Made by a program: the position numbers and the translations under genes. The notes beneath the pieces are model-generated. The model ran no database searches. It saw nothing but the letters and a program-made list of their open reading frames with translations, and was not told where the DNA came from. From Globomyces pollinis-pini (taxonomy: Eukaryota; Chytridiomycota; Chytridiomycetes; Rhizophydiales; Globomycetaceae): 64,000 nt of DNA. The DNA is taken from positions 1 through 64,000 of the forward strand of contig MU621161.1 of assembly GCA_025399215.1 (NCBI GenBank), given 5' to 3'. Shown piece after piece: positions 1-64,000 of the stretch. Numbering within the stretch: position 1 is the stretch's first letter; every line of letters begins with the position of its first letter.

Positions 1-156
1 ACCCAGATAACGCTTGTGGTTCAACTGAAAGACTCTCACAGCTGTTTCAAAATGTTCAGCTTTGTAGGGGTGAAAATTTCTCACAGCCTTGAAGAGCCGC
101 AGAGGGACATTTGTGTATTTAAGGGACACAATAATTGAGACCAAGAAACCAATCAA

Positions 157-600
157 ATGGAAATGAACAAAGTGTCCAAGAAAGTCAAGAAACCAATGAA
201 TGCCTTCTTTGTCTATCGAAAACAAATGAGACAGAAAATCACTCAAGTCTATCAAGTTACAAAGAGTCAAGAAATATCAAAGATTGCTGGTCAAGCTTGG
301 GCTATGGAACCAGATCATGTTAAAAAGTATTATTATCGAATGGCTTTGGTAGAGCAGATGCAAAAGGAACAAGAACAGATGCAAATCATGTCACCAAATG
401 TTATGTTATCCCCAGTTTCGCAGATATCAGTAGACGAGACATGTAATGCCTGGTCACTGATGGATCCTGTGTTTGAACCATCTACTGTATCTAAAGATAT
501 CCAATTGGCTTGCTCCGCAGTTGATTATGGTTATCCATCTCCAACGTGCGAACCTGAAAAATCATTCGACCAACTCCTGACGGAATTGTTTGCTATATAA
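157..600 (+). CDS. HMG-box transcription factor 1 (mating-type/SOX-like box)
   Basis: Single-exon gene of 147 aa. An HMG box spans about residues 9-75 and opens with KKVKKPMNAFFVYRKQMR, the typical start of MATA_HMG/SOX-type sequence-specific DNA-binding boxes; the rest of the box has KSQEISKIAGQAWAMEP. The C-terminal half is low in recognisable structure but ends in a conserved block (DIQLACSAVDYGYPSP) shared with the second HMG gene at 31974-32435, so the two are full-length paralogues rather than just sharing a domain. The start at 157 aligns with the paralogue's start. An AATAAA lies at 640-645, about 40 bp after the stop. The first 156 bases hold no gene I can support. The role as a sexual or developmental regulator is inferred from the family only. 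Confidence 0.88.
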   Translation: MEMNKVSKKVKKPMNAFFVYRKQMRQKITQVYQVTKSQEISKIAGQAWAMEPDHVKKYYYRMALVEQMQKEQEQMQIMSPNVMLSPVSQISVDETCNAWSLMDPVFEPSTVSKDIQLACSAVDYGYPSPTCEPEKSFDQLLTELFAI

Positions 601-981
601 TCTAGCATTTAATGTAAATATCTGTACATAGACCATATTAATAAAGTAACCCAATTTCTTCATGAATATATTCTTATCGATTGTGTTCTATTGAGCTTCT
701 CTAAACCAAACACTGTTTTATACTCAATTAATGACAATCTGTTTTACATCTTCCTCTGTCCCTACACTTTTCATTCTATAATTCTTATACTTGGATTTGA
801 AGTAGCGTGCGAAAATGTTACATGGCTACTCTCCATTTCAATGAAGTACTGACTCCAAGATTATAACAGATCTAATAAAAACTCATCATTAGAATACTAC
901 CATGCAATTACTCAATTCTGTAAAAAACATATTTTTTATTATTTGAGTAGTATGATTTCAAAGCAAGCAATAAGTTCCAAT
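601..981. other. Intergenic, convergent 3' ends
   Basis: This is the spacer between the HMG gene and the convergent RAD23 gene. It has an AATAAA at 640-645 and is AT-rich. I see no ORF or RNA gene here. Confidence 0.6.
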
Positions 982-2148
982 TTACTCATTAGCCCCCATT
1001 TCAAACAAGTAATTGGCGGCCAATTCTTCATTTCTATCACACGCTAGGAAAGCTTCAACAGCTAAATCTCTGGCAAACCCTAATTCAGTCAGCTATATAT
1101 TAGAAAGTATCATCACATACTCTGTTGACAGCAGCTTCTTCTTCAGCGGTAATAGTAACAGTAATATACTCTCCTCCAGGTGCACCACCTTCACTTCCTT
1201 CAGCCAACATTTGTAAAAATTGATCTTGGTTGTTGGAAATCAGCTATAATATAAAAACCCAATTGAATCATTACTTGTACTAAATTTGGATTTGTCTGCC
1301 CTAATTGTGCCAATAATGGTTGTAATAATTCAGGATTAGTCTGAACCATTTGGCGTAACTGTTGGAATTGAGGGGATGTTCGCAAGAATTCCAGACTGTT
1401 TGGGGTTGTGCCGGTCGCTGCAGGAGGAGCAGTATCTGATTGTGCTTGTGCTGCGGCTTGTTGGAACAAATTAACATAACCACCTGCAGAAGTAGGGGTT
1501 GGTGCAGCAGGGGTTGCAGGTGATGGGGCAGCTGCAGGAGTTGGGGCTGGAGCAGCTTCTACTCTGGCAGATTCTGGGATACCCTAATATATTTAATTCC
1601 ACAATAGAATGTTACAGTCATCAAGTATTCGACTGCACGATCCGGATTGTTAAAAGCTGCTCTCATAGCGGCCACACATTGGTCTCTTGGGAATCCCATT
1701 TCCACTAAATTTGCAATAGTTGATTCCAATGAAGATCCTGTTAACAAAGTTGATTCCGAAAATGTGGTCTCTGCTGGAACTGTGGTTGGGGCTGCAGCAG
1801 GAGTAGGGGTTGCTGGCACAACTGGGGCTACTGGTGCCGCAACTGGAGCTGGAGCGACTGGAGTAGGAGCAGGTTTTGGCTAAAATAAACGATCGATTCC
1901 CAAACCTTGGTAACCATAACAACTACAAAGTCCTTGTCAGTAACACCAATGTCTCCGACAGTTACATCATCTGTTAAAATCTTTCCTTTAATTATTAGTG
2001 AAATATTGGTACCTTTGAAGATCAATTTTTGAGATTCTGCATTCAAGTCTTGTACTTCTTGGATTGATTTCTTTAGGTTTCCAACAGTAACGGATGGTTC
2101 CACATCGATTTGGAATGATCTACATTTAGCTATTGATAAATTGTTCAT
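982..2148 (-). CDS. RAD23: RAD23 proteasome shuttle/DNA-repair factor
   Basis: Reconstructed domain order is ubiquitin-like domain ([18 protein letters not shown]... GKILTDD... DKDFVVVMV), a Pro/Ala/Thr linker, UBA1 ([20 protein letters not shown]), an XPC-binding region ([19 protein letters not shown]... [10 protein letters not shown]) and a terminal UBA2 ([18 protein letters not shown]... LFEMGANE). In the family, the UBL docks on the proteasome, the UBA domains bind ubiquitin chains, and the XPC site supports nucleotide excision repair. At least five GT..AG introns must be removed, including 26 nt at 1880-1905 and 28 nt at 1093-1120; the protein aligns without gaps across them. It lies 99 bp downstream of MON1 on the same strand. 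Confidence 0.93.
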
Positions 2149-2247
2149 ACTTTTGTTGCAATGTTTTGAAGTTGACGATCATTTTGGAAAAAAAATAAAA
2201 CAGACAAGGGGGTTACTTAAGAATTTATTAAGGAAATGTAAAGCTGA

Positions 2248-3730
2248 TTATAATAAGAAATTATCTTGTCTATGTTGGATCCATTCACCTAGTTCCCACA
2301 TCGCCAAATGAGCTACTTCTTTTTTAATTAACGGACTGAAGGCTGCATAGATTTCAAATAGTGTCGATTTCTAATTAGTTAATACTTCTCTTCATTACAT
2401 AAAGAACAACTGTTTCACTATCAGTTATATGAAAGGACATATTCCCAAAATATGGCTTGCCTAGTCTGGATTGTGCAATTTGATACATTAAATATAATCT
2501 AGTACATTACTATCATATACTGTTGATACCTATTTTGATCGGCTGGCATGGTATAAGGGGGGATGGGATTCGTTTCTGTGATGCATTTTACGCCTCTATA
2601 TTTGAATATGACATGTCGTAGTCCAGGTATACCAAGCTCCACTGTATATAAATGATGAATAATTACCAACATTTATCGGATCTGTTTTGATCAGATCCTC
2701 AATTGGCTCCACACATCGAAGATCTTCTAATTGCTGTACAAAATCTCTTTTAAACTGACTTAAGATAAAGAACGCATTTTTATCTACTGATAACAAGACC
2801 AAACATAAATCTGGAGTGATAAAACATGAATAGCAATGAAGGTACCCAGAGCTATTGAATTCTGCTAAACATACTGGGCTCCAAGATTCCACAGCTCGAA
2901 AACTGCTTGAAGAATAAATTAAATTGATTATTAGAGCAATATCTATACGTTTAAAAAAAATCAAGAATTGTGATTCAAGATGCAATAGGATGAAATAAAA
3001 CTAAAAGCTACCTTTAAAGCCAAGTGAATGCTTTTTAGGTTGAACTAGTGTGACCAATTTTTTGTTTGCAATAAGCATCCCGAACGAAAGTGTCTTTGGT
3101 GGTTTTGCCAGATTCCAGGCTTTTGAAATTGATTTCTTTACTTTAGTAGAGATAAGCATTGTTCTGACTGATTCCAAAAACAACCATGGTTGATCAAACG
3201 ACTTTATCAGCGAATTTAATAAAACATCTGTCCCTATTTGATAAGCTTGGCAGTCTAGATTTTACCCATTAGTAAATTCCTCAAATCGAAGTTTATGTGC
3301 TGATCAAATATTTGATTCAATTGAGGTATTGGTACAGAGAATATCACCTGGGCGTATAGTAACTCCAATTGTTTTGTTAATACACGTTCTGATTCATCCA
3401 AACTTGACACTGCTACCAAATATAAAGGTCCTTGAATGTAGAAAACGAATTTATGTTCACCAGCCTATTCCAAAATAAATATATCCACCAATTACTTTAA
3501 AAGACAGGAGAGGATCATTTTCCTCAATAAAAAACGACAAGTAAGCTTGAATTACACCCATAATTGAAGCTAATTTTAGTTCATCACCATGGAAAGAATA
3601 TATCGGCTTTCCACTGGACGATAAGATGAAGAAATGTTTTTCTTGTTGTTTCCATTTAACTGACAAGTGATCTGAGAAGCATCAGATTAAATTCCAAGTT
3701 ACCGTCCTGGCTAGTGTTTGAATCGTTCAT
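2248..3730 (-). CDS. MON1: MON1 vacuolar/late-endosome fusion factor
   Basis: The conserved longin-type blocks of Mon1 are present: KHFFILSSSGKPIYSFHGDE near the N-terminus, then AGEHKFVFYIQGPLYLVAVS, a Leu-rich block ending LYAQ, and INLIYSSSSFRAVESWSPVC followed by NSSGYLHCYSCFITPDLCLV. In the family, Mon1 pairs with Ccz1 as the GEF for Rab7/Ypt7. I chose the ATG at 3730 because it joins through a 31-nt intron to the conserved KHFF block; a longer start at 3841 would overlap the divergent DNPH1 gene. The C-terminal end (…ELGEWIQHRQDNFLL) is less certain. Several introns of about 30 nt are needed. Confidence 0.88.
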
Positions 3731-3796
3731 TTTATTGGCACAATTCCTCAGTGACTTTCCAGTGATGAAAATGAAAAGTTGTATATTTTCAGAATA
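3731..3796. promoter_or_regulatory. Divergent MON1/DNPH1 promoter
   Basis: Only 66 bp separate the two chosen start codons, so both core promoters and 5' leaders must share or overlap this segment and the neighbouring exons. No motif is assigned. Confidence 0.5.
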
Positions 3797-4302
3797 ATGA
3801 AAGATATCTATTTTTGTGGATCCATTCGAGGAGGAAACCAAGATGCCGAGCTATACAAAGATTTAATCAAGTATCTAATTGAATGGTCAACTTATAAACA
3901 GGCACTTAAACACTCATGGAAAAGTACTAACAGAACATGTTGGTGGTAATGGTAAACATTTAATCATAGACAATCAGAAGACTATGCAACAAAACTGGAC
4001 TGATCGTCAAATATGGGATCAAGATATGGCCTGGTTGAGGAAATCTTCAGTTGTGGTGGCGGAATGCACGGTTTGATTTGCAAGGATTCTCAATTGAATG
4101 GTAGGTGACCAGTTTGGGAGTTGGCTATGAGTTGGGAATCGCAGAGGAACTGAAGCTCCCGATCTTGTGTTTATTCAGAGGAAGTAGTGATAAGCTTTCA
4201 GCAATGATTACCGGGAATCCTCACATTATGGTAGGATATTACAAAGAATTGCCGGATGCAAAAGTCATAATTGATCAGTTCATGCATAAGTTACAGCAAT
4301 AA
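3797..4302 (+). CDS. DNPH1: 2'-deoxynucleoside 5'-phosphate N-hydrolase (DNPH1/RCL)
   Basis: The protein starts MKDIYFCGSIRGGNQDAELY, matching the Rcl N-terminus with its phosphate-binding GSIRGG loop. It continues IKHLNTHGKVLTEHVG, DQDMAWLRKSSVVVAECT and TSLGVGYELG, where the Glu of YELG is the family catalytic Glu. It ends with LCLFRGSS...LSAMITGN. Family members hydrolyse deoxynucleoside monophosphates, including modified ones, to base and deoxyribose 5-phosphate. Three small introns were resolved, of 31, 24 and 34 nt; removing them gives an uninterrupted match to the animal enzyme. The family is patchy in fungi. Confidence 0.9.
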
Positions 4303-4839
4303 AATCCATATCGATCTAAAAAAAAAAAAGAATGGGGTCAAACTGAGGTGGTGAAAAAGCTTTTTTGGAGGGTGTTGAGGGTTGTCGTTTTTGTAAGCGC
4401 CTTCTCTTTTTCCGAGCAGTACCCAATGATTGAGAAATAAAGACTTTAATTCCATTGAATCAACCTCAGAATTCGATCCTCATTGTATCATTTCCAATAG
4501 GGAACACCATCATTTAAGGGCGTTTCTGTCATTCCAATTTTGGATGGTCTGATTTTTTAAGCATCCTTGAGCCCGTGTAAATTAATTTTTAGTTGATGGT
4601 TTCACTAAACCGTTGTGCTACGAATTGGATTCTGATGGTCAAATTGAATTCAAGCAATACAATAGTATGAAAGATACAAAAGAGAGTTGCTTCTAAATCG
4701 AACCAAACAAACAGATATGGCAAGGTGTCGTTAAAGGTGAAGTGATTTGACTGGTTCCCGAATCAAGACCTGAGTCGGAACCAAGTCTGGGAACAATCGT
4801 TAAAAGCCATGGACCTTTCTCTTCCTTTCATTTCTTGGA
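4303..4839. other. Intergenic region
   Basis: This segment of about 540 bp lies between DNPH1 and an orphan gene. It has a poly(A) run at 4320-4330 and an AATAAA near 4436-4442. An extra in-frame exon for the downstream orphan may lie near 4809. No recognisable gene is seen. Confidence 0.5.
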
Positions 4840-5184
4840 ATGTTCACACCACGAAGTCATCAAGTTAATGACTATTCTATAAACCTTACCAAACGACAAT
4901 CAGAATCCAAACAACTTTCAGTGTTGGCAGCATCAAAGTTGGGATTATATCAGTTTCTCAAAGGACAACATAAAAAAGTAATCAAACCGGTCATAGTAGA
5001 ACAACCAAAGTTAGCTCCTGTTGAAGCAATGTCCAGGAAGAGTATGGATCAGTTGGTTGATGATTTATGTCCTCGATGGGATATCGATGATAGCTATTCA
5101 TACCTATTGGACTCGGATACCAGTTCTGTGGACTCTTCATTGACCTTGGATTCCTCAAAAATCACAAAAGCTAATACTCTGTAA
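4840..5184 (+). CDS. Small orphan protein, Ser/Asp-rich C-terminus
   Basis: Open frame of 114 aa, not recognised. The middle is basic (KLGLYQFLKGQHKKVIKP) and the C-terminus acidic and serine-rich (LLDSDTSSVDSSLTLDSS), resembling an unstructured regulatory or adaptor protein. It has an orderly stop and an AATAAA-like signal shortly downstream (5241-5246, AATAAA). A start further upstream at about 4809 is possible. No homologue is claimed; the coding call rests on length, composition and the absence of an overlapping gene. Confidence 0.5.
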   Translation: MFTPRSHQVNDYSINLTKRQSESKQLSVLAASKLGLYQFLKGQHKKVIKPVIVEQPKLAPVEAMSRKSMDQLVDDLCPRWDIDDSYSYLLDSDTSSVDSSLTLDSSKITKANTL

Positions 5185-5410
5185 CATCGCAGATGTTTGT
5201 CAGTACCTCATACCAGATTTTTACTATATTTAAATACCTCTAATAAACCTCTTACTTTTTTAAAGGATCGTTAGTTTTGAGTTTACAAAGTTGTAATTGA
5301 ATTGAAGTTCATTGCCTATTGGAATGTCTTAGAAGAGCAAAAGTCTTAAAGAAATGGTATAAAAGCTAATAACAAAATATATTCAATCAATTTCTAGAAA
5401 TGGACAAAAA

Positions 5411-7829
5411 CTACTCAATACTGGAATCGTTCGTATGACATTTATGACAATGTTTCCACCACACACCATCCAATTGGCCACTTTCATGGGTACGAATATC
5501 ATCCAATACTTGTGTATTGACATTGATACCAAATGGGACTAAAACTTGATTTAAACTGTTTCTTGCCACTATCACTTTCAAGGGATTGGAAGAAAGGACT
5601 TCACTGGGTGCAGATTGACCAGAAACTACCGAAGTCAAACTATTGATTGCTGTCTGATAATTAGCAAATCCAAATGAAAATCGTTTCTTGAGTTTTGATA
5701 AAGGAATCCATTCACAACATACATGGCATTTACTATTTGTTTTAGTATTTCTCAAAATTACCCTTCTGTCATGATATGGATCGTAATATTTCTTTCTTCA
5801 GATCTGGACTGAACCTGATCTTCATACCACACCGTTCTAATATCTACAGGATTTTGAAAGTATGCACCAGTCACACTTGATACACCATGAGTGTATTGTT
5901 TATGATACCAATAGGCTAATGATGAAATAAATTTTCACGAAATGTACATACCAGAATTTTTTAATTGTAACCAACGAGTCGGTTTACACAATTCACATAA
6001 TCCTTCCTTTCGAAAACCAGTAAATCGGACCCATTTAGGGGTATAATTATCCAGATCATGTTTGAGTTTTTGTTGTCGTGGTTCAATTGATTCAGCACTA
6101 TCAATTTGAAGGGAATTTGATCTAGCTCTGCTCTTCTTTCGAGTGTCGGGTTTCTTTTCAGCAGCTTGCGGGACATCATTCTCTTCAATGCTCACCAAAA
6201 CACTCGATTTCGTATCTTTTTTACAGAAATCTGAATTGTGATCCTTCATCGCCATATCATTAACTGAATATGATCGAATACGAGGTGCATTCACTTTGGG
6301 AGGGATGCAAGATTGGTATACATCGGCAGATATCATGAATGGGGATTGGGTATCTAAACTCCTGGAGCATTTAGGATATTCGATCTTGGATTCAACTTTA
6401 TCTTTCGTATTATAGCTTTTGTTTACGGTTTGCAACGGTGGTGACTTTTTGCTGACTTCATCTTTATCACCACAAAATACACGATTAGTTTCTCTACCAA
6501 ATCCTAACCATGTTTTTAACTTTCTAGCTTCTTCATTGCGTTTGCTCATCCTGCTTTTAAGTTCAAGCAAGGGACATGGACCGTTACTTGACTTTGCTTG
6601 TGTATCATTTTGTTTTACATCTAATGATGTAAATTTATCATTCGATTTAAGGTTATTATTTTGAAGGTTAGCCTCTGGACGATTTAAAGCATCTCCAAAT
6701 GACTGCAAGCTGGCAAATCCATTTACAATGGTATTAGCAACTTTATGACTAGTATTTACATCTTGAGTATAATCGGTATTTGGTTTGATATTAAAAATGG
6801 AAAGATTGTCCAAATTTTCATTCGATACCAAGCTTATATCTTGATGCAATTGGAAACTAGATGATTGGTTTGGTATAGTTGATGGATTCATTAATTTGTC
6901 GGTCAATTGCAAATCGGAAGTATTCAACAAACTAGGATCATTGAGGTTTGCAGTTGTATCAAAGATAAAATCAACTTCATTCTTGACAAAATCATTTGGA
7001 CTGGAATCAAGAGATTGATTATTCAAATTCATTTCAGGGGTATAATTTGAAAACATATCAGGGTAGGAATCAAAAGACATTTGAGACTGATTAAATAAAT
7101 TGTGGATATTCATATCAACTAATAGGTCAATGAAATCAATGACTTACCAATATTATTTCCATTTGATGAATTTTGATCATTATTGTTTGGTAAAATGCCT
7201 GTAAAAGACGAACAATTATTGAAATCCGAGAATGAATTGGGTTGATGTGAAAGGGGTAGGGATTGGAAGGATAGAGGTTGTGAATAATAGGAAAAACAAT
7301 TTGAATCATCAGATAGCTGGGTATCAATCCCAGTTTTACACCTCTTTTGATTTAACACTGTCTGAATACTTGAATTTAAATCCAACTTTCTTTTATATTC
7401 AGGATGGGTTGGACTAAAACCAAGTTCATGAGAGTTTAACATATCTAGGTTCATGATTGAATTAGAGTCAGATCCAAAATGAGTTTGATTTTGATTGGGA
7501 AAGTAGTCTTGATGAGAAATGTTTAAATTGTCAGGTATGGTCACCATTTGATCAAGAGTCATCGATTGGCCGTCCACAATTTCGGGTAAGTCGGGTGGGC
7601 ACCATTTGGTTGATTCCGAGTTGTGCAGTTGACCACGAATAGAGTCCCAGTGTGAAGCAGAGTTAATATCAATTGGATTGGAGCCAGGGTGGATAGAGTT
7701 GGAAGGTCTAAATGCTTCCAATGAAATTGTTTGAGTTGGGGAATCCGTCACCGATCCATCGGAGTGGATATAAAGCGGGAAGTCAAAGGGGATCTCAAAC
7801 AGAGCTAGATTCTCACGATGCAGAGTCAT
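5411..7829 (-). CDS. Rua1-type zinc-domain transcriptional regulator
   Basis: A long, Asn/Ser-rich N-terminus (MTLHRENLALFEIPFDFP onward) is followed by the Rua1 C-terminal domain: GLCELCKPTRWLQLKNS, AYWYHKQYTHGVSS, CHVCCEWIPLSKL and finally VWWKHCHKCH, giving the paired C-x2-C plus H/C ligands. The domain is known from fungal regulators such as Rua1 of Ustilago, which controls glycolipid biosynthesis. Introns of 29 nt (after GNNI), 36 nt (after LKNS) and 23 nt (5792-5814, after VWYEDQ) join the exons. The target genes cannot be predicted. This is one of the strongest fungal markers in the window. Confidence 0.85.
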
Positions 7830-7976
7830 AGAAACTTTGAAGGAAAGGGGTTAACATTTTCATGCGCTAATCTGTTGGTTACACATTAGGGCACAGACGA
7901 ATTAAACTCAGATACTGACAACAAAATAGTCAAAATTGGTTATGAATATATTAATTAGCAGTGATATGAGCTGGCA

Positions 7977-9746
7977 CTATTGATAGCCCCGATCATCCGG
8001 TCCTAATGTTGTTATGGTGAAATAAACTTTACCATCAAGCCATTGCTGCAATAAAGGTTTCACTTTACGAGTTGATTTATCGGTCCACAATTGATTCTTC
8101 TTGTTCTTTAAATCACCTGGAGCTTGTATATCCCGACCGAATATATCTGCCTTCATTCTACTATATTACTATGCTAATTCCACTTACCCCTGTCGAGGAT
8201 CTTCAATGGTATAGTCTTCCACACGAGGCTCATATACGTTTGCACCAACGACCTTTTCGAACTTCAAAGTGGCGTTCATCCATCCTTCATCATCATCTGA
8301 TTCCTCTTGACCAAAAGTATCTAATCATTATTTAATATGGTGTCACCTCGACAAGATGAACAATTTTTAATAAAATGTAAAGAGCATTCCCAATCCTTAT
8401 CGACCAATTCAACAACTTTTGTCGGTGCTGGCTCCTCTTTTTTAGACTTTTCCAACATTTCTTTAAATCCATTCAATTTTACTTCGACATCTCCCTTGAT
8501 GTCTTTTCGAAGAGCTCTTACAGCTTTCCCACTCTGTAAATATTTATTTCGAATTTGAGACACAGTCGATTTGTCTTGTTTCTTCTTTACTTCAACTTCT
8601 TTTTTTGGAACACCAATTCCTTTAATTTCCCCCTGAAGTTTACGTATTTGTTCTTGAACATCCGATCTATCATTAATTATATTTGGTATCACAATTTCGT
8701 TTGGTTTTTGGACTCTTCTACCACTTTGAGCTTTTTCTCCAACACCTTTGATTTCATTTTTGAATCATATTGTTCTTGCTCATTTTCTTCAACCTCTTTT
8801 CGCTTTTTCGTATCCGACACTGTACTTTTTGATTTATCATGACCACCGTCGTACGATTTCTCTTTACTCAAAGTTTCTGATTGTAGAACATCATGGGAAC
8901 TACGAATTTTGACACTTTCAGAATCTTTAACTTCAATATCATCTTTCTCAAATGATAACAAGTTAAAATTTCTAATACTAAGTAAAACATATTTAAATAC
9001 TTTTTCCCTTTGACTTTAGTCGGAGCAATGGGTTTGGACGACTCCTCTTGTGCTGGTTTCCTTTCACGTGGTATAATATCATCAAACGGATTAGATAGTA
9101 TTTGACACGATAAGATTTTGGCATCATAAATCGGTTTATCATTTTTATCGGTATCTAATTCTCCCAGATTTAAGACATTAAATACAGTATTTCCAACAAC
9201 CTATATGGACATATTAGTGAATTAAATTAAAAACCTTTCCAAATATAGTATTTTTTCCATTTAGAGATGGTGCAGCAGCTAAGGTAAAGAAAAACTGTGA
9301 TGTATTGGTGTCTGGACCAGTATTCGCCATTGCCAGTAAACCACGTTGATTGAATTTCAACCTTGAATGAAATTCGTCTGCAAAAGGCTTTCCATATATA
9401 CTTTCTCCTCCAAAACCTGTTCCAGTTGGATCACCTCCTTGAACGATAAATTTGGGGATAATTCGATGGAATAATGTATTGTCATAGTAACCTTTATGTT
9501 AGATTCCAAAGAGATCCAACCTTCCATGCATAATTGAACAAAATTTCTACATGCCTTTGGACATTCTTTTGGCCATAATTCAATTTCTACATCACCAGCT
9601 GAAGTTTTCAAAACCACCTATGCAAACCATTAGAAATTTGAATAGAAATCGATATTGATTGTAGAAGATAATCCATTATTTTGATGTAAAGTATTTGATT
9701 CTACCTTTCCTTTTGTCCCAGGTTGCGATACATAAACTGACGACAT
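7977..9746 (-). CDS. CWC27: CWC27-like spliceosomal cyclophilin
   Basis: Starts [14 protein letters not shown]; after an 87-nt intron (9618-9704) the cyclophilin domain follows: [29 protein letters not shown], then the [19 protein letters not shown] region, [16 protein letters not shown] and [20 protein letters not shown]. The N-terminal spacer before the domain and the later charged Lys/Glu coiled-coil region are characteristic of Cwc27 rather than of simple cyclophilins. Cwc27 is a largely catalytically inactive spliceosome component. It ends [18 protein letters not shown]...; the extreme C-terminus is poorly conserved. Several introns split the acidic tail. Confidence 0.85.
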
Positions 9747-9811
9747 GATGAAAAGTTTTTCCAATTGAGATCCAATTAAACCAAAGGATAAGGAACAACA
9801 AAAGTAATAAT
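9747..9811. promoter_or_regulatory. Divergent CWC27/ETFRF1 promoter
   Basis: The start codons are only 65 bp apart on opposite strands. No motif is assigned. Confidence 0.45.
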
Positions 9812-10182
9812 ATGCACCCTGGAGTAAGAGACCTTTATAAGCAAGTAATGCTTTCAAGTTATTTAGTTTTAGTTGCTATATATTGGAAGAGAGTATCCGA
9901 AAGGTCACCAATACTTCAAAAAAGGATTGAAAGGAGCATTTATGAAGAAGAAGAATATACCTGAAAGTGAAATTCAAAAGTCAATTGATCATGGTATTGA
10001 ATTCTATTGCTGATACCCAGGTTGGTTTGTATATAAAGAACTTGAAGCATTATGGTTTCTTAAAAAGTACCGAACATTAAAGGTATTATCTTCAACTATC
10101 TCATGTACAGAAAAATTATTATGATGAGCAGGTTCAATCTTTAACTGACAAAATTGAATTGGATTTAAAGGATTTGAAATAA
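9812..10182 (+). CDS. ETFRF1: LYR-motif protein ETFRF1/LYRM5
   Basis: Assembled from four exons of a very small gene: MHPGVRDLYKQ (the LYR-type motif), LLYIGREYPKGHQYFKKGL, KKKNIPESEIQKSIDHG, then WFVYKELEALWFLKKYRTL and a short tail KNYYDEQVQSLTDKIELDL. The order and spacing match LYRM5/ETFRF1, a mitochondrial LYR protein that controls flavination of the electron transfer flavoprotein. Introns are 28, 27 and 28 nt. No six-frame ORF exposes this gene because the introns break every frame; it was found by reading across splice sites. Confidence 0.85.
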
Positions 10183-10434
10183 ACTGTATTGTATTTGATG
10201 AATTCGCGTTTGATATAATCTATAGCAAATTATAATGAATAGCTTATATTTGGTTGATTTAAATACCAACACGAATACCAACTTTATTAGGGTAGTGATC
10301 GACTGAGAGAACAATCGATTATAAGAAATACGGATTCTATTTATACCAGATTCATACATCCATTTCAATAAAGTTTCCAGTCAACTGTGTTGAGGTGTAT
10401 GGATTGTTCAAATTTTTTCTAGAACAATACAAAA

Positions 10435-11717
10435 TGGATGATGAATTAACACTTGAACCAACATTGCAAAACATCTTGGACCAAGAATCATTACGTTGGA
10501 TATTCTGTGGTGGAAAAGGAGGTAGATGTGAGTCACTAACAAACAGGTGTTGGGAAAACCACTACGAGTTGTTCATTAGCAACCCAATTAGCCAAAGTTC
10601 GAGAATCAGTTTTACTAGTAATGCATAACTGAATTCATACGTTTAGATCAGTACTGACCCAGCGCACAATTTATCAGGTATCAAGGTTATTTACCTAATT
10701 GATATAATAGATGCATTTGGTCAAAAGTTTGGAAAGAATCCTCAATTGGTGAAAGGATACACTAATTTATATGCAATGGAAATCGATCCTACGAGTAGCA
10801 TGCAAGAAATGATTGAATCATGTATTGGATTCGTTACTGTTCATATATAGCATCTAATCCTGGATTAAAGAGCCAAATCGAAGATATTGCCTTTGCTATT
10901 CCTGGTGTAGATGAGGCCATGAGTTTTGCAGAAGTGATGAAGTAATCGTTTTTTGGTTTTTATATCCAGACTGGTCAAATCAATGGATTATTCGTGCATT
11001 GTATTTGATACAGCCCCAACAGGGCATACATTAAGATTTCTGTCGTTCCCTGGTATTCTTGATAAGGCTTTGGGGAAATTCTCTCAGATGGGTAGTCAAT
11101 TGGGACCAATGATGAAACAAGTTTGTTATTCTTTACTCATGGTAGTTTGGACCAATGATGGGTGTGGAAAGTGATCAAGAAGACATATTTGCCAAATTGG
11201 AAGGCATGCGTACAACTATTCAAGAAGTGAATTCTCAATTTCAAAATCCTGTAAATGGATTTTTTTGACTCAACTTGTATATAGGATAAAACCACTTTCG
11301 TCTGTGTTATGATTGCTGAATTTTTATCATTGTACGAGACGGAACGAATGATTCAAGAACTAACAAATTATCATATTGATACTCATAACATTGTGGTCAA
11401 TCAACTTTTGTACCCTAAACAAGGTAAAGATAACAACTTTCATACGTTTTATATCGTATTCATTTGACTTGGGATCTTATAATTGCTCACAACATATATT
11501 TAATGTTTTTAGGTTCTAATTGTGAACAATGTCTAGTTCGAGCCAAAATGCAAGCAAAGTACCTTGAACAAGTGGATGAACTATATGAAGACTTCCGTAA
11601 GGTTATACTTAATTCATGCTAGATGTGGTTAAAATGCCATTATTGACTGGGGAAATTCGAGGGGTAGAAACGATTAAAAACTTTTCTGAAATGCTAATTA
11701 AACCATACCAACCTTGA
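10435..11717 (+). CDS. GET3: GET3/ArsA-type tail-anchored protein targeting ATPase
   Basis: The N-terminus [20 protein letters not shown] leads to the deviant P-loop [14 protein letters not shown], which is split by a 25-nt intron. There follow [17 protein letters not shown], the membrane-facing helical region, [16 protein letters not shown], and NVVNQL-type block ([12 protein letters not shown]) then SNCEQC, the zinc-binding CxxC that holds the Get3 dimer. It ends [20 protein letters not shown]. Get3 captures tail-anchored membrane proteins and delivers them to the ER. Most introns are 25-34 nt, but the one at 11424-11512 is 89 nt. Confidence 0.93.
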
Positions 11718-11998
11718 ATTTGATAATAAAGAGTTGTAGCACCAGGACAGTTGAAATATTAAAAAAAAATACAGGGAGCTGGTGAATGGTATATCAGATT
11801 CCAACAAAATTAATGAATTTGGCCAATAATTTAGGTGCACAGTCACAGAAACCCACCTACTAGAACCATTCATTAGTATCCAATTTGGAATTCAACGTCT
11901 TTTCTGAATGAAAGCGTGGTTTGTAATTCAGTGACCTGAAACGAGTGGCGAACGTCTTGAAGGCTTTGAGGGAATTCTTTGTTTACGAATAAAATAGA

Positions 11999-12549
11999 AT
12001 GCAACTCACTTCCCTCCTTGTCCTTTTCTCTGCTGCCTTGGCAAACACTAAACTGCAATTGTCTGCTCAAGACATGACTTTATGGTCTCAACTTTCTGGT
12101 AATTTACTCTTTTATTCATTGTTGTAGCTAGTGTCGCTGAAATAAACGATAAGGATTGTTCAGGTGAAATCGCATTCAGCTTCCAACAAGCTCAAGCTGT
12201 GTATGAACGTTATGGACTCTCTGACCAATTCTTGGAATCATTGAAATATGTCAGTCTTGTGAGTGGTGATATCGATGAAGCTGCTGGATTCAGAAACCAA
12301 TGGACTAACGCTACTGTCTTGTTTGGACACCATTACAGTCTTTTGAAGAATTCTACTGCTCAAGTCATTTTGGATAAATATCCTGCTGCTCCAAAAGCTA
12401 CTCAAGCTGCTGGTTACAAAGATGGTGCCTATGGTGCTCAAGCTGTAACTGATGAAAAACATGCTCTTTATGGTGTTATGAGCAATGCTTTCACATACAG
12501 TGCCTCTGCTGCCAGTGCTGTCGCTGCTGCTGCTTGTCTTTTGTTTTGA
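11999..12549 (+). CDS. Secreted orphan, probably GPI-anchored
   Basis: Begins MQLTSLLVLFSAALANTKLQ, a clear signal peptide, and ends in a small-residue plus hydrophobic tail (SASAASAVAAAACLLF) typical of a GPI-attachment signal. A 29-nt intron after TLWSQLS restores the frame. The mature part of about 140 aa has one Cys (DKDCSGE) and putative N-glycosylation sites (NAT in TNATVL, NST). I do not recognise a family. Its location, between GET3 and a coiled-coil orphan, says nothing about function. A cell-wall or zoospore/cyst surface protein is a reasonable inference only. Confidence 0.75.
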
Positions 12550-12555
12550 TTCCAT

Positions 12556-12872
12556 ATATGAATTAATGTAGACTCGTCAACTTCCAATAAACTTTTTCAT
12601 TACATTTTAGTTTAACATATGTTTCCTTGATGAGAGCTCGCTTTATTTGACAAAGTCAATAATTCACCATCAATAGATAATGGTATATAAGACCCACAAT
12701 CTTATTGAAGGTTATTCACGCGAAGAATGAGTTAAAAAACAGACCGCGAAGGTTAAAAAAATTGTATTCATCAATTGAACATTTCAATGACCAAAATACC
12801 AAACAATTAAAGATAACGACTAGGTAAAAAACAAACCTAACCCCAGGTAATATCCAAATATAAACCAACTAG
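12556..12872. other. Intergenic / unresolved 5' region of next gene
   Basis: AT-rich. Two GT..AG segments lie end to end, 23 and 26 nt, finishing at 12872; they look like introns feeding the next gene. I could not find the first coding exon or start codon with confidence. Confidence 0.35.
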
Positions 12873-13182
12873 TTTACAAGGTACAAGAATTAGAAAAACA
12901 ATTGGAACATATCATGAAAGAGCTACAAGCACTCAAAACATCTGGAAAATTCACTAGCAGTGATATAGAAAAATTCCAAAACGAAATTCATAGCATTGAT
13001 GAAAAGGTATGATAAGTAACTGATGATAGTGGCAAGATGGAGCTATCAAAGAAGAAGATGGTAGTATCCAACCCGGTCAAGCTGATTTGTAATTGTTGCG
13101 TTTAATGTTTAGGAGTGATTGGTTGAATGATTGTCATGAATTGATTGCTGATTTATTGGAATCATTGCCGGATGATGATTAA
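12873..13182 (+). CDS. Small coiled-coil orphan (5' end unresolved)
   Basis: Coding is supported by splicing: VQELEKQLEHIMKELQALK with a helical, charged pattern, then FTSSDIEKFQNEIHSIDEK, joined by a 23-nt intron to WQDGAIKEEDGSIQPGQADL and by a 24-nt intron to SDWLNDCHELIADLLESLPD, stop. Both introns keep the frame and give a coherent acidic, helical protein. An internal ATG at about 12914 could start a shorter form. I do not recognise the family. Confidence 0.5.
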
Positions 13183-13351
13183 CCTTTACAAATCTCGATC
13201 GTGTTTAATATATTCACTTTCGTGTTTCTTTGTTTTATTGTATTTACTGTCATAAAATGTGAGTAAAGATGAAGTTGATGTTGTTAAAATTCTTGATAAT
13301 GGAAAGTTGTTGTGGGAAAAGTAACATAATATTATATTGAGACATAAAGAA

Positions 13352-14440
13352 TTATTCATCATCGGAATCGTTCAAGGCTAATCCAAACGCTAATGCAACT
13401 TGTTCCGCCAACCGATGCCGATCTTCAATTTCCAAATTCATACCTCGTTCTATCATCAAGCTTATTTTTCTTACCTTTAATTGACTTTAATTTCATCAAG
13501 GTGGTTTCAAAATCTACCAGTTCATTGGTTTCATCCAAGTTTCCAAAGAGGTCGTCATGGATATCTAGAACGTCTGAAAGTTAGTGCTAGTTGGTTACTT
13601 TTGATATCTATATCACTTGGGATTTTGTGATTATCCAACGTTTCTTTAATTGTTAGATTCGATTGTTTTTACCCTGACTGTCATTATCTATTAAAATTAA
13701 TATCAATCAGAGGTTTCGAATAGTTTGAATCTTGGAAAATTTTACAATACAGTAATGGCAGAATATTCTTACCCAATGTAGAACGAAAATGAGGTAAATC
13801 AAACATTTTGGAATCATCTACAACTGCCTTCACCTTTTCATCTTTATCCTGTGTTCTATCTAACTGTCCATTCTTGTTTTTCCTATCCATACATGGCCAA
13901 ATATGATTCAGTAGTGAATCCAAAACCTGTTCAACCCCATCCTCATCATCTATTTCCTTCACCTCCGAATCAAGATAAACCACTTGGAAATCTTCAGCAA
14001 TACATTGTTCGAGTATGTGCTCATGATAATCATCAGCTTTTAAAACAACCAAGATTTTGATTTCTATACTTTCATAATTATTTAAATTTTCAAGTGTCGA
14101 TTCTATATTAGATTGATCTTGAATGATAATGATGGCTTGTGGATCATGAATTGGTTTGAAATGAGTAGGTTGACATTGAAAAACAACAGTATTTTTATAG
14201 TATTTTGTATCTAAATCCATTTGATAATAAGAGCTTAAGTGATCATTTCGTATGACATCCAATGGTTGATTTTGTAATTCGAATAATTCTAGTTGATTTT
14301 AGCTTATAATTTTTACTGGAAAGAAATGGGATTTGGTAAGGTGTTGGACAAATCACTTGAATCAGGTTTTTTAAATCTTGGTTTTTCATTAGTAAATGTG
14401 AAAATTTCACTAGTTCATAGTTGAAATCAATGTGTTTCAT
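13352..14440 (-). CDS. AAGAB/Irc6-like AP-complex assembly chaperone (p34)
   Basis: Starts MKHIDFNYELVKFSHLLMKN. After a 28-nt intron it continues LFELQNQPLDVIRNDHLSSY, DLDTKYYKNTVVFQCQP, a Rab-like N-domain containing AIIIIQDQ and KILVVLKADDYHEHILEQC. The AAGAB signature follows: DFQVVYLDSEVKEIDDEDGV-type acidic stretch then EQVLDSLLNHIWPCM. The C-terminus has the conserved NELVDFETTL helix and EIEDRHRLAEQVALAFGLAL. In the family, p34 chaperones adaptor (AP-1/AP-2) subunits. Sequence identity is low, so the assignment rests on the order of blocks. Confidence 0.7.
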
Positions 14441-14574
14441 TCGGTGTCACCATTCGAAATAGTACATTGCAAGTGGTACGATACCAATGATGGATCAGGT
14501 AAATTATATTCAATAAAATTAATAAAACAAAACTATTCAATAGTAACTTAAGCCTTGATTTCATCAATGAGAAG

Positions 14575-16836
14575 TTAGACCTTGGAATCATTGTCATCCA
14601 ATTCAGCAAGTGGTTCAAATTCGGAATATTTTTTCTTGTGTTGGTAAATATACACCATAATCATCAGCGTTGAGATTAGCGTGATGGTGATTAGTACCAC
14701 CAGTGTGTTTGATGCAATAAGGTCAGCAGTAGAACTGTCTGATCCATTCGGAAGGCTAGATACTATAATAGTTGAAGACGCTACGCTTGTTGTTGCTGTT
14801 CGTTTGCTTACAGTAGTGGTGGTTGATGTGATAGTTGATAGTGTTGAGCTTGGAATCGACTCTTTTGGAGCACTCTCTCCCCATAATGTCAGTGTCCAAT
14901 CTTTAAAGGTTCCCGTTTTGCCAGGATTGACTTTGTCAATTATGCTGATTTCCCATTCACCAACTGGGGTTTCATCCCTTTAAAGTTAGATATCATATTT
15001 CTAACCAATGCGCTACAGACATCATCGTCCAATTCGCAAATCCTGATGTTGAATCATCAAGTCTTCTAGATTCAATTAACCGTGAAACAAATTGATCTGG
15101 AGACTTTAGATAAATAGCCACATCCCCTCGGTTCTGGTGCTCTATATTTACAGTCACTGATACATGCTCTAGCCGCTTCAAGCCCACACCATCAATCAAG
15201 GCTTGATCAATTTTGATACGATCAATTAATCCTTCATCGGTTTGTGGTATCGGAAGACCAATTGATCCTGATGGAACAGATACAGATACCTGTGGATTTA
15301 CACTGACAAAAGTCTTTGCAGCTTCAATTATTTTCCATGTATCATAAGTTCCATAACCATATTTGTGATTAAATGGCCGTTTCGCACCGTTTGCTTTCCA
15401 ATCCGCATCTTTAGCATTGACTACAAGTGCATTTTCAATACTTAGTCTTTGGGCATCGCGCCAATTCAAATCCGGTCTACTAGTCAGTACAAGTAACAAA
15501 CCGTATAGAAAGAACAAGTGCCATCACTCCACTAGCCAGCGGGGCAGCTGCAGATGTTCCACCATGCTGATTAGTACACCCACTCTTCCAGTCAGTAGTA
15601 ACCTAACCGATATGAGTCGAAAATGAGCTCTTACAATCCCTTGCAATCCTCCACGACTACTGTACACTGTCATTAGAATCGCAGGACATTCCTCTGAATA
15701 TTGCGGATGATCTTCATGATGATCCATTGCAGCAATCGTCATGGTGTAAATACTATTGGTATATCCATCAAAGTTGCTGTAAATTAGCACCAAAGCATTA
15801 ATTTTTACCAATTATCACCCGAACGACCACCATTTCCGGCACCAAAAACAAACAATGAACCAAGTCCATTTCTTCCATTCTTGATTCCATTTTCAACCGC
15901 CTTGGTGACTATTTCAGGTGGTGCTTCCATAGTTCTTCCATCATCACTTGGACCTTAGAATAAGATACTCATAACAAACCCCATGAACATGAATAAATTT
16001 GGGTTGTATTATACGCATAGTTGACAGCAGCAGCTTCATCAGCATTTGTCAATGCACCAGAAAGGACTCGAATACCTTGTTGTCAATTAAAACTCTGTAC
16101 CTGCAACTTTTGATGTATAAGCAATTCCGACACCACAAACATCGTTTTTCACAGCTCCGACTTCACCAGCGCATCGTGTACCATGAGTGTCATCCCAAAG
16201 TGATGGTGTGGGTAATTTTTTGTGATAATTGAAATCATAAGAACCTTCTAATGACTACGTTGAATGATAAAATGAATAAATAAAAGAAACAAATTACAAA
16301 GTTTTCTTTTAAATCTGGATTTTCATGGTCCAAACCGTCATCAATAAATCCAACGGTCACTCCAGTTCCTGTAATTCCTTGTTCCCAAACACCCGTGCAA
16401 TTTAAATCATAACCAGCTGTTTCTGTATTAATCTACATGTCCGTTATATATAGTGATGACTTACAATATGCCATTGATTTCCAAATTCAGGGTCTTTGAT
16501 ATCTAATTTTTTTCGTACATCTAATATTTTATCTCGTTTGAACAATCGTTTGACTATTTTGAATTAATTGGACTGAATAATATAACCTGGTAGTTGTCGT
16601 TCTACCCATTGAACATGGGGATGACTATCCAAACGTTTATGTAAAATACTAGAACTAACAGGAGCTTCTACAGGTACAGAAACCCAAAAATGATCCTTTA
16701 ATTCTCCAATTTGACCTTCAATTGTCCCAATATCTAGCGAATCGACTAAATTAGGTTCTATTTGAACTGCGAAATAATGAAATCGATTATAATCCCGTTT
16801 TGCATGGATTGATAAAGATAGCAGTGAAATGGCTAT
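14575..16836 (-). CDS. KEX2: Kexin-type proprotein convertase, 5' end in gap
   Basis: The visible N-terminus reads [20 protein letters not shown], a signal-peptide core, so the start codon lies only a few codons inside the adjacent run of N. Then come the propeptide, catalytic Asp in [14 protein letters not shown], catalytic His in [11 protein letters not shown], the GGRSGDN block, and catalytic Ser in [16 protein letters not shown]. The P-domain ([23 protein letters not shown]) follows, then a Ser/Thr-rich stalk, one membrane helix ([18 protein letters not shown]) and a cytosolic tail with YSEFEPL, a YxxPhi-type Golgi-retrieval motif like that of Kex2. It cleaves after dibasic sites in the late Golgi. 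Confidence 0.92.
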
Positions 16837-17201
16837 NNNNNNNNNNNNNNNNNNNNNNNNNNNNNNNNNNNNNNNNNNNNNNNNNNNNNNNNNNNNNNNN
16901 NNNNNNNNNNNNNNNNNNNNNNNNNNNNNNNNNNNNNNNNNNNNNNNNNNNNNNNNNNNNNNNNNNNNNNNNNNNNNNNNNNNNNNNNNNNNNNNNNNNN
17001 NNNNNNNNNNNNNNNNNNNNNNNNNNNNNNNNNNNNNNNNNNNNNNNNNNNNNNNNNNNNNNNNNNNNNNNNNNNNNNNNNNNNNNNNNNNNNNNNNNNN
17101 NNNNNNNNNNNNNNNNNNNNNNNNNNNNNNNNNNNNNNNNNNNNNNNNNNNNNNNNNNNNNNNNNNNNNNNNNNNNNNNNNNNNNNNNNNNNNNNNNNNN
17201 N
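16837..17201. other. Assembly gap (365 N)
   Basis: Run of undetermined bases. It hides the first codons of the kexin gene on the minus strand and the 5' part of a plus-strand gene that emerges at 17202. Confidence 0.99.
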
Positions 17202-17202
17202 C

Positions 17203-17355
17203 ATGGCCCTCAGACTTGGTAGTGCAGAGCGCTTGAAAAACGGCTTACTTAGTGACGCCAGTGATGAGTTGGCAGTTTCACTGTCCCATGAAGATAAAAT
17301 CAATCAAATAGAACCATTTAAACTACAATCCTTGAAGCGGTTCAAAGAATTGTAG
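17203..17355 (+). CDS. 3' end of an unidentified gene, 5' part in gap
   Basis: An open frame leaves the gap and ends at TAG 17353-17355, giving MALRLGSAERLKNGLLSDAS... to ...LQSLKRFKEL. It is helical and charged and has no recognised domain. The Met at 17203 may be internal. If real, it is tandem with AOX, which starts 128 bp later. Confidence 0.35.
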   Translation: MALRLGSAERLKNGLLSDASDELAVSLSHEDKINQIEPFKLQSLKRFKEL

Positions 17356-17482
17356 AATGAATTGAATATAAGCTTCTTTAGTGTTTTTTTCGAATCTCAT
17401 TTCCCTTCATTTCCACCTCCACCTACAAAGCCACCAATCGTATAAAATCCGAAAACTTTCACAAAGAATTGTTAAAACAAAA

Positions 17483-18411
17483 ATGAATTTTGTACGATTA
17501 ATCTCGAAACCATCCCCAATGGGGATTGTATGCTTAAAACAAACGCGAATGCTTATGTCTACTGACATTCCTCAGCAGGGTGCTGAATCTTCTCGCCATT
17601 TCAATCAAAACAAATTTATTCCTAAAGAACCAGATACTTGGGAGAATCCTATGGGTAGTGCCGTATGGCAACCAGAGGCTTTGGCTGCCATCAAGAAAAC
17701 TCATGTACCTGCAAAAGATTGGGCAGATTATATTGCCTATGGTGGTGTTAAAACACTTCGTTGGTCATTTGATACCTTTTCTGGTTTTCGATTTGGTCAA
17801 TTGACTGAAGAAAAGGTTCTACTCCGTGCTATTTTCTTGGAAACTGGTATTCAATTCTCATAACTCATGTTTTAGTTGCTGGTGTTCCTGGGTTTACTGC
17901 TGGAATCTTGAGACATCTACGATCATTACGTCGCATGGAACGAGATCATGGTTGGATCCATACGTTATTAGAAGAGGCCGAGAATGAAAGAATGCATCTG
18001 ATGACATTTATGAAATTGAGAAAACCTGGTGTTTTATTTCGTAGTGCAGTTATCGTCACTCAAGGTAAAAAAAGATGTATGTCTAACCATTTAGGATTAT
18101 TTATGAATGGTTTCTTTTTCATGTACTTGATTAGTCCTCGTTTATGTCATCGTTTTGTGGGATACTTGGAAGAAGAAGCAGTACACACATACACCGACAT
18201 ATTAAACGCGATGGATGATGGTCGTTTAGCTGAGTTTGCTGCAAAGCCTGCTCCTCAGATAGCCATTGACTATTGGAAATTACCTCAGAACGCCAATATG
18301 AGACAGGTTGTTGAAAACGTCCGAGCTGACGAATCCAATCACCGTGATGTCAATCATACTTTTGCATCCATTGACCCTGATGAAACTAACCCATATATTG
18401 GGAAACATTGA
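17483..18411 (+). CDS. AOX: Mitochondrial alternative oxidase
   Basis: Di-iron ubiquinol oxidase of the inner mitochondrial membrane, bypassing complexes III and IV. The iron ligands are visible in FLETVAGVPGF (first Glu), [13 protein letters not shown] (E, ExxH), [11 protein letters not shown] and [15 protein letters not shown] (ExxH). The N-terminus [20 protein letters not shown] is Arg/Ser-rich with little acid, a mitochondrial presequence. A longer in-frame start at 17381 exists but adds an atypical hydrophobic lead. Introns of 29 nt (after FLET) and 28 nt (after VTQ) restore the motif blocks. The protein is of normal length, and the enzyme excludes an anaerobic chytrid. Confidence 0.95.
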
Positions 18412-18631
18412 AAACACCTCATATGGAGTCTTTATTCAATCAGAAATAAAGGCAACTTTTAATTGCTGTTGTGTTTGTTTAGTCGTTCAGATACAATGTG
18501 AATCAGAGATATAATGTGTCCAATTGAAAATATTGTACATCAGATACAGTACCAACATGTGTCCTTCTACAATTCGCGTTAGACTCAAATCCATTAAATT
18601 CCAGATGGATGTTTTAAATATCCAAGGTTTA

Positions 18632-19396
18632 TTAAGATTTCCTTCTAGTCAAATGATCAAAAATCACCACTTGAATATGTTCATGAGTTTCAATCTGAGT
18701 ACGACTCGTATTATCACCAGGTCTTTCTTCAGCTGGATCCACATTAATAATCTTACGATCACGTTTGTTTTTAAATAACAATCCAGATTCATTATCAGCA
18801 ATCACTTGAAAATTTGGGGTAGCATTGGATGTACACGTTTGAGTTTCCCAATTGTAAAATGACATATCAGATGGTTTTGGTAGAAATTGTTTTGTTTTGT
18901 TGAAATAGTTTTCAAAGTTTTCAATCTTGAGTCGATGTGAGTAGTCAATGTAACCACTAATCTCTTGATTTTTGGAATTTTTGGTACGAATGAAGATAAT
19001 AGACTTGGAATGAATGAATTCAAACTTACTGTTAATTTCCCTGATCGATTTGCTTCTTCTCTTTCTGCTAACGCTTTTAGGAATGGATGTCCTTCTAAAT
19101 CTTTTCCAAACGATGCTAAAACATTAGTAGTCAATCGTTTAGATAAGCGAAATGATTCAGCTGCCTTCTTCCTAGCTTCAAATTCTTCTCGCTTTAATGG
19201 TTCTCCAGATCCACGATATCCTAATTCAACTAATTGTCTTGCTAATTCTTTGTCCTAAAATAAACTTTTCAAATATTACTTCCAAGTAATACAAGTCAAT
19301 TGGTGTAATCTGACTGTCAAGATAGTCTTCATAACATGCGAATTCGGTGACGGTACTGTCTCCTGGACCATTTCCAAGCTCATTATCATCTGCCAT
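18632..19396 (-). CDS. CFAP299: Cilia/flagella-associated protein 299
   Basis: Strong match to CFAP299 (C4orf22) along its length: [37 protein letters not shown], a small intron, then [29 protein letters not shown], a short intron-split centre, ISFYNW-type block ([18 protein letters not shown]), [20 protein letters not shown] and [12 protein letters not shown] at the C-terminus. The family is restricted to organisms with motile cilia or flagella. This is a key indicator that the source makes zoospores. It lies next to NME7, another axonemal protein, with eL33 between them. Confidence 0.93.
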
Positions 19397-19536
19397 TTAT
19401 GAAAAGACAAACTGAAAAACGCGAACATTTTTAACCTTGATAACTATAAATTGACAACCAATAGATATTATTTTGGAAATGAGTTTATTGAATACATAGT
19501 TAGGGATTATAGAAAACTAACCACTTCGAAAATCAT

Positions 19537-20045
19537 TTAAACTCTGGATGGATAAAGCATCTATACAATAATGAGAAAAACAACGTACTTACAATACGGA
19601 CTTGAGCACCATAAGCTTTTGATGGCAAGTTGTTGGCGAATTTAGCACGGACAGCTCCAGAGTTACCGTGGGAGCGAGTAACACGGCCCCAGATGACACG
19701 GATTCGGCTTCCATCGATAACACGGGAAGCACGGTAAACGTAAGCTACTCTTTTACCGAGGTAGAATTCAGCGTCAGCAGTAGTCTTGCTTCCTTCGATT
19801 TCAAGAAGAGAAGTAGTACATTTGGTATTACGTTTTCCTCTAGTGTGTCCAGTGACACGTCCTTTAGCATAAAGTCTATAAAATCAGTATTATATCAATG
19901 AATTTGAAGTTGTTCAGAAAAACAAAATATGCATCCATCAATCCATCCATCAAATTTGAACTAACATTTGTTGTTGAATCAATAGGGATGATATTTATGT
20001 TGAATGTGAGTGTTGACTTTACCTGTGTGGGCGAACGTTAACCAT
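19537..20045 (-). CDS. RPL33: 60S ribosomal protein eL33 (RPL35A/RPL33)
   Basis: MVNVRPHR joins through a 147-nt intron (19876-20022) to [20 protein letters not shown], then [66 protein letters not shown] and, after a 32-nt intron, MLYPSRV. This is the full eL33 fold including the RVIWG..RxHGNSG core. The first intron is about five times the usual length here and sits right after the start region, a common arrangement in ribosomal protein genes. It contains a short CATC/GATG repeat (TCCATCCATC at about 19935-19952 on the plus strand). Confidence 0.94.
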
Positions 20046-20373
20046 TTCAAAAAGTAAGAGGGAAAATGTTTGATGTTGAAGAATTAACTGCCACGCCACA
20101 CCGAACAAAAAAATGAATCCAGTCTTGATATTGACGTATAAGAGGATTTGAGAGTCCAAAAGATACTGTTCTGAATGAATGAATGAAACTGTAAAGTGTC
20201 TTTGGTTGGAAATGATTTTTGTTCAAAAAATTATAATGAACTTTCTACAAAAAACATACTTCCATTTATAATAATAAGTCACTTATTATTATAGTACTGA
20301 TGTTGAGGTACAGATCATTGTGTTAAAATGGTTGTTTGTGTGGACGCGCTTAACTTGAAAATAAACAACAAAA
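20046..20373. promoter_or_regulatory. Divergent eL33/NME7 promoter with 27-bp perfect palindrome
   Basis: This 328-bp spacer separates two divergent start codons. It contains (TGAA)x4 at 20172-20187 and a perfect inverted repeat at 20267-20293, with 13-bp arms (TATAATAATAAGT and its complement) around a single C. The palindrome sits about 80 bp before the NME7 ATG. It may be a protein-binding dyad or part of a transcript hairpin. Confidence 0.5.
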
Positions 20374-21685
20374 ATGAACGACGACCCCAAAGTACGTTAT
20401 TGCTTCGTTGCTGAATGGTAACCTAAAATTTCAACAATAACGTCAGGTTTGATGTTCATGCCCAGCTGTATCGCAACTACGAATTCTTCTTCTATCCCTC
20501 AGATTGTACTATTGAAATGGTACTCTGTTTATATTTTAATACATGGAATTAGTATGATACAAAGCAACGAAGAACATTCTTGAAACGATCGAAATCCGAC
20601 TTGAAATTACATGATTTGTTTCTTGGAGCTGCCATTAATGTTCATGCTCGTCAACTATTAATTAGAGACTTTGCAGACGACTTCACACGATCAGCATTAT
20701 CAACAACAATGGAAAGGTACTGGATCAAATCTAAATAAGCAGTACTTTACTAATCATCAAACCTTCTGGTTTAAAATTTTTGGGATCTATATTGAATGGG
20801 TTGGCCCAAAACCAATTCACCCTTTGTCGATTACGAATGATGAATATCACAGCTAATCTTGCAAAATCATTAAATGATGTGGACCAGTCATTCAACGGTG
20901 GAAAATCTATTGTTATGGAACTATTAAAACCTGATGTAATCACAAACCTACACAATGTACTGAAAGGTATCCAAACTAGTTTAATTGTAGATTCATTTTC
21001 AAAATGGACTCGAAATTCAAAATTGAATGATTTAATCTACACACCAGAGAATTTAAATGAAGCTCAAACTGTAAATCACTCTTTACTTATTTTAGAAATT
21101 ACAATGGATCTTTGAGAATCAAATTGATTTTAAACGTACTGCAAAGTTCCAGAACTGCACGCTTTGTATTATTCGACCACATGCCATTATCTCTGGTATA
21201 TAATATACAGTTTGACCTATAGGAATTCATGGAAACATCATCCAAAGTATAATTGATCACGGAGGATTCGAACTATCTGATTTGGAATTACTACATCTAG
21301 ACAACACAAATGCAGAAGAGTTCCTAGAAGTATACAAAGGGGTTGTACCAGAGTATCAAGTAAAAGAATTCATAGACATTAATATTAGATGATGTTGAGT
21401 CAATTAACAACAGGACCGTTGATAGCAATGTAAAAATCAACTTTATTAAGATTAGTGAATTGATTGGTGATGAAGACATAGTTTCCAAATTCCGTGATTT
21501 TGTTGGTCCAAGTGATCCATCTTTAGCAGCACGTATTCGACCAAAGAGTTTACGTGCACTTTATGGTCAAGATAAAGTGAAAAATGCTGTTCATTGTACA
21601 GATCTACCAGAAGATGGTCCACTTGAGGTATTTATATGCTATTATTATAACTATATAGAGTGAATACTTTTTTAAAATTTTATAA
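20374..21685 (+). CDS. NME7: NME7, axonemal DM10/nucleoside-diphosphate-kinase protein
   Basis: MNDDPKVRYCFVAEW begins a DM10 domain (RNYEFFFYPSDCTIEM, RRTFLKRSKSDLKLHDLFLG, NVHARQLLIRDFADDFT). The first NDK domain (TLLIIKPSGLKFLGSILNGL) lacks the catalytic His: the expected NAAHGPDS position reads NDLIYTPEN. The second NDK domain (CTLCIIRPHAI, VYKGVVPEYQ, QLTTGPLIAI, RALYGQDKVKNAVHCTDLPE) keeps it. It ends SEYFFKIL like the human protein. NME7 lies inside axonemal microtubules and is part of the gamma-tubulin ring complex in animals. Many 25-31 nt introns interrupt it; the splice reconstruction is supported by conserved motifs. Confidence 0.93.
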
Positions 21686-21804
21686 ACTATTTTCTTTAAA
21701 CTTATTCAATAAATGAAAGAATTAATTGACTCATTTGTAGTGCATCTGTCCAATTCAAACCAAAATCGAACAAAAAGATTGTAATAGTTTGATATATATT
21801 GAAA

Positions 21805-22554
21805 TCAACTAAACTAAAAAAGATCAATACCATATCGAATGAATCAAATACCTGTAACAAATACTACAAAACCAGATTAAAATAGTTAAACATACCGTTT
21901 CAGCAACAATACGTGCACGAGCATTTAATGATAATTTCATTTCACTGATTTCTTTATCAACTTCTTCCATAAACACCACAATGAAATCAACCAATTTATG
22001 TTTATACATTTGTTCGGTATGGAAATTTGTTACCAAGAAACTAATATCATATCCCTAAATTGATTAATTGAATATGGAAAAGGAAAAAGGTTGGTATTGA
22101 TAGGGAAAGGTTGTTGCTGCTTACAGGGACAGGTTTACGACGTAAAATAACAAAATTCTCGGCTCGCATCATCAAGAATCTAGTGAATTTATGACAAAGT
22201 ATTCGTTCAATATCATCTGATTGTTTAATTCGAATTGAAATTCGTAAGGAATTGATTGATCCTTCAATTAATACTTGTTCATTTTCATTTCTAGAAATAA
22301 TAACTGGAGTCAGTAGAACTTCCTTTGATGATCTATTGGGTTAATTGAGTGTGCTGCTTAATGATAATGTAAGTTGGAGGTTGATGATCAATAAGTGGTT
22401 TTTATACCTTGCTTCAACTTCTGGTTTGTTGTGACGTTCTACGATTTGGGAACCAAAGTTTTCTAAACACATTGCTGCAGTAAGAGTCGATCTGACAGCA
22501 GCCAGGTAAGGTCGTAAAGTATTGGACTGGAATTAGATTCTGCTTTCTTACCAT
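21805..22554 (-). CDS. ARPC4: Arp2/3 complex subunit 4 (p20)
   Basis: The first intron (25 nt, 22527-22551) begins immediately after the ATG. Then come [126 protein letters not shown] and [18 protein letters not shown]. After one more intron the tail is TYLLQ, and a second 3' intron probably gives the stop at 21805. The protein is near-identical to animal ARPC4 in length. It nucleates branched actin, as used in amoeboid zoospores and endocytic patches. Confidence 0.93.
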
Positions 22555-22740
22555 TGCAAGGGATTGCGCGAAAAATTCAAGAAAATTCAAAGTTGGTTGG
22601 TTGTATTGATTGTAAGAAGCCGAAATAGATTCAAAGAAGGAAAAATTGATGGAAATTATGTTGAATCATCAAGTGATGCTGAGGTTATTAAAGAATCGGA
22701 ATCTTAAAGAAATTATCAGTGAAAGGTCAATAATATATTA

Positions 22741-23889
22741 TCATTTGACAGCAAGAAGCTTAACTTCAAACACCAAAGTAGCATTCTTTGGAATATCTGG
22801 TGGTGCACCCTTGGATCCATAAGCCAATCCTGATGGAATGGTCAACTTTCGTGTACCTCCAATCTTCATACCAACAATACCCTGATCCCAACCTCTAATA
22901 ACTTCACCCTTTCCGAGTTTGAAACTAAATGGTGATCCCTTAGTGTTGGAGTCAAATGTTTTGCCATTGGTCAATTTTCCAATGTAACGCATGGAGACTT
23001 TTGATCCTTTGGTGGCAGTCTTACCGGTACCGACAACAACATCTTCTACGATGAGTCCACCAGCAAGTTCTTTCACATTAGATTCCTTCTTTGGTTCATC
23101 TTTTTTCACTTCCTTCTTTGGTTGTTTTTTTGGTGGTTCTTCAATTTCGACAATCTTTGCCTTCTTACTCTTGGCTTCCTTGTCGGCAATAGCTTTACGT
23201 TTCTTCAATTCAGCTTCAAGTTGAGCATCAAATTCCATTTCAGCTTCATCATCTGAACCTTCTAAGTCGCAATCAATAATAAAATAATGTACCTTCGTCT
23301 AATAGTTAATGAAAAAAATGATTCATACCATCATCTTCATCATCGTCTTCATCATCATCATCTACAATTTCAGTTGAACAAGAAAATATACCTCCACCGT
23401 CACCTAAACTAGCCATCAAACGTTCCATAGTAGCATCATCCAATTCTTCATCATCTTCTTCATCGTCCTCGTCATCCATATCCTCCATATCGCCACCAGG
23501 AGGAAGCATGGTAACGGTATTACCAGACAAATCAACTGGACATTTTCCAACCACAGAGAAAGTCACTTCATCACCTTCATGCACGTACTATCATATCAAT
23601 AACAAATACCATACCAAATTCAACAATTGGTTTTCAGTCACACCAGGAGTAAGTGAACAGATCGTGAATTTCACATCATTGACCAAAAGAATGACGGAAG
23701 TTCGGTTGGCACCGGAAGGAAGGGTAGCAGCAAGAGATGCCTATCATGAATCAATTCAAAGACATACCTAATGTCAGTCCAAACGGGTTAGTTTACCATT
23801 GTTAAATGAGTATCTTCTTCAAACGTGGTAGTATAAGCTTGTCCAGGTTGGATTGTAAGTCCAAAGAATGAGGTTGGGAAGATCGCCAT
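22741..23889 (-). CDS. FPR3: Nucleolar-type FKBP prolyl isomerase (Fpr3/Fpr4-like)
   Basis: N-terminal nucleoplasmin-like domain starting [20 protein letters not shown] with [20 protein letters not shown]. Then there is an extended Asp/Glu-rich tract, a Lys-rich basic stretch, and a C-terminal FKBP domain with [47 protein letters not shown] and [13 protein letters not shown], ending FEVKLLAVK. This order is that of fungal histone-binding prolyl isomerases Fpr3/4. The start at 23889 is chosen for the family N-terminus. Two structural oddities are described in the findings: two introns that directly abut (23741-23796) and a possible 6-nt exon (23293-23298). Confidence 0.92.
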
Positions 23890-24193
23890 CTAATATCAAT
23901 CTTGATTCTTGTATCTTACTGTAATTTTCTGGAGTCAACTTTTTTTTTTCTTTTTTTTTTAATTGACATTCCACACGTGTTTTCTCAGATTGTAAGATCA
24001 CTTGCTGCGTCATTGACATCGTTCAACTACTTATGACGATCATCTTAATATAAAGTCACAAAAGCGAGTTCCATAATCAATTTTGTACTCTAAATACGAA
24101 ATTAATTCTCAATATGGTATACACAGTTCCAAATCGCTTATCTACGTTTGGTTTTATTAAAATCACATCGTATAGTATACTAGTGTATCAGTA

Positions 24194-26202
24194 TCAGTTG
24201 TCTGGTGGTAGGCCACACATCTCACACGCGTCACCACCGTCGTTGTGGAAAGTGCAATGTCGACATGACCAAGAATGATCCATTGGGGCCCCACCTGCAC
24301 CTGTGCTTGCACCGCCTTTAGCGGCTGCAGATTCTTGGATAATCATGTTCAATGTTTGCCAGCTTCCTCCTTGTTCTAATTGATTCAAATGTGCAACGGA
24401 TTTCTCCTTGATTGCTAAACATAGTAATGCAATACTTTCCTACAATTGAATAAATTGATCTGGTTCTTACTTGATCCAAAATCTCACTCTCCTTTAAAAA
24501 TATCAGCAAATGGAAATCTGAAAGGAATCGTAGTCGTGCCTCTGCACTAGTAAGGGTTGCCAGCTCCTTCAATTGATTGATATTGCGATTGCCCATGACT
24601 CCTAAACGATTCTCAATAAAATTGGACTGATCGTTGAACATTGGATTTTCTTCTGACGGAAATCCATGGGTAGACTAAACAATTAGAATGCAGAAGATCA
24701 TACAGTCACCAACAAGTATTCTACTGGAAAAGTTGGCTTGGCAGCTTCTTGAACCATCAAGTTATATTCATTCTTGTATTTATAAAACACATCGGGAACA
24801 TAATTTGTATTGGAAGTTTGACAAACTCTCATCAAAGATGGCTCGGTAGATGCTTCAATGATCCCATCTCGTGCCATGGACATCGCAGCATTAGATACCT
24901 GATACGTTTGAATATCAATCCCTTTCTCTTCGTTCCCTATTCAGTTCAATAATATGTAAAAAAAATACCACTGATAACACATGTTACAAATCGACTACCA
25001 AAATCTCCCGTTTCAGAGTATCTAACAATATTAAAAGACCCTAATAGTGAACCTAAAACATATAAGTAAATAAATCGATACCTTGTTTTACATGGATGTT
25101 CCAATTGCAACCCAGCTGAAAAAATAACTTCGGCAGAGGATAAGAAATACGAATCCACATGTCTTTTACAAATAACAGTTCCATTTCCAGTACCATCATC
25201 AAAAAGATCCGAATAAATAACACCAATTCGTTGCAGACCAAGTAATTCGGAAATGGTATCTACTGCTCGGTCAGGTTCATCCAAAAGCTGAATGCTATCA
25301 TGTCCGGCATGTTGTGGGGGTTCATAAATGGCCGAAACAATCACTTTAACACCTAATGGAACTTTATCATAGACCTCAATTCGTCCATACAAGTATCCAC
25401 ATCTTTGGGTTCCTGTGGACCTCCAAAACTGCAGAAAGTTATTAACGATTGCATGGGATTCAAATTCTACATGATCGACCATTCGAAAGTTCTATCCTAT
25501 AAGTGTCATGTGTAATTATACCTGGACTTGTAGTGTAATAGCACTGGGTTGGCATTTGGAGCAAATTCCATTTGGATACGGTTCGTGGGATTGTGATGGG
25601 CAAGGGTGAAGAACCTTGTACGTTGGTGTATCCAATGGTGGGATGAATTGAGGACTGTAAGATGGTGGGATTTTTCCTAATATACTTAGCACTAAAACCA
25701 ATCAACCTCGATCAATCAAGCTTTTCAAATACGCATGGAATGACATATGTTTAATTTTGTTTTCTTCCAAATAATTAGTGTCGTAAGGTTGTAATGGAAG
25801 ACAATATTCACACATTCCAACATCACCATGTTTACAAAACTGAGGATTTCTCGATCGTTTAATAGTTCCAGGATCTTTCAAAAGGACATCATCTATCGGG
25901 TGCACCTTAATTGCAGCCCTCACAATACTACTTTTAGCTTCAACTGGTTTTTGTTCGACAGTATTGGTATATACCATATCCCCATTCTTTAACCCCATTG
26001 TAGCTACTGTTCCAACAAACTGAATTGGAGATGATCCTTGCTGATCTTTGGAAATTGAAAAATCTGAAGTGATTTGAAGTGTTTTAGCAATCAAAGTACG
26101 TAAATGGTCTGCATTGTCAGAATCATTCACCTGAATCCTGAATTGACCTGCTGGAGAACGTAGTCGTAAAATCTACCAGTTACTTCACTTGTAATTTACC
26201 AT
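24194..26202 (-). CDS. NPL4: NPL4, Cdc48/p97 ubiquitin adaptor
   Basis: A 27-nt intron (26173-26199) follows directly after ATG. Then come [15 protein letters not shown] (ubiquitin-like N-domain), [20 protein letters not shown] and [15 protein letters not shown] (zinc-finger module), the Pro-rich [20 protein letters not shown] second zinc module, and the MPN/NPL4 core ([59 protein letters not shown]). The end carries a RanBP2-type zinc finger, [20 protein letters not shown], which binds ubiquitin. With Ufd1 it recruits Cdc48 for ER-associated degradation. Introns of about 25-35 nt are frequent. The protein is full length. Confidence 0.94.
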
Positions 26203-27685
26203 TCAATAAAGACTAGGGATAAAAACTGAACAAGTGAAAAAAGTCACTCACAAGGATGCAATGGACGAAAATTAGTGATGAAGTACATAATGGGAACAGG
26301 TTTGATGTTGCTGGGACACTTGAAGTTTGTTGTTGGTTGTTTATGTTTACAGTACCGTAGTGTGTGTTGTTCCAAAAGATACTATAGTATTTAGGGAAAC
26401 GTAGTTACTCTACGAGGAAGAAGAGTATTGCTATGGTATGACTGAAAGTTCATAGACGTTTAGACAGGTAAGGAAACTCAATAAGACTCTTACACGGTCA
26501 TTATCCAAATATTGTCTAATGTTACTGTGCTTCAGCACCAATTCAGTTAAAAATGCAATTATACATCATTGATGGGAAATATTCATCTCAATGAACAATA
26601 AGAAAGGTTAACGAAATGATTTGGATGTTAATAGTACAATAAATTAAAAGTCTATGAAAGAAATCAATGAACCAAAAAGTATAGTTTTCTGAATCATTCA
26701 TGTTTAATCTCATTGTGTGTGGTGATTTCATTGCTGTTGATGGTAAAACAGCTGGTGCAACAGTTTGCAATGCCCAAGTTTGTACAACATCACACCCAGT
26801 TAAATTCTGTCAATCAATAGGATGAATAATCAAATGAAAATTGTTTAAAAAAGAACCCTAAAGGGATAAGATATCGGGTAATTGTTTGAGATATGAAAGG
26901 AGAATCCCAAACAAGCATTGAAACCCACCATATCAAACAACGTTTAACAATGAAAGTGGGGGCCTTTAACTTACAAGATGCCAAGGATCGGGGATTTAAT
27001 TGCTTTGGGGTTATGCTTGTTATTTAATTTAACTGCTCATTTCATATTTGAAACTAACAATAAACATTTACCATAATGCACAATCACTGAACAATAAGAG
27101 TCTATCTGAGGCAACTTAGATAATCAATTGAAGCAAAGAAAGTTGCACTATCACCGTCAAGACATGCTAACCCACCACACGTACAACGTTACCTTGAGGC
27201 TCAAATAGGGGTCTAAAAGGCTTTGTATGATAAACTATGATGATATGGAAAGAAAGTCGGTTTAGGCAGATCGTATGGAATAAAAGCAAAGTGTCGTTAA
27301 AGAAAGAAAAGGGTAGAAGGAAAACGAATATTGAGTCTAGATGGTAATAGATCAGATTAGGGGTCAGTAACTACACAGGGGCCCTAAACAAAGTCGGGAC
27401 TAAAACGCCTTTAGTGCCCACACAGAAATTTTTCTGAAAAGATTCATGTTCAGACACTTGCCACCACAGGAAACCAAACATGGAAACTAACAGAAAGCAG
27501 ATAAAAGAGTAGAAAGCAGATAAAAGCGAGTAGAAGAAGAAGGACGAGGACGGCCGACCCAATTCTTTCTTGAATCCAAGCATGAAACCGAAGGCGTTTC
27601 AGGAAGCCAAAGGGTCACCAGTTGAAACTACCTTGTGTCACTGCAAAAAGTATTAAAATGAAAGCCACTGTCTGTTTTCCTCCAA
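26203..27685. other. 1.5-kb gene-free region upstream of MADS-box gene 1
   Basis: This is the longest stretch without a supported gene. It has no tRNA-like cloverleaf, no long ORF and no mobile-element features that I can see; it is AT-rich with many short A-tracts. It most plausibly holds the NPL4 upstream region and a long promoter for MADS-box gene 1, but a lncRNA or highly interrupted small gene cannot be excluded. Confidence 0.5.
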
Positions 27686-28678
27686 ATGGATCAAAACAAT
27701 AACAACCATCTAGCCCCGTATGATATGCAACAGAACCCTCAGAAGAAATCAAAGGGGAAAAGGAAAATCGAAATGAAATACATTGAAAATAAAGTACATC
27801 GAAGGGATACTTTTTACAAGCGTAAATCGGGTGTAATGCAAAAGGTTCATGAATTGTCTGTGCTCACTGGAAACGATATTCTACTGGTTATGAAATCGGA
27901 TAGTGGCAATATCTTCTCTTATGCTACTCCCTCCTTTCAATCAATGTTCTCCAAAGAAAGTCAAGATAAAACTTTAAAGGATAACTTTGAATCCATTGGC
28001 ATTTCCCCATTTCAAATTCACGATAATCAAGCTTGGAAACTGTCCGTTACTCACCAGTACCCTATCAAATACAATGGGCCCGGTCAACCAACCCCCAAAC
28101 CTACCGCTATCAAACCCGCTCAAAACATCTCTTCTCAAAGTGTGTCCACTCAGAACATCTCTTCCCAAAGTATTTCCTCTCAAAGCGTCTCGTCTCAAAG
28201 TAATGCCTCACCAAACCCTCCAAAGGTTGAAAAAATGCAACAATTCTCTGCTCCTGTCAAGGTTCAATCCCATCTTCCGTCCATTTTAGATGAACTAAAT
28301 GCTTCCTTTCCATATTCACAACCATCTCCGGTCGAACCATTCCCATCCAATAGTCAAATGTTTAACAACAACTACAACGGTTTATCCTTTTCTTCAACAA
28401 ATAATATGCAACATTCTAACATGTCTTCATTAAACTTGCCTTCCCAACGATTCAATCACCTCCCAAATGATGTCCTGGGTACCACACCATCAGATTCCCT
28501 TCACCAACTCCTACCAGATAAATCAATAGACTTCAAATATCCAATGGGCTCCAAAATACAGTACAATATGGATTACAGTTTACCATTCGACCCCAATGAC
28601 CCTCGCTTTCTCAGTAATGTAAATGGACAGTTTAACCCAGACATGTTCCCAGATTTTAATTTATATGAAAAGTTATAA
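27686..28678 (+). CDS. MADS-box (SRF/MCM1-type) transcription factor 1
   Basis: A single exon of 330 aa. The MADS box starts near residue 22: KGKRKIEMKYIENKVHRRDT, FYKRKSGVMQKVHELSVLTG, NDILLVMKSDSGNIFSYATP. This is type I (SRF/Mcm1), as shown by the basic MKYIENKVHRR and TFYKRKSG. A Gln/Ser repeat follows (residues about 147-172, QSVSTQNISSQSISSQSVSS). The rest is Asn/Pro/Ser-rich, suggesting an activation domain. A paralogue lies at 53284-54312. The gene ends with an AATAAA around 28707. Partners in fungi are commonly homeodomain or HMG regulators; here two HMG paralogues are close by. Confidence 0.93.
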   Translation: MDQNNNNHLAPYDMQQNPQKKSKGKRKIEMKYIENKVHRRDTFYKRKSGVMQKVHELSVLTGNDILLVMKSDSGNIFSYATPSFQSMFSKESQDKTLKDNFESIGISPFQIHDNQAWKLSVTHQYPIKYNGPGQPTPKPTAIKPAQNISSQSVSTQNISSQSISSQSVSSQSNASPNPPKVEKMQQFSAPVKVQSHLPSILDELNASFPYSQPSPVEPFPSNSQMFNNNYNGLSFSSTNNMQHSNMSSLNLPSQRFNHLPNDVLGTTPSDSLHQLLPDKSIDFKYPMGSKIQYNMDYSLPFDPNDPRFLSNVNGQFNPDMFPDFNLYEKL

Positions 28679-29002
28679 TCATGATTAGTTTTTTCTTTTT
28701 GATGTAATAATAAATTAATAAAAAACGAACCAAGCAAAAAAAACAATTGAATTGATTCCTTGAGGGATAAGAGTTAGAATTATAGGTTTTAGGATTGGTA
28801 TTCAAGTGCCAGTAATGATATTACTGTGAATTCAAATCTGATATCCCTTTCCTCTTTTGGGCTTTGCATTGGGTAGCCAATCATGTGATCCTAGCCCAAC
28901 GGTCAGGTGATACATGATGGACATCTTATCATTCCAGTTTCAAAAGCATTCTGTGTTTACTTTGTCAAAAAATACTTTCAACTAAGTTAGATTTAGTATC
29001 CA
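28679..29002. other. Intergenic, small inverted repeat
   Basis: Contains AATAAA-type signals for MADS-box gene 1 (about 28707) and a short inverted repeat at 28810-28826 (CAGTAAT, 3-nt loop, ATTACTG). No gene is seen. Confidence 0.45.
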
Positions 29003-29717
29003 ATGAAGGATGAAAGTGTGGATAATTTGATAATGAAAGTTTCAATAGGTAAGACCAAAACGAGTAATATAGTGGATTGGGACCTGAATGAAACTACCGA
29101 TATCCTAACCCGTTCATCTGGTAACACATCCAATCGAATCAAGACGCTTTTTCGAAATGCAATATGTCGTACATTATCATATGATGGTCATTTTGATATT
29201 TTTTGTCAGTTTATGATGTACATCTATATCTCACCTGATTGCTTGTTTCCGAGTTTAGTAGTATGTTGATTCAATCAACATTGTTGAACGTACTTTTCAT
29301 TCATTCTGAATTCCATTTTGTTGCAATTAAACCGAAACTCAAGTTCTTTTTCAGATCGGATATGTTAATGACGTCATTCTGCAAATGATAAGAGAAAAGA
29401 AAGCTGTTAGAGGGTGGTGTTCATTTGTACGATCTGACAAAGGGCGATGCTTACTTAGTTGTGTGATTGAACAAGAAATCAAATTAGTTACCAAACAGTG
29501 TACCTTAAGTGTGCAAAAGGGCTTCCTTTAATTCTTTCAAAAATATCTTATATTGCAGTATTGCAGTGTTATGTATTACCAACGTTACCTTAAAACCAAC
29601 ACTTTAGTGTTCAGTGAAACGTTGTTTTCATGGATGGACAATGGATACGTTTTGGATTGGGAATCCGATTTGCAACTCTGTTATAAATACACTATTTACA
29701 AACTAAAATTGCGTTGA
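29003..29717 (+). CDS. Orphan protein, uncertain gene model
   Basis: Starts MKDESVDNLIMKVSI; a 24-nt intron gives VDWDLNETTDILTRSS, then NRIKTLFRNAICRTLSYDGH. A downstream open block (IGYVNDVILQMIREKKAVRG, WCSFVRSDKGRCLLSCVIEQ) and another (CSVMYYQRYLKTNTLVFSET, LFSWMDNGYVLDWESDLQ) probably belong to it, joined by introns of unusual length. I do not recognise a family. Exon borders between 29260 and 29580 are guesses, and the region might be two genes. Confidence 0.35.
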
Positions 29718-29831
29718 TATTATGCAGTCCAACACCACCTTTGCTATGAAACTGCTTCAACGATGTAAAAGCACTTTGTTTGGTGGTCATAAATACAAGC
29801 ATCGCTTTTTTCCAATATTGTTGGATTGTAA

Positions 29832-31603
29832 ATGATCTTTCAGGTTCTGTTGCTGTCCAATTTGGTACTTGGAATAGTTATTGGTGAAATCAATTCTCTC
29901 AAGTGGGTCAATTGTGGTGATGAAGAAGTGCCGACACTAGAGTGCTCGTCTTTATTAGTGCCTATGGATTATACGAATCCTTCGTCGAAATTGATTGCTA
30001 TTTCTATCAATAGGTATGCTATACTTTGCTCTAAGTACACTATAGAAAACCAGCTCCAATTCAACCTGCAAAACTTTCATTACTCTTCAACCCAGTATTT
30101 TGATCAAATAGCATTGATTTTTGTAGGGTGGACCGGGTGGTTCTGGATTGGATATTGTCAAGTTCTTTGATTCAGCACATTTTAACAACGTGGTTGACTA
30201 TATTGGATTCGATCCTAGAGGAGTTGGAAAGAGTCAAGCTATTGCTTGCTCTGGATCTGCAACTGCTGCACAAACGTATTATCGCGATGGAGCTCAATTT
30301 GGAGTACACCACTTATCTCAATCAGCTTCATCAGAGCAAGTTGCTGTTTTTGCTGCTTACTCTGAACTAACTGGACAAGCTTGTTTGAAATATTCTGGAG
30401 AATTAATTTACCATATCTCCACTCCATATGTTTGTCGAGATATGGATGAAATTCGTAAAGCGTTGGGGATGAAAAAGTTGAATTATATGGGATTTAGTTA
30501 TGGAACCATTTTGGGTAATACGTATGCAAATATGTTTCCAGATAATGTTGGACGAATGATTATTGATGGAGTGGTTAACCCAAACCAATATTATGGAAGT
30601 ATATTTGAGTAAATTAAATCTTTACTAACTTGCTCCAGTTTTCTCAATGGATTGGTTGATATGGATGCCACCGTTGAAGCTGTTGCAAATGCTTGTGATA
30701 AAGTTACATTTCAAGAATGTCCATTATCCAAGCAAGGATCTGTTCATGGTAAAAACTTTTGTGATTGATACAGAAATATAGGGCTGACAGCATTACAAAC
30801 CATCACTGCAGTGATTGAAAACCTCAAATCGAAACCATTACTTGTGAATCAAACCGATATACCAGTGGTCGTGACCTCTGAAATGGCTGCTAGTGTACTA
30901 TTCAAAAACATTTATGACAGCTCTTATTATCCTGGCTTGGTTTCTGCATTTTATCAAGCATCGAAAGGAAATGGATATCTTTTATCAAAACTGCATACGC
31001 TATCATACAATGTGACGGAATTGGCTAATGGCAAAGATATTGGCGATTCATATTCGGCCATCGTTTGTACCGATACTGATGACTCCACCTCAAAATTTAG
31101 TATTGATGAATGGTTACAAAAAGTCCGACACTTTGAAAATACTGTATCCAAAATCGCTAGCAGACAATGGGGATGGAAAACTTTGGTTTGGTATTTTAAC
31201 TAGCCTACTAAAACTTAGTCGAACGTGGCCACGGTCTCCGAAAACAGAGCACTATAAGGGTCCTTGGAATAAAAAATTCAATTTTCCAATTATGATTGTT
31301 GGAAATACCTTTGATCCAGTCACACCGTTAAAAAGTGCAAAACAAGTTTACGAGATGATGAATGAAGGACACGAACCTGATTCAAATGCTGTCTTGGTCC
31401 ATCACAACGGTCATGGACATTGTTCTGGTGCTCAACCATCAGAATGTACAAGAAATTATCAAGTGAACTATATGCTTCATGGTTTGCTACCCCCAAAGAA
31501 TGCTGTGTGTCAACCTGATCATCCATTGTTTGCTTCGCAAAAAATCGAACGATTGACAGTAAATCGTTTTAAAACCCCAGCCTTTATGGGCCAAAGCAAT
31601 TAA
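29832..31603 (+). CDS. Secreted S33-family alpha/beta-hydrolase (tripeptidyl aminopeptidase-like)
   Basis: A signal peptide (MIFQVLLLSNLVLGIVIG) is followed by a TAP-type start: LECSSLLVPMDYTNP, then NPGGPGGSGLDIVKFF (oxyanion loop), GFDPRGVGKSQAIACSG, and the nucleophile elbow NYMGFSYGTILGNTYA. The C-terminal cap reads RTWPRSPKTEHYKGPWN, then GNTFDPVTPLKSAKQV (catalytic Asp region) and HNGHGHCS (catalytic His). About five introns of 28-33 nt are needed, including one of 28 nt just before RTWPRSP. Family enzymes release N-terminal residues or tripeptides extracellularly. The substrate is unknown. Confidence 0.87.
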
Positions 31604-31973
31604 ATTGGAAAATAAAGCTTCAAATGAATACAAAAATGTGTTTACCAAATCTTAACCCTCATCGCAAGCACATTTTTTGTGACTTTCATGTCATTTTGAA
31701 TATTAATTGATGGCATTGTTATTTAGCTTTGTACCATTCATCTTCAGATCAATCGCAATCTCAAAGAAGATACTTTGTAAGTCTGCAAACAGTTATGACA
31801 GTTACATGAGATTGTGACCATAGTTTACAAGGAGTTCACCAATACCTTTAATATTTTGGGGTTACCAATTTAATTAGATAAGGATGAAGTTGAGATTCTT
31901 TCGTAGTTATGTGGATTTATTAACATTTAAAAGATTACAATATCAAATTATGTACATTTAACACAAATACAGT
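31604..31973. other. Intergenic, convergent 3' ends
   Basis: AT-rich spacer between the peptidase gene and HMG-box gene 2, both ending here. It has an AATAAA at 31612-31617. No gene is seen. Confidence 0.5.
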
Positions 31974-32435
31974 TTAGACATAAGCAAATTCAGTTGAGAA
32001 GCCATCAAATAATTGCTGGCAATCAGAAATGGGTGATGGGTATCCAAATTCAAAGTCAACAGATGAACACGCTAATTGGATGTCTTCAGACACACATTGT
32101 GAGGATATGTCTGGAATAACACAATAGTCATTCATTGGCAAAATGGACATCCCATCGATAGAAGTTTGGGAAATTGGCGAATAAATGATTGGGATGGTTG
32201 ATTGAATAGACATCATTTGAATTTCCTGTTCTTTCTGTATTTGTTCAAGTAATGCTAATTGGTAGAAATGACGTTTGACATGCTCAGGTTCCAATGCCCA
32301 AGATTGGCCAGCAATTCGAGAGATATCTTGACTCTTTGTTAATTGATAGATTTGTGTGATTTTTTGTCGCATTTGTTTTCTGTAGACAAAGAATGCATTC
32401 ATTGGTTTCTTAACTTTCTTTACAATTTTACTCAT
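31974..32435 (-). CDS. HMG-box transcription factor 2, paralogue of 157-600
   Basis: Single-exon gene of 153 aa. The HMG box KKVKKPMNAFFVYRKQMRQK is identical over this stretch to gene 1, and the following segments (KSQDISRIAGQSWALEP, HVKRHFYQLALLEQIQKEQE) differ by conservative changes. The C-terminal block EDIQLACSSVDFEFGYPSP is also shared, with the same gapped spacing, so the whole gene was duplicated. It is read on the minus strand with a 531-bp upstream region before SGF29. Confidence 0.9.
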   Translation of the reverse strand: MSKIVKKVKKPMNAFFVYRKQMRQKITQIYQLTKSQDISRIAGQSWALEPEHVKRHFYQLALLEQIQKEQEIQMMSIQSTIPIIYSPISQTSIDGMSILPMNDYCVIPDISSQCVSEDIQLACSSVDFEFGYPSPISDCQQLFDGFSTEFAYV

Positions 32436-32966
32436 GTTGATTTGATTGATTACTATCTCACTTCTAGTCAGATTTTATATCGTTTGCTATGAGTTGGCTT
32501 TAAGACTGTGGTATCCCCCTTACACACAGCATTGAAAAAGTTTCACAATATCTCTACCACTATATAACGCTCTGGGCGATAGTCTTTAAGACCAGGGGTT
32601 GATTAGGTAGAGACCAGGACTCTGACCATTCAAGTCTTTGAGTTACCACTGAAAATATGATAGTAAATAAATACGTGTATGAAAGCTATTATAGAACTTG
32701 ACAGGATTATTGTCAAAAATTAAGTATTGTTTATATACAAAAGTACAGTTATCTGAAGAATGTCAAAGGTTACCTAGGCACTCAAGTAATGATTTTAGTC
32801 TTTTATCCAAGGCACTTCAAGCAATGATTCCAGTCTTTTATTTCATGACCACATTACATACATCTATCACTTATAGATTAAGTATGGCATATTATGGGAC
32901 TATCTTACTACGTCCATAAGATATATACAGAGGAGTTCAATCCATTGAATTTTTCATTTTTTCAGG
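32436..32966. promoter_or_regulatory. Divergent HMG2/SGF29 spacer with imperfect direct repeat
   Basis: This 531-bp spacer is well above the usual 60-200 bp. At 32776-32806 and 32810-32841 there is an imperfect 31/32-bp direct repeat (AGGCACTCAAGTAATGATTT... and AGGCACTTCAAGCAATGATT...), each ending in CAGTCTTTTAT or TAGTCTTTTAT. No gene is seen. Confidence 0.4.
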
Positions 32967-33845
32967 ATGGAAGAACTATCAGAAGAAACGGTTTGGAAAG
33001 CAATCCAAAATGATTTAGCAGCTATCTACCAGATAAGAACCAAAGCGGATTCGGATATTAAAAAAACAAACAAAAGTATCCTTAATCTTATCTTAATTCT
33101 CAAGATCATTTACAACTGGCCCAGAAAGAATTGGAAGAATTATCAACTGGAAAAGAAGCCTTAACTCTAAAAACTGGAATAAGGTTGATGGCTTTTTATA
33201 AACCTATCATTGATACCATTCATAATGAAATACATGTGGAGAAAACATTACTGGAAAACATAAATTTACTCATATCGATCCAAGAATCAGCAGAATTAGG
33301 TTATTTTTATTCAATATTGATATAGTAGAACTTAAAAAAAGTAATAAGCGTAAAATGTTAGATGATAAACCTTCAAAACCGAAACGTTCAAAGTTGGATG
33401 AATTTTACAATATACCAGTGGGTTGTCACGTTGCCGCAAAAGTATCGGATGATGCTATGGCTTCTGAAGAATGGATCTTGGCTAGCGTTGTAGGTGTAGT
33501 GAATGGAAAAATTGAGGTGGAAGATATTGAACCTGAAGAGGACCAAAAAACTAAACAGTTTCTCTACATCGTTTTAATTTTATAGACATCATTTTGTAAA
33601 TCCAAAGTTTGTTTTGGTGATTCCAAATGATAATTTAAAGAGATATCCAAAAGGACATCAAGTATTAGCATTGTATCCAGCGTCTTCTTGTTTCTATCGC
33701 GCTACCGTTCTGCTGGCTCCAGAACATGTATGTAGCTTGTTCTCATTACTAGGGTTTGACTGAATATATTGTCAAATTTGAGGATGATGGAGACTTTGAA
33801 AGAAGTGTATCACCTAATATGGTATTGGAATACCCAAAGGCATAA
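32967..33845 (+). CDS. SGF29: SGF29, SAGA-associated tandem-Tudor protein
   Basis: A coiled-coil N-terminus (MEELSEETVWKAIQNDLAAI) is followed by the SGF29 tandem Tudor module: IPVGCHVAAKVSDDAMASEE, WILASVVGVVNGKIEVEDIE, PEEDQKTKQHHFVNPKFVLV, then KGHQVLALYPASSCFYRATV and GLTEYIVKFEDDGDFERSVS. Sgf29 reads H3K4me2/3 for the SAGA/ADA histone acetyltransferase complex. Introns of about 28 nt (for example between TKQ and HHF) restore the reading frame. The C-terminus is short, ending EYPKA. The divergent HMG gene is its neighbour. Confidence 0.9.
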
Positions 33846-34032
33846 TAAATTCTCTGGTGCAGATTTTTTTAAGCTTTATCGTGATGATTTTTTTCAGTAC
33901 ATGGATGCAAACGAGTTACTTATTGTTGTTATTCGAATGTTCCAAATTGTTCCTGTTGATTTTAGTTATCCTTGGCCTTGTCTTGGAACGTTTATATTTT
34001 TTTTTTATTCTTCAGTTCCTTTTGAAATTCAA

Positions 34033-34547
34033 TGTCAATTGACCATCAAAATCCAACGGTACAAATACAAAAATATAAAGATTTTATCATTCAAGTACTT
34101 GAACCGGACTTGACCAGAATGATTCTAAAACGAAAAGAATCCCAATCCATTCAATCACAATAGTAAAATCAAGAATATTATTAAATGCTAGTGTACAATT
34201 AAAGGATCATATAAATTTAATGAAATCAAACAAAGAAATGGAAACAATGATGAACGCTGGATGTGATTTCTACCTCAAAACTCAAATCATGGATCAAAAT
34301 AGAATTGTCATGTCCATTGGATTGGATTATTATGTGGAAATGGAATTAGATAAGGCATTAACATTTGTTGATGGTAAAATAAATCGATTGGAAGAGTATG
34401 GATGGTTTGATTAATAGTTAGGATTCAAAATCAGGATACGTTAAAAATATCCGAAATTAGAGCTCATATCTCTGCCATTTTACAAACTATTCAGGTAAGT
34501 AAATATCCTCTGATTTTTCGTAGATGATTCATCATTCAGCAAAATAA
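34033..34547 (+). CDS. UXT: UXT/ART-27 prefoldin-like protein
   Basis: Assembled from four exons: MSIDHQNPTVQIQKYKDFII, QVLEPDLTRMILKRKESQSI, then after a 29-nt intron VQLKDHINLMKSNKEMETMM, NAGCDFYLKTQIMDQNRIVM, SIGLDYYVEMELDKALTFVD and, after 26- and 29-nt introns, the C-terminal helix KISEIRAHISAILQTIQM. The alignment with UXT is continuous: alpha-prefoldin fold with two long helices around a beta hairpin. UXT belongs to the R2TP-linked prefoldin-like complex. The gene lies 187 bp after SGF29. Confidence 0.85.
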
Positions 34548-34600
34548 TATCATGTACCTATAATAAAAAGACAGAACTGAATATCTATTTTATTCTCTGA

Positions 34601-37386
34601 TTACTGTAATCGTTGATAGGCCAGCGCTTCGGGGCTATCGATTTTCAATAAACGACCGGGTTCAAACATAAGATCCACTATTGCAGATTCTTCGGAATTG
34701 AATGGTTCAGCTTCAACATCAAGTGTTCCCAAAAACATCATCTTCAGTTCGGTAGGGTTTGGAACGGGATTGGGGTTCACAGTGACGGCTACGGCAGCAG
34801 ATGCTGGATGACTTTTTGGCTTTCCAGCTGAACTTTGAACTCGTTCTTTTTTAACCACTAATTTTGGATGCACTGTTTGTTGTTTGACTGTTACGATATT
34901 CCAGGCTCGGTTGTATTCCCCACGGACTAACGTGCATGGTTTTAATCCTAATCGATCACATAAGGTTTTGAATAGTAGGGCTCGATGATAGAAAGTTCCT
35001 TGATCAATTTGTCCTATTGGAATCACATTTGATCCCACCTTAAGTTTCAATTCCGACATACGAAATTTATAATTCGACATATCTCCAGTTCCACCCATGC
35101 ATTTAGCAACTGCCAAAGCAACCATTTTGATTTGTGTCTCTGGTGATACATTTACGATTAGATCTTGTAGGACTCCCCAAATAGTGAATAGATTGATGTC
35201 CAAGTTAGCATCTACTTGAATGATTTCCCGTCTTTTGTCAATCAACTGGGATTTCAATTCCATTAATGATGGTAATGCTCCGACGCGATCCAATATACCT
35301 GCGTAACCAAGATCATAAAATCCATCCGAAATGGTATTACTTGCAGTTAGATGGTTTACCAACCAATATTTGGCGGAAGTATCTGCAAAATTGTAAGTCT
35401 AAAATCATTACGTGTATTGAGAAGCTTTTCCAGTGCATCTGTTGCAAACTTCGTTGATCGTTTTGCTGCTTGTTTAGAGAGCTCTACCATTAAGTCGATG
35501 GCACCGGCCGAACATGCATTGATTGCATTTGTTTCTAAATGTTACCGAGCAGGAATATACCATACTGCGACGCTACCGAGATTACATATGTCGCATTTCT
35601 ACAAACATTGATATCAGGTGACCCCAACAATTCAACCAGTCTATTCATTGCCTTTGGTACTTTACTGAATGCAACTTGTCCATCATCTAAAAAAAGGTTT
35701 AAATCATTTCTATGTTACATTCTTGATTTAATCTCCCGAGTGCCATACAAGCAACTGATTGAACTCTATAATCAACAGAGTCCAACGTTTGACAAATCGC
35801 ACTAATTGCTCCAGCTTTGATCGCTTCTGATCGATGTTGTACTAGGTTTAGTTTCAAAAAATAAGATACAATCTTCCGAAAAAGCAATCAAACATTCCAC
35901 TGCATTTATGGTCGTTACAGTACAATCCGTCGACAATTGCTTGATAATTGTTTGTAAACATTCATTAATCAGCCTGACTTTGGCCCGTACCTTTGCATTG
36001 GTGCAGAAACTTGCTAATGCACCTAATGCTTCACGTCTAACATCTTTGTCTTCACTTTGGATGTGTTTGGAAAGTAGTTCGACAACTCCGATTTTCATTA
36101 ACTCTGCTTGGTTCAAATCTATGGTTTGAATAGATCATTCATTACCGTTTTTACCCAAGGAAGTGATTGCAATTAATGCAGTGACACAATTGCTTTGATC
36201 CAACGATCCTAATTGTGTGCATAAGCTTTGTAATACTCCACTTTCGCGAGCAATTGCTTGATTTTTGTCTGATTTTGCTGCTCGATTGATTGCTACACAT
36301 GCTTGACGTTTGATATGACTATCGTCATGGGACACCAGTTTTATCAATATAGGCATTCCATTGTATTCTGTAAATTGCGCTAATGAATCCACTGATTGGT
36401 TTTAACCAAGAAGTTTGCTTACTGTCATCAAGGGCAGATGTGAGAGCAACTAATGCCAATTGGAATTGGCCTTCGTTGGCTTCAATTGACAATAGATCCA
36501 AAAGTCGTTTTACAATTTGAAGTTTTCGTAACTCTCCTCTATTGGTGTCTATTGAAATTAATTAAACATCAGAGTTACAATCTTCTGAACATTTTATCAG
36601 ACACTTCAACCCGAATTCTTGTACTTCTGGATACTCAGATACCAATAAATCCAAAATTGGCCGTAAACCTTTCACATATCTAACTTCTGATCGATTTGTG
36701 ACTTTATGTTAATAAAAACTGATTACAATCATCAATTAAACTTGTTATTGCTTGAGCTTTAACATGTCAACATTATCATCACAACAATACCTGAACTTTT
36801 CTTTACGTCCGGATCTGCAATATCTAATAACTTCACTAATGCCTGTATCCCACCAATCTTACGTATCTCTGCTTTATTTCCAACTACGTACGTTAATTAA
36901 GATAGTCATTACAATCTTTAGATAGATTGGCAATACTAAATGCAGCTTCATCCAAAATTTCTACATTATCTTCTGTTGTCAATATCAAAATCAAAGATTC
37001 CAATAAATCTTTACGTTTCATATCATTATGAAAATCAACTATGATTAAGCTTGATTTAGTACCGTTCTCAGTGATAGATGATAAACATGTCACAGCTGAT
37101 TTCTTGACATTCTTATCCTTTGACCGACAACCATCTATCAATGGTTTAATTATACCCAAATTTAATAATATCGTTTTGTTTTTGGATCCTTGAATATTTA
37201 GGATTGATAAAATTACCTATGTCGGCAAATTTTGATAATGATTCCATTACACTCGAACATACTGATGGTTCTGGGGATGCAAGTAGTAATAGTAGACTTC
37301 GTACATCAGATATTTTTACTTGAACACATTCACACTACGTTCTAGTTTGGATTGTTTACCACTGTCCCTGTTACTTCTTGTGACAT
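34601..37386 (-). CDS. ARMC3: ARMC3-like armadillo/EDR1-domain flagellar protein
   Basis: MSQEVTGTV starts a protein of about 12 armadillo-type repeats, each about 40 aa, for example KNVKKSAVTCLSSITENGTK, EAAFSIANLSKDCNDYL, HIKRQACVAINRAAKSDKNQ, DVRREALGALASFCTN and VQSVACMALGRLNQECN. It ends with the EDR1-like (transglutaminase-like) domain: ADANLDINLFTIWGVLQDLI in part, AKCMGGTGDMSNYKFRMSEL, GTFYHRALLFKTLCDRLGLK and CTLVRGEYNRAWNIV. This Arm+EDR1 order is specific to ARMC3, found in ciliated organisms and needed for sperm function in mammals. Numerous introns of about 30 nt separate the repeats. Confidence 0.88.
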
Positions 37387-37840
37387 AATGTAAGTTTCTA
37401 CTTTTTTCAGTGAAATTTAGACTCAATCGCGTTTTTTTTTTCATCTTTATTTTTATCCACTGGCAACATCTTTTACTCTTCGTTGGTGAATTCAGTTATA
37501 GAAAATTCTATGTATAGCAACGTCTTTATACATTATCATCACATCATTGGTGAAAAACTGTAAAATCAACCTCCAACGTCAATTGGTAAATTAATTAACA
37601 TTATGCCAAAAGTGGACCTTCCATGAAAATGAAAGACTTTCAAGCAAACCTGATAAAATCTCATGCATTTGCATTCATTTTCATCAGATATGATTCGAAA
37701 GTTAATTTTATCAAGATGTTGACTATTTTCGATCGATTAAGCTTCTATGTGATTTGGCCCGACGCGTGTTTGCATTATATTTTTCAACACCAACATAATT
37801 TTCTTTTACTGACATAGATAGTTTGTCGAATTGATAGAAA
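37387..37840. other. Divergent spacer ARMC3/F-box-like gene
   Basis: A 454-bp segment with a T10 run at about 37431-37440 near the ARMC3 start, otherwise AT-rich. No gene or structured RNA is recognised. Confidence 0.45.
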
Positions 37841-38541
37841 ATGTTACAAGGAATATCAAAAATGGTTAGTATCAATACTCCAACTCGTACAGTCATTGTG
37901 TCTCATGGTAAGTTGGTCATTCTAACATTGCATTGTAGAAACCATTCGAAACGTTAGACTTATACTGATGAGCTTCAATATCCCATTTGAATTGGTTGAT
38001 TATATTCTTGATATTGCAAAGTATTGGATATGTGAAGAATGGTCTATTCAAAGACAACTAACAAATAACTTGTTTACGTGGCAACAATATCTATTGACTG
38101 ACTCACTCATTAACCATATTTGTTATCTTACTCAGATAAGCTTAATCGTGAAAGCCGAAGAGTCTGTTTGTCTGGATCATCAACGCGCTATACGAAAACT
38201 CATGAGTCAGATTTCTTTCAGCTGGGTTGAAGTTGGTTTGATTCATTCGGATGGAACTCAATCTAAGAGAGTTAGAGTATTGAATAGTATCGATGCCATG
38301 AAGGACACGATAAACGAGGAATTTCTATTTTCAAAGCTTCAGGCAGTTCAAATTCAAGAAGGAGATCAAATTGGCGTATGGGTTCGAACAAAATATCCGT
38401 AATTCGATATTTATTAACGTCATTAGTGGTTGGAAAGTGGGAGTAGGATCAGCAAGTGTTCGAGTTTATTGGAAGGAAAAGATGCAGTTTAACAAACAAA
38501 TATCTGTACCGGATGATATTGAATCCAATCATAACCAATAA
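37841..38541 (+). CDS. F-box-like fungal protein
   Basis: MLQGISKMVSINTPTRTVIV is joined by a 29-nt intron to ETIRNVRLILMSFNIPFELV, DYILDIAKYW, the F-box-like opening, then a helical middle and a beta-rich end (FSWVEVGLIHSDG, IQEGDQIGVWVRTKYP, GWKVGVGSASVRVYWKE). In many fungi this pairing of an F-box-like N-terminus with a beta sandwich ending in GW.N..SA.V is an uncharacterised family. No enzyme motif is seen. A 28-nt intron just before GWKVG restores the final exon. Confidence 0.55.
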
Positions 38542-38834
38542 TAAATGATATCCATAAAATACGTTGACTTAATTGACTGAAAAGGCAGGATTATTCATAC
38601 ATTTTCTTTGAGATAATTCATACCATCCAATCCATAAAAGTAACTTTTCTGGTGCAATATCTTGCCATCCCCACAAGTTCAACTTTATGGAATTTTTGTC
38701 TCGTTTTTTTTGTCAACGTAGAATGAATAGTCAACCCATCAAGAATAAACATTTGGCTGCAAAGAAAGTAGTGGGATTCCAACCGGCCCTTAGTGAAGTA
38801 ACTTGGTTTTTTTTAATGTCAGTCGCCAGTAGCA

Positions 38835-40676
38835 ATGTTCCAAATGGACGAGGATATGCCAACTCAAGAACCATTTATTGCCCATCCTCAAGCTCATCAT
38901 CTTAAAAAACAATCTTCTACTGAGAATACTCATAAAGATGGATTATCCATTCCAATTCCAGCAAGTCAAAATCCTCAATTTGCAAAAACTACTCGAAGTT
39001 CTTTATCCGCAACCATCGGTTCTCCATCTTCTTCTTACTCGGATCGTCTCCTAGAGCTGGCTAAAGTAGGGGCGAGTGGAGGTTCAAATGATCCACCTAC
39101 GTTTCCCTCTCAAAGACGTATGTCAAAACCAAATATCATAGTTCCACCAGCATCACAGAAACCAAATCCTAAAACTATGACCAAAGCAGAGAGAAGAGAA
39201 CTACAAGAACAACAAAGAGCGGAAAAGGCTGCACGAATTGCCGCAGGACTACCTGCAAAACAGCATCCTCCTAAACAAAAATTGAAAAGTTCAAGTCCTC
39301 CAAAAGTGCACCATGATCACTCCAGTAAACCAAATTCAACTACTATAAAGAAGCAAATGAAAAAAGTGCAAGCTGATAATGCTGGTAAAAATGTCCTTCC
39401 ATTGTTTTCCCATTTGACCCAATTTGACCTTGATTATACTCTCTTGAATGAAAAATACCAAGGTGCTATTCATCCTATCATCATGGAATTGGGAGTTCAA
39501 TACAGGGAGCACTCAATCATTGGTGGTACTGCAAGATGCTTAGCAATGTTACTTGCCTTTCAGAAAGTATTGATTACATAATCTTAACTGTTAGTTAATT
39601 GCAGACTATATTACTCCTCCTGGAGCAACTTTGCAGCGTAATTTAAACACAGTTATCAGTACTCAGATTGGATACCTTACCAACATAAGACCTCTTGCCT
39701 TCAGTAACTCATCCCCCTAATGATTAGGTATGAAAAATGCGATTCGATTTGTCAAGTACTTACTGACTAACTTGGATGTCGAATTGCCAGATGTGGATGT
39801 ATTTTACGTTTATTTCACAGTTTAGGCCAAAAAATATCTGTGTGATGCCATTTCAAATTATATCGAAACTAGAATAACATTGTCCCATAGTGCTATTGTA
39901 GAGCAATTACTGGTACATGCAAAAAAAATCAAAAATGGCGATTGTGTTATGACATTTGCAAGGTAACATGTTGACTTTGTAATAATATTGAAGGTCATCT
40001 ATTGTGCAGCGGATTTTGATTGAGGCTCACAATCGTGGTATTGACTTTGAAGTCATAGTTGTAGACTCTCGACCGAAACTGGAAGGTTGAGACCATTTTT
40101 GCTGATTGTTTTAGGGAAGGAAACTCTTTCTGAATTATCTCAAAAGGGTTTAAAATGTACTTATATTTTATCAAACGCTATACCATACGTTATTAAGCAA
40201 GTAACAAAAGTGATGCTTGGTGCCGGAGCAGTACTTTCCAATGGAGATGTGCTTTCTCGATGCGGTACTTCATTAGTTTGTATGGCAGCTCATGATGCTA
40301 AAGTCCCTGTCATGGTTGTTTGTGAAACATACAAGTTTAGTGAAAGTGTTCTGTTAGACTCTATTGTATTTAATGAGATGGGTAAATATGCACTTATTGA
40401 CTTTAGGCAATCCGGATGACTTAACTGACATGGTTCTTCATGCACCTTCAGAGTTACTCCCATCTACTTTCCGTTCAAATCGCACTCCTGGAATATTAAA
40501 TGACTGGGAGAAAAACTCCAATCTAAAGCTGGTGAACCTTTTATATGACATTACTCCTGCAAAGTTTATTACAATGTTGGTTTGTGAAATCGGTCAAATC
40601 CCGACCACTTTAGCACTTCGCGTAGCAAGGTAATTTTGAACTATTCATTTTTAGAAATCAAAATGAGACACATTAG
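38835..40676 (+). CDS. EIF2B4: eIF2B delta subunit (GCD2)
   Basis: A Lys/Ser-rich N-terminal extension (MDEDMPTQEPFIAHPQAHHL onward, with KAERRELQEQQRAEKAARIA) precedes the conserved eIF2B alpha/beta/delta fold: VLPLFSHLTQFDLDYTLLNE, KYQGAIHPIIMELGVQYREH, GGTARCLAMLLAFQK, then LQRNLNTVISTQIGYLTNIR and RILIEAHNRGIDFEVIVVDS RP. The core contains CTYILSNAIPYVIKQVTKVM, LGAGAVLSNGDVLSRCGTSL and PVMVVCETYKFSE. It is the regulatory delta subunit of the eIF2 nucleotide exchange factor. A last small intron (40630-40654) would give the ending RVARNQNETH; otherwise it stops at 40633. Confidence 0.9.
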
Positions 40677-40798
40677 ACTTATTTACCCTAATAAAGTATT
40701 TTATTTGATGTGCAATGTGCTTGGACACAGATGTTTGACTGATGACTGTGACATTTTCAGGCACTGTATAAATGGTTCAAATATGATGATTTGCCTGA

Positions 40799-41161
40799 AT
40801 GAATGGTAACTCTCTTGCTAGAGTGATTGTCCACGAAGAAACTTTTATTCTTCCTCTCCAAACAATCAAAAACCACTCCTGGATTTTATCAGAGTTACTT
40901 GAAAGTACAGACATAGTAAACAGACAAATTAAGATTTACATAGATCTTGAGCCGATTGTGTTCTCACTAATATTGTCATACTTGGAAGGAGTTCTCACTT
41001 TGCATGATTTTGAACATTGCGAGACAGACCAGTTGAAAACCCTCTATCAAGGAATGCATTATCTCAGATGCTCAAATGCCAAGAATTTCAATGTATTATC
41101 CAAACAAGATCAAAATCCATATAATTTCAAAAGAGTTGTGGTGGTCTGTGTTGAACAATAA
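40799..41161 (+). CDS. BTB/POZ (T1-type) domain protein
   Basis: An intronless frame of 120 aa: RVIVHEETFILPLQTIKNHS, WILSELLESTDI, IKIYIDLEPIVFSLILSYLE and GVLTLHDFEHCETDQLKTLY give the BTB fold of the KCTD/T1 class, with no added domain. Such proteins are adaptors for Cullin-3 ligases or scaffold oligomers. It lies 122 bp after eIF2B delta in the same direction; the intervening segment (40677-40798) is also open in one frame (LYKWFKYDDLPE) and might carry an upstream exon. Confidence 0.65.
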   Translation: MNGNSLARVIVHEETFILPLQTIKNHSWILSELLESTDIVNRQIKIYIDLEPIVFSLILSYLEGVLTLHDFEHCETDQLKTLYQGMHYLRCSNAKNFNVLSKQDQNPYNFKRVVVVCVEQ

Positions 41162-41275
41162 ATTGATGTACAATTGTCTTCTACTTTATTGTAATCATTC
41201 GATTTCTAGTATTTGAATCTTCAACAGCAGCTTGAAAGGAAGAAAGTTTGTAAAGTTTTTTTACTGTTAAACTCA

Positions 41276-41883
41276 ATGAAAAACGTCAAATTTGATACAT
41301 CAATTGGTAGACTGAACAAGAATCTTATGAGTAGGAAGTTTCGAGGTGGAATTGTATTGGAACCATGCACCAAAGACTTGTGAGAATTTTTATGAATTAG
41401 CAAAACAAGGTACATTAGAGAATCACTAATGTCAGGATATTACAACAATACAATATTTCATCGAGTTATCACTGTATGGGGTGGAGTTACTTATTCGTTA
41501 GGATTTTATGATACAAGGAGGTGATCCAACTGGAACTGGTAGAGGTGGATCTAGTATCTATGGTGATCAATTTGATGACGAAATTCACCCTGGCTTAAAA
41601 CATGTTGGAGCTGGAATACTGTCGATGGCAAATAGGTTCGTGTGTTGATACTGATTGTAGTGGACCAAATACAAATGGAAGTCAATTCTTTATCACATTA
41701 GCCCCAACACCATGGTTAGACAATAAGCATACTATTTTTGGAAGAATTTCAGCGGTATAGTCTCAGTAATCTGATTTTGAATAGGGAATGGGTGTTGTTA
41801 AACGTATTGGGTTAGTTCCAGTTGACAATGATGACAAACCATCTGAAGATGTTGTTATAAATAAGGCGATAGCAACAGTATAA
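41276..41883 (+). CDS. PPIL1: PPIL1-type cyclophilin
   Basis: Five small exons encode [93 protein letters not shown], then [30 protein letters not shown] and [16 protein letters not shown]. Active-site Arg (HRV), Phe/Met/Gln (FMIQGGD), QFF and the W..D.KH region are intact, so catalysis is likely. The short length (about 160 aa) with RGG-SIYG and the terminal region match PPIL1, a spliceosomal prolyl isomerase. Introns are 26-31 nt. Confidence 0.9.
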
Positions 41884-41979
41884 TTAACTAATAAAATGTA
41901 TGGTTAAAGTATATGGATTCAAGTGTTTATAGTCTTGGTTTTTTCTTTATTCAACCAACGCGATTGATACTTTTGAAAA

Positions 41980-43473
41980 ATGGTTAAATTAAAAAGACTG
42001 TTATTAAGATACTATCCACCTGGAGTCATCATTGAATATGAAATGGAAGGTCATTTCAAATCACGTCATATCGATTTGTTAGATTTAGATGAAAAGTAAC
42101 ACTTTAATTAAACTCAACGATATGATTAGAACTGATTTAAAAGTTGTTGCAGAGAATATTATTAGTATGGATAATATTATACCAAAGACAAAGTTACCAA
42201 AATTGATGGAATTTTTGACAAGTACGTAGTTAAACTATAACTATTAGAATTGCAATCGAAATTGATACAGAAAGGAAAATATAATCTATATAAAACGTTA
42301 AAAACACATGTAATGCCATTAACAAACTGTGTATTTGATAAATCTGGAGGAAGGTATTACAAGTCAACATGAACAGTAGATTTGCAACTGGGAGTTATGA
42401 TAGACAAGCGAAAATATGGGATACAAACACTGGGAAAGAACTTTTAGCGTTAGAAGGTCATCAAAATGTAGTCTATTCATTGGCATTTAACAATCCATTC
42501 AGGTTTTGAACAGACATCACTAACAATTAGTGATAAACTGGTAACTGGATCATTTGATAAAACTGCAAAAGTACATGCGATCTATTATTAACGAATTATT
42601 AGCTGTGGGATGCAGAGAATGGTAAATGCTTGAACACATTCGTTGGACATACTGCAGAAGTAGTATGTACGAATTTTAATCCTCAAAGCAACAACTTGAT
42701 CACAGCTGGTATGGATACAACTGCCATGTTATGGGATATTCGAATGGGCTGTGAAATTAAGAAGTTAAAATCTCATTCCTCTGAAGTTATATGCGCCAAT
42801 TTTTCAATGGATGGAAGTCATATTCTAACTGGATCATTCGATTCAACCGTAAACATTTGGGATACAAGAAATCAGACGTAATTTCAATTATTTATTTGAT
42901 GGGTTTAGGTTGTTGCACAAACTCATTGGTCATCGAGCTGAAATATCTAATGCTCAATTTAATTACCAGGGAACGAGAGTGCTTAGTGGATCAATGGATG
43001 GTGCTTGTAAGGTCTGGGATATACAAACTGGTGCCTGTTTAAGCACGATCATGTATTATTATATCTAGTTAACTTCTAAGCGGTCATACTGATGCGGTAC
43101 TGGATGTATGTTACAGCTTGAATGGAAAAAAATTTGCCTCCGCTTCTGCAGATGGAACAGCATTGATTGTGGATGGAAAGACGTTTGAGACTCTTCATAT
43201 TTTGAAAGGTCACCAAGATGAAATATCACGAGTAAATCTGACCTTGTTAATTGCTTATTATAGGTTGTTTTCAACTCCCAAGGCTCTCTGCTTATGACGG
43301 CCAGTCAAGATAAAACATGTCGCATCTGGGACACTGCTACTGGGGAATGTGTACAAGTTTTAAATGGTCATACTGACGAAGTGTTCAGTTGTTCGTTTAA
43401 TTATGATGGAGATTCCATCGTGACCAGTTCCAAAGATAATTCAATAAATATATGGAAATTAGAAAATCAATAA
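41980..43473 (+). CDS. DAW1: DAW1/ODA16, outer-dynein assembly WD40 protein
   Basis: Starts [20 protein letters not shown], an almost diagnostic N-terminus for DAW1 (WDR69), followed by a seven-to-eight-blade WD40 propeller: [12 protein letters not shown] ([20 protein letters not shown] region), [73 protein letters not shown] and [15 protein letters not shown] at the end. ODA16 is a cargo adaptor for intraflagellar transport of outer-arm dynein. Introns interrupt nearly every blade. It confirms motile flagella. Confidence 0.92.
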
Positions 43474-43505
43474 AATGTTTTAATTACAAACAATATTTTA
43501 TCAGT

Positions 43506-44566
43506 TTAAATTGTAACTTCATAATCATTCAAATGGTTGTTATCTAGATTTGAAGACCAATCAAATAGATCTCGGAAATCATCATCTAAATGAGTTTCAA
43601 TCAAATGAACACTAAAATTTCGTTGCTTTTCCACAACCGCTTCTTTCTTTTTTGCAATTGCAATCTCATGAGGATACTTTGGTCTTTTTAATAGTTTTGA
43701 TAAAGTGTCTCCGGGATTTCTCGCATCGAATACAACAGATTGATCCCCAAATTCTAGCCTATTTTAATACCTTAAAATCGATTACGGGTTATTTTCAGCT
43801 CTCTCCAGTCGTTATTTCTCCCTCCCAAATGAGGTGCTTTTTTATCCAATGTATTGAGATACTAACAAGCGATTAACCAGCCATTTTTGTTCTACCTGAA
43901 TATATTCCATTTTATCAGTCACTTCATAGATCTTGGAAATGGTATTTTCATTCTGGTGAAGCTCTTCCATTACTATTTTCTCTTGGTACAGTTTACTTCC
44001 CATAATTTCAATGGCATCCTCTGAAGCCTAAAACATTTAATTGACCATGACTAACTTGACTTCCGGGATGAATGATATCATGCCCATTGAAATAATGAAC
44101 AGTGAATCCAGTTGTATATATTTTGTAGTATATGGCAGGTGGAAATACTGAACCTCCTAATCTAGTCCATCAAAGAGGAATGAGGAATACCTAAATCGAA
44201 CTTTGACATGATATGCTGGATCCTTCAATAATCGGCCTAATGGTATGATTATTTTGCATATCTATTACCTTCAGTTGGTGATAATCGCTTCAGAACTTCG
44301 CGAGTCAACATACGTTCCTAAGATAAGCTTATTTTTCTTACACAACGAAATAAATTATGTTTGAGCCATCGGAATGTTCTTTTCATCAATACTCGCTTAT
44401 AAAATTTTTGAATTCGAATGGCTGCGATTTCTTTTGGAGTTAATTGTTTTGGGGTCAATAACACTGGCTCTCTAGCTGGAAATGAAAAGGGAGTATGGGT
44501 TTCTGTCCTATCTGTGAAACCAGTTAATTCCTGGTATACATCGTCGGCTTGAAACCTAACTGACAT
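43506..44566 (-). CDS. C11orf65/MFI-like protein with IQ motif
   Basis: N-terminus MSVRFQADDVYQELTGFTDR, then an IQ-type motif (KEIAAIRIQKFYKRVLMKRT) and the conserved block VRFRLGGSVFPPAIYYKIYT with FTVHYFNGHD. In animal MFI (C11orf65) the equivalent block is KFRLGG..FPP.IYYKIFT, and an N-terminal IQ is also present. The C-terminal half is a charged helix (KKKEAVVEKQRNFSVHLIET) ending NLDNNHLNDYEVTI. The distribution of MFI follows ciliated organisms, which fits its position between DAW1 and a CCDC81-like gene. Its molecular role is unclear; the animal protein has been linked to mitochondrial fission control. Confidence 0.7.
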
Positions 44567-44718
44567 CTATTTGTATTGTGAAAAGCTCTTCGCGATTACT
44601 TCAACATTGTACTAACCGAACAAACAAAACTCAAAAACTGAAATTCTTTAGAATGAGTAATTGCTATTTTAAATGAATGAAATAGATAAAAAAATTGGAG
44701 TAGAATAAATTAACGACT

Positions 44719-46806
44719 TCAACTAGCTTCCACATCGAAATCACGTTTCATACGATTTTTCCATGCAATTTGATCTGACCAGTAAGTTTCCAGTGAGTTT
44801 CGCATATCTATTTTGCCTTTCTTGATCATTTGTAAATCTTTTTCGAGCCTAAAATAAAAATAAGTGCTTTAAAATAATCCTTACTCTTTGCGTGAAAATT
44901 CTAATCTGGTCAATGCATGTTTCTTTTCAATATCGGCAACTTTTTGTGCGTAATCTCGTCTCTGGCGTACTATTGCTAACTGTTCGTAGTATAATTGTTT
45001 TGCTTTTTCTCGTTGGTATAAGGCCATCAAACTTTCGCTTCTAGCAAATGGATTGTCACTAACTCCTGTGTCTTTCTTTTCTTTCATTTCTTGATTAATT
45101 CTTATTTGTTCGGATAGTGAGCTGCGTTGCTTTTGACATCGTTGCATCTTATCCCAGTGCGCCTGCAATTCGGCTGCTTTAATTCTATAGTGATTAGTCG
45201 TTGGTATCGATTTTTACTCTTTTCTTAGTCTTTCACTTATTAATTTATCTTGAATAGCATGTTGTCTGGCTGATTTGGCTAATCTTTCTTTCTTATTGTT
45301 AATTTGATCCGCAATTCCTTTGGCCATTTTGACAGCAGACATTACTGGAACTGTAATAACTCGCTTTTCAAATAAATCACCCATTGGTTTCTTCTCTAAC
45401 ACTTTTACTTTTTCTTGTAATGCAACCATGTGGTTGTACTGTGCTGTAAGTATCGAATCTTTCGATTTGATCTCTTCAGATTCCTAAAATTAAGATTAAT
45501 TAAATATATGCCTTCTTTCGTCTAAAATAATCACGATCATTATCCAAAGATATATGTAATAGCATTTTGTCGTTTTCTTTGTCCGTCTTCTTTTGTAATT
45601 CTCTGTCCACCATATTATTCATTGTTTCTGCTTTGCAAATCGGGCACTTTTGATCCGTCCACAACCGATTACCCGAATGGTGGTGAGTGTGTGTAGAAAC
45701 TAAGAATATAAGAACTGCTCCACATCTTACCATTCCTTGCTTCAATTGAAAATGTTTGATCAATCAGTTCTTCTAAGTTGGCCAACTTTGACGAAGCTAG
45801 TTCTAAGTCCACCATAGCGTTCCTAGTATCATCATTTGTATCTAAATAGGATTCAGACATATAGATATGATACCATCATCCAGTGCATTGTAGAGTTCCC
45901 GTAGATCACTTTCTTTCTCTTCTTTGTGATATGCAGTTTGAGGTTTTTCCACTTTATCTGTGACATGGTCCATAGACTGTGGTTTTTTGTCCGAATTGGT
46001 TGTCTTTTGTTCTTTCGAATTTTTATCAAATGTAACATTCTTCTCGTCCTTTTCTTTCAAAGCAGTTTCAGTCACTGTCTCCATGGTGGTTTTGGTACTT
46101 CGTCTATTGAATAGTGTTATTTACCAAAGCAGTATTACTTTATTACACGTGGATCTTCATTCAGTTGTTTGAGAAATACTGGTGCAAATCTGAATTTGAC
46201 ATCTTGGTTCTGAAATACCAATTTTCCAAGTACTCCCATCGTCAGAGTTATAATAGAGCCACGTCTCAAGATTCTCACCAAGGCGTTAACAATATCTTTG
46301 ACTCCGGCTTCAACTAAATCTCTTGTGAATCCAATCTGTTTTGCAACTGCTGCTAAGTTTAAAGGTTCAGCAGCCAAAGTTCCTGTAAAATCAATCAATT
46401 GAATTAAGCTTACCTAGAGTTATAGATCGATCAATCTGATATCCTGGTAATTTGTCCCAATTTTTTGATGGTGAAAAGTGAACTGACCAAACTGTCCCTT
46501 CGTCTCCAGTTACTCTTCGAGTCTTTTTTGTGAAAAATGCTCCCACTCCATGAATATTGATTGACTTTGAATAAATTCGAAATTGTAATAGGATTACCTT
46601 TTTCATAAGTAATTGATCCGTAAGATATTTGCAGACTCCCTTCCATAGATCACATAATTCTGATTGTTTAGTCATTGAATATTACCTATAAGGGTAAAAA
46701 AGAATTGAGATATTTTACCTAGATGAGATAATTCAGAGAATCGCTTGTTCCTGCTTATTGACTCGCAAACTACCTTTATCACGTCTTCCAGGTCAAGTTT
46801 GTCCAT
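44719..46806 (-). CDS. CCDC81: CCDC81-like protein (HU-like domains plus coiled coil)
   Basis: MDKLDLEDVIKVVCESISRN begins two HU-like (CCDC81) domains: DLWKGVCKYLTDQLLMKK, IHGVGAFFTKKTRRVTGDEG and, in the second, VAKQIGFTRDLVEAGVKDIV, NALVRILRRGSIITLTMGVL. A low-complexity linker follows, then a CPICKAETMNNMVDRELQKK zinc-like pair and a long Lys/Glu/Arg coiled coil (LEKKPMGDLFEKRVITVPVM, QAHWDKMQRCQKQRSSLSEQ, REKAKQLYYEQLAIVRQRRD). It ends RMKRDFDVEAS. The animal protein localises to centrosomes and cilia. Several introns were only partly resolved. Confidence 0.8.
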
Positions 46807-47449
46807 TTGTTATAAAAGTACAAAAAAGTAAAAGGAGAACCAAATGTTTACAGGTATGGATGTTTTTCTAGTAGTGATGGAACTCTTTGTTGAAATCGTG
46901 GAGTCTAAACAATGGCTACAAATGAACCCAAATCTGTTCACAAAAGAGTACACTTGATCATTAGTCATGCGCTATATGATCCCTCTATTGATTTTTCTAT
47001 CAGATGAATTGGTTGTACTGTGTCCAGTGGGATCCATCGCGTAAAAATATACCAGTTTTAAAAGAGTTAAATTTCTCTCACATGTCAATGAAAAGTCTGT
47101 CATTGATATATATGATATGGATAATGATTGAGAGTGTGCTAGTATGCTAGTATGCATTGCTCAGCTATTTTTGTTGAACATACTACATCGGGGTACTAGG
47201 CAGCGAACTTGATTCGATTGATTGGATCTCATGAGATAGTGCTGTTAAATTGAAATTATAATATCATTTTATTCAAATATCTGATGACCGATCCCACGAA
47301 ACCAAGTTAACTGCAACGTTATATCAACATGGATATAACTACTGCACTATTAGAACATGCCACTATCGACAATAATGATCGATCATACGTGATAGAGAAT
47401 TATTTCCCTTGCCTATTGGTCTGGTGTTTTGATTGTTTTTTTACCCTCA
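46807..47449. other. Divergent spacer CCDC81/DBF4
   Basis: This 640-bp segment has a small tandem repeat GCTAGTAT (about 47138-47155) and an upstream ORF beginning at 47329 (MDITTALLEHATIDNNDRSY), which could be a 5' exon or uORF of DBF4. Nothing else is supported. Confidence 0.4.
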
Positions 47450-50047
47450 ATGACTTTGGATCGCAGCAACATATATCCCCAGAGTTCTTTCTCGGTCCTG
47501 AAACCAGCATCGGCTACTAGAAAGCTGCAGAATCCGTTGCTGCGTAATTCCTCCAAGTTCCTGATTCCTAACCAAAAATTGGACAAACCTATATCAAAGT
47601 TGAGTCAGTTTAGTTTCAATCAGAAATCTCTGCTGAAGCAAAGTCAATCTTTAAATCAAAGTAATTTGAAGACTTCTTTTACTGCTACTTCATTGCTTCC
47701 TACGACTCACATCTTGACTAAGCCATTTTCGAATATCACACAAAATAAGCCAGAAGCTGAAGAAGTGGTAACCCAAAACGACAGGTTATATGCGTGGAAA
47801 GAAAGGTTCAAGACACTAACGTTCTATTTTGATGGTGTGGAGTCCGATATGCTGAACCGACTATCTGATCAAATCAAAAAATTAGGTACAGTATAGTTCC
47901 AAATTAACTCTATTAGGCGGGGTATTTCACTTCAATTTCGTCTAACCTTTTAGAATGTGGATCGATTTTTGAATCTAGGAATCACACACATTATAACATC
48001 AAACCCTGATGCACATGTGCTAGATAACAAGTAAATTTGTTTATTTAATTGAAATTTTAGGGATCCTAATGCTGTAAAAAAATCATGGTTTATTTCTAGA
48101 TATCCAATAAAATACCAGACATCCTTATAATAGCTAGAAAATTGGATCTCAAACTATGGACTATCTCAAGTAAGAATAATTCAGCTTAACGTTTAGAATT
48201 ACGGAAAGTGTTAGAAACGTTGCTTATTTCTCAAATGCCTCCACAAGGACAAGGACTCACGGATCGCAACGCCCTTCAACAAGCTCTTCAAAATGAAAGA
48301 ATATTCGGTGTATCCACTCATAGATCCCATTCAAGCAATTTGAAATCATTTAAGGGTAAAATTTTGGGAAATTTAATTGCAGGACCCTATCTCTTGGTAG
48401 AAGAACCTTCAGGTACCTACAAACCCATCGCAATAAAAGAATATACCACTCCTGAAGATTTGGATAACCCACCTTGGCCAATGATACACTTTGGGACACA
48501 TTCACCTTATACTGCATTTGCTATTGGATCTGGTAATGATGACACTGAGCATTCCAGTGATCCGGTTGAAAATCAAGAAAATGTTAACCCACTTGGAGAA
48601 AATTCAAATGCATCAGGTTTGATATCAGGGTCCATCGTATCTATTTTCTCCAGAACAGCATCAGAGAATCCGTCCTTGCGTGGTTTGACTAACCGAGAGA
48701 TCAACCCAAACATACTTCAACGAGTTGTCGATACCACATCAATGAATAAAAGGCTACGAGGAAATGAGGTCGAGGAAAGACCAGCTAAGAGGCAAAAGTC
48801 GGGCAAACCTCAGGTCACTGCACTTGTTCATTCTAAACCAGGATTTTGTGAGAATTGTTGCTCGAAATACGATGATTACAATCTTGTAAGTTTCTGTGCA
48901 ATCTTATTTCTAGCATGTATCTGGTAAACGACATAGAAAATTCGCAATGAACCAAACAAACTTTCTCCAGTTGGATAGATTTTTAAGCAAAGTTGAAAGA
49001 CAGCCGATAAAGGAGCAGATCAGTCATCAAGTTTTGCAAAGAGTGGATAGCAATATTATGGATAATGACTTGACTTTGATAAACCTCGTGCAATCTGAAA
49101 CAACTCCTACAAAATCGAACAACGTAAAGCAAGATCTGACACCGAACGATATCCTACCCCGCCATGAAAGCTTCTTTCCTGCTGACCAGAAAGAGAATCA
49201 AAAACCTTTGCTTTCACCATCAATCGAACCAAGAGTATCTGAAAAAGTAGAAGTTTGTGAAATGATAGATGATTCAGTGGAATATTTGGGAAGTAAATTA
49301 CACTCCTTGGCTGATGTGTGTGTCAAGGTCAACCCTACGATTGAAACCCAATCTGCCCTCACTTCACTTGCAAAAAACCACGAATTGGAAGAGAATACAT
49401 TGGATTCAAAGCAATCCCTATTAGAGGCTGTTAAGAGAGATTTGAAATCAACGATCAATACAGAATTGAACCTTGAAACGGTTGCAAAAGATGAAACCAT
49501 TTTAGAATTATATCAACAAGTCATCGATGTGGTAGTTGCGGACGAAATCAATCGAGTTCTGGAAACTAAAACGGTTGAATTGTCAGCTGATATCATTGAA
49601 CAAGCCAGAAAACATATTCTTGACGAGTTGATGATGAAGGAATGGAATGAGAAATTGAAACAGATTATCATGGAACAATTAAATGATTTTGTCTTGGCCA
49701 CCAGCCGGGATATTGCCAATCGCCAAGAAGCTAACGTAAAGGATGAAGTTGAATTGATCAGTTTAACAACTCCACGGCAAAGCAGAAAAATGTCAATCGA
49801 ATCACCAACAAAGACTCGAAACAATTATCGTGATATCAGCAGACCGAAAAAGCCCTTTTCCCCGAAACCATTTGTGAAGAGCATGGGAAATAATCGACAC
49901 AGACTTAGATATAAATCCACATACAATGGGTCGACTATTGAAGAAGAAAGAAAAGGTGATATTCGAGACCAGCAGGTGATCAAAGGGTTACGTGATAACC
50001 GCGGTATTCCTGTAGTCCAATCGGTCAGTCGTAAAATTGTTCCATAA
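47450..50047 (+). CDS. DBF4: DBF4-type regulatory subunit of the Cdc7 kinase
   Basis: Motif N, BRCT-like: DRLYAWKERFKTLTFYFDGV and, after an intron, VDRFLNLGITHIITSNPDAH. Motif M: NLIAGPYLLVEEPSGTYKPI followed by AIKEY and PPWPMIHFGTHSPY. Motif C, a CCHH zinc finger: GFCENCCSKYDDYN joined to HVSGKRHRKFA. This trio is diagnostic of Dbf4/Dfp1, which activates Cdc7 to fire replication origins. A long Glu/Leu-rich C-terminal tail follows (366 aa open frame from 48947). The first exon is uncertain: the ATG at 47450 was taken, although an open frame starts at 47329. Confidence 0.85.
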
Positions 50048-50147
50048 CCTAACCTTACAAACGCTTACGCAGTAATAATTTGCTAATAATAATAATATAA
50101 TATAATCTTATAAAAAATCGACGAACTTATTCACTTTTTATTGACAT

Positions 50148-52818
<2,671 letters not shown>

Positions 52819-53283
52819 AGTGTGTGGAAAAGATGGAAAAGCAACGTTAGAACCCAAGGGTGAGTGGGAGTGGTTCTGTGACGAAGGACTGATGTTCAGT
52901 GGTCGATTGAACACCATCCAGCATCCAAGCATGAATAGTAGAAAGAAAACTAAATAAAACTGGTAGCACTAACCGTATTATAATGAGTTCAGGACGCGTT
53001 GATTTGGATTCGTTAATCGCATATTACCGAACGTCGATATAGGACATTTGAAATTTCTTTAATCAAATATTTATAAAGTGAATGGGATTTGTAACATTAT
53101 TTAACGACTCTCATTCAAGTACATTGGAATTTTTTATGTGGTCCCTTTTTGGATATTCGGTCCCTTCAAGCACTCACAAAGATATTGGCATGAACAATGA
53201 ACAACAAGAAAAACGATTCAAGAAAACAAGGCATAAAAAACAACTAAATTTTTAACAAATATCAAATATTATAAAAAGTGCAT
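52819..53283. other. Intergenic between SEC18 and MADS-box gene 2
   Basis: This 465-bp spacer includes the SEC18 5' region with an in-frame upstream Met codon at 52932. It contains no other recognisable feature. Confidence 0.45.
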
Positions 53284-54312
53284 CTAATTCAACCAATCCG
53301 GAACTCTGTAAGATTCTTTGAGCTTTGCAGTCCTGTGCATTGGATCATAATTCATTTCATTATAAGCTTGGTTAGTAACTCTACCCGGCATTTCGTTCAC
53401 TATATCACCTCTATAACTGGAACTCGAACTTTGTAAAGGTTTGGGGGTAAACTGTATAAATTGATGAGAAGTATTCATGGCATTCATTTCTGGGTAATGG
53501 TGTCTGGTATGGATTGAGTTGTGATCATACATATTTCTCGACAGATGTGAATTTGGTGCGTTGCAGTGAGAGCTGTTCATTGGCATGAACTGATATGGAG
53601 AATCTGATTGTTCATGAACTATTGGCATTGGGATTTGCATTGCGGTAGGTGACATTAGCACATTATTAGGAGAGTCAATAGAATGACGAAGAGGAGAAAA
53701 TAGGGGAGTAAAAGGAGAGAAATTATCATCGTTATTTGGTACAGGGTTTCTCGTAGAAAGGGTAGGGTTTGATGAATTAGGGATATCAACGGAATTTGAA
53801 GAGGGGATATCGTAAGAAGAAGACTGAATGTCGTATGAATTAGAAGGTATGTCATATGAATCAGAAGGCAAATCATAGGAAGGATTAGGAGGGATATCGA
53901 AAGAAGTAGAAGAAGGTTTGTTTTCAGAAGGAGGAATATCGATCGATAAATCAGAACCAAGGATTTCGGATTTCCATATTTGATTTTCATAAACTTGAGA
54001 AGGAGCAATACCAACCTGTTTGAACACTTCTTTCACTGAATGGGATTCATTTTCAGGGGAGAAGATGGACCTCATATGAGGGGTAGCGTAGCTGAAGACA
54101 TTTCCACTGTCGGACTGCATCAATAGCATGATATTGTTTCCAGTCAGGACTGACAGTTCATGAACCTTTTGCATCAGACCTGATTTACGTTTATAGAAAG
54201 TATCTCTCCGATGTGACCTGCTTTCGATGAATTTAATATCAATCTTCTGTTTGCCCTTAGTTTTCTTGACCACTGGGTTGAAGCTGGTCATCAGAGGGAG
54301 ATAGTGTACCAA
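53284..54312 (-). CDS. MADS-box (SRF/MCM1-type) transcription factor 2
   Basis: A single exon of 342 aa, a paralogue of 27686-28678. MADS box: KTKGKQKIDIKFIESRSHRR, DTFYKRKSGLMQKVHELSVL, TGNNIMLLMQSDSGNVFSYA. The SAM-like region that follows (MRSIFSPENESHSVKEVFKQ, VGIAPSQVYENQIW) is also shared with gene 1 (FESIGISPFQIHDNQAW). It then has a repeated hexa-/hepta-peptide of the form SYDIPS (at about residues 140-180), after which low-complexity Pro/Asn/His sequence continues. The start at 54312 or at the Met eight codons later is equally possible. Confidence 0.92.
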   Translation of the reverse strand: MVHYLPLMTSFNPVVKKTKGKQKIDIKFIESRSHRRDTFYKRKSGLMQKVHELSVLTGNNIMLLMQSDSGNVFSYATPHMRSIFSPENESHSVKEVFKQVGIAPSQVYENQIWKSEILGSDLSIDIPPSENKPSSTSFDIPPNPSYDLPSDSYDIPSNSYDIQSSSYDIPSSNSVDIPNSSNPTLSTRNPVPNNDDNFSPFTPLFSPLRHSIDSPNNVLMSPTAMQIPMPIVHEQSDSPYQFMPMNSSHCNAPNSHLSRNMYDHNSIHTRHHYPEMNAMNTSHQFIQFTPKPLQSSSSSYRGDIVNEMPGRVTNQAYNEMNYDPMHRTAKLKESYRVPDWLN

Positions 54313-54937
54313 TAAGTCTTATAAACCCGAGTTGTTTCACTCTTGTGTCCCTATCAACCAAACTAATGAAACGAACGACTCAAATGGCAACCCCACCAAA
54401 TGGGTCAAAACTAATGGTCTGGCTTTTATTGCTCGCTGTTGTTATCATGTTTGGCCCCAATACCGTTCTCTTCCCATTACGGACTTCCCCTCTTGTCCCC
54501 TCACTTTTCCTTCCTTCCCTAGTCCTCTCTTTTGTACCACAAGGTTCCCTTGTTGGCCTAGTTTGTTAACTTTTGAAACGTCTATATGGCCAAAGTATCC
54601 TGACTAATCTTAACCTTCCCTATCGGGTCTCCAGTTAGACTGTTGGTCGATTGGGCCGTTCTACCCTTCTTTGTTGTTTGATATATACCACGTTATCATG
54701 CTTGTCTGATCACAACTCTCAGTGTCTCAGGCTGTTTCTATTAGATATAAGGTCTATAAATAATTATTTATCAGATCCCAAAGGTCATTTGTTTGTTTGT
54801 TGTCCTCTTTGGTCCAAGTCTCATTTACACTGACCTTTTTTACCATTTTTATCTGTTTTTCCACATGCAAGATGTATCCCTGACGCCTCAATGAATATTG
54901 CAAATTTTGTTTTATTTACTGATGCGATACAACTATT
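54313..54937. other. Intergenic upstream of MADS-box gene 2
   Basis: This 625-bp, T/C-rich segment lies between the MADS-box gene 2 start and the 3' end of Argonaute. It contains two overlapping open frames (54332-54607 and 54345-54569), but both are low-complexity and unlike a protein family; they are not called. No mobile element is seen. Confidence 0.4.
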
Positions 54938-57898
54938 TCACATATAATACATTGTGTTTTCAATGCCTGACAAGACTGGAGAAAATCCAATTCTCTTGAC
55001 ATCTCCCTTTCCTTCACTAACAGAATCATCTAGATCAACAAACATCCTAGAAACTACGCGGTTAGTCCAAAATATATCATACAATACGCAGCCAAATGTG
55101 CTCGATAAGCGGGGGCTACCATTGAAATTGTCCTGGTCGCTCGGCCAGCCAATAAACACAAGTTATAACACAATTGCTGACATTCATCACTGGTCATCTT
55201 GATGGAATCATAAAGGACATGATAAATAGTTGGTCGAGACATTCCTTGAATTCCAGCGTGTGATTGCAAGATAAAGTTGAACTGTGTTGGATGTGTTATC
55301 TGTGTATCAATAACTGTGCCTGGAAGACAATTGCCGGATCGATCTGCATTTTGATCAGTGGGAAACAACCGAATATGATGTCGTTTCTGTACCACTATAA
55401 AGGTTAGTTTGCATTTCCATTTTGCTTTTTCAATGGCTTTTAGAACTGCACCCACTTCCAATCGAATAACTTGCTCAAATTGGCCACTAGAGACTCCATC
55501 CCGGAAGAAAATGATCTGGTCTGCCGTGTTTCCATTGACCATTCGATAGTCCTTGAACGCCCTCTCAACAATAGCTTCCAATCCGTCAATTATTTCCATT
55601 CGGGTCAATTGTGCATTAACGTACGTGTTATATATTGTCGCATCAGCATCAGTACTAGCTACGACTGCCGCAATAGAAGGTGCAGCTGATCCAGGTGCTG
55701 GATGAGTGACGTCAGCTCCCATATACATGGTTGGTTTGTTGGATAGTGGTAATCGATCAACAAAGTTGGTTGTGCCTCCTATCTTAATGTTTGCTTTCAT
55801 TGCCACATTAACGATATACTGGTCTTTGATTTGATTAGCCCTTATGACATGTTTTGACTGCATACATTGGGTTATCACACCAGCATGCAACAATGAAGTT
55901 CTTTTAATATTTTCATAGACACTCTTCGGTTCTTTATCAATTATACAAACAATTAACTGACATCGTTGTTTAGTTTCCGATTGGCATTCCAAAAACATTG
56001 TTTTTAAAGCACCACTCACATTACCTACTTCGCTAGGATTGGCGACTATTACTGGGCACTTGTAGTTTTGGATATTCATTCCAGCATCAGCCCATTTTCT
56101 GAGAATCACATCTCGGATAGTGTTTGCTTCAATACTAGTAACTCGTACAAAAAATATGAATCCAAAGCTTTTCAATGCTGGAGAATTTACCAACTATCAG
56201 TCAACAATACTGAAAATCACCTTTAAACCTCTTAAATTCCATGATCCATCTGATCCCGCTACCAATTAAACACGACAATTAATAACTTACATGCAGATCT
56301 TTGGTTCTTAAAAACCACTTTTGGTGCTGCCAATACCCTTGCCTTGACATCCATCATCTCCTTACTCACTTTCAACCCAAACGAATTCATGTACGGGTTC
56401 TCTGCATACCTCAAATTCCTAACTGCATTCAAAATTTGTGTTTTTCGTTCCTTTGGTTTCTGGATTGTTGCTCTAATCATATCTGAAGTTTGATTGCCAT
56501 CAAGTTTATCGCGAAATCGTTGTGCGGGTACAATTTTTAAAAATTCAATTGGGAAAGCCGTTTTTCCGTTCGCCTATGGATTAGCATACCAAAAATCTTT
56601 TACTTTCATTGCTAATGGCATATTGGGATACCTTAGTTTCAATCTGTATTCGGTTTGGAAATATTCTCTAATAATTTAAGTTGATGCTGCTAGTCTTACG
56701 CGACACTGATTTTTCTTTGATTTTTATCCTCGAATTTTAAAGTGTTGGCCGTAAATGCTCCAATTTTTGCTATTTTAAATCTTTGCTTTTGATCTCCTCG
56801 ATGTGTTGTCACCACGTTTACTCCTTTCAAGAGTTTAGAGAGTGTGTTGGTTGAATATCTTGATATGTCTTCTGGTACTCTACCACCAAGTGATTCCAAT
56901 ATGTAGTCAATTACTGATATGTTTCCTTTTCGGAACACTGTTGATGCAATATCAATATTGATCCCCAAATGCCCAGCCATCATTGCTTTAACAGATTGAT
57001 GATACCTGTGATTTAATTCTTTTTGAATTACCCTCTCCAAACCTCTAGCCCTCCAGACACGGAACTGCGACCTTCTGGTGTAAAGAAATTAGATCCCACT
57101 ATGAATTAGCTATCGTTTTTAACCTGGAGTAAAAAGCATTGAAGGGATGTGTCTTAAAACAACAGATAGAGCGGTAGTAGCATGTAGAATGTTGTCAGTC
57201 TCCTCCATTCTGCCTCTTGAATAGACTAAAAGCTCATGTAGATTGATAGTGGCTGATTTACGCATGTTGAAAGTAACGGTTTGAAATGGGCCTAGACATG
57301 TTTTTTCCGTCAATATCGTTACAGGAGTTAAATTTAAGGAAAAGCCGCCGGAAGAAGATTCTCTATCACCAGATCGCCCTTTACCTATGTCCCTATATCT
57401 ATCACCACCTCTGTCTCGTTCTCTATCTCTGTCTCGTTCTCTATCTCTGTCTCGTTCTCTATCTCTGTCTCGTTCCCTTTCTCTTTCTCGTTCCCTGTAT
57501 CTGTCACCACCTCTATTTCGGTCTCTACCTCTACCACCTCGATCTCCATAACTTCTTCCACTATGACCTTGACTTCCTGTTGGTTGCATTGATGGGATAG
57601 CCACATCAACGTTGTTTTCAACATATATTTTATGGGTTTGATCTTCCAAATCGGTGGTGGAGAAAGCAATCTTCAACCCATCAAATACAAACCAGGCATG
57701 TCTGTTTGTCTTTTGAATGATTGCCTCTGCTTGCCTGAATACTCTTCGAGCCTTATCCGCCGAAAGTTCTGGATTCATAATCACGTCATACTGGTAAACG
57801 TTTACGTCACTCAAGTCCGTGACGGGAAATATGTTTGCTTGTACAGTCACCAACCTTCCAGATTTCCCTCCATTATCTGGCCGTTTTGGTAAACTCAT
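54938..57898 (-). CDS. AGO: Argonaute, RNA-interference slicer
   Basis: N-terminus MSLPKRPDNGGKSGRLVTVQ with the N-domain (DVIMNPELSADKARRVFRQA). An Arg/Glu/Asp-rich repeat then occurs at about residues 130-170, after which come LNLTPVTILTEK, the linker and PAZ (RRSQFRVWRARGLERVIQK, EYFQTEYRLKLRYPNMPLAM), the MID, and PIWI with GADVTHPAPGSA (first catalytic Asp), IIFFRDGVSSGQFEQV (second Asp) and MVAPAYRAHLAAY (His). The DEDH set therefore looks intact. After a 29-nt intron the C-terminus is SRMFVDLDDSVSEGKGDVKR to NTMYYM. Slicer activity and RNAi are expected. Confidence 0.94.
57411..57496 (+). repeat. 18-bp tandem repeat inside Argonaute N-domain
   Basis: About 4.5 copies of the unit TCTGTCTCGTTCTCTATC, degenerating rightwards. 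On the coding strand it gives alternating Arg-Glu/Arg-Asp dipeptides (RERERD, RDRERD repeated). This is a coding minisatellite, so its copy number may vary between strains. Confidence 0.85.
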
Positions 57899-58099
57899 CA
57901 GAATTGAAAATATTGTTGCATAAATTTGAGTCTATAAATACATTTATTGATGACTGACAGCTGAAAATAAGCTTTCGGAAACACACACGGTAACTCCTTA
58001 ACAGAATATGGCCTGTATGAATTTATTATGATCAGATGAATTGTGTGTGAAGATTGATCGATAAGGTCGGAGTTTTGAGTTTAACCAACAACCAATAAC
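57899..58099. promoter_or_regulatory. Divergent AGO/LRR-gene promoter
   Basis: 201 bp between divergent start codons. No motif is assigned. Confidence 0.4.
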
Positions 58100-59435
58100 A
58101 TGGAAAAATCCAATATAGTCAACATCCTCTCAATCTTACTACAAAATATAGACTGCTCATACAATCTACTAGGCAAAATAATACAATTAAATAGACAAAT
58201 ACGAGAATATTTTATAGACGACTTCTATTGGATTCAATGCTTGGAAATAAGTCTATCTTTACCAAGTTTGAAATACCAACAGCAGATCCATCATTTCAAT
58301 TACTTTTCCATTTGTATTGGGTTTCAAACAATGATGACTAGATTACTGAAGTTCGACAAAAATGACTTTGAACTGTCGCTATGGGAATATGCGTCAACTA
58401 ATCAAGTTATATTTAATAGGTTATGTCATATTATCAAGGATCGAATGAAATTAAAAAATTCGATGATTAGATTTGCAACTTTTCACTCAAAACTGGTTCA
58501 TTCAAATGTGAAATTAGATGGTATGTTATTGAAATATATTCCAGAGGTATTTTGTACATATCAGAATATAATTCAATTGGATCTATCAAACAATGATTTA
58601 CGCGACTTACCGTATACTATTGGTAATTTAGAAAAACTACAAGGTAAATGCTCTCAAATGAAATAACTTTATAGTCTTGGATATCTCGCGTAATCAGTTA
58701 ATTAGCTTACCTCCATCATTTCAATTTTTAAACAAATTGCTTCAATTGAACCTGTCTCAAAATAAGTTGTATCAAATACCTGCCAGTATATCTAAACTTC
58801 AATCGTTGCTGGTTTTAGATATTAGTAAAAACTCTTTAGTGGCTATACATGATGATCATTTACCGTATTCATTGGAAAAGTTAATGATATGGGGAAATGA
58901 TATCCAAGAATGTGAATATCAACCTAACTTAAACTTACTGGAATTAGATGCCTCGTTCATTACTATTCCAGTATCACCTCTCCTGGTGAATTTGAAGAAT
59001 ATTGAAAGATTGATATTGACTTGTTGTCAGTTGCATGAAGTTCCTTCATGTATATATCAATTAGCATCATTGACATTTTTGGATTTATCCTTCAATTCTA
59101 TCTTTCGTTTATCATCCTCAATATCAAATTTAGGGAATTTACAAACGTTAATTATCTCGTTCAATAAGCTCCAATATCTTCCAAATGAACTCACGTTACT
59201 ACAACACTTGAAAGAATTACAGTTGTGTCATAATCAGTTGGAACAGCTACCGTGCAATTTTCATTTATTGACATCAATGAATAGACTATTTTTACATGGA
59301 AATGGATTGAAAAGTATTGATCAAATGGTGTTGGATTTGGATTGTTTGACTAGAATTTCACTATCAGGAAATCCATTGTTATACACACCAAAGCTGATGC
59401 CGCATGTGAACCATGACTTAAAACACTTAATCTAA
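58100..59435 (+). CDS. Leucine-rich-repeat protein (cytosolic type)
   Basis: About 445 aa in two exons split by a 31-nt intron. A helical N-terminal region (MEKSNIVNILSILLQNIDCS) is followed by about 10 LRRs of the typical 23-residue kind: QLDLSNNDLRDLPYTIGNLE, VLDISRNQLISLPPSFQFLN, QLNLSQNKLYQIPASISKLQ, FLDLSFNSIFRLSSSISNLG and LQLCHNQLEQLPCNFHLLTS. No signal peptide, membrane helix or kinase is seen, so it is probably a soluble scaffold protein of the Shoc2/Ras-suppressor style. Partners are unknown. It shares its promoter with Argonaute. Confidence 0.85.
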
Positions 59436-59536
59436 ACATTATTTATCAAATTAAACAATTTTTAATTAATTGGTCAATTCAACGTTTGGCAATTGTTTAT
59501 TGCAGAAAAATAAGTTAGAGGAGAGGGTCACTTCCT

Positions 59537-61001
59537 TTAAAAGTTCAACTTGAGCATTCCTTCACTACTCGTACCAGCAATCACCAAAGCGGATTGTAGG
59601 TTTTGATCACCAGTTGCTTCAACTTCAGATACAGGTCTCCAACCCGATTCTTCTCCTGCAAGCAAAGTTCCCATAGAACCAACATTAGGAACGGGCAAAG
59701 TGTTGATAAAATCGATAAAGTTATTAATCTTTTCTTGTCCTTCTAAAATCTTTTTAATCTGTGATTTGGTGTATCCCCATTTAAGTAAGTGACTGACTTT
59801 CAATGGGTTTGGATGACGCAAACCATTCAAACTATCACGATCACCATTGTCTGGGGTAGTCATGTTATAAAGTTCAATAATTGCATCTGGCAACTTTTTG
59901 ATTTCTTGAACAGTGAAAGTAGGAACTTCTTCTACCGCATCACGCTTTGCCAACAGAGATAACTTGCGTTCATAAAGAGCACGCTTGGATAATACCCCAG
60001 ATGGTGATTGAGGTGCCACGGAGTTTGAATACGTATGGCACAAACTCAAAAGTTCGTTCTTTTGTGTATTCATCATTTCTGCAATTGTAAATCTTCTACT
60101 ATCAATCACACCAAATGAATATTGAGTGGTTGTGGATCCATAATATGCAACTAAATTGCCACTTGATTTTTGTTGCCATTGCCACCAGATTCGATCCACA
60201 TTTGCGTGATGCATAAAGAAAATTGGATCATTTACGGACTGGGAAGGATCGGCCATGTCACCTACAATTTAAAACGAATATCTTACCACCAATAGCTTGA
60301 TGAACAACATTGTGTGCATATGATTCGAGATTGACTCTAAAATTTCGATAACCCACACTGTTTAAAATGTATTGAATAGTTGCTGGAGAGTAGTACGATC
60401 CCAATGGTGTACCACCATCAGAATATTTAGACCAAGCGCGTTTAACACAATGTGGTTGTGGAAAGATTGCCGTGATATCTTGTAGTTTACTAGACTTGAT
60501 ACCTGCGGAGATACAACCTGTTGAGACTTTGCCATTACCACCAAACCAGTCCCAGATAGGAGACAAGTCTGGAGCTTGTGAGTCTACTGACCAATCCCAG
60601 TATCTATTTGTACATTAAAACATTTTAATTACGGAAATGGGTCGACATATTGACAGGTATCTCTCAAAGTACGTTCGTAAAGACCCAAGAAAGCTCTATG
60701 CCAAGGTAAAAACAGATCCTGTAGGATAAAAATCACTTCAACATACCGTGTTATGAATTCTAGACGACATACTGTAGTGTAGACGAACAAAATCATTCCA
60801 ACGATTATCGTTTCCGTCTGATGGATACTGGAGAGAAGGAGTGCTTCTTAAGCACAAGATAGCATCCAAAAACCTGTTTTTGGCGGCATCAGACATTTCC
60901 CGCCATTCAATCCTTCTTGAGATACTACTACACGGTTTGGAGACTGCCGTAACTGTGTTCAAAAGCAATAAGAAATTTATCAAAAGTCCTAAACCAAACA
61001 T
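59537..61001 (-). CDS. Secreted tyrosinase-like copper oxidase
   Basis: Signal peptide MFGLGLLINFLLLLNTVTAV. CuA region: LHYSMSSRIHNT and, after a 26-nt intron, FLPWHRAFLGLYERTL. CuB region: YAHNVVHQAIGG and DPIFFMHHANVDRIWWQWQQ. These are the tyrosinase/hemocyanin copper-binding His sets. The C-terminal domain has two dibasic KR sites, in VLSKRALYERKLSLLAKRD, at a place where tyrosinases are often trimmed for activation. It probably oxidises phenols for melanin or cyst-wall crosslinking; chytrids often carry many copies. A kexin gene that could process it lies 43 kb away. Confidence 0.88.
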
Positions 61002-61091
61002 ATTTTTGAGATACGTTTTTCAAAAGAATGTTGTTATTTTATTCAAAAATGAACATGGATATATTGTAGTTTATTTGTATCACAGGAATTT

Positions 61092-61321
61092 CTAATATAC
61101 CCCAGGTTGGATACCCAGCCCAAGTTCTGAATAGACCACTAATAATTTTGCTGCCATTTCTTGAATTTTAACTGCTTGGTACATTCGTGTACACTGTTGG
61201 ATTTGCTGGTGTTACCAAACAAGGGTGAGAGTTTTTTGCGACTTTTCATTTCCAGTTGCCACAAACTCCACCCTGCACCTTGGATATTAAGATATGACAA
61301 TCGAACTGAAGCAGATTTCAT
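61092..61321 (-). CDS. Tiny orphan protein
   Basis: MKSASVRLSYLNIQGAGWSL (about 68 aa total) joins through a 23-nt intron to IKIQEMAAKLLVVYSELGLG IQ and stops at 61092. The splice keeps the frame and the pieces have complementary composition, so a small gene is plausible, but no family is recognised and a 44-nt intron with different exon borders fits equally well. Confidence 0.35.
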
Positions 61322-61475
61322 TGTTACTTAATGTATGATAAGAATATTCAACCGATCGACCCATTAATTGCTAGGATATTTACCAGTATATGTGATTAGA
61401 AATGGGGAGCAATTTCATCCACGACGGTCGCGATGGTGGAAAGTTTGGGAGCGCCAGAGTTACCTTATATCAATT

Positions 61476-62288
61476 ATGTCAAAGTTTGGTGGAGATACCA
61501 TCAAATGCGTTCGCTGTGTCAAAGCAGTTTACTTTCAAGAGCAAATGACTGGTATTTGACTACTACTATCCTACTAACATGTACATAGGACCTGGAGGGA
61601 TGTATCACAAATCTTGTAAGTGTTAGACATAGTTGAAACTTTCAGGCCTTACATGCAAGGTACTTAGAAACCTGCTAAATAGTTAGGAATGTAATAAGAA
61701 ACTCGACTCGGGGAATCTTTGTGACAATAATAATGAAGCATATTGCAAAAACTGTCATGGTAGACTCTTTGGACCAAAAGGTGACGAAATGGGTCTCTCT
61801 TATTATTAGGTTATGGTTTTGGAAACACGTTATCTACAGAAACCAACACCCCTTCAAAGACGTCAGCAGAAAGTCCAGTTAAAGATTCAACCCCAGAAGA
61901 AGCAGCTAAGCCGACGCAATCAGAGCCTGGATCAAATAAGGGTACTACTTTGCAGAGTTTGGTGGATAAATTTGGTGGGACTAATAAGTGTCCAAAATGT
62001 GAAAAGGCAGTATATGCGTAAGTTTCCCACTAACTTAAAATAAAGAGCGGAATCTGTAAGAATTATAGTAAAGTAACGGACAGATACTTGGACCAGGCAG
62101 TCTTAAATGGCACAAAATGTGTTTCAAATGCAATGAATGTAACAAGATGTTGGACAGTTCGAACCAAGCCGAGAAGGAAGGCAATATCTTTTGCAGATCG
62201 TGTCATTCTAAAAAGTTTGGACAACGGGGTAAGATCCAGCATTGATTTCATAGTAGGGTATGGATATGGTGGAGCAGTGGTGCATTAA
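61476..62288 (+). CDS. Two-LIM-domain (CRP-like) protein
   Basis: MSKFGGDTIKCVRCVKAVYF opens LIM1 (C-x2-C ... PGGMYHKSCLTCKECNKKLD, LCDNNNEAYCKNCHGRLFGP KG). A Ser/Thr/Pro/Glu linker follows (SPVKDSTPEEAAKPTQSEPG), then LIM2 (NKCPKCEKAVYAAESVRIIG, LKWHKMCFKCNECNKMLDSS, NIFCRSCHSKKFGQRGYGYG). LIM2 is followed by a short Gly-rich tail as in cysteine-rich proteins (CRP/CSRP). These bind actin or zyxin in animals. Introns of about 28-35 nt split both LIM domains, and one of 28 nt precedes YGYGGAVVH. Confidence 0.88.
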
Positions 62289-62417
62289 AAAATAAACAAT
62301 TTCTGATCTTTAGAATCTTTTTGTTTGAATTGCAATTCGCTTTCCTATAAATTTGTTTCTTGTTTTTTGTTAGCTTTTTAAAGTGTGAGCGGTTTTGTCG
62401 TTTTTTCATCTTTTAGA

Positions 62418-64000
62418 ATGGAAACTGCTCTGGACGCTTGGGCCAAAATGTACTCAATCTGATCTTCTCACCATCATAGATTACCTGTAGTAGATTTTAT
62501 TCTAGGTACGGTATTCAAAAGTCTTCTTGTTTGATCCTCTTCAATTCATTCCTTTTTATCTCTTCATTTGCATTAACCATCTCTTGATAATCATATCTAT
62601 CTTTATCTGGTCTAGATCAATCGCAATTTTAATTTATCATTAGGTAATTATTTTTTTTGGATTTATTCCTTTCTTTAGGTAACTCATGCTCTTCTCTGTC
62701 GCCTGCTGAGTATATGACTTGCTATACGTATTTTCACTTTAACATCTCATATTAGTCATATCATGACCTATTGTTCCGCAAACAAACCGACATCAACCTC
62801 AGGATCATCTGATGTTAAGGGCTCCCATATTTCTGGTGGTGAATTATACCATTTACTCAAAAAACATGTTGCATCTCATTTGACAAACTTGGCAACTCAA
62901 AGCACTGGTTTGGCTGATGACTCACTACTCTTTTACTATTCTCGACAGTGGGCATCATTTACAACCTCCGCAAAAGTCTTGCATAATTTGTTTCAATATT
63001 TAAACAGAATGTGGATTAAAAGAGTCTTGGAAGAATCTGGGCCAGGTGTCTCTGATATTAATACTGTACTTTCACCACAATCTGTTAATCCTTAGACTTG
63101 CTTAATTTTATGGAGAGATCATTTCTTTAAACCATTACATGATCGATTATTACCTTCAAAATTGAAATTAATTCTAAGAGAGCGTCATGGAGAAACGATC
63201 GACAAAAGTTTATTATCAAAGATAATCGAAAGTTGTGGTACTTGTATTTTTGACTCAAAATCGCAGTGACACTTGGAATTAACGATCTCGATTCTAAAGT
63301 ATCCACCTTGGATGTCTATAAAAAATACTTTGAAGAATCTTTCATTACGGCCACAGAGACTTTCTATCAGGCCGAAAGTGAAACATTCATTGGGGCTAAT
63401 CCAATTACAGAGTATATGAAAAAGGTATGTGATTTTGTATTTCTGTAGACTTAAACAGTATTTTTTCATATCCTTAGTTTCGCAATATCTAATAATGTCT
63501 TTCAATGTTTTGTCTATTTATTTCCAAATCGAACAGCACACTTTTAAATCTCATTCATTACTAATTTGGTAGGCAGAAACATGGTTGGCTGAGGAAGAAG
63601 ATAGAGTTAAATCGTACTTGCATCCTTCAACCAGGGACCTTCTAGTTTCAACCGCAGAGAGAGTTCTTCTTACAAGCCATGCATCTTTAATCCAAGATCA
63701 GTTCCAAACCTTGATTGAAAGAGATAAAATTGAGGATTTAACCAGAATGTTTGGTTTGCTATCCAGAGTTCCAGATACTTTAGGACGGTTGCGGGAACTT
63801 TTTGAGGCTCATGTTAAGAAAGAAGGTCTAGTCGCTGTCCAAAAGGTTGCCGAAGGAGTCAATGAAGCTGAAGCCTCTGGTGCTGCCACCCCTGTTGGTG
63901 ATGACGATACCAAACCTGTCAAGAAATCTAGTTCTGATATTGACCCAAAAGTTTATACCGACGCTTTATTGGCTGTTCATTCCAAGTTTGCCGACGTTAC
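62418..64000 (+). CDS. CUL1: Cullin-1-like E3 ligase scaffold, 3' truncated by window
   Basis: The first clear block is LSPAEYMTCYTHIMTYCSAN (cullin YMxLYTxVYxYC), then GELYHLLKKHVASHLTNLAT, LLFYYSRQWASFTTSAKVLH, YLNRMWIKRVLEE, ILWRDHFFKPLHDRLLPSKL, RERHGETIDKSLLSKIIES, VYKKYFEESFITATETFYQA and NPITEYMKKAETWLAEEEDR. The match is to CUL1/Cdc53, scaffold of SCF ubiquitin ligases. Introns include a 31-nt one (after KIIES) and a 148-nt one (63425-63572). The 5' end (from 62418, METALDAWAKMYS) is a guess, since long gaps between exons there are unresolved. The gene runs off the right edge. Confidence 0.87.

What the first reader, a model, noticed from the sequence alone, without database searches (positions are those of the whole stretch)
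1093..63572. Ultra-short spliceosomal introns (about 23-35 nt) throughout
Seen in sequence: conserved proteins (RAD23, DNPH1, ETFRF1, GET3, NME7, UXT, PPIL1, CUL1 and others) are continuous only when GT..AG segments of about 23-35 nt are removed. Examples are 1880-1905 (26 nt), 1093-1120 (28 nt) and 5792-5814 (23 nt), each with a CTAAC/CTAAT/CTGAT-like branch motif just before the 3' end. Known: most fungal introns are about 50-100 nt, while 15-30 nt introns are known mainly from Stentor, nucleomorphs and microsporidia. If general, this organism has among the shortest spliceosomal introns in fungi, and ordinary gene finders will fragment its genes.
Basis: partly seen in the sequence, partly recalled or inferred. 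Interest (0 to 1): 0.75.

Follow-up and report, generated by a model that had tools for sequence, protein, structure and literature searches.

The report
Fungus with tiny 28-nucleotide introns
Genes of this chytrid fungus are interrupted by many introns only about 28 letters long, far shorter than is usual in fungi, and some of these introns sit back to back with no exon between them.

Summary
The window lies in Globomyces pollinis-pini (Chytridiomycota, Rhizophydiales): contig C72 is 68,594 nt, the contig length listed for that species' deposited NSF and GET3. A gene model trained only on 264 kb of this genome, with a flat intron-length prior, finds a sharp GT..AG peak at 23-36 nt, mode 28-29. 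The same procedure with five other dinucleotide pairs gives none (14-26 introns of 25-34 nt, against 262). In NSF, GET3 and eIF2B-delta, 30 of 32 predicted intron positions agree with the deposited proteins; homologues side with my model in the other two. Signals are U2-type. 'Gene finders will fragment genes' is only partly right. Two extras: introns divisible by three and lacking stops are about threefold depleted in one of two models, and some 53-90 nt introns are AG|GT concatemers of the small units, homology-backed in NSF, SMU1, UPF1 and NTF2. No RNA data were available.

The parts
1093..1120 (-).
   Evidence: exactly predicted; splice score 8.5
1244..1274 (-). 31-nt intron, same gene
1584..1615 (-). 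32-nt intron, same gene
1880..1905 (-).
   Evidence: exactly predicted; splice score 9.6
1986..2012 (-). 27-nt intron, same gene
3797..4302 (+). DNPH1-like gene; introns 3871-3901 (31), 3946-3969 (24), 4071-4104 (34)
   Evidence: Pfam PF05014
5733..5761 (-).
   Evidence: score 7.2 vs 2.5; Pfam 44.8 vs 40.1 bits
10434..11717 (+). GET3 gene, 9 introns: 25, 29, 33, 29, 28, 25, 34, 89, 26 nt
   Evidence: PF02374 over residues 21-316
10678..10710 (+). 33-nt, 3n, stop-free GET3 intron that the deposited annotation retains as 11 residues
   Evidence: insertion absent from the six homologues of other species in the alignment
20517..21812 (+). NME7-like gene, 8 predicted introns of which 7 are 24-33 nt
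   Evidence: PF00334, and PF25364 below its cut-off
23741..23796 (-). double intron with zero-length exon: two GT..AG units, 29 + 27 nt
   Evidence: no homology check made
38723..40676 (+). eIF2B-delta gene, 8 introns of 24-31 nt
   Evidence: all 8 agree with deposited G. pollinis-pini protein P0241
41276..41883 (+). PPIL1-like cyclophilin gene, 5 introns: 41307-41334, 41410-41435, 41474-41501, 41636-41660, 41755-41784
   Evidence: gap-free over 154 residues to chain 3jb9_d, ppi1
41980..43473 (+). WD40-repeat gene (DAW1-like by eye), 8 introns of 26-34 nt
   Evidence: WD40 repeats
50148..52818 (-). NSF/SEC18 gene, 15 intron positions, 14 of them 25-34 nt
   Evidence: spliced protein identical over 733 aa to JEL0801 protein P0001
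51902..51967 (-). 66-nt double intron of NSF: 35 + 31 nt units joined AG|GT with no exon

Best explanation
The segments are ordinary U2-type (major spliceosome) introns reduced to near their functional minimum, 23-36 nt with mode 28-29, in an intron-rich chytrid (3.7 introns per kb of coding sequence in my models). Each carries a GTANNN-like 5' site, a YTNAY-like branch site whose best match lies mostly 17-21 nt after the 5' site and 6-12 nt before the intron end, and a YAG 3' site. Shown: the sequence signals, the length peak, protein continuity across junctions, the canonical branch-binding U2 snRNA, and genes for SF1, a U2AF65-like protein, SMU1 and UPF1. Inferred: excision by intron definition, with SMU1 (and RED, not found here) relieving the strain of a short 5'-site-to-branch distance, and nonsense-mediated decay culling unspliced transcripts, which would explain the shortage of stop-free introns divisible by three. 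Inferred origin: ancestral introns kept at chytrid-like density while shrinking to the recognition limit.
For: Peak specific to GT..AG against five control pairs; flat-prior peak in the window and in the other stretches alike; held-out loci 81 of 127 in 25-34 nt. Protein continuity: NSF 15 introns, 733/733 aa identical to a deposited protein; eIF2B-delta 8 of 8; PPIL1 5 introns, gap-free over 154 aa; GET3. Branch geometry: 383 of 627 introns have the best branch match 17-21 nt from the 5' site, 500 of 627 have 6-12 nt after it. U2 snRNA 135.4 bits with GUAGUA; SF1-HH; U2AF65-like exons; SMU1 E 8e-127; UPF1. Learned-prior model: 3n introns 154 with and 30 without a read-through stop, other lengths 287 and 160, P 6e-7, with no surplus of 3n intron-like segments left inside exons (5 vs 8 and 3).
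Against: No RNA evidence. U1 and U6 snRNA and the RED protein were not found; those searches rang in no control genome either and cannot show absence. The U2AF65 model also rang in 2 of 14 bacterial controls, so its matches are RNA-binding-domain level. Longer introns exist (89 nt in GET3; 60 and 79 nt predicted in L031), and 185 of 593 flat-prior introns are 60-400 nt. In the flat-prior model the 3n split is 88 with and 4 without stops, but there exons do hold a surplus of 3n segments (14 vs 9 and 5), so part of that shortage is missed calls. Branch positions are best motif matches, not mapped.
Confidence: 0.95

Rival explanations
1. The segments are not introns but assembly indels or frameshifts that happen to start with GT and end with AG.
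For: Short length; reading frames do break at these places.
Against: Peak for GT..AG and not for five control pairs; shared branch motif and geometry; two Globomyces records give the same NSF protein apart from 3 residues; hundreds of cases in all 21 stretches.
Confidence: 0.01
2. Ultra-short introns exist but the typical intron of this genome is longer; the sampled stretches are compact regions.
For: Some introns of 53-90 nt occur, singly or as concatemers. In two of 21 stretches, L021 and L024, fewer than 40 per cent of flat-prior introns are 25-34 nt (9/25 and 4/17).
Against: Window 97 of 171, 20 other contigs 248 of 422 in 25-34 nt with a flat prior; 636 of 717 are 20-40 nt with a learned prior, median 29; held-out loci agree. 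The sample is 264 kb of 18.5 Mb, from the larger contigs.
Confidence: 0.03
3. The 53-90 nt AG|GT concatemers are single longer introns, and the inner AG|GT is only a relic of intron duplication or insertion, not a used splice junction.
For: The L024 triple has members more alike than random introns (P 0.002 and 0.022) and all twelve neighbouring pairs combined give P 0.035, though the other ten pairs are singly unremarkable (P 0.08-0.94). Most long introns do not divide at all: 38 of 45 and 58 of 64, so the fungus can apparently remove longer introns whole, if those predictions are right.
Against: Each unit keeps a 5' site, a branch-like match and a 3' site (scores), with lengths of 25-37 nt except one of 42; an unused relic would be expected to lose them.
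Confidence: 0.5

Closest known systems
Ultra-short introns of Paramecium and other ciliates (PMC5014332, abstract and passages)
   Same: Length around 25 bp; 3n introns under-represented and enriched in in-frame stops, explained there by nonsense-mediated decay
   Different: A fungus; my models give 5.0 introns per complete gene against 1.6-2.3 cited there for Paramecium and Oxytricha; serial AG|GT units
15-16 nt introns of Stentor (PMC9505925, part 1 of one section and passages)
   Same: GT..AG, A+T-rich, canonical GUAGUA in U2
   Different: There nearly fixed in length with the branch A mostly at position 10 and 18 per cent of genes with introns; here 23-36 nt, branch match mostly 17-21 nt in, 86 of 108 complete models with introns
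16-17 nt introns of mikrocytids and 18-21 nt introns of the chlorarachniophyte nucleomorph (PMC10245619, section read)
   Same: Narrow length range near the spliceosome's lower limit
   Different: Those are reduced parasite or endosymbiont genomes; this is an 18.5 Mb fungal genome
Very short introns of Malassezia yeasts (PMC7426719, one passage)
   Same: Fungus with very short introns in a compact genome
   Different: The passage gives no lengths; M. sympodialis is among the intron-poor species of PMC8476143 (passages), whereas this genome is intron-rich
Zero-nucleotide recursive splice sites and stwintrons (PMC5126111 passages; stwintron abstracts in the listing)
   Same: AG|GT junction with no exon between consecutive introns; stwintrons in fungi are excised in consecutive reactions
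   Different: Here the units are about 28 nt each and side by side; recursive sites are described there for long introns, and [D1,2] stwintrons are nested inside a donor

Membership tests
U2-type spliceosomal introns | GT..AG ends | tested here: met
   peak appears with GT..AG only among six dinucleotide pairs
U2-type spliceosomal introns | branch site YTNAY close to the 3' site | tested here: met
   TTAAT, TTGAT, TTTAT, CTAAT, TTAAC commonest best matches; 500 of 627 with 6-12 nt after the A
U2-type spliceosomal introns | U2 snRNA with GUAGUA | tested here: met
   135.4 bits, model positions 1-192 of 192
U2-type spliceosomal introns | U1 and U6 snRNA present | tested here: inconclusive
   no match, but nothing rang in the controls either; U4 and U5 not searched
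U2-type spliceosomal introns | branch-binding protein SF1 | tested here: met
   SF1-HH, two matches over cut-off on C262
U2-type spliceosomal introns | U2AF65 | tested here: inconclusive
   four matches on C16 covering profile 191-508, best E 2.3e-26, none over the whole-protein cut-off; 2 of 14 bacterial controls also rang
U2-type spliceosomal introns | excised from RNA | not testable with these tools
   no RNA-seq reachable; protein continuity only
Ultra-short intron genomes (Paramecium-like) | typical length under about 35 nt throughout the genome | tested here: met
   in 264 kb from 21 contigs plus 58.9 kb of further loci, not the whole genome
Ultra-short intron genomes (Paramecium-like) | shortage of stop-free introns of length 3n | tested here: met
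   learned-prior model 30 found against about 86 expected; flat-prior model partly confounded by missed calls
Recursive splicing at zero-length exons | AG|GT between two complete introns | tested here: met
   6 of 64 flat-prior long introns vs 0.8 expected; homology-backed in NSF, SMU1, UPF1, NTF2
Recursive splicing at zero-length exons | stepwise removal | not testable with these tools
   needs RNA intermediates
[quoted passage not shown]
   in the cases listed the units lie side by side with the outer donor intact; nested cases were not searched for
U12-type (minor) introns | U12/U6atac snRNAs and minor-type sites | not tested
   not searched

The most novel reading that the evidence does not exclude
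In this fungus the spliceosome works on a nearly fixed intron unit of about 28 nt, and a share of the longer introns are not longer units but strings of two or three complete units joined AG|GT, removed one after the other, each step recreating the next 5' splice site: recursive splicing in miniature in an intron-rich fungal genome.
Probability: 0.4. Interest if true: 0.75.

Novelty: new member of a known kind. Interest (0 to 1): 0.6.

Why it matters
Human spliceosomes in vitro need about 50 nt between 5' site and branch (PMC6692369, section read); here the best branch match lies mostly 17-21 nt from the 5' site, in most genes of a fungus. That would make an intron-rich opisthokont model for the lower size limit of splicing, for whether SMU1-RED is what permits it, and for recursive removal of tiny units. 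For annotation it warns that stop-free introns divisible by three can be kept in proteins, as in deposited GET3.

Tried and rejected
A simple motif count (GTRNG + branch + YAG) on the window gave only a weak excess at 24-29 and 33-35 nt, and a first flank-scoring scan with a poor coding model gave small numbers; both were replaced by a self-trained gene model. Self-splicing and tRNA-type introns were rejected on length and signals from general knowledge, not by a call. RED was sought with two Pfam models and not found; this shows nothing, as no control rang. SSU rRNA for species identity did not complete; identity rests on contig length and protein identity instead. Duplication as the general origin of double introns was not clearly supported: the L024 triple has similar members, the other ten neighbouring pairs singly do not, all twelve combined P 0.035. 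Intron lengths in relatives could not be measured, since I reached no other eukaryotic genome DNA. The held-out double-intron test (3 of 14, expected 0.44, P 0.005) used a unit range of 22-42 nt, widened after I had seen NTF2; with 22-38 nt only UPF1 of the three would count, so I lean and on homology. In one search three of the seven cases (g15, L020, L025) had been split by the learned-prior model itself, a selection effect; one search uses the flat prior and has no such case, but one of its six (L024 8087-8161) can also be read as two introns around an 8-nt exon. SMU1's double intron came from a model with a learned length prior and is not in the flat-prior list.
Full report
What was checked. 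I built a gene model in Python and C that learns a coding model from long open frames of this genome (window plus 20 stretches of 10 kb from 20 contigs, 264 kb) and allows introns of 15-400 nt with a flat length prior, so that no length is favoured.

Is it more than chance? With bare GT..AG and no motif the model placed 23 of 52 introns in 25-34 nt; five control pairs (TG..GA, GA..TG, CT..AC, GT..GA, TG..AG) placed 5/45, 7/36, 4/37, 5/44 and 3/47. After five identical training rounds, seeded with all introns of any length, GT..AG gave 262 of 505 and the controls 20/424, 21/412, 14/329, 26/424 and 23/410. Adding a branch model, seeded from the 29 first-pass introns of 20-40 nt (the HMM length prior staying flat), gave 345 of 593 in 25-34 nt, with counts 6, 16, 30, 43, 32, 65, 60, 30, 31, 31, 9, 14, 6, 5 for 23 to 36 nt. 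In all, 378 are 23-36 nt, 22 are 37-59, 8 are under 23 and 185 are scattered over 60-400 nt; the last I read mostly as the model bridging genes, without having checked each. The window gives 97 of 171 and the other stretches 248 of 422 in 25-34 nt. With a learned length prior, 636 of 717 introns are 20-40 nt. In 58.9 kb not used for training, 81 of 127 are 25-34 nt; eight of those 19 loci were chosen by an intron-like pattern, which biases them a little.

Who is it? The spliced NSF protein from the window (15 intron positions) is identical over all 733 residues to the NSF record of Globomyces sp. JEL0801, and to that of G. pollinis-pini apart from 3 extra residues there. So the window is Globomyces pollinis-pini, order Rhizophydiales, 18.5 Mb in 459 contigs.

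Protein proof. Judged by protein sequence against the deposited G. pollinis-pini records, 14 of 15 NSF, 8 of 9 GET3 and 8 of 8 eIF2B-delta intron positions agree. In GET3 the deposit keeps the 33-nt intron 10678-10710 as 11 residues that none of the six other-species homologues in the alignment has. In NSF the deposit has 3 extra residues at the 66-nt intron that neither JEL0801 nor the four other homologues in the alignment have. The deposited JEL0801 eIF2B-delta lacks about 60 residues and reads a further stretch differently. PPIL1, with five introns in a 156-residue protein, aligns without a gap over 154 residues to chain 3jb9_d, ppi1. Six spliced window proteins match Pfam families fitting their names.

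1093-1120 and 1880-1905 are exact. 5792-5814 has splice score 2.5, below the first percentile (5.05) of predicted introns; 5733-5761 (29 nt) scores 7.2, has the same effect on the frame, and raises the Rua1_C Pfam score from 40.1 to 44.8 bits. So the shortest example fails; the lengths fill up from 23-24 nt (6 and 16 introns).

Anatomy. The third base of the donor is A in 85 per cent; branch best matches are YTNAY-like, commonest TTAAT (116 of 627); 383 of 627 lie 17-21 nt after the 5' site and 500 of 627 have 6-12 nt behind them; introns are 73 per cent A+T. The U2 snRNA on C213 is full length with the canonical GUAGUA. Of my 108 complete gene models, 86 have introns, 3.67 per kb of coding sequence and 5.0 per gene, close to the chytrid mean of 3.93 per kb (two species) in PMC8476143 (table passage). 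Scaling 593-717 introns per 264 kb to 18.5 Mb gives roughly 40,000-50,000 in the genome; this is an extrapolation that includes false positives.

How it probably works (inference). Intron definition by U1, SF1/U2AF and U2 across one tiny unit. In HeLa extract splicing was abolished at a 46-nt distance between 5' site and branch, and SMU1 and RED are needed when that distance is short (PMC6692369, abstract and one section). Globomyces has a clear SMU1 (C30; 371 residues aligned, E 8e-127); RED was not found, inconclusively. Translation seems to police splicing: in the learned-prior model, among introns divisible by three 154 would give a stop if retained and 30 would not, against 287 and 160 for the other lengths (P 6e-7; P 1e-4 if ten missed ones are added), that is 30 against about 86 expected. 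In that model exons show no surplus of hidden 3n intron-like segments (5 vs 8 and 3 at the stricter threshold, 18 vs 27 and 15 at the looser one). In the flat-prior model the split is 88 and 4, but there exons do hold a surplus of 3n segments (14 vs 9 and 5; 19 vs 13 and 11), so part of that shortage is missed calls. This resembles Paramecium (PMC5014332), and UPF1 is present.

Back-to-back introns. The 66-nt NSF intron reads GT..AG|GT..AG, 35 + 31 nt. Among 64 flat-prior introns of 45-110 nt, 6 divide fully into such units of 22-38 nt at AG|GT and 58 do not; simulations with the same dinucleotide content give 0.8 (maximum 5 in 2000). With the learned prior it is 7 of 45 against 0.44 (maximum 4), including two triples of 86 and 90 nt, three of the seven having been split by the model itself. 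Of eleven other tetramers of the same letters eight give 0 and GTGA gives 2; the two that overlap the motif give 5 and 7. Outside the training stretches, SMU1 (25 + 29), UPF1 (26 + 27) and NTF2 (30 + 42, the second beyond the usual range) show the same, at places where the spliced proteins align without a gap to solved structures. That the whole stretch is absent from the protein is therefore well supported; that it leaves in steps is inference.

Verdict. It is a new, intron-rich fungal member of the ultra-short-intron class, with serial double introns as the most surprising part.

Noticed in passing
L010 (C1:20001-30000), minus strand 8019-9325: A kinase gene with CLK-type relatives whose N-terminal RYDDR repeats include six consecutive 15-nt exons between seven phase-2 introns of 25-30 nt; the exon copies are nearly the same while the introns differ. 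The model's C-terminal end looks wrong.
   Followed up: partly
window 157-600 (+): Intronless open frame near the contig start that looks like an HMG-box protein by eye; not tested.
   Followed up: no
window 54938-57898 (-): Predicted protein resembling Argonaute by eye, with an RD/RE-repeat stretch near the N-terminus; not tested by a search.
   Followed up: no
window 59537-60896 (-): Predicted protein resembling a tyrosinase by eye, 3 introns of 25-29 nt; not tested by a search.
   Followed up: no
deposited proteins P0121, P0002, P0242: Likely annotation errors in public Globomyces records: retained 33-nt intron in GET3, 3 extra residues in NSF, about 60 residues missing in JEL0801 eIF2B-delta.
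   Followed up: yes
L024 (C15:20001-30000), minus strand 1144-1230: Triple intron 29+29+28 nt whose members resemble each other more than random introns (P 0.002 and 0.022), as after a tandem duplication.
   Followed up: partly
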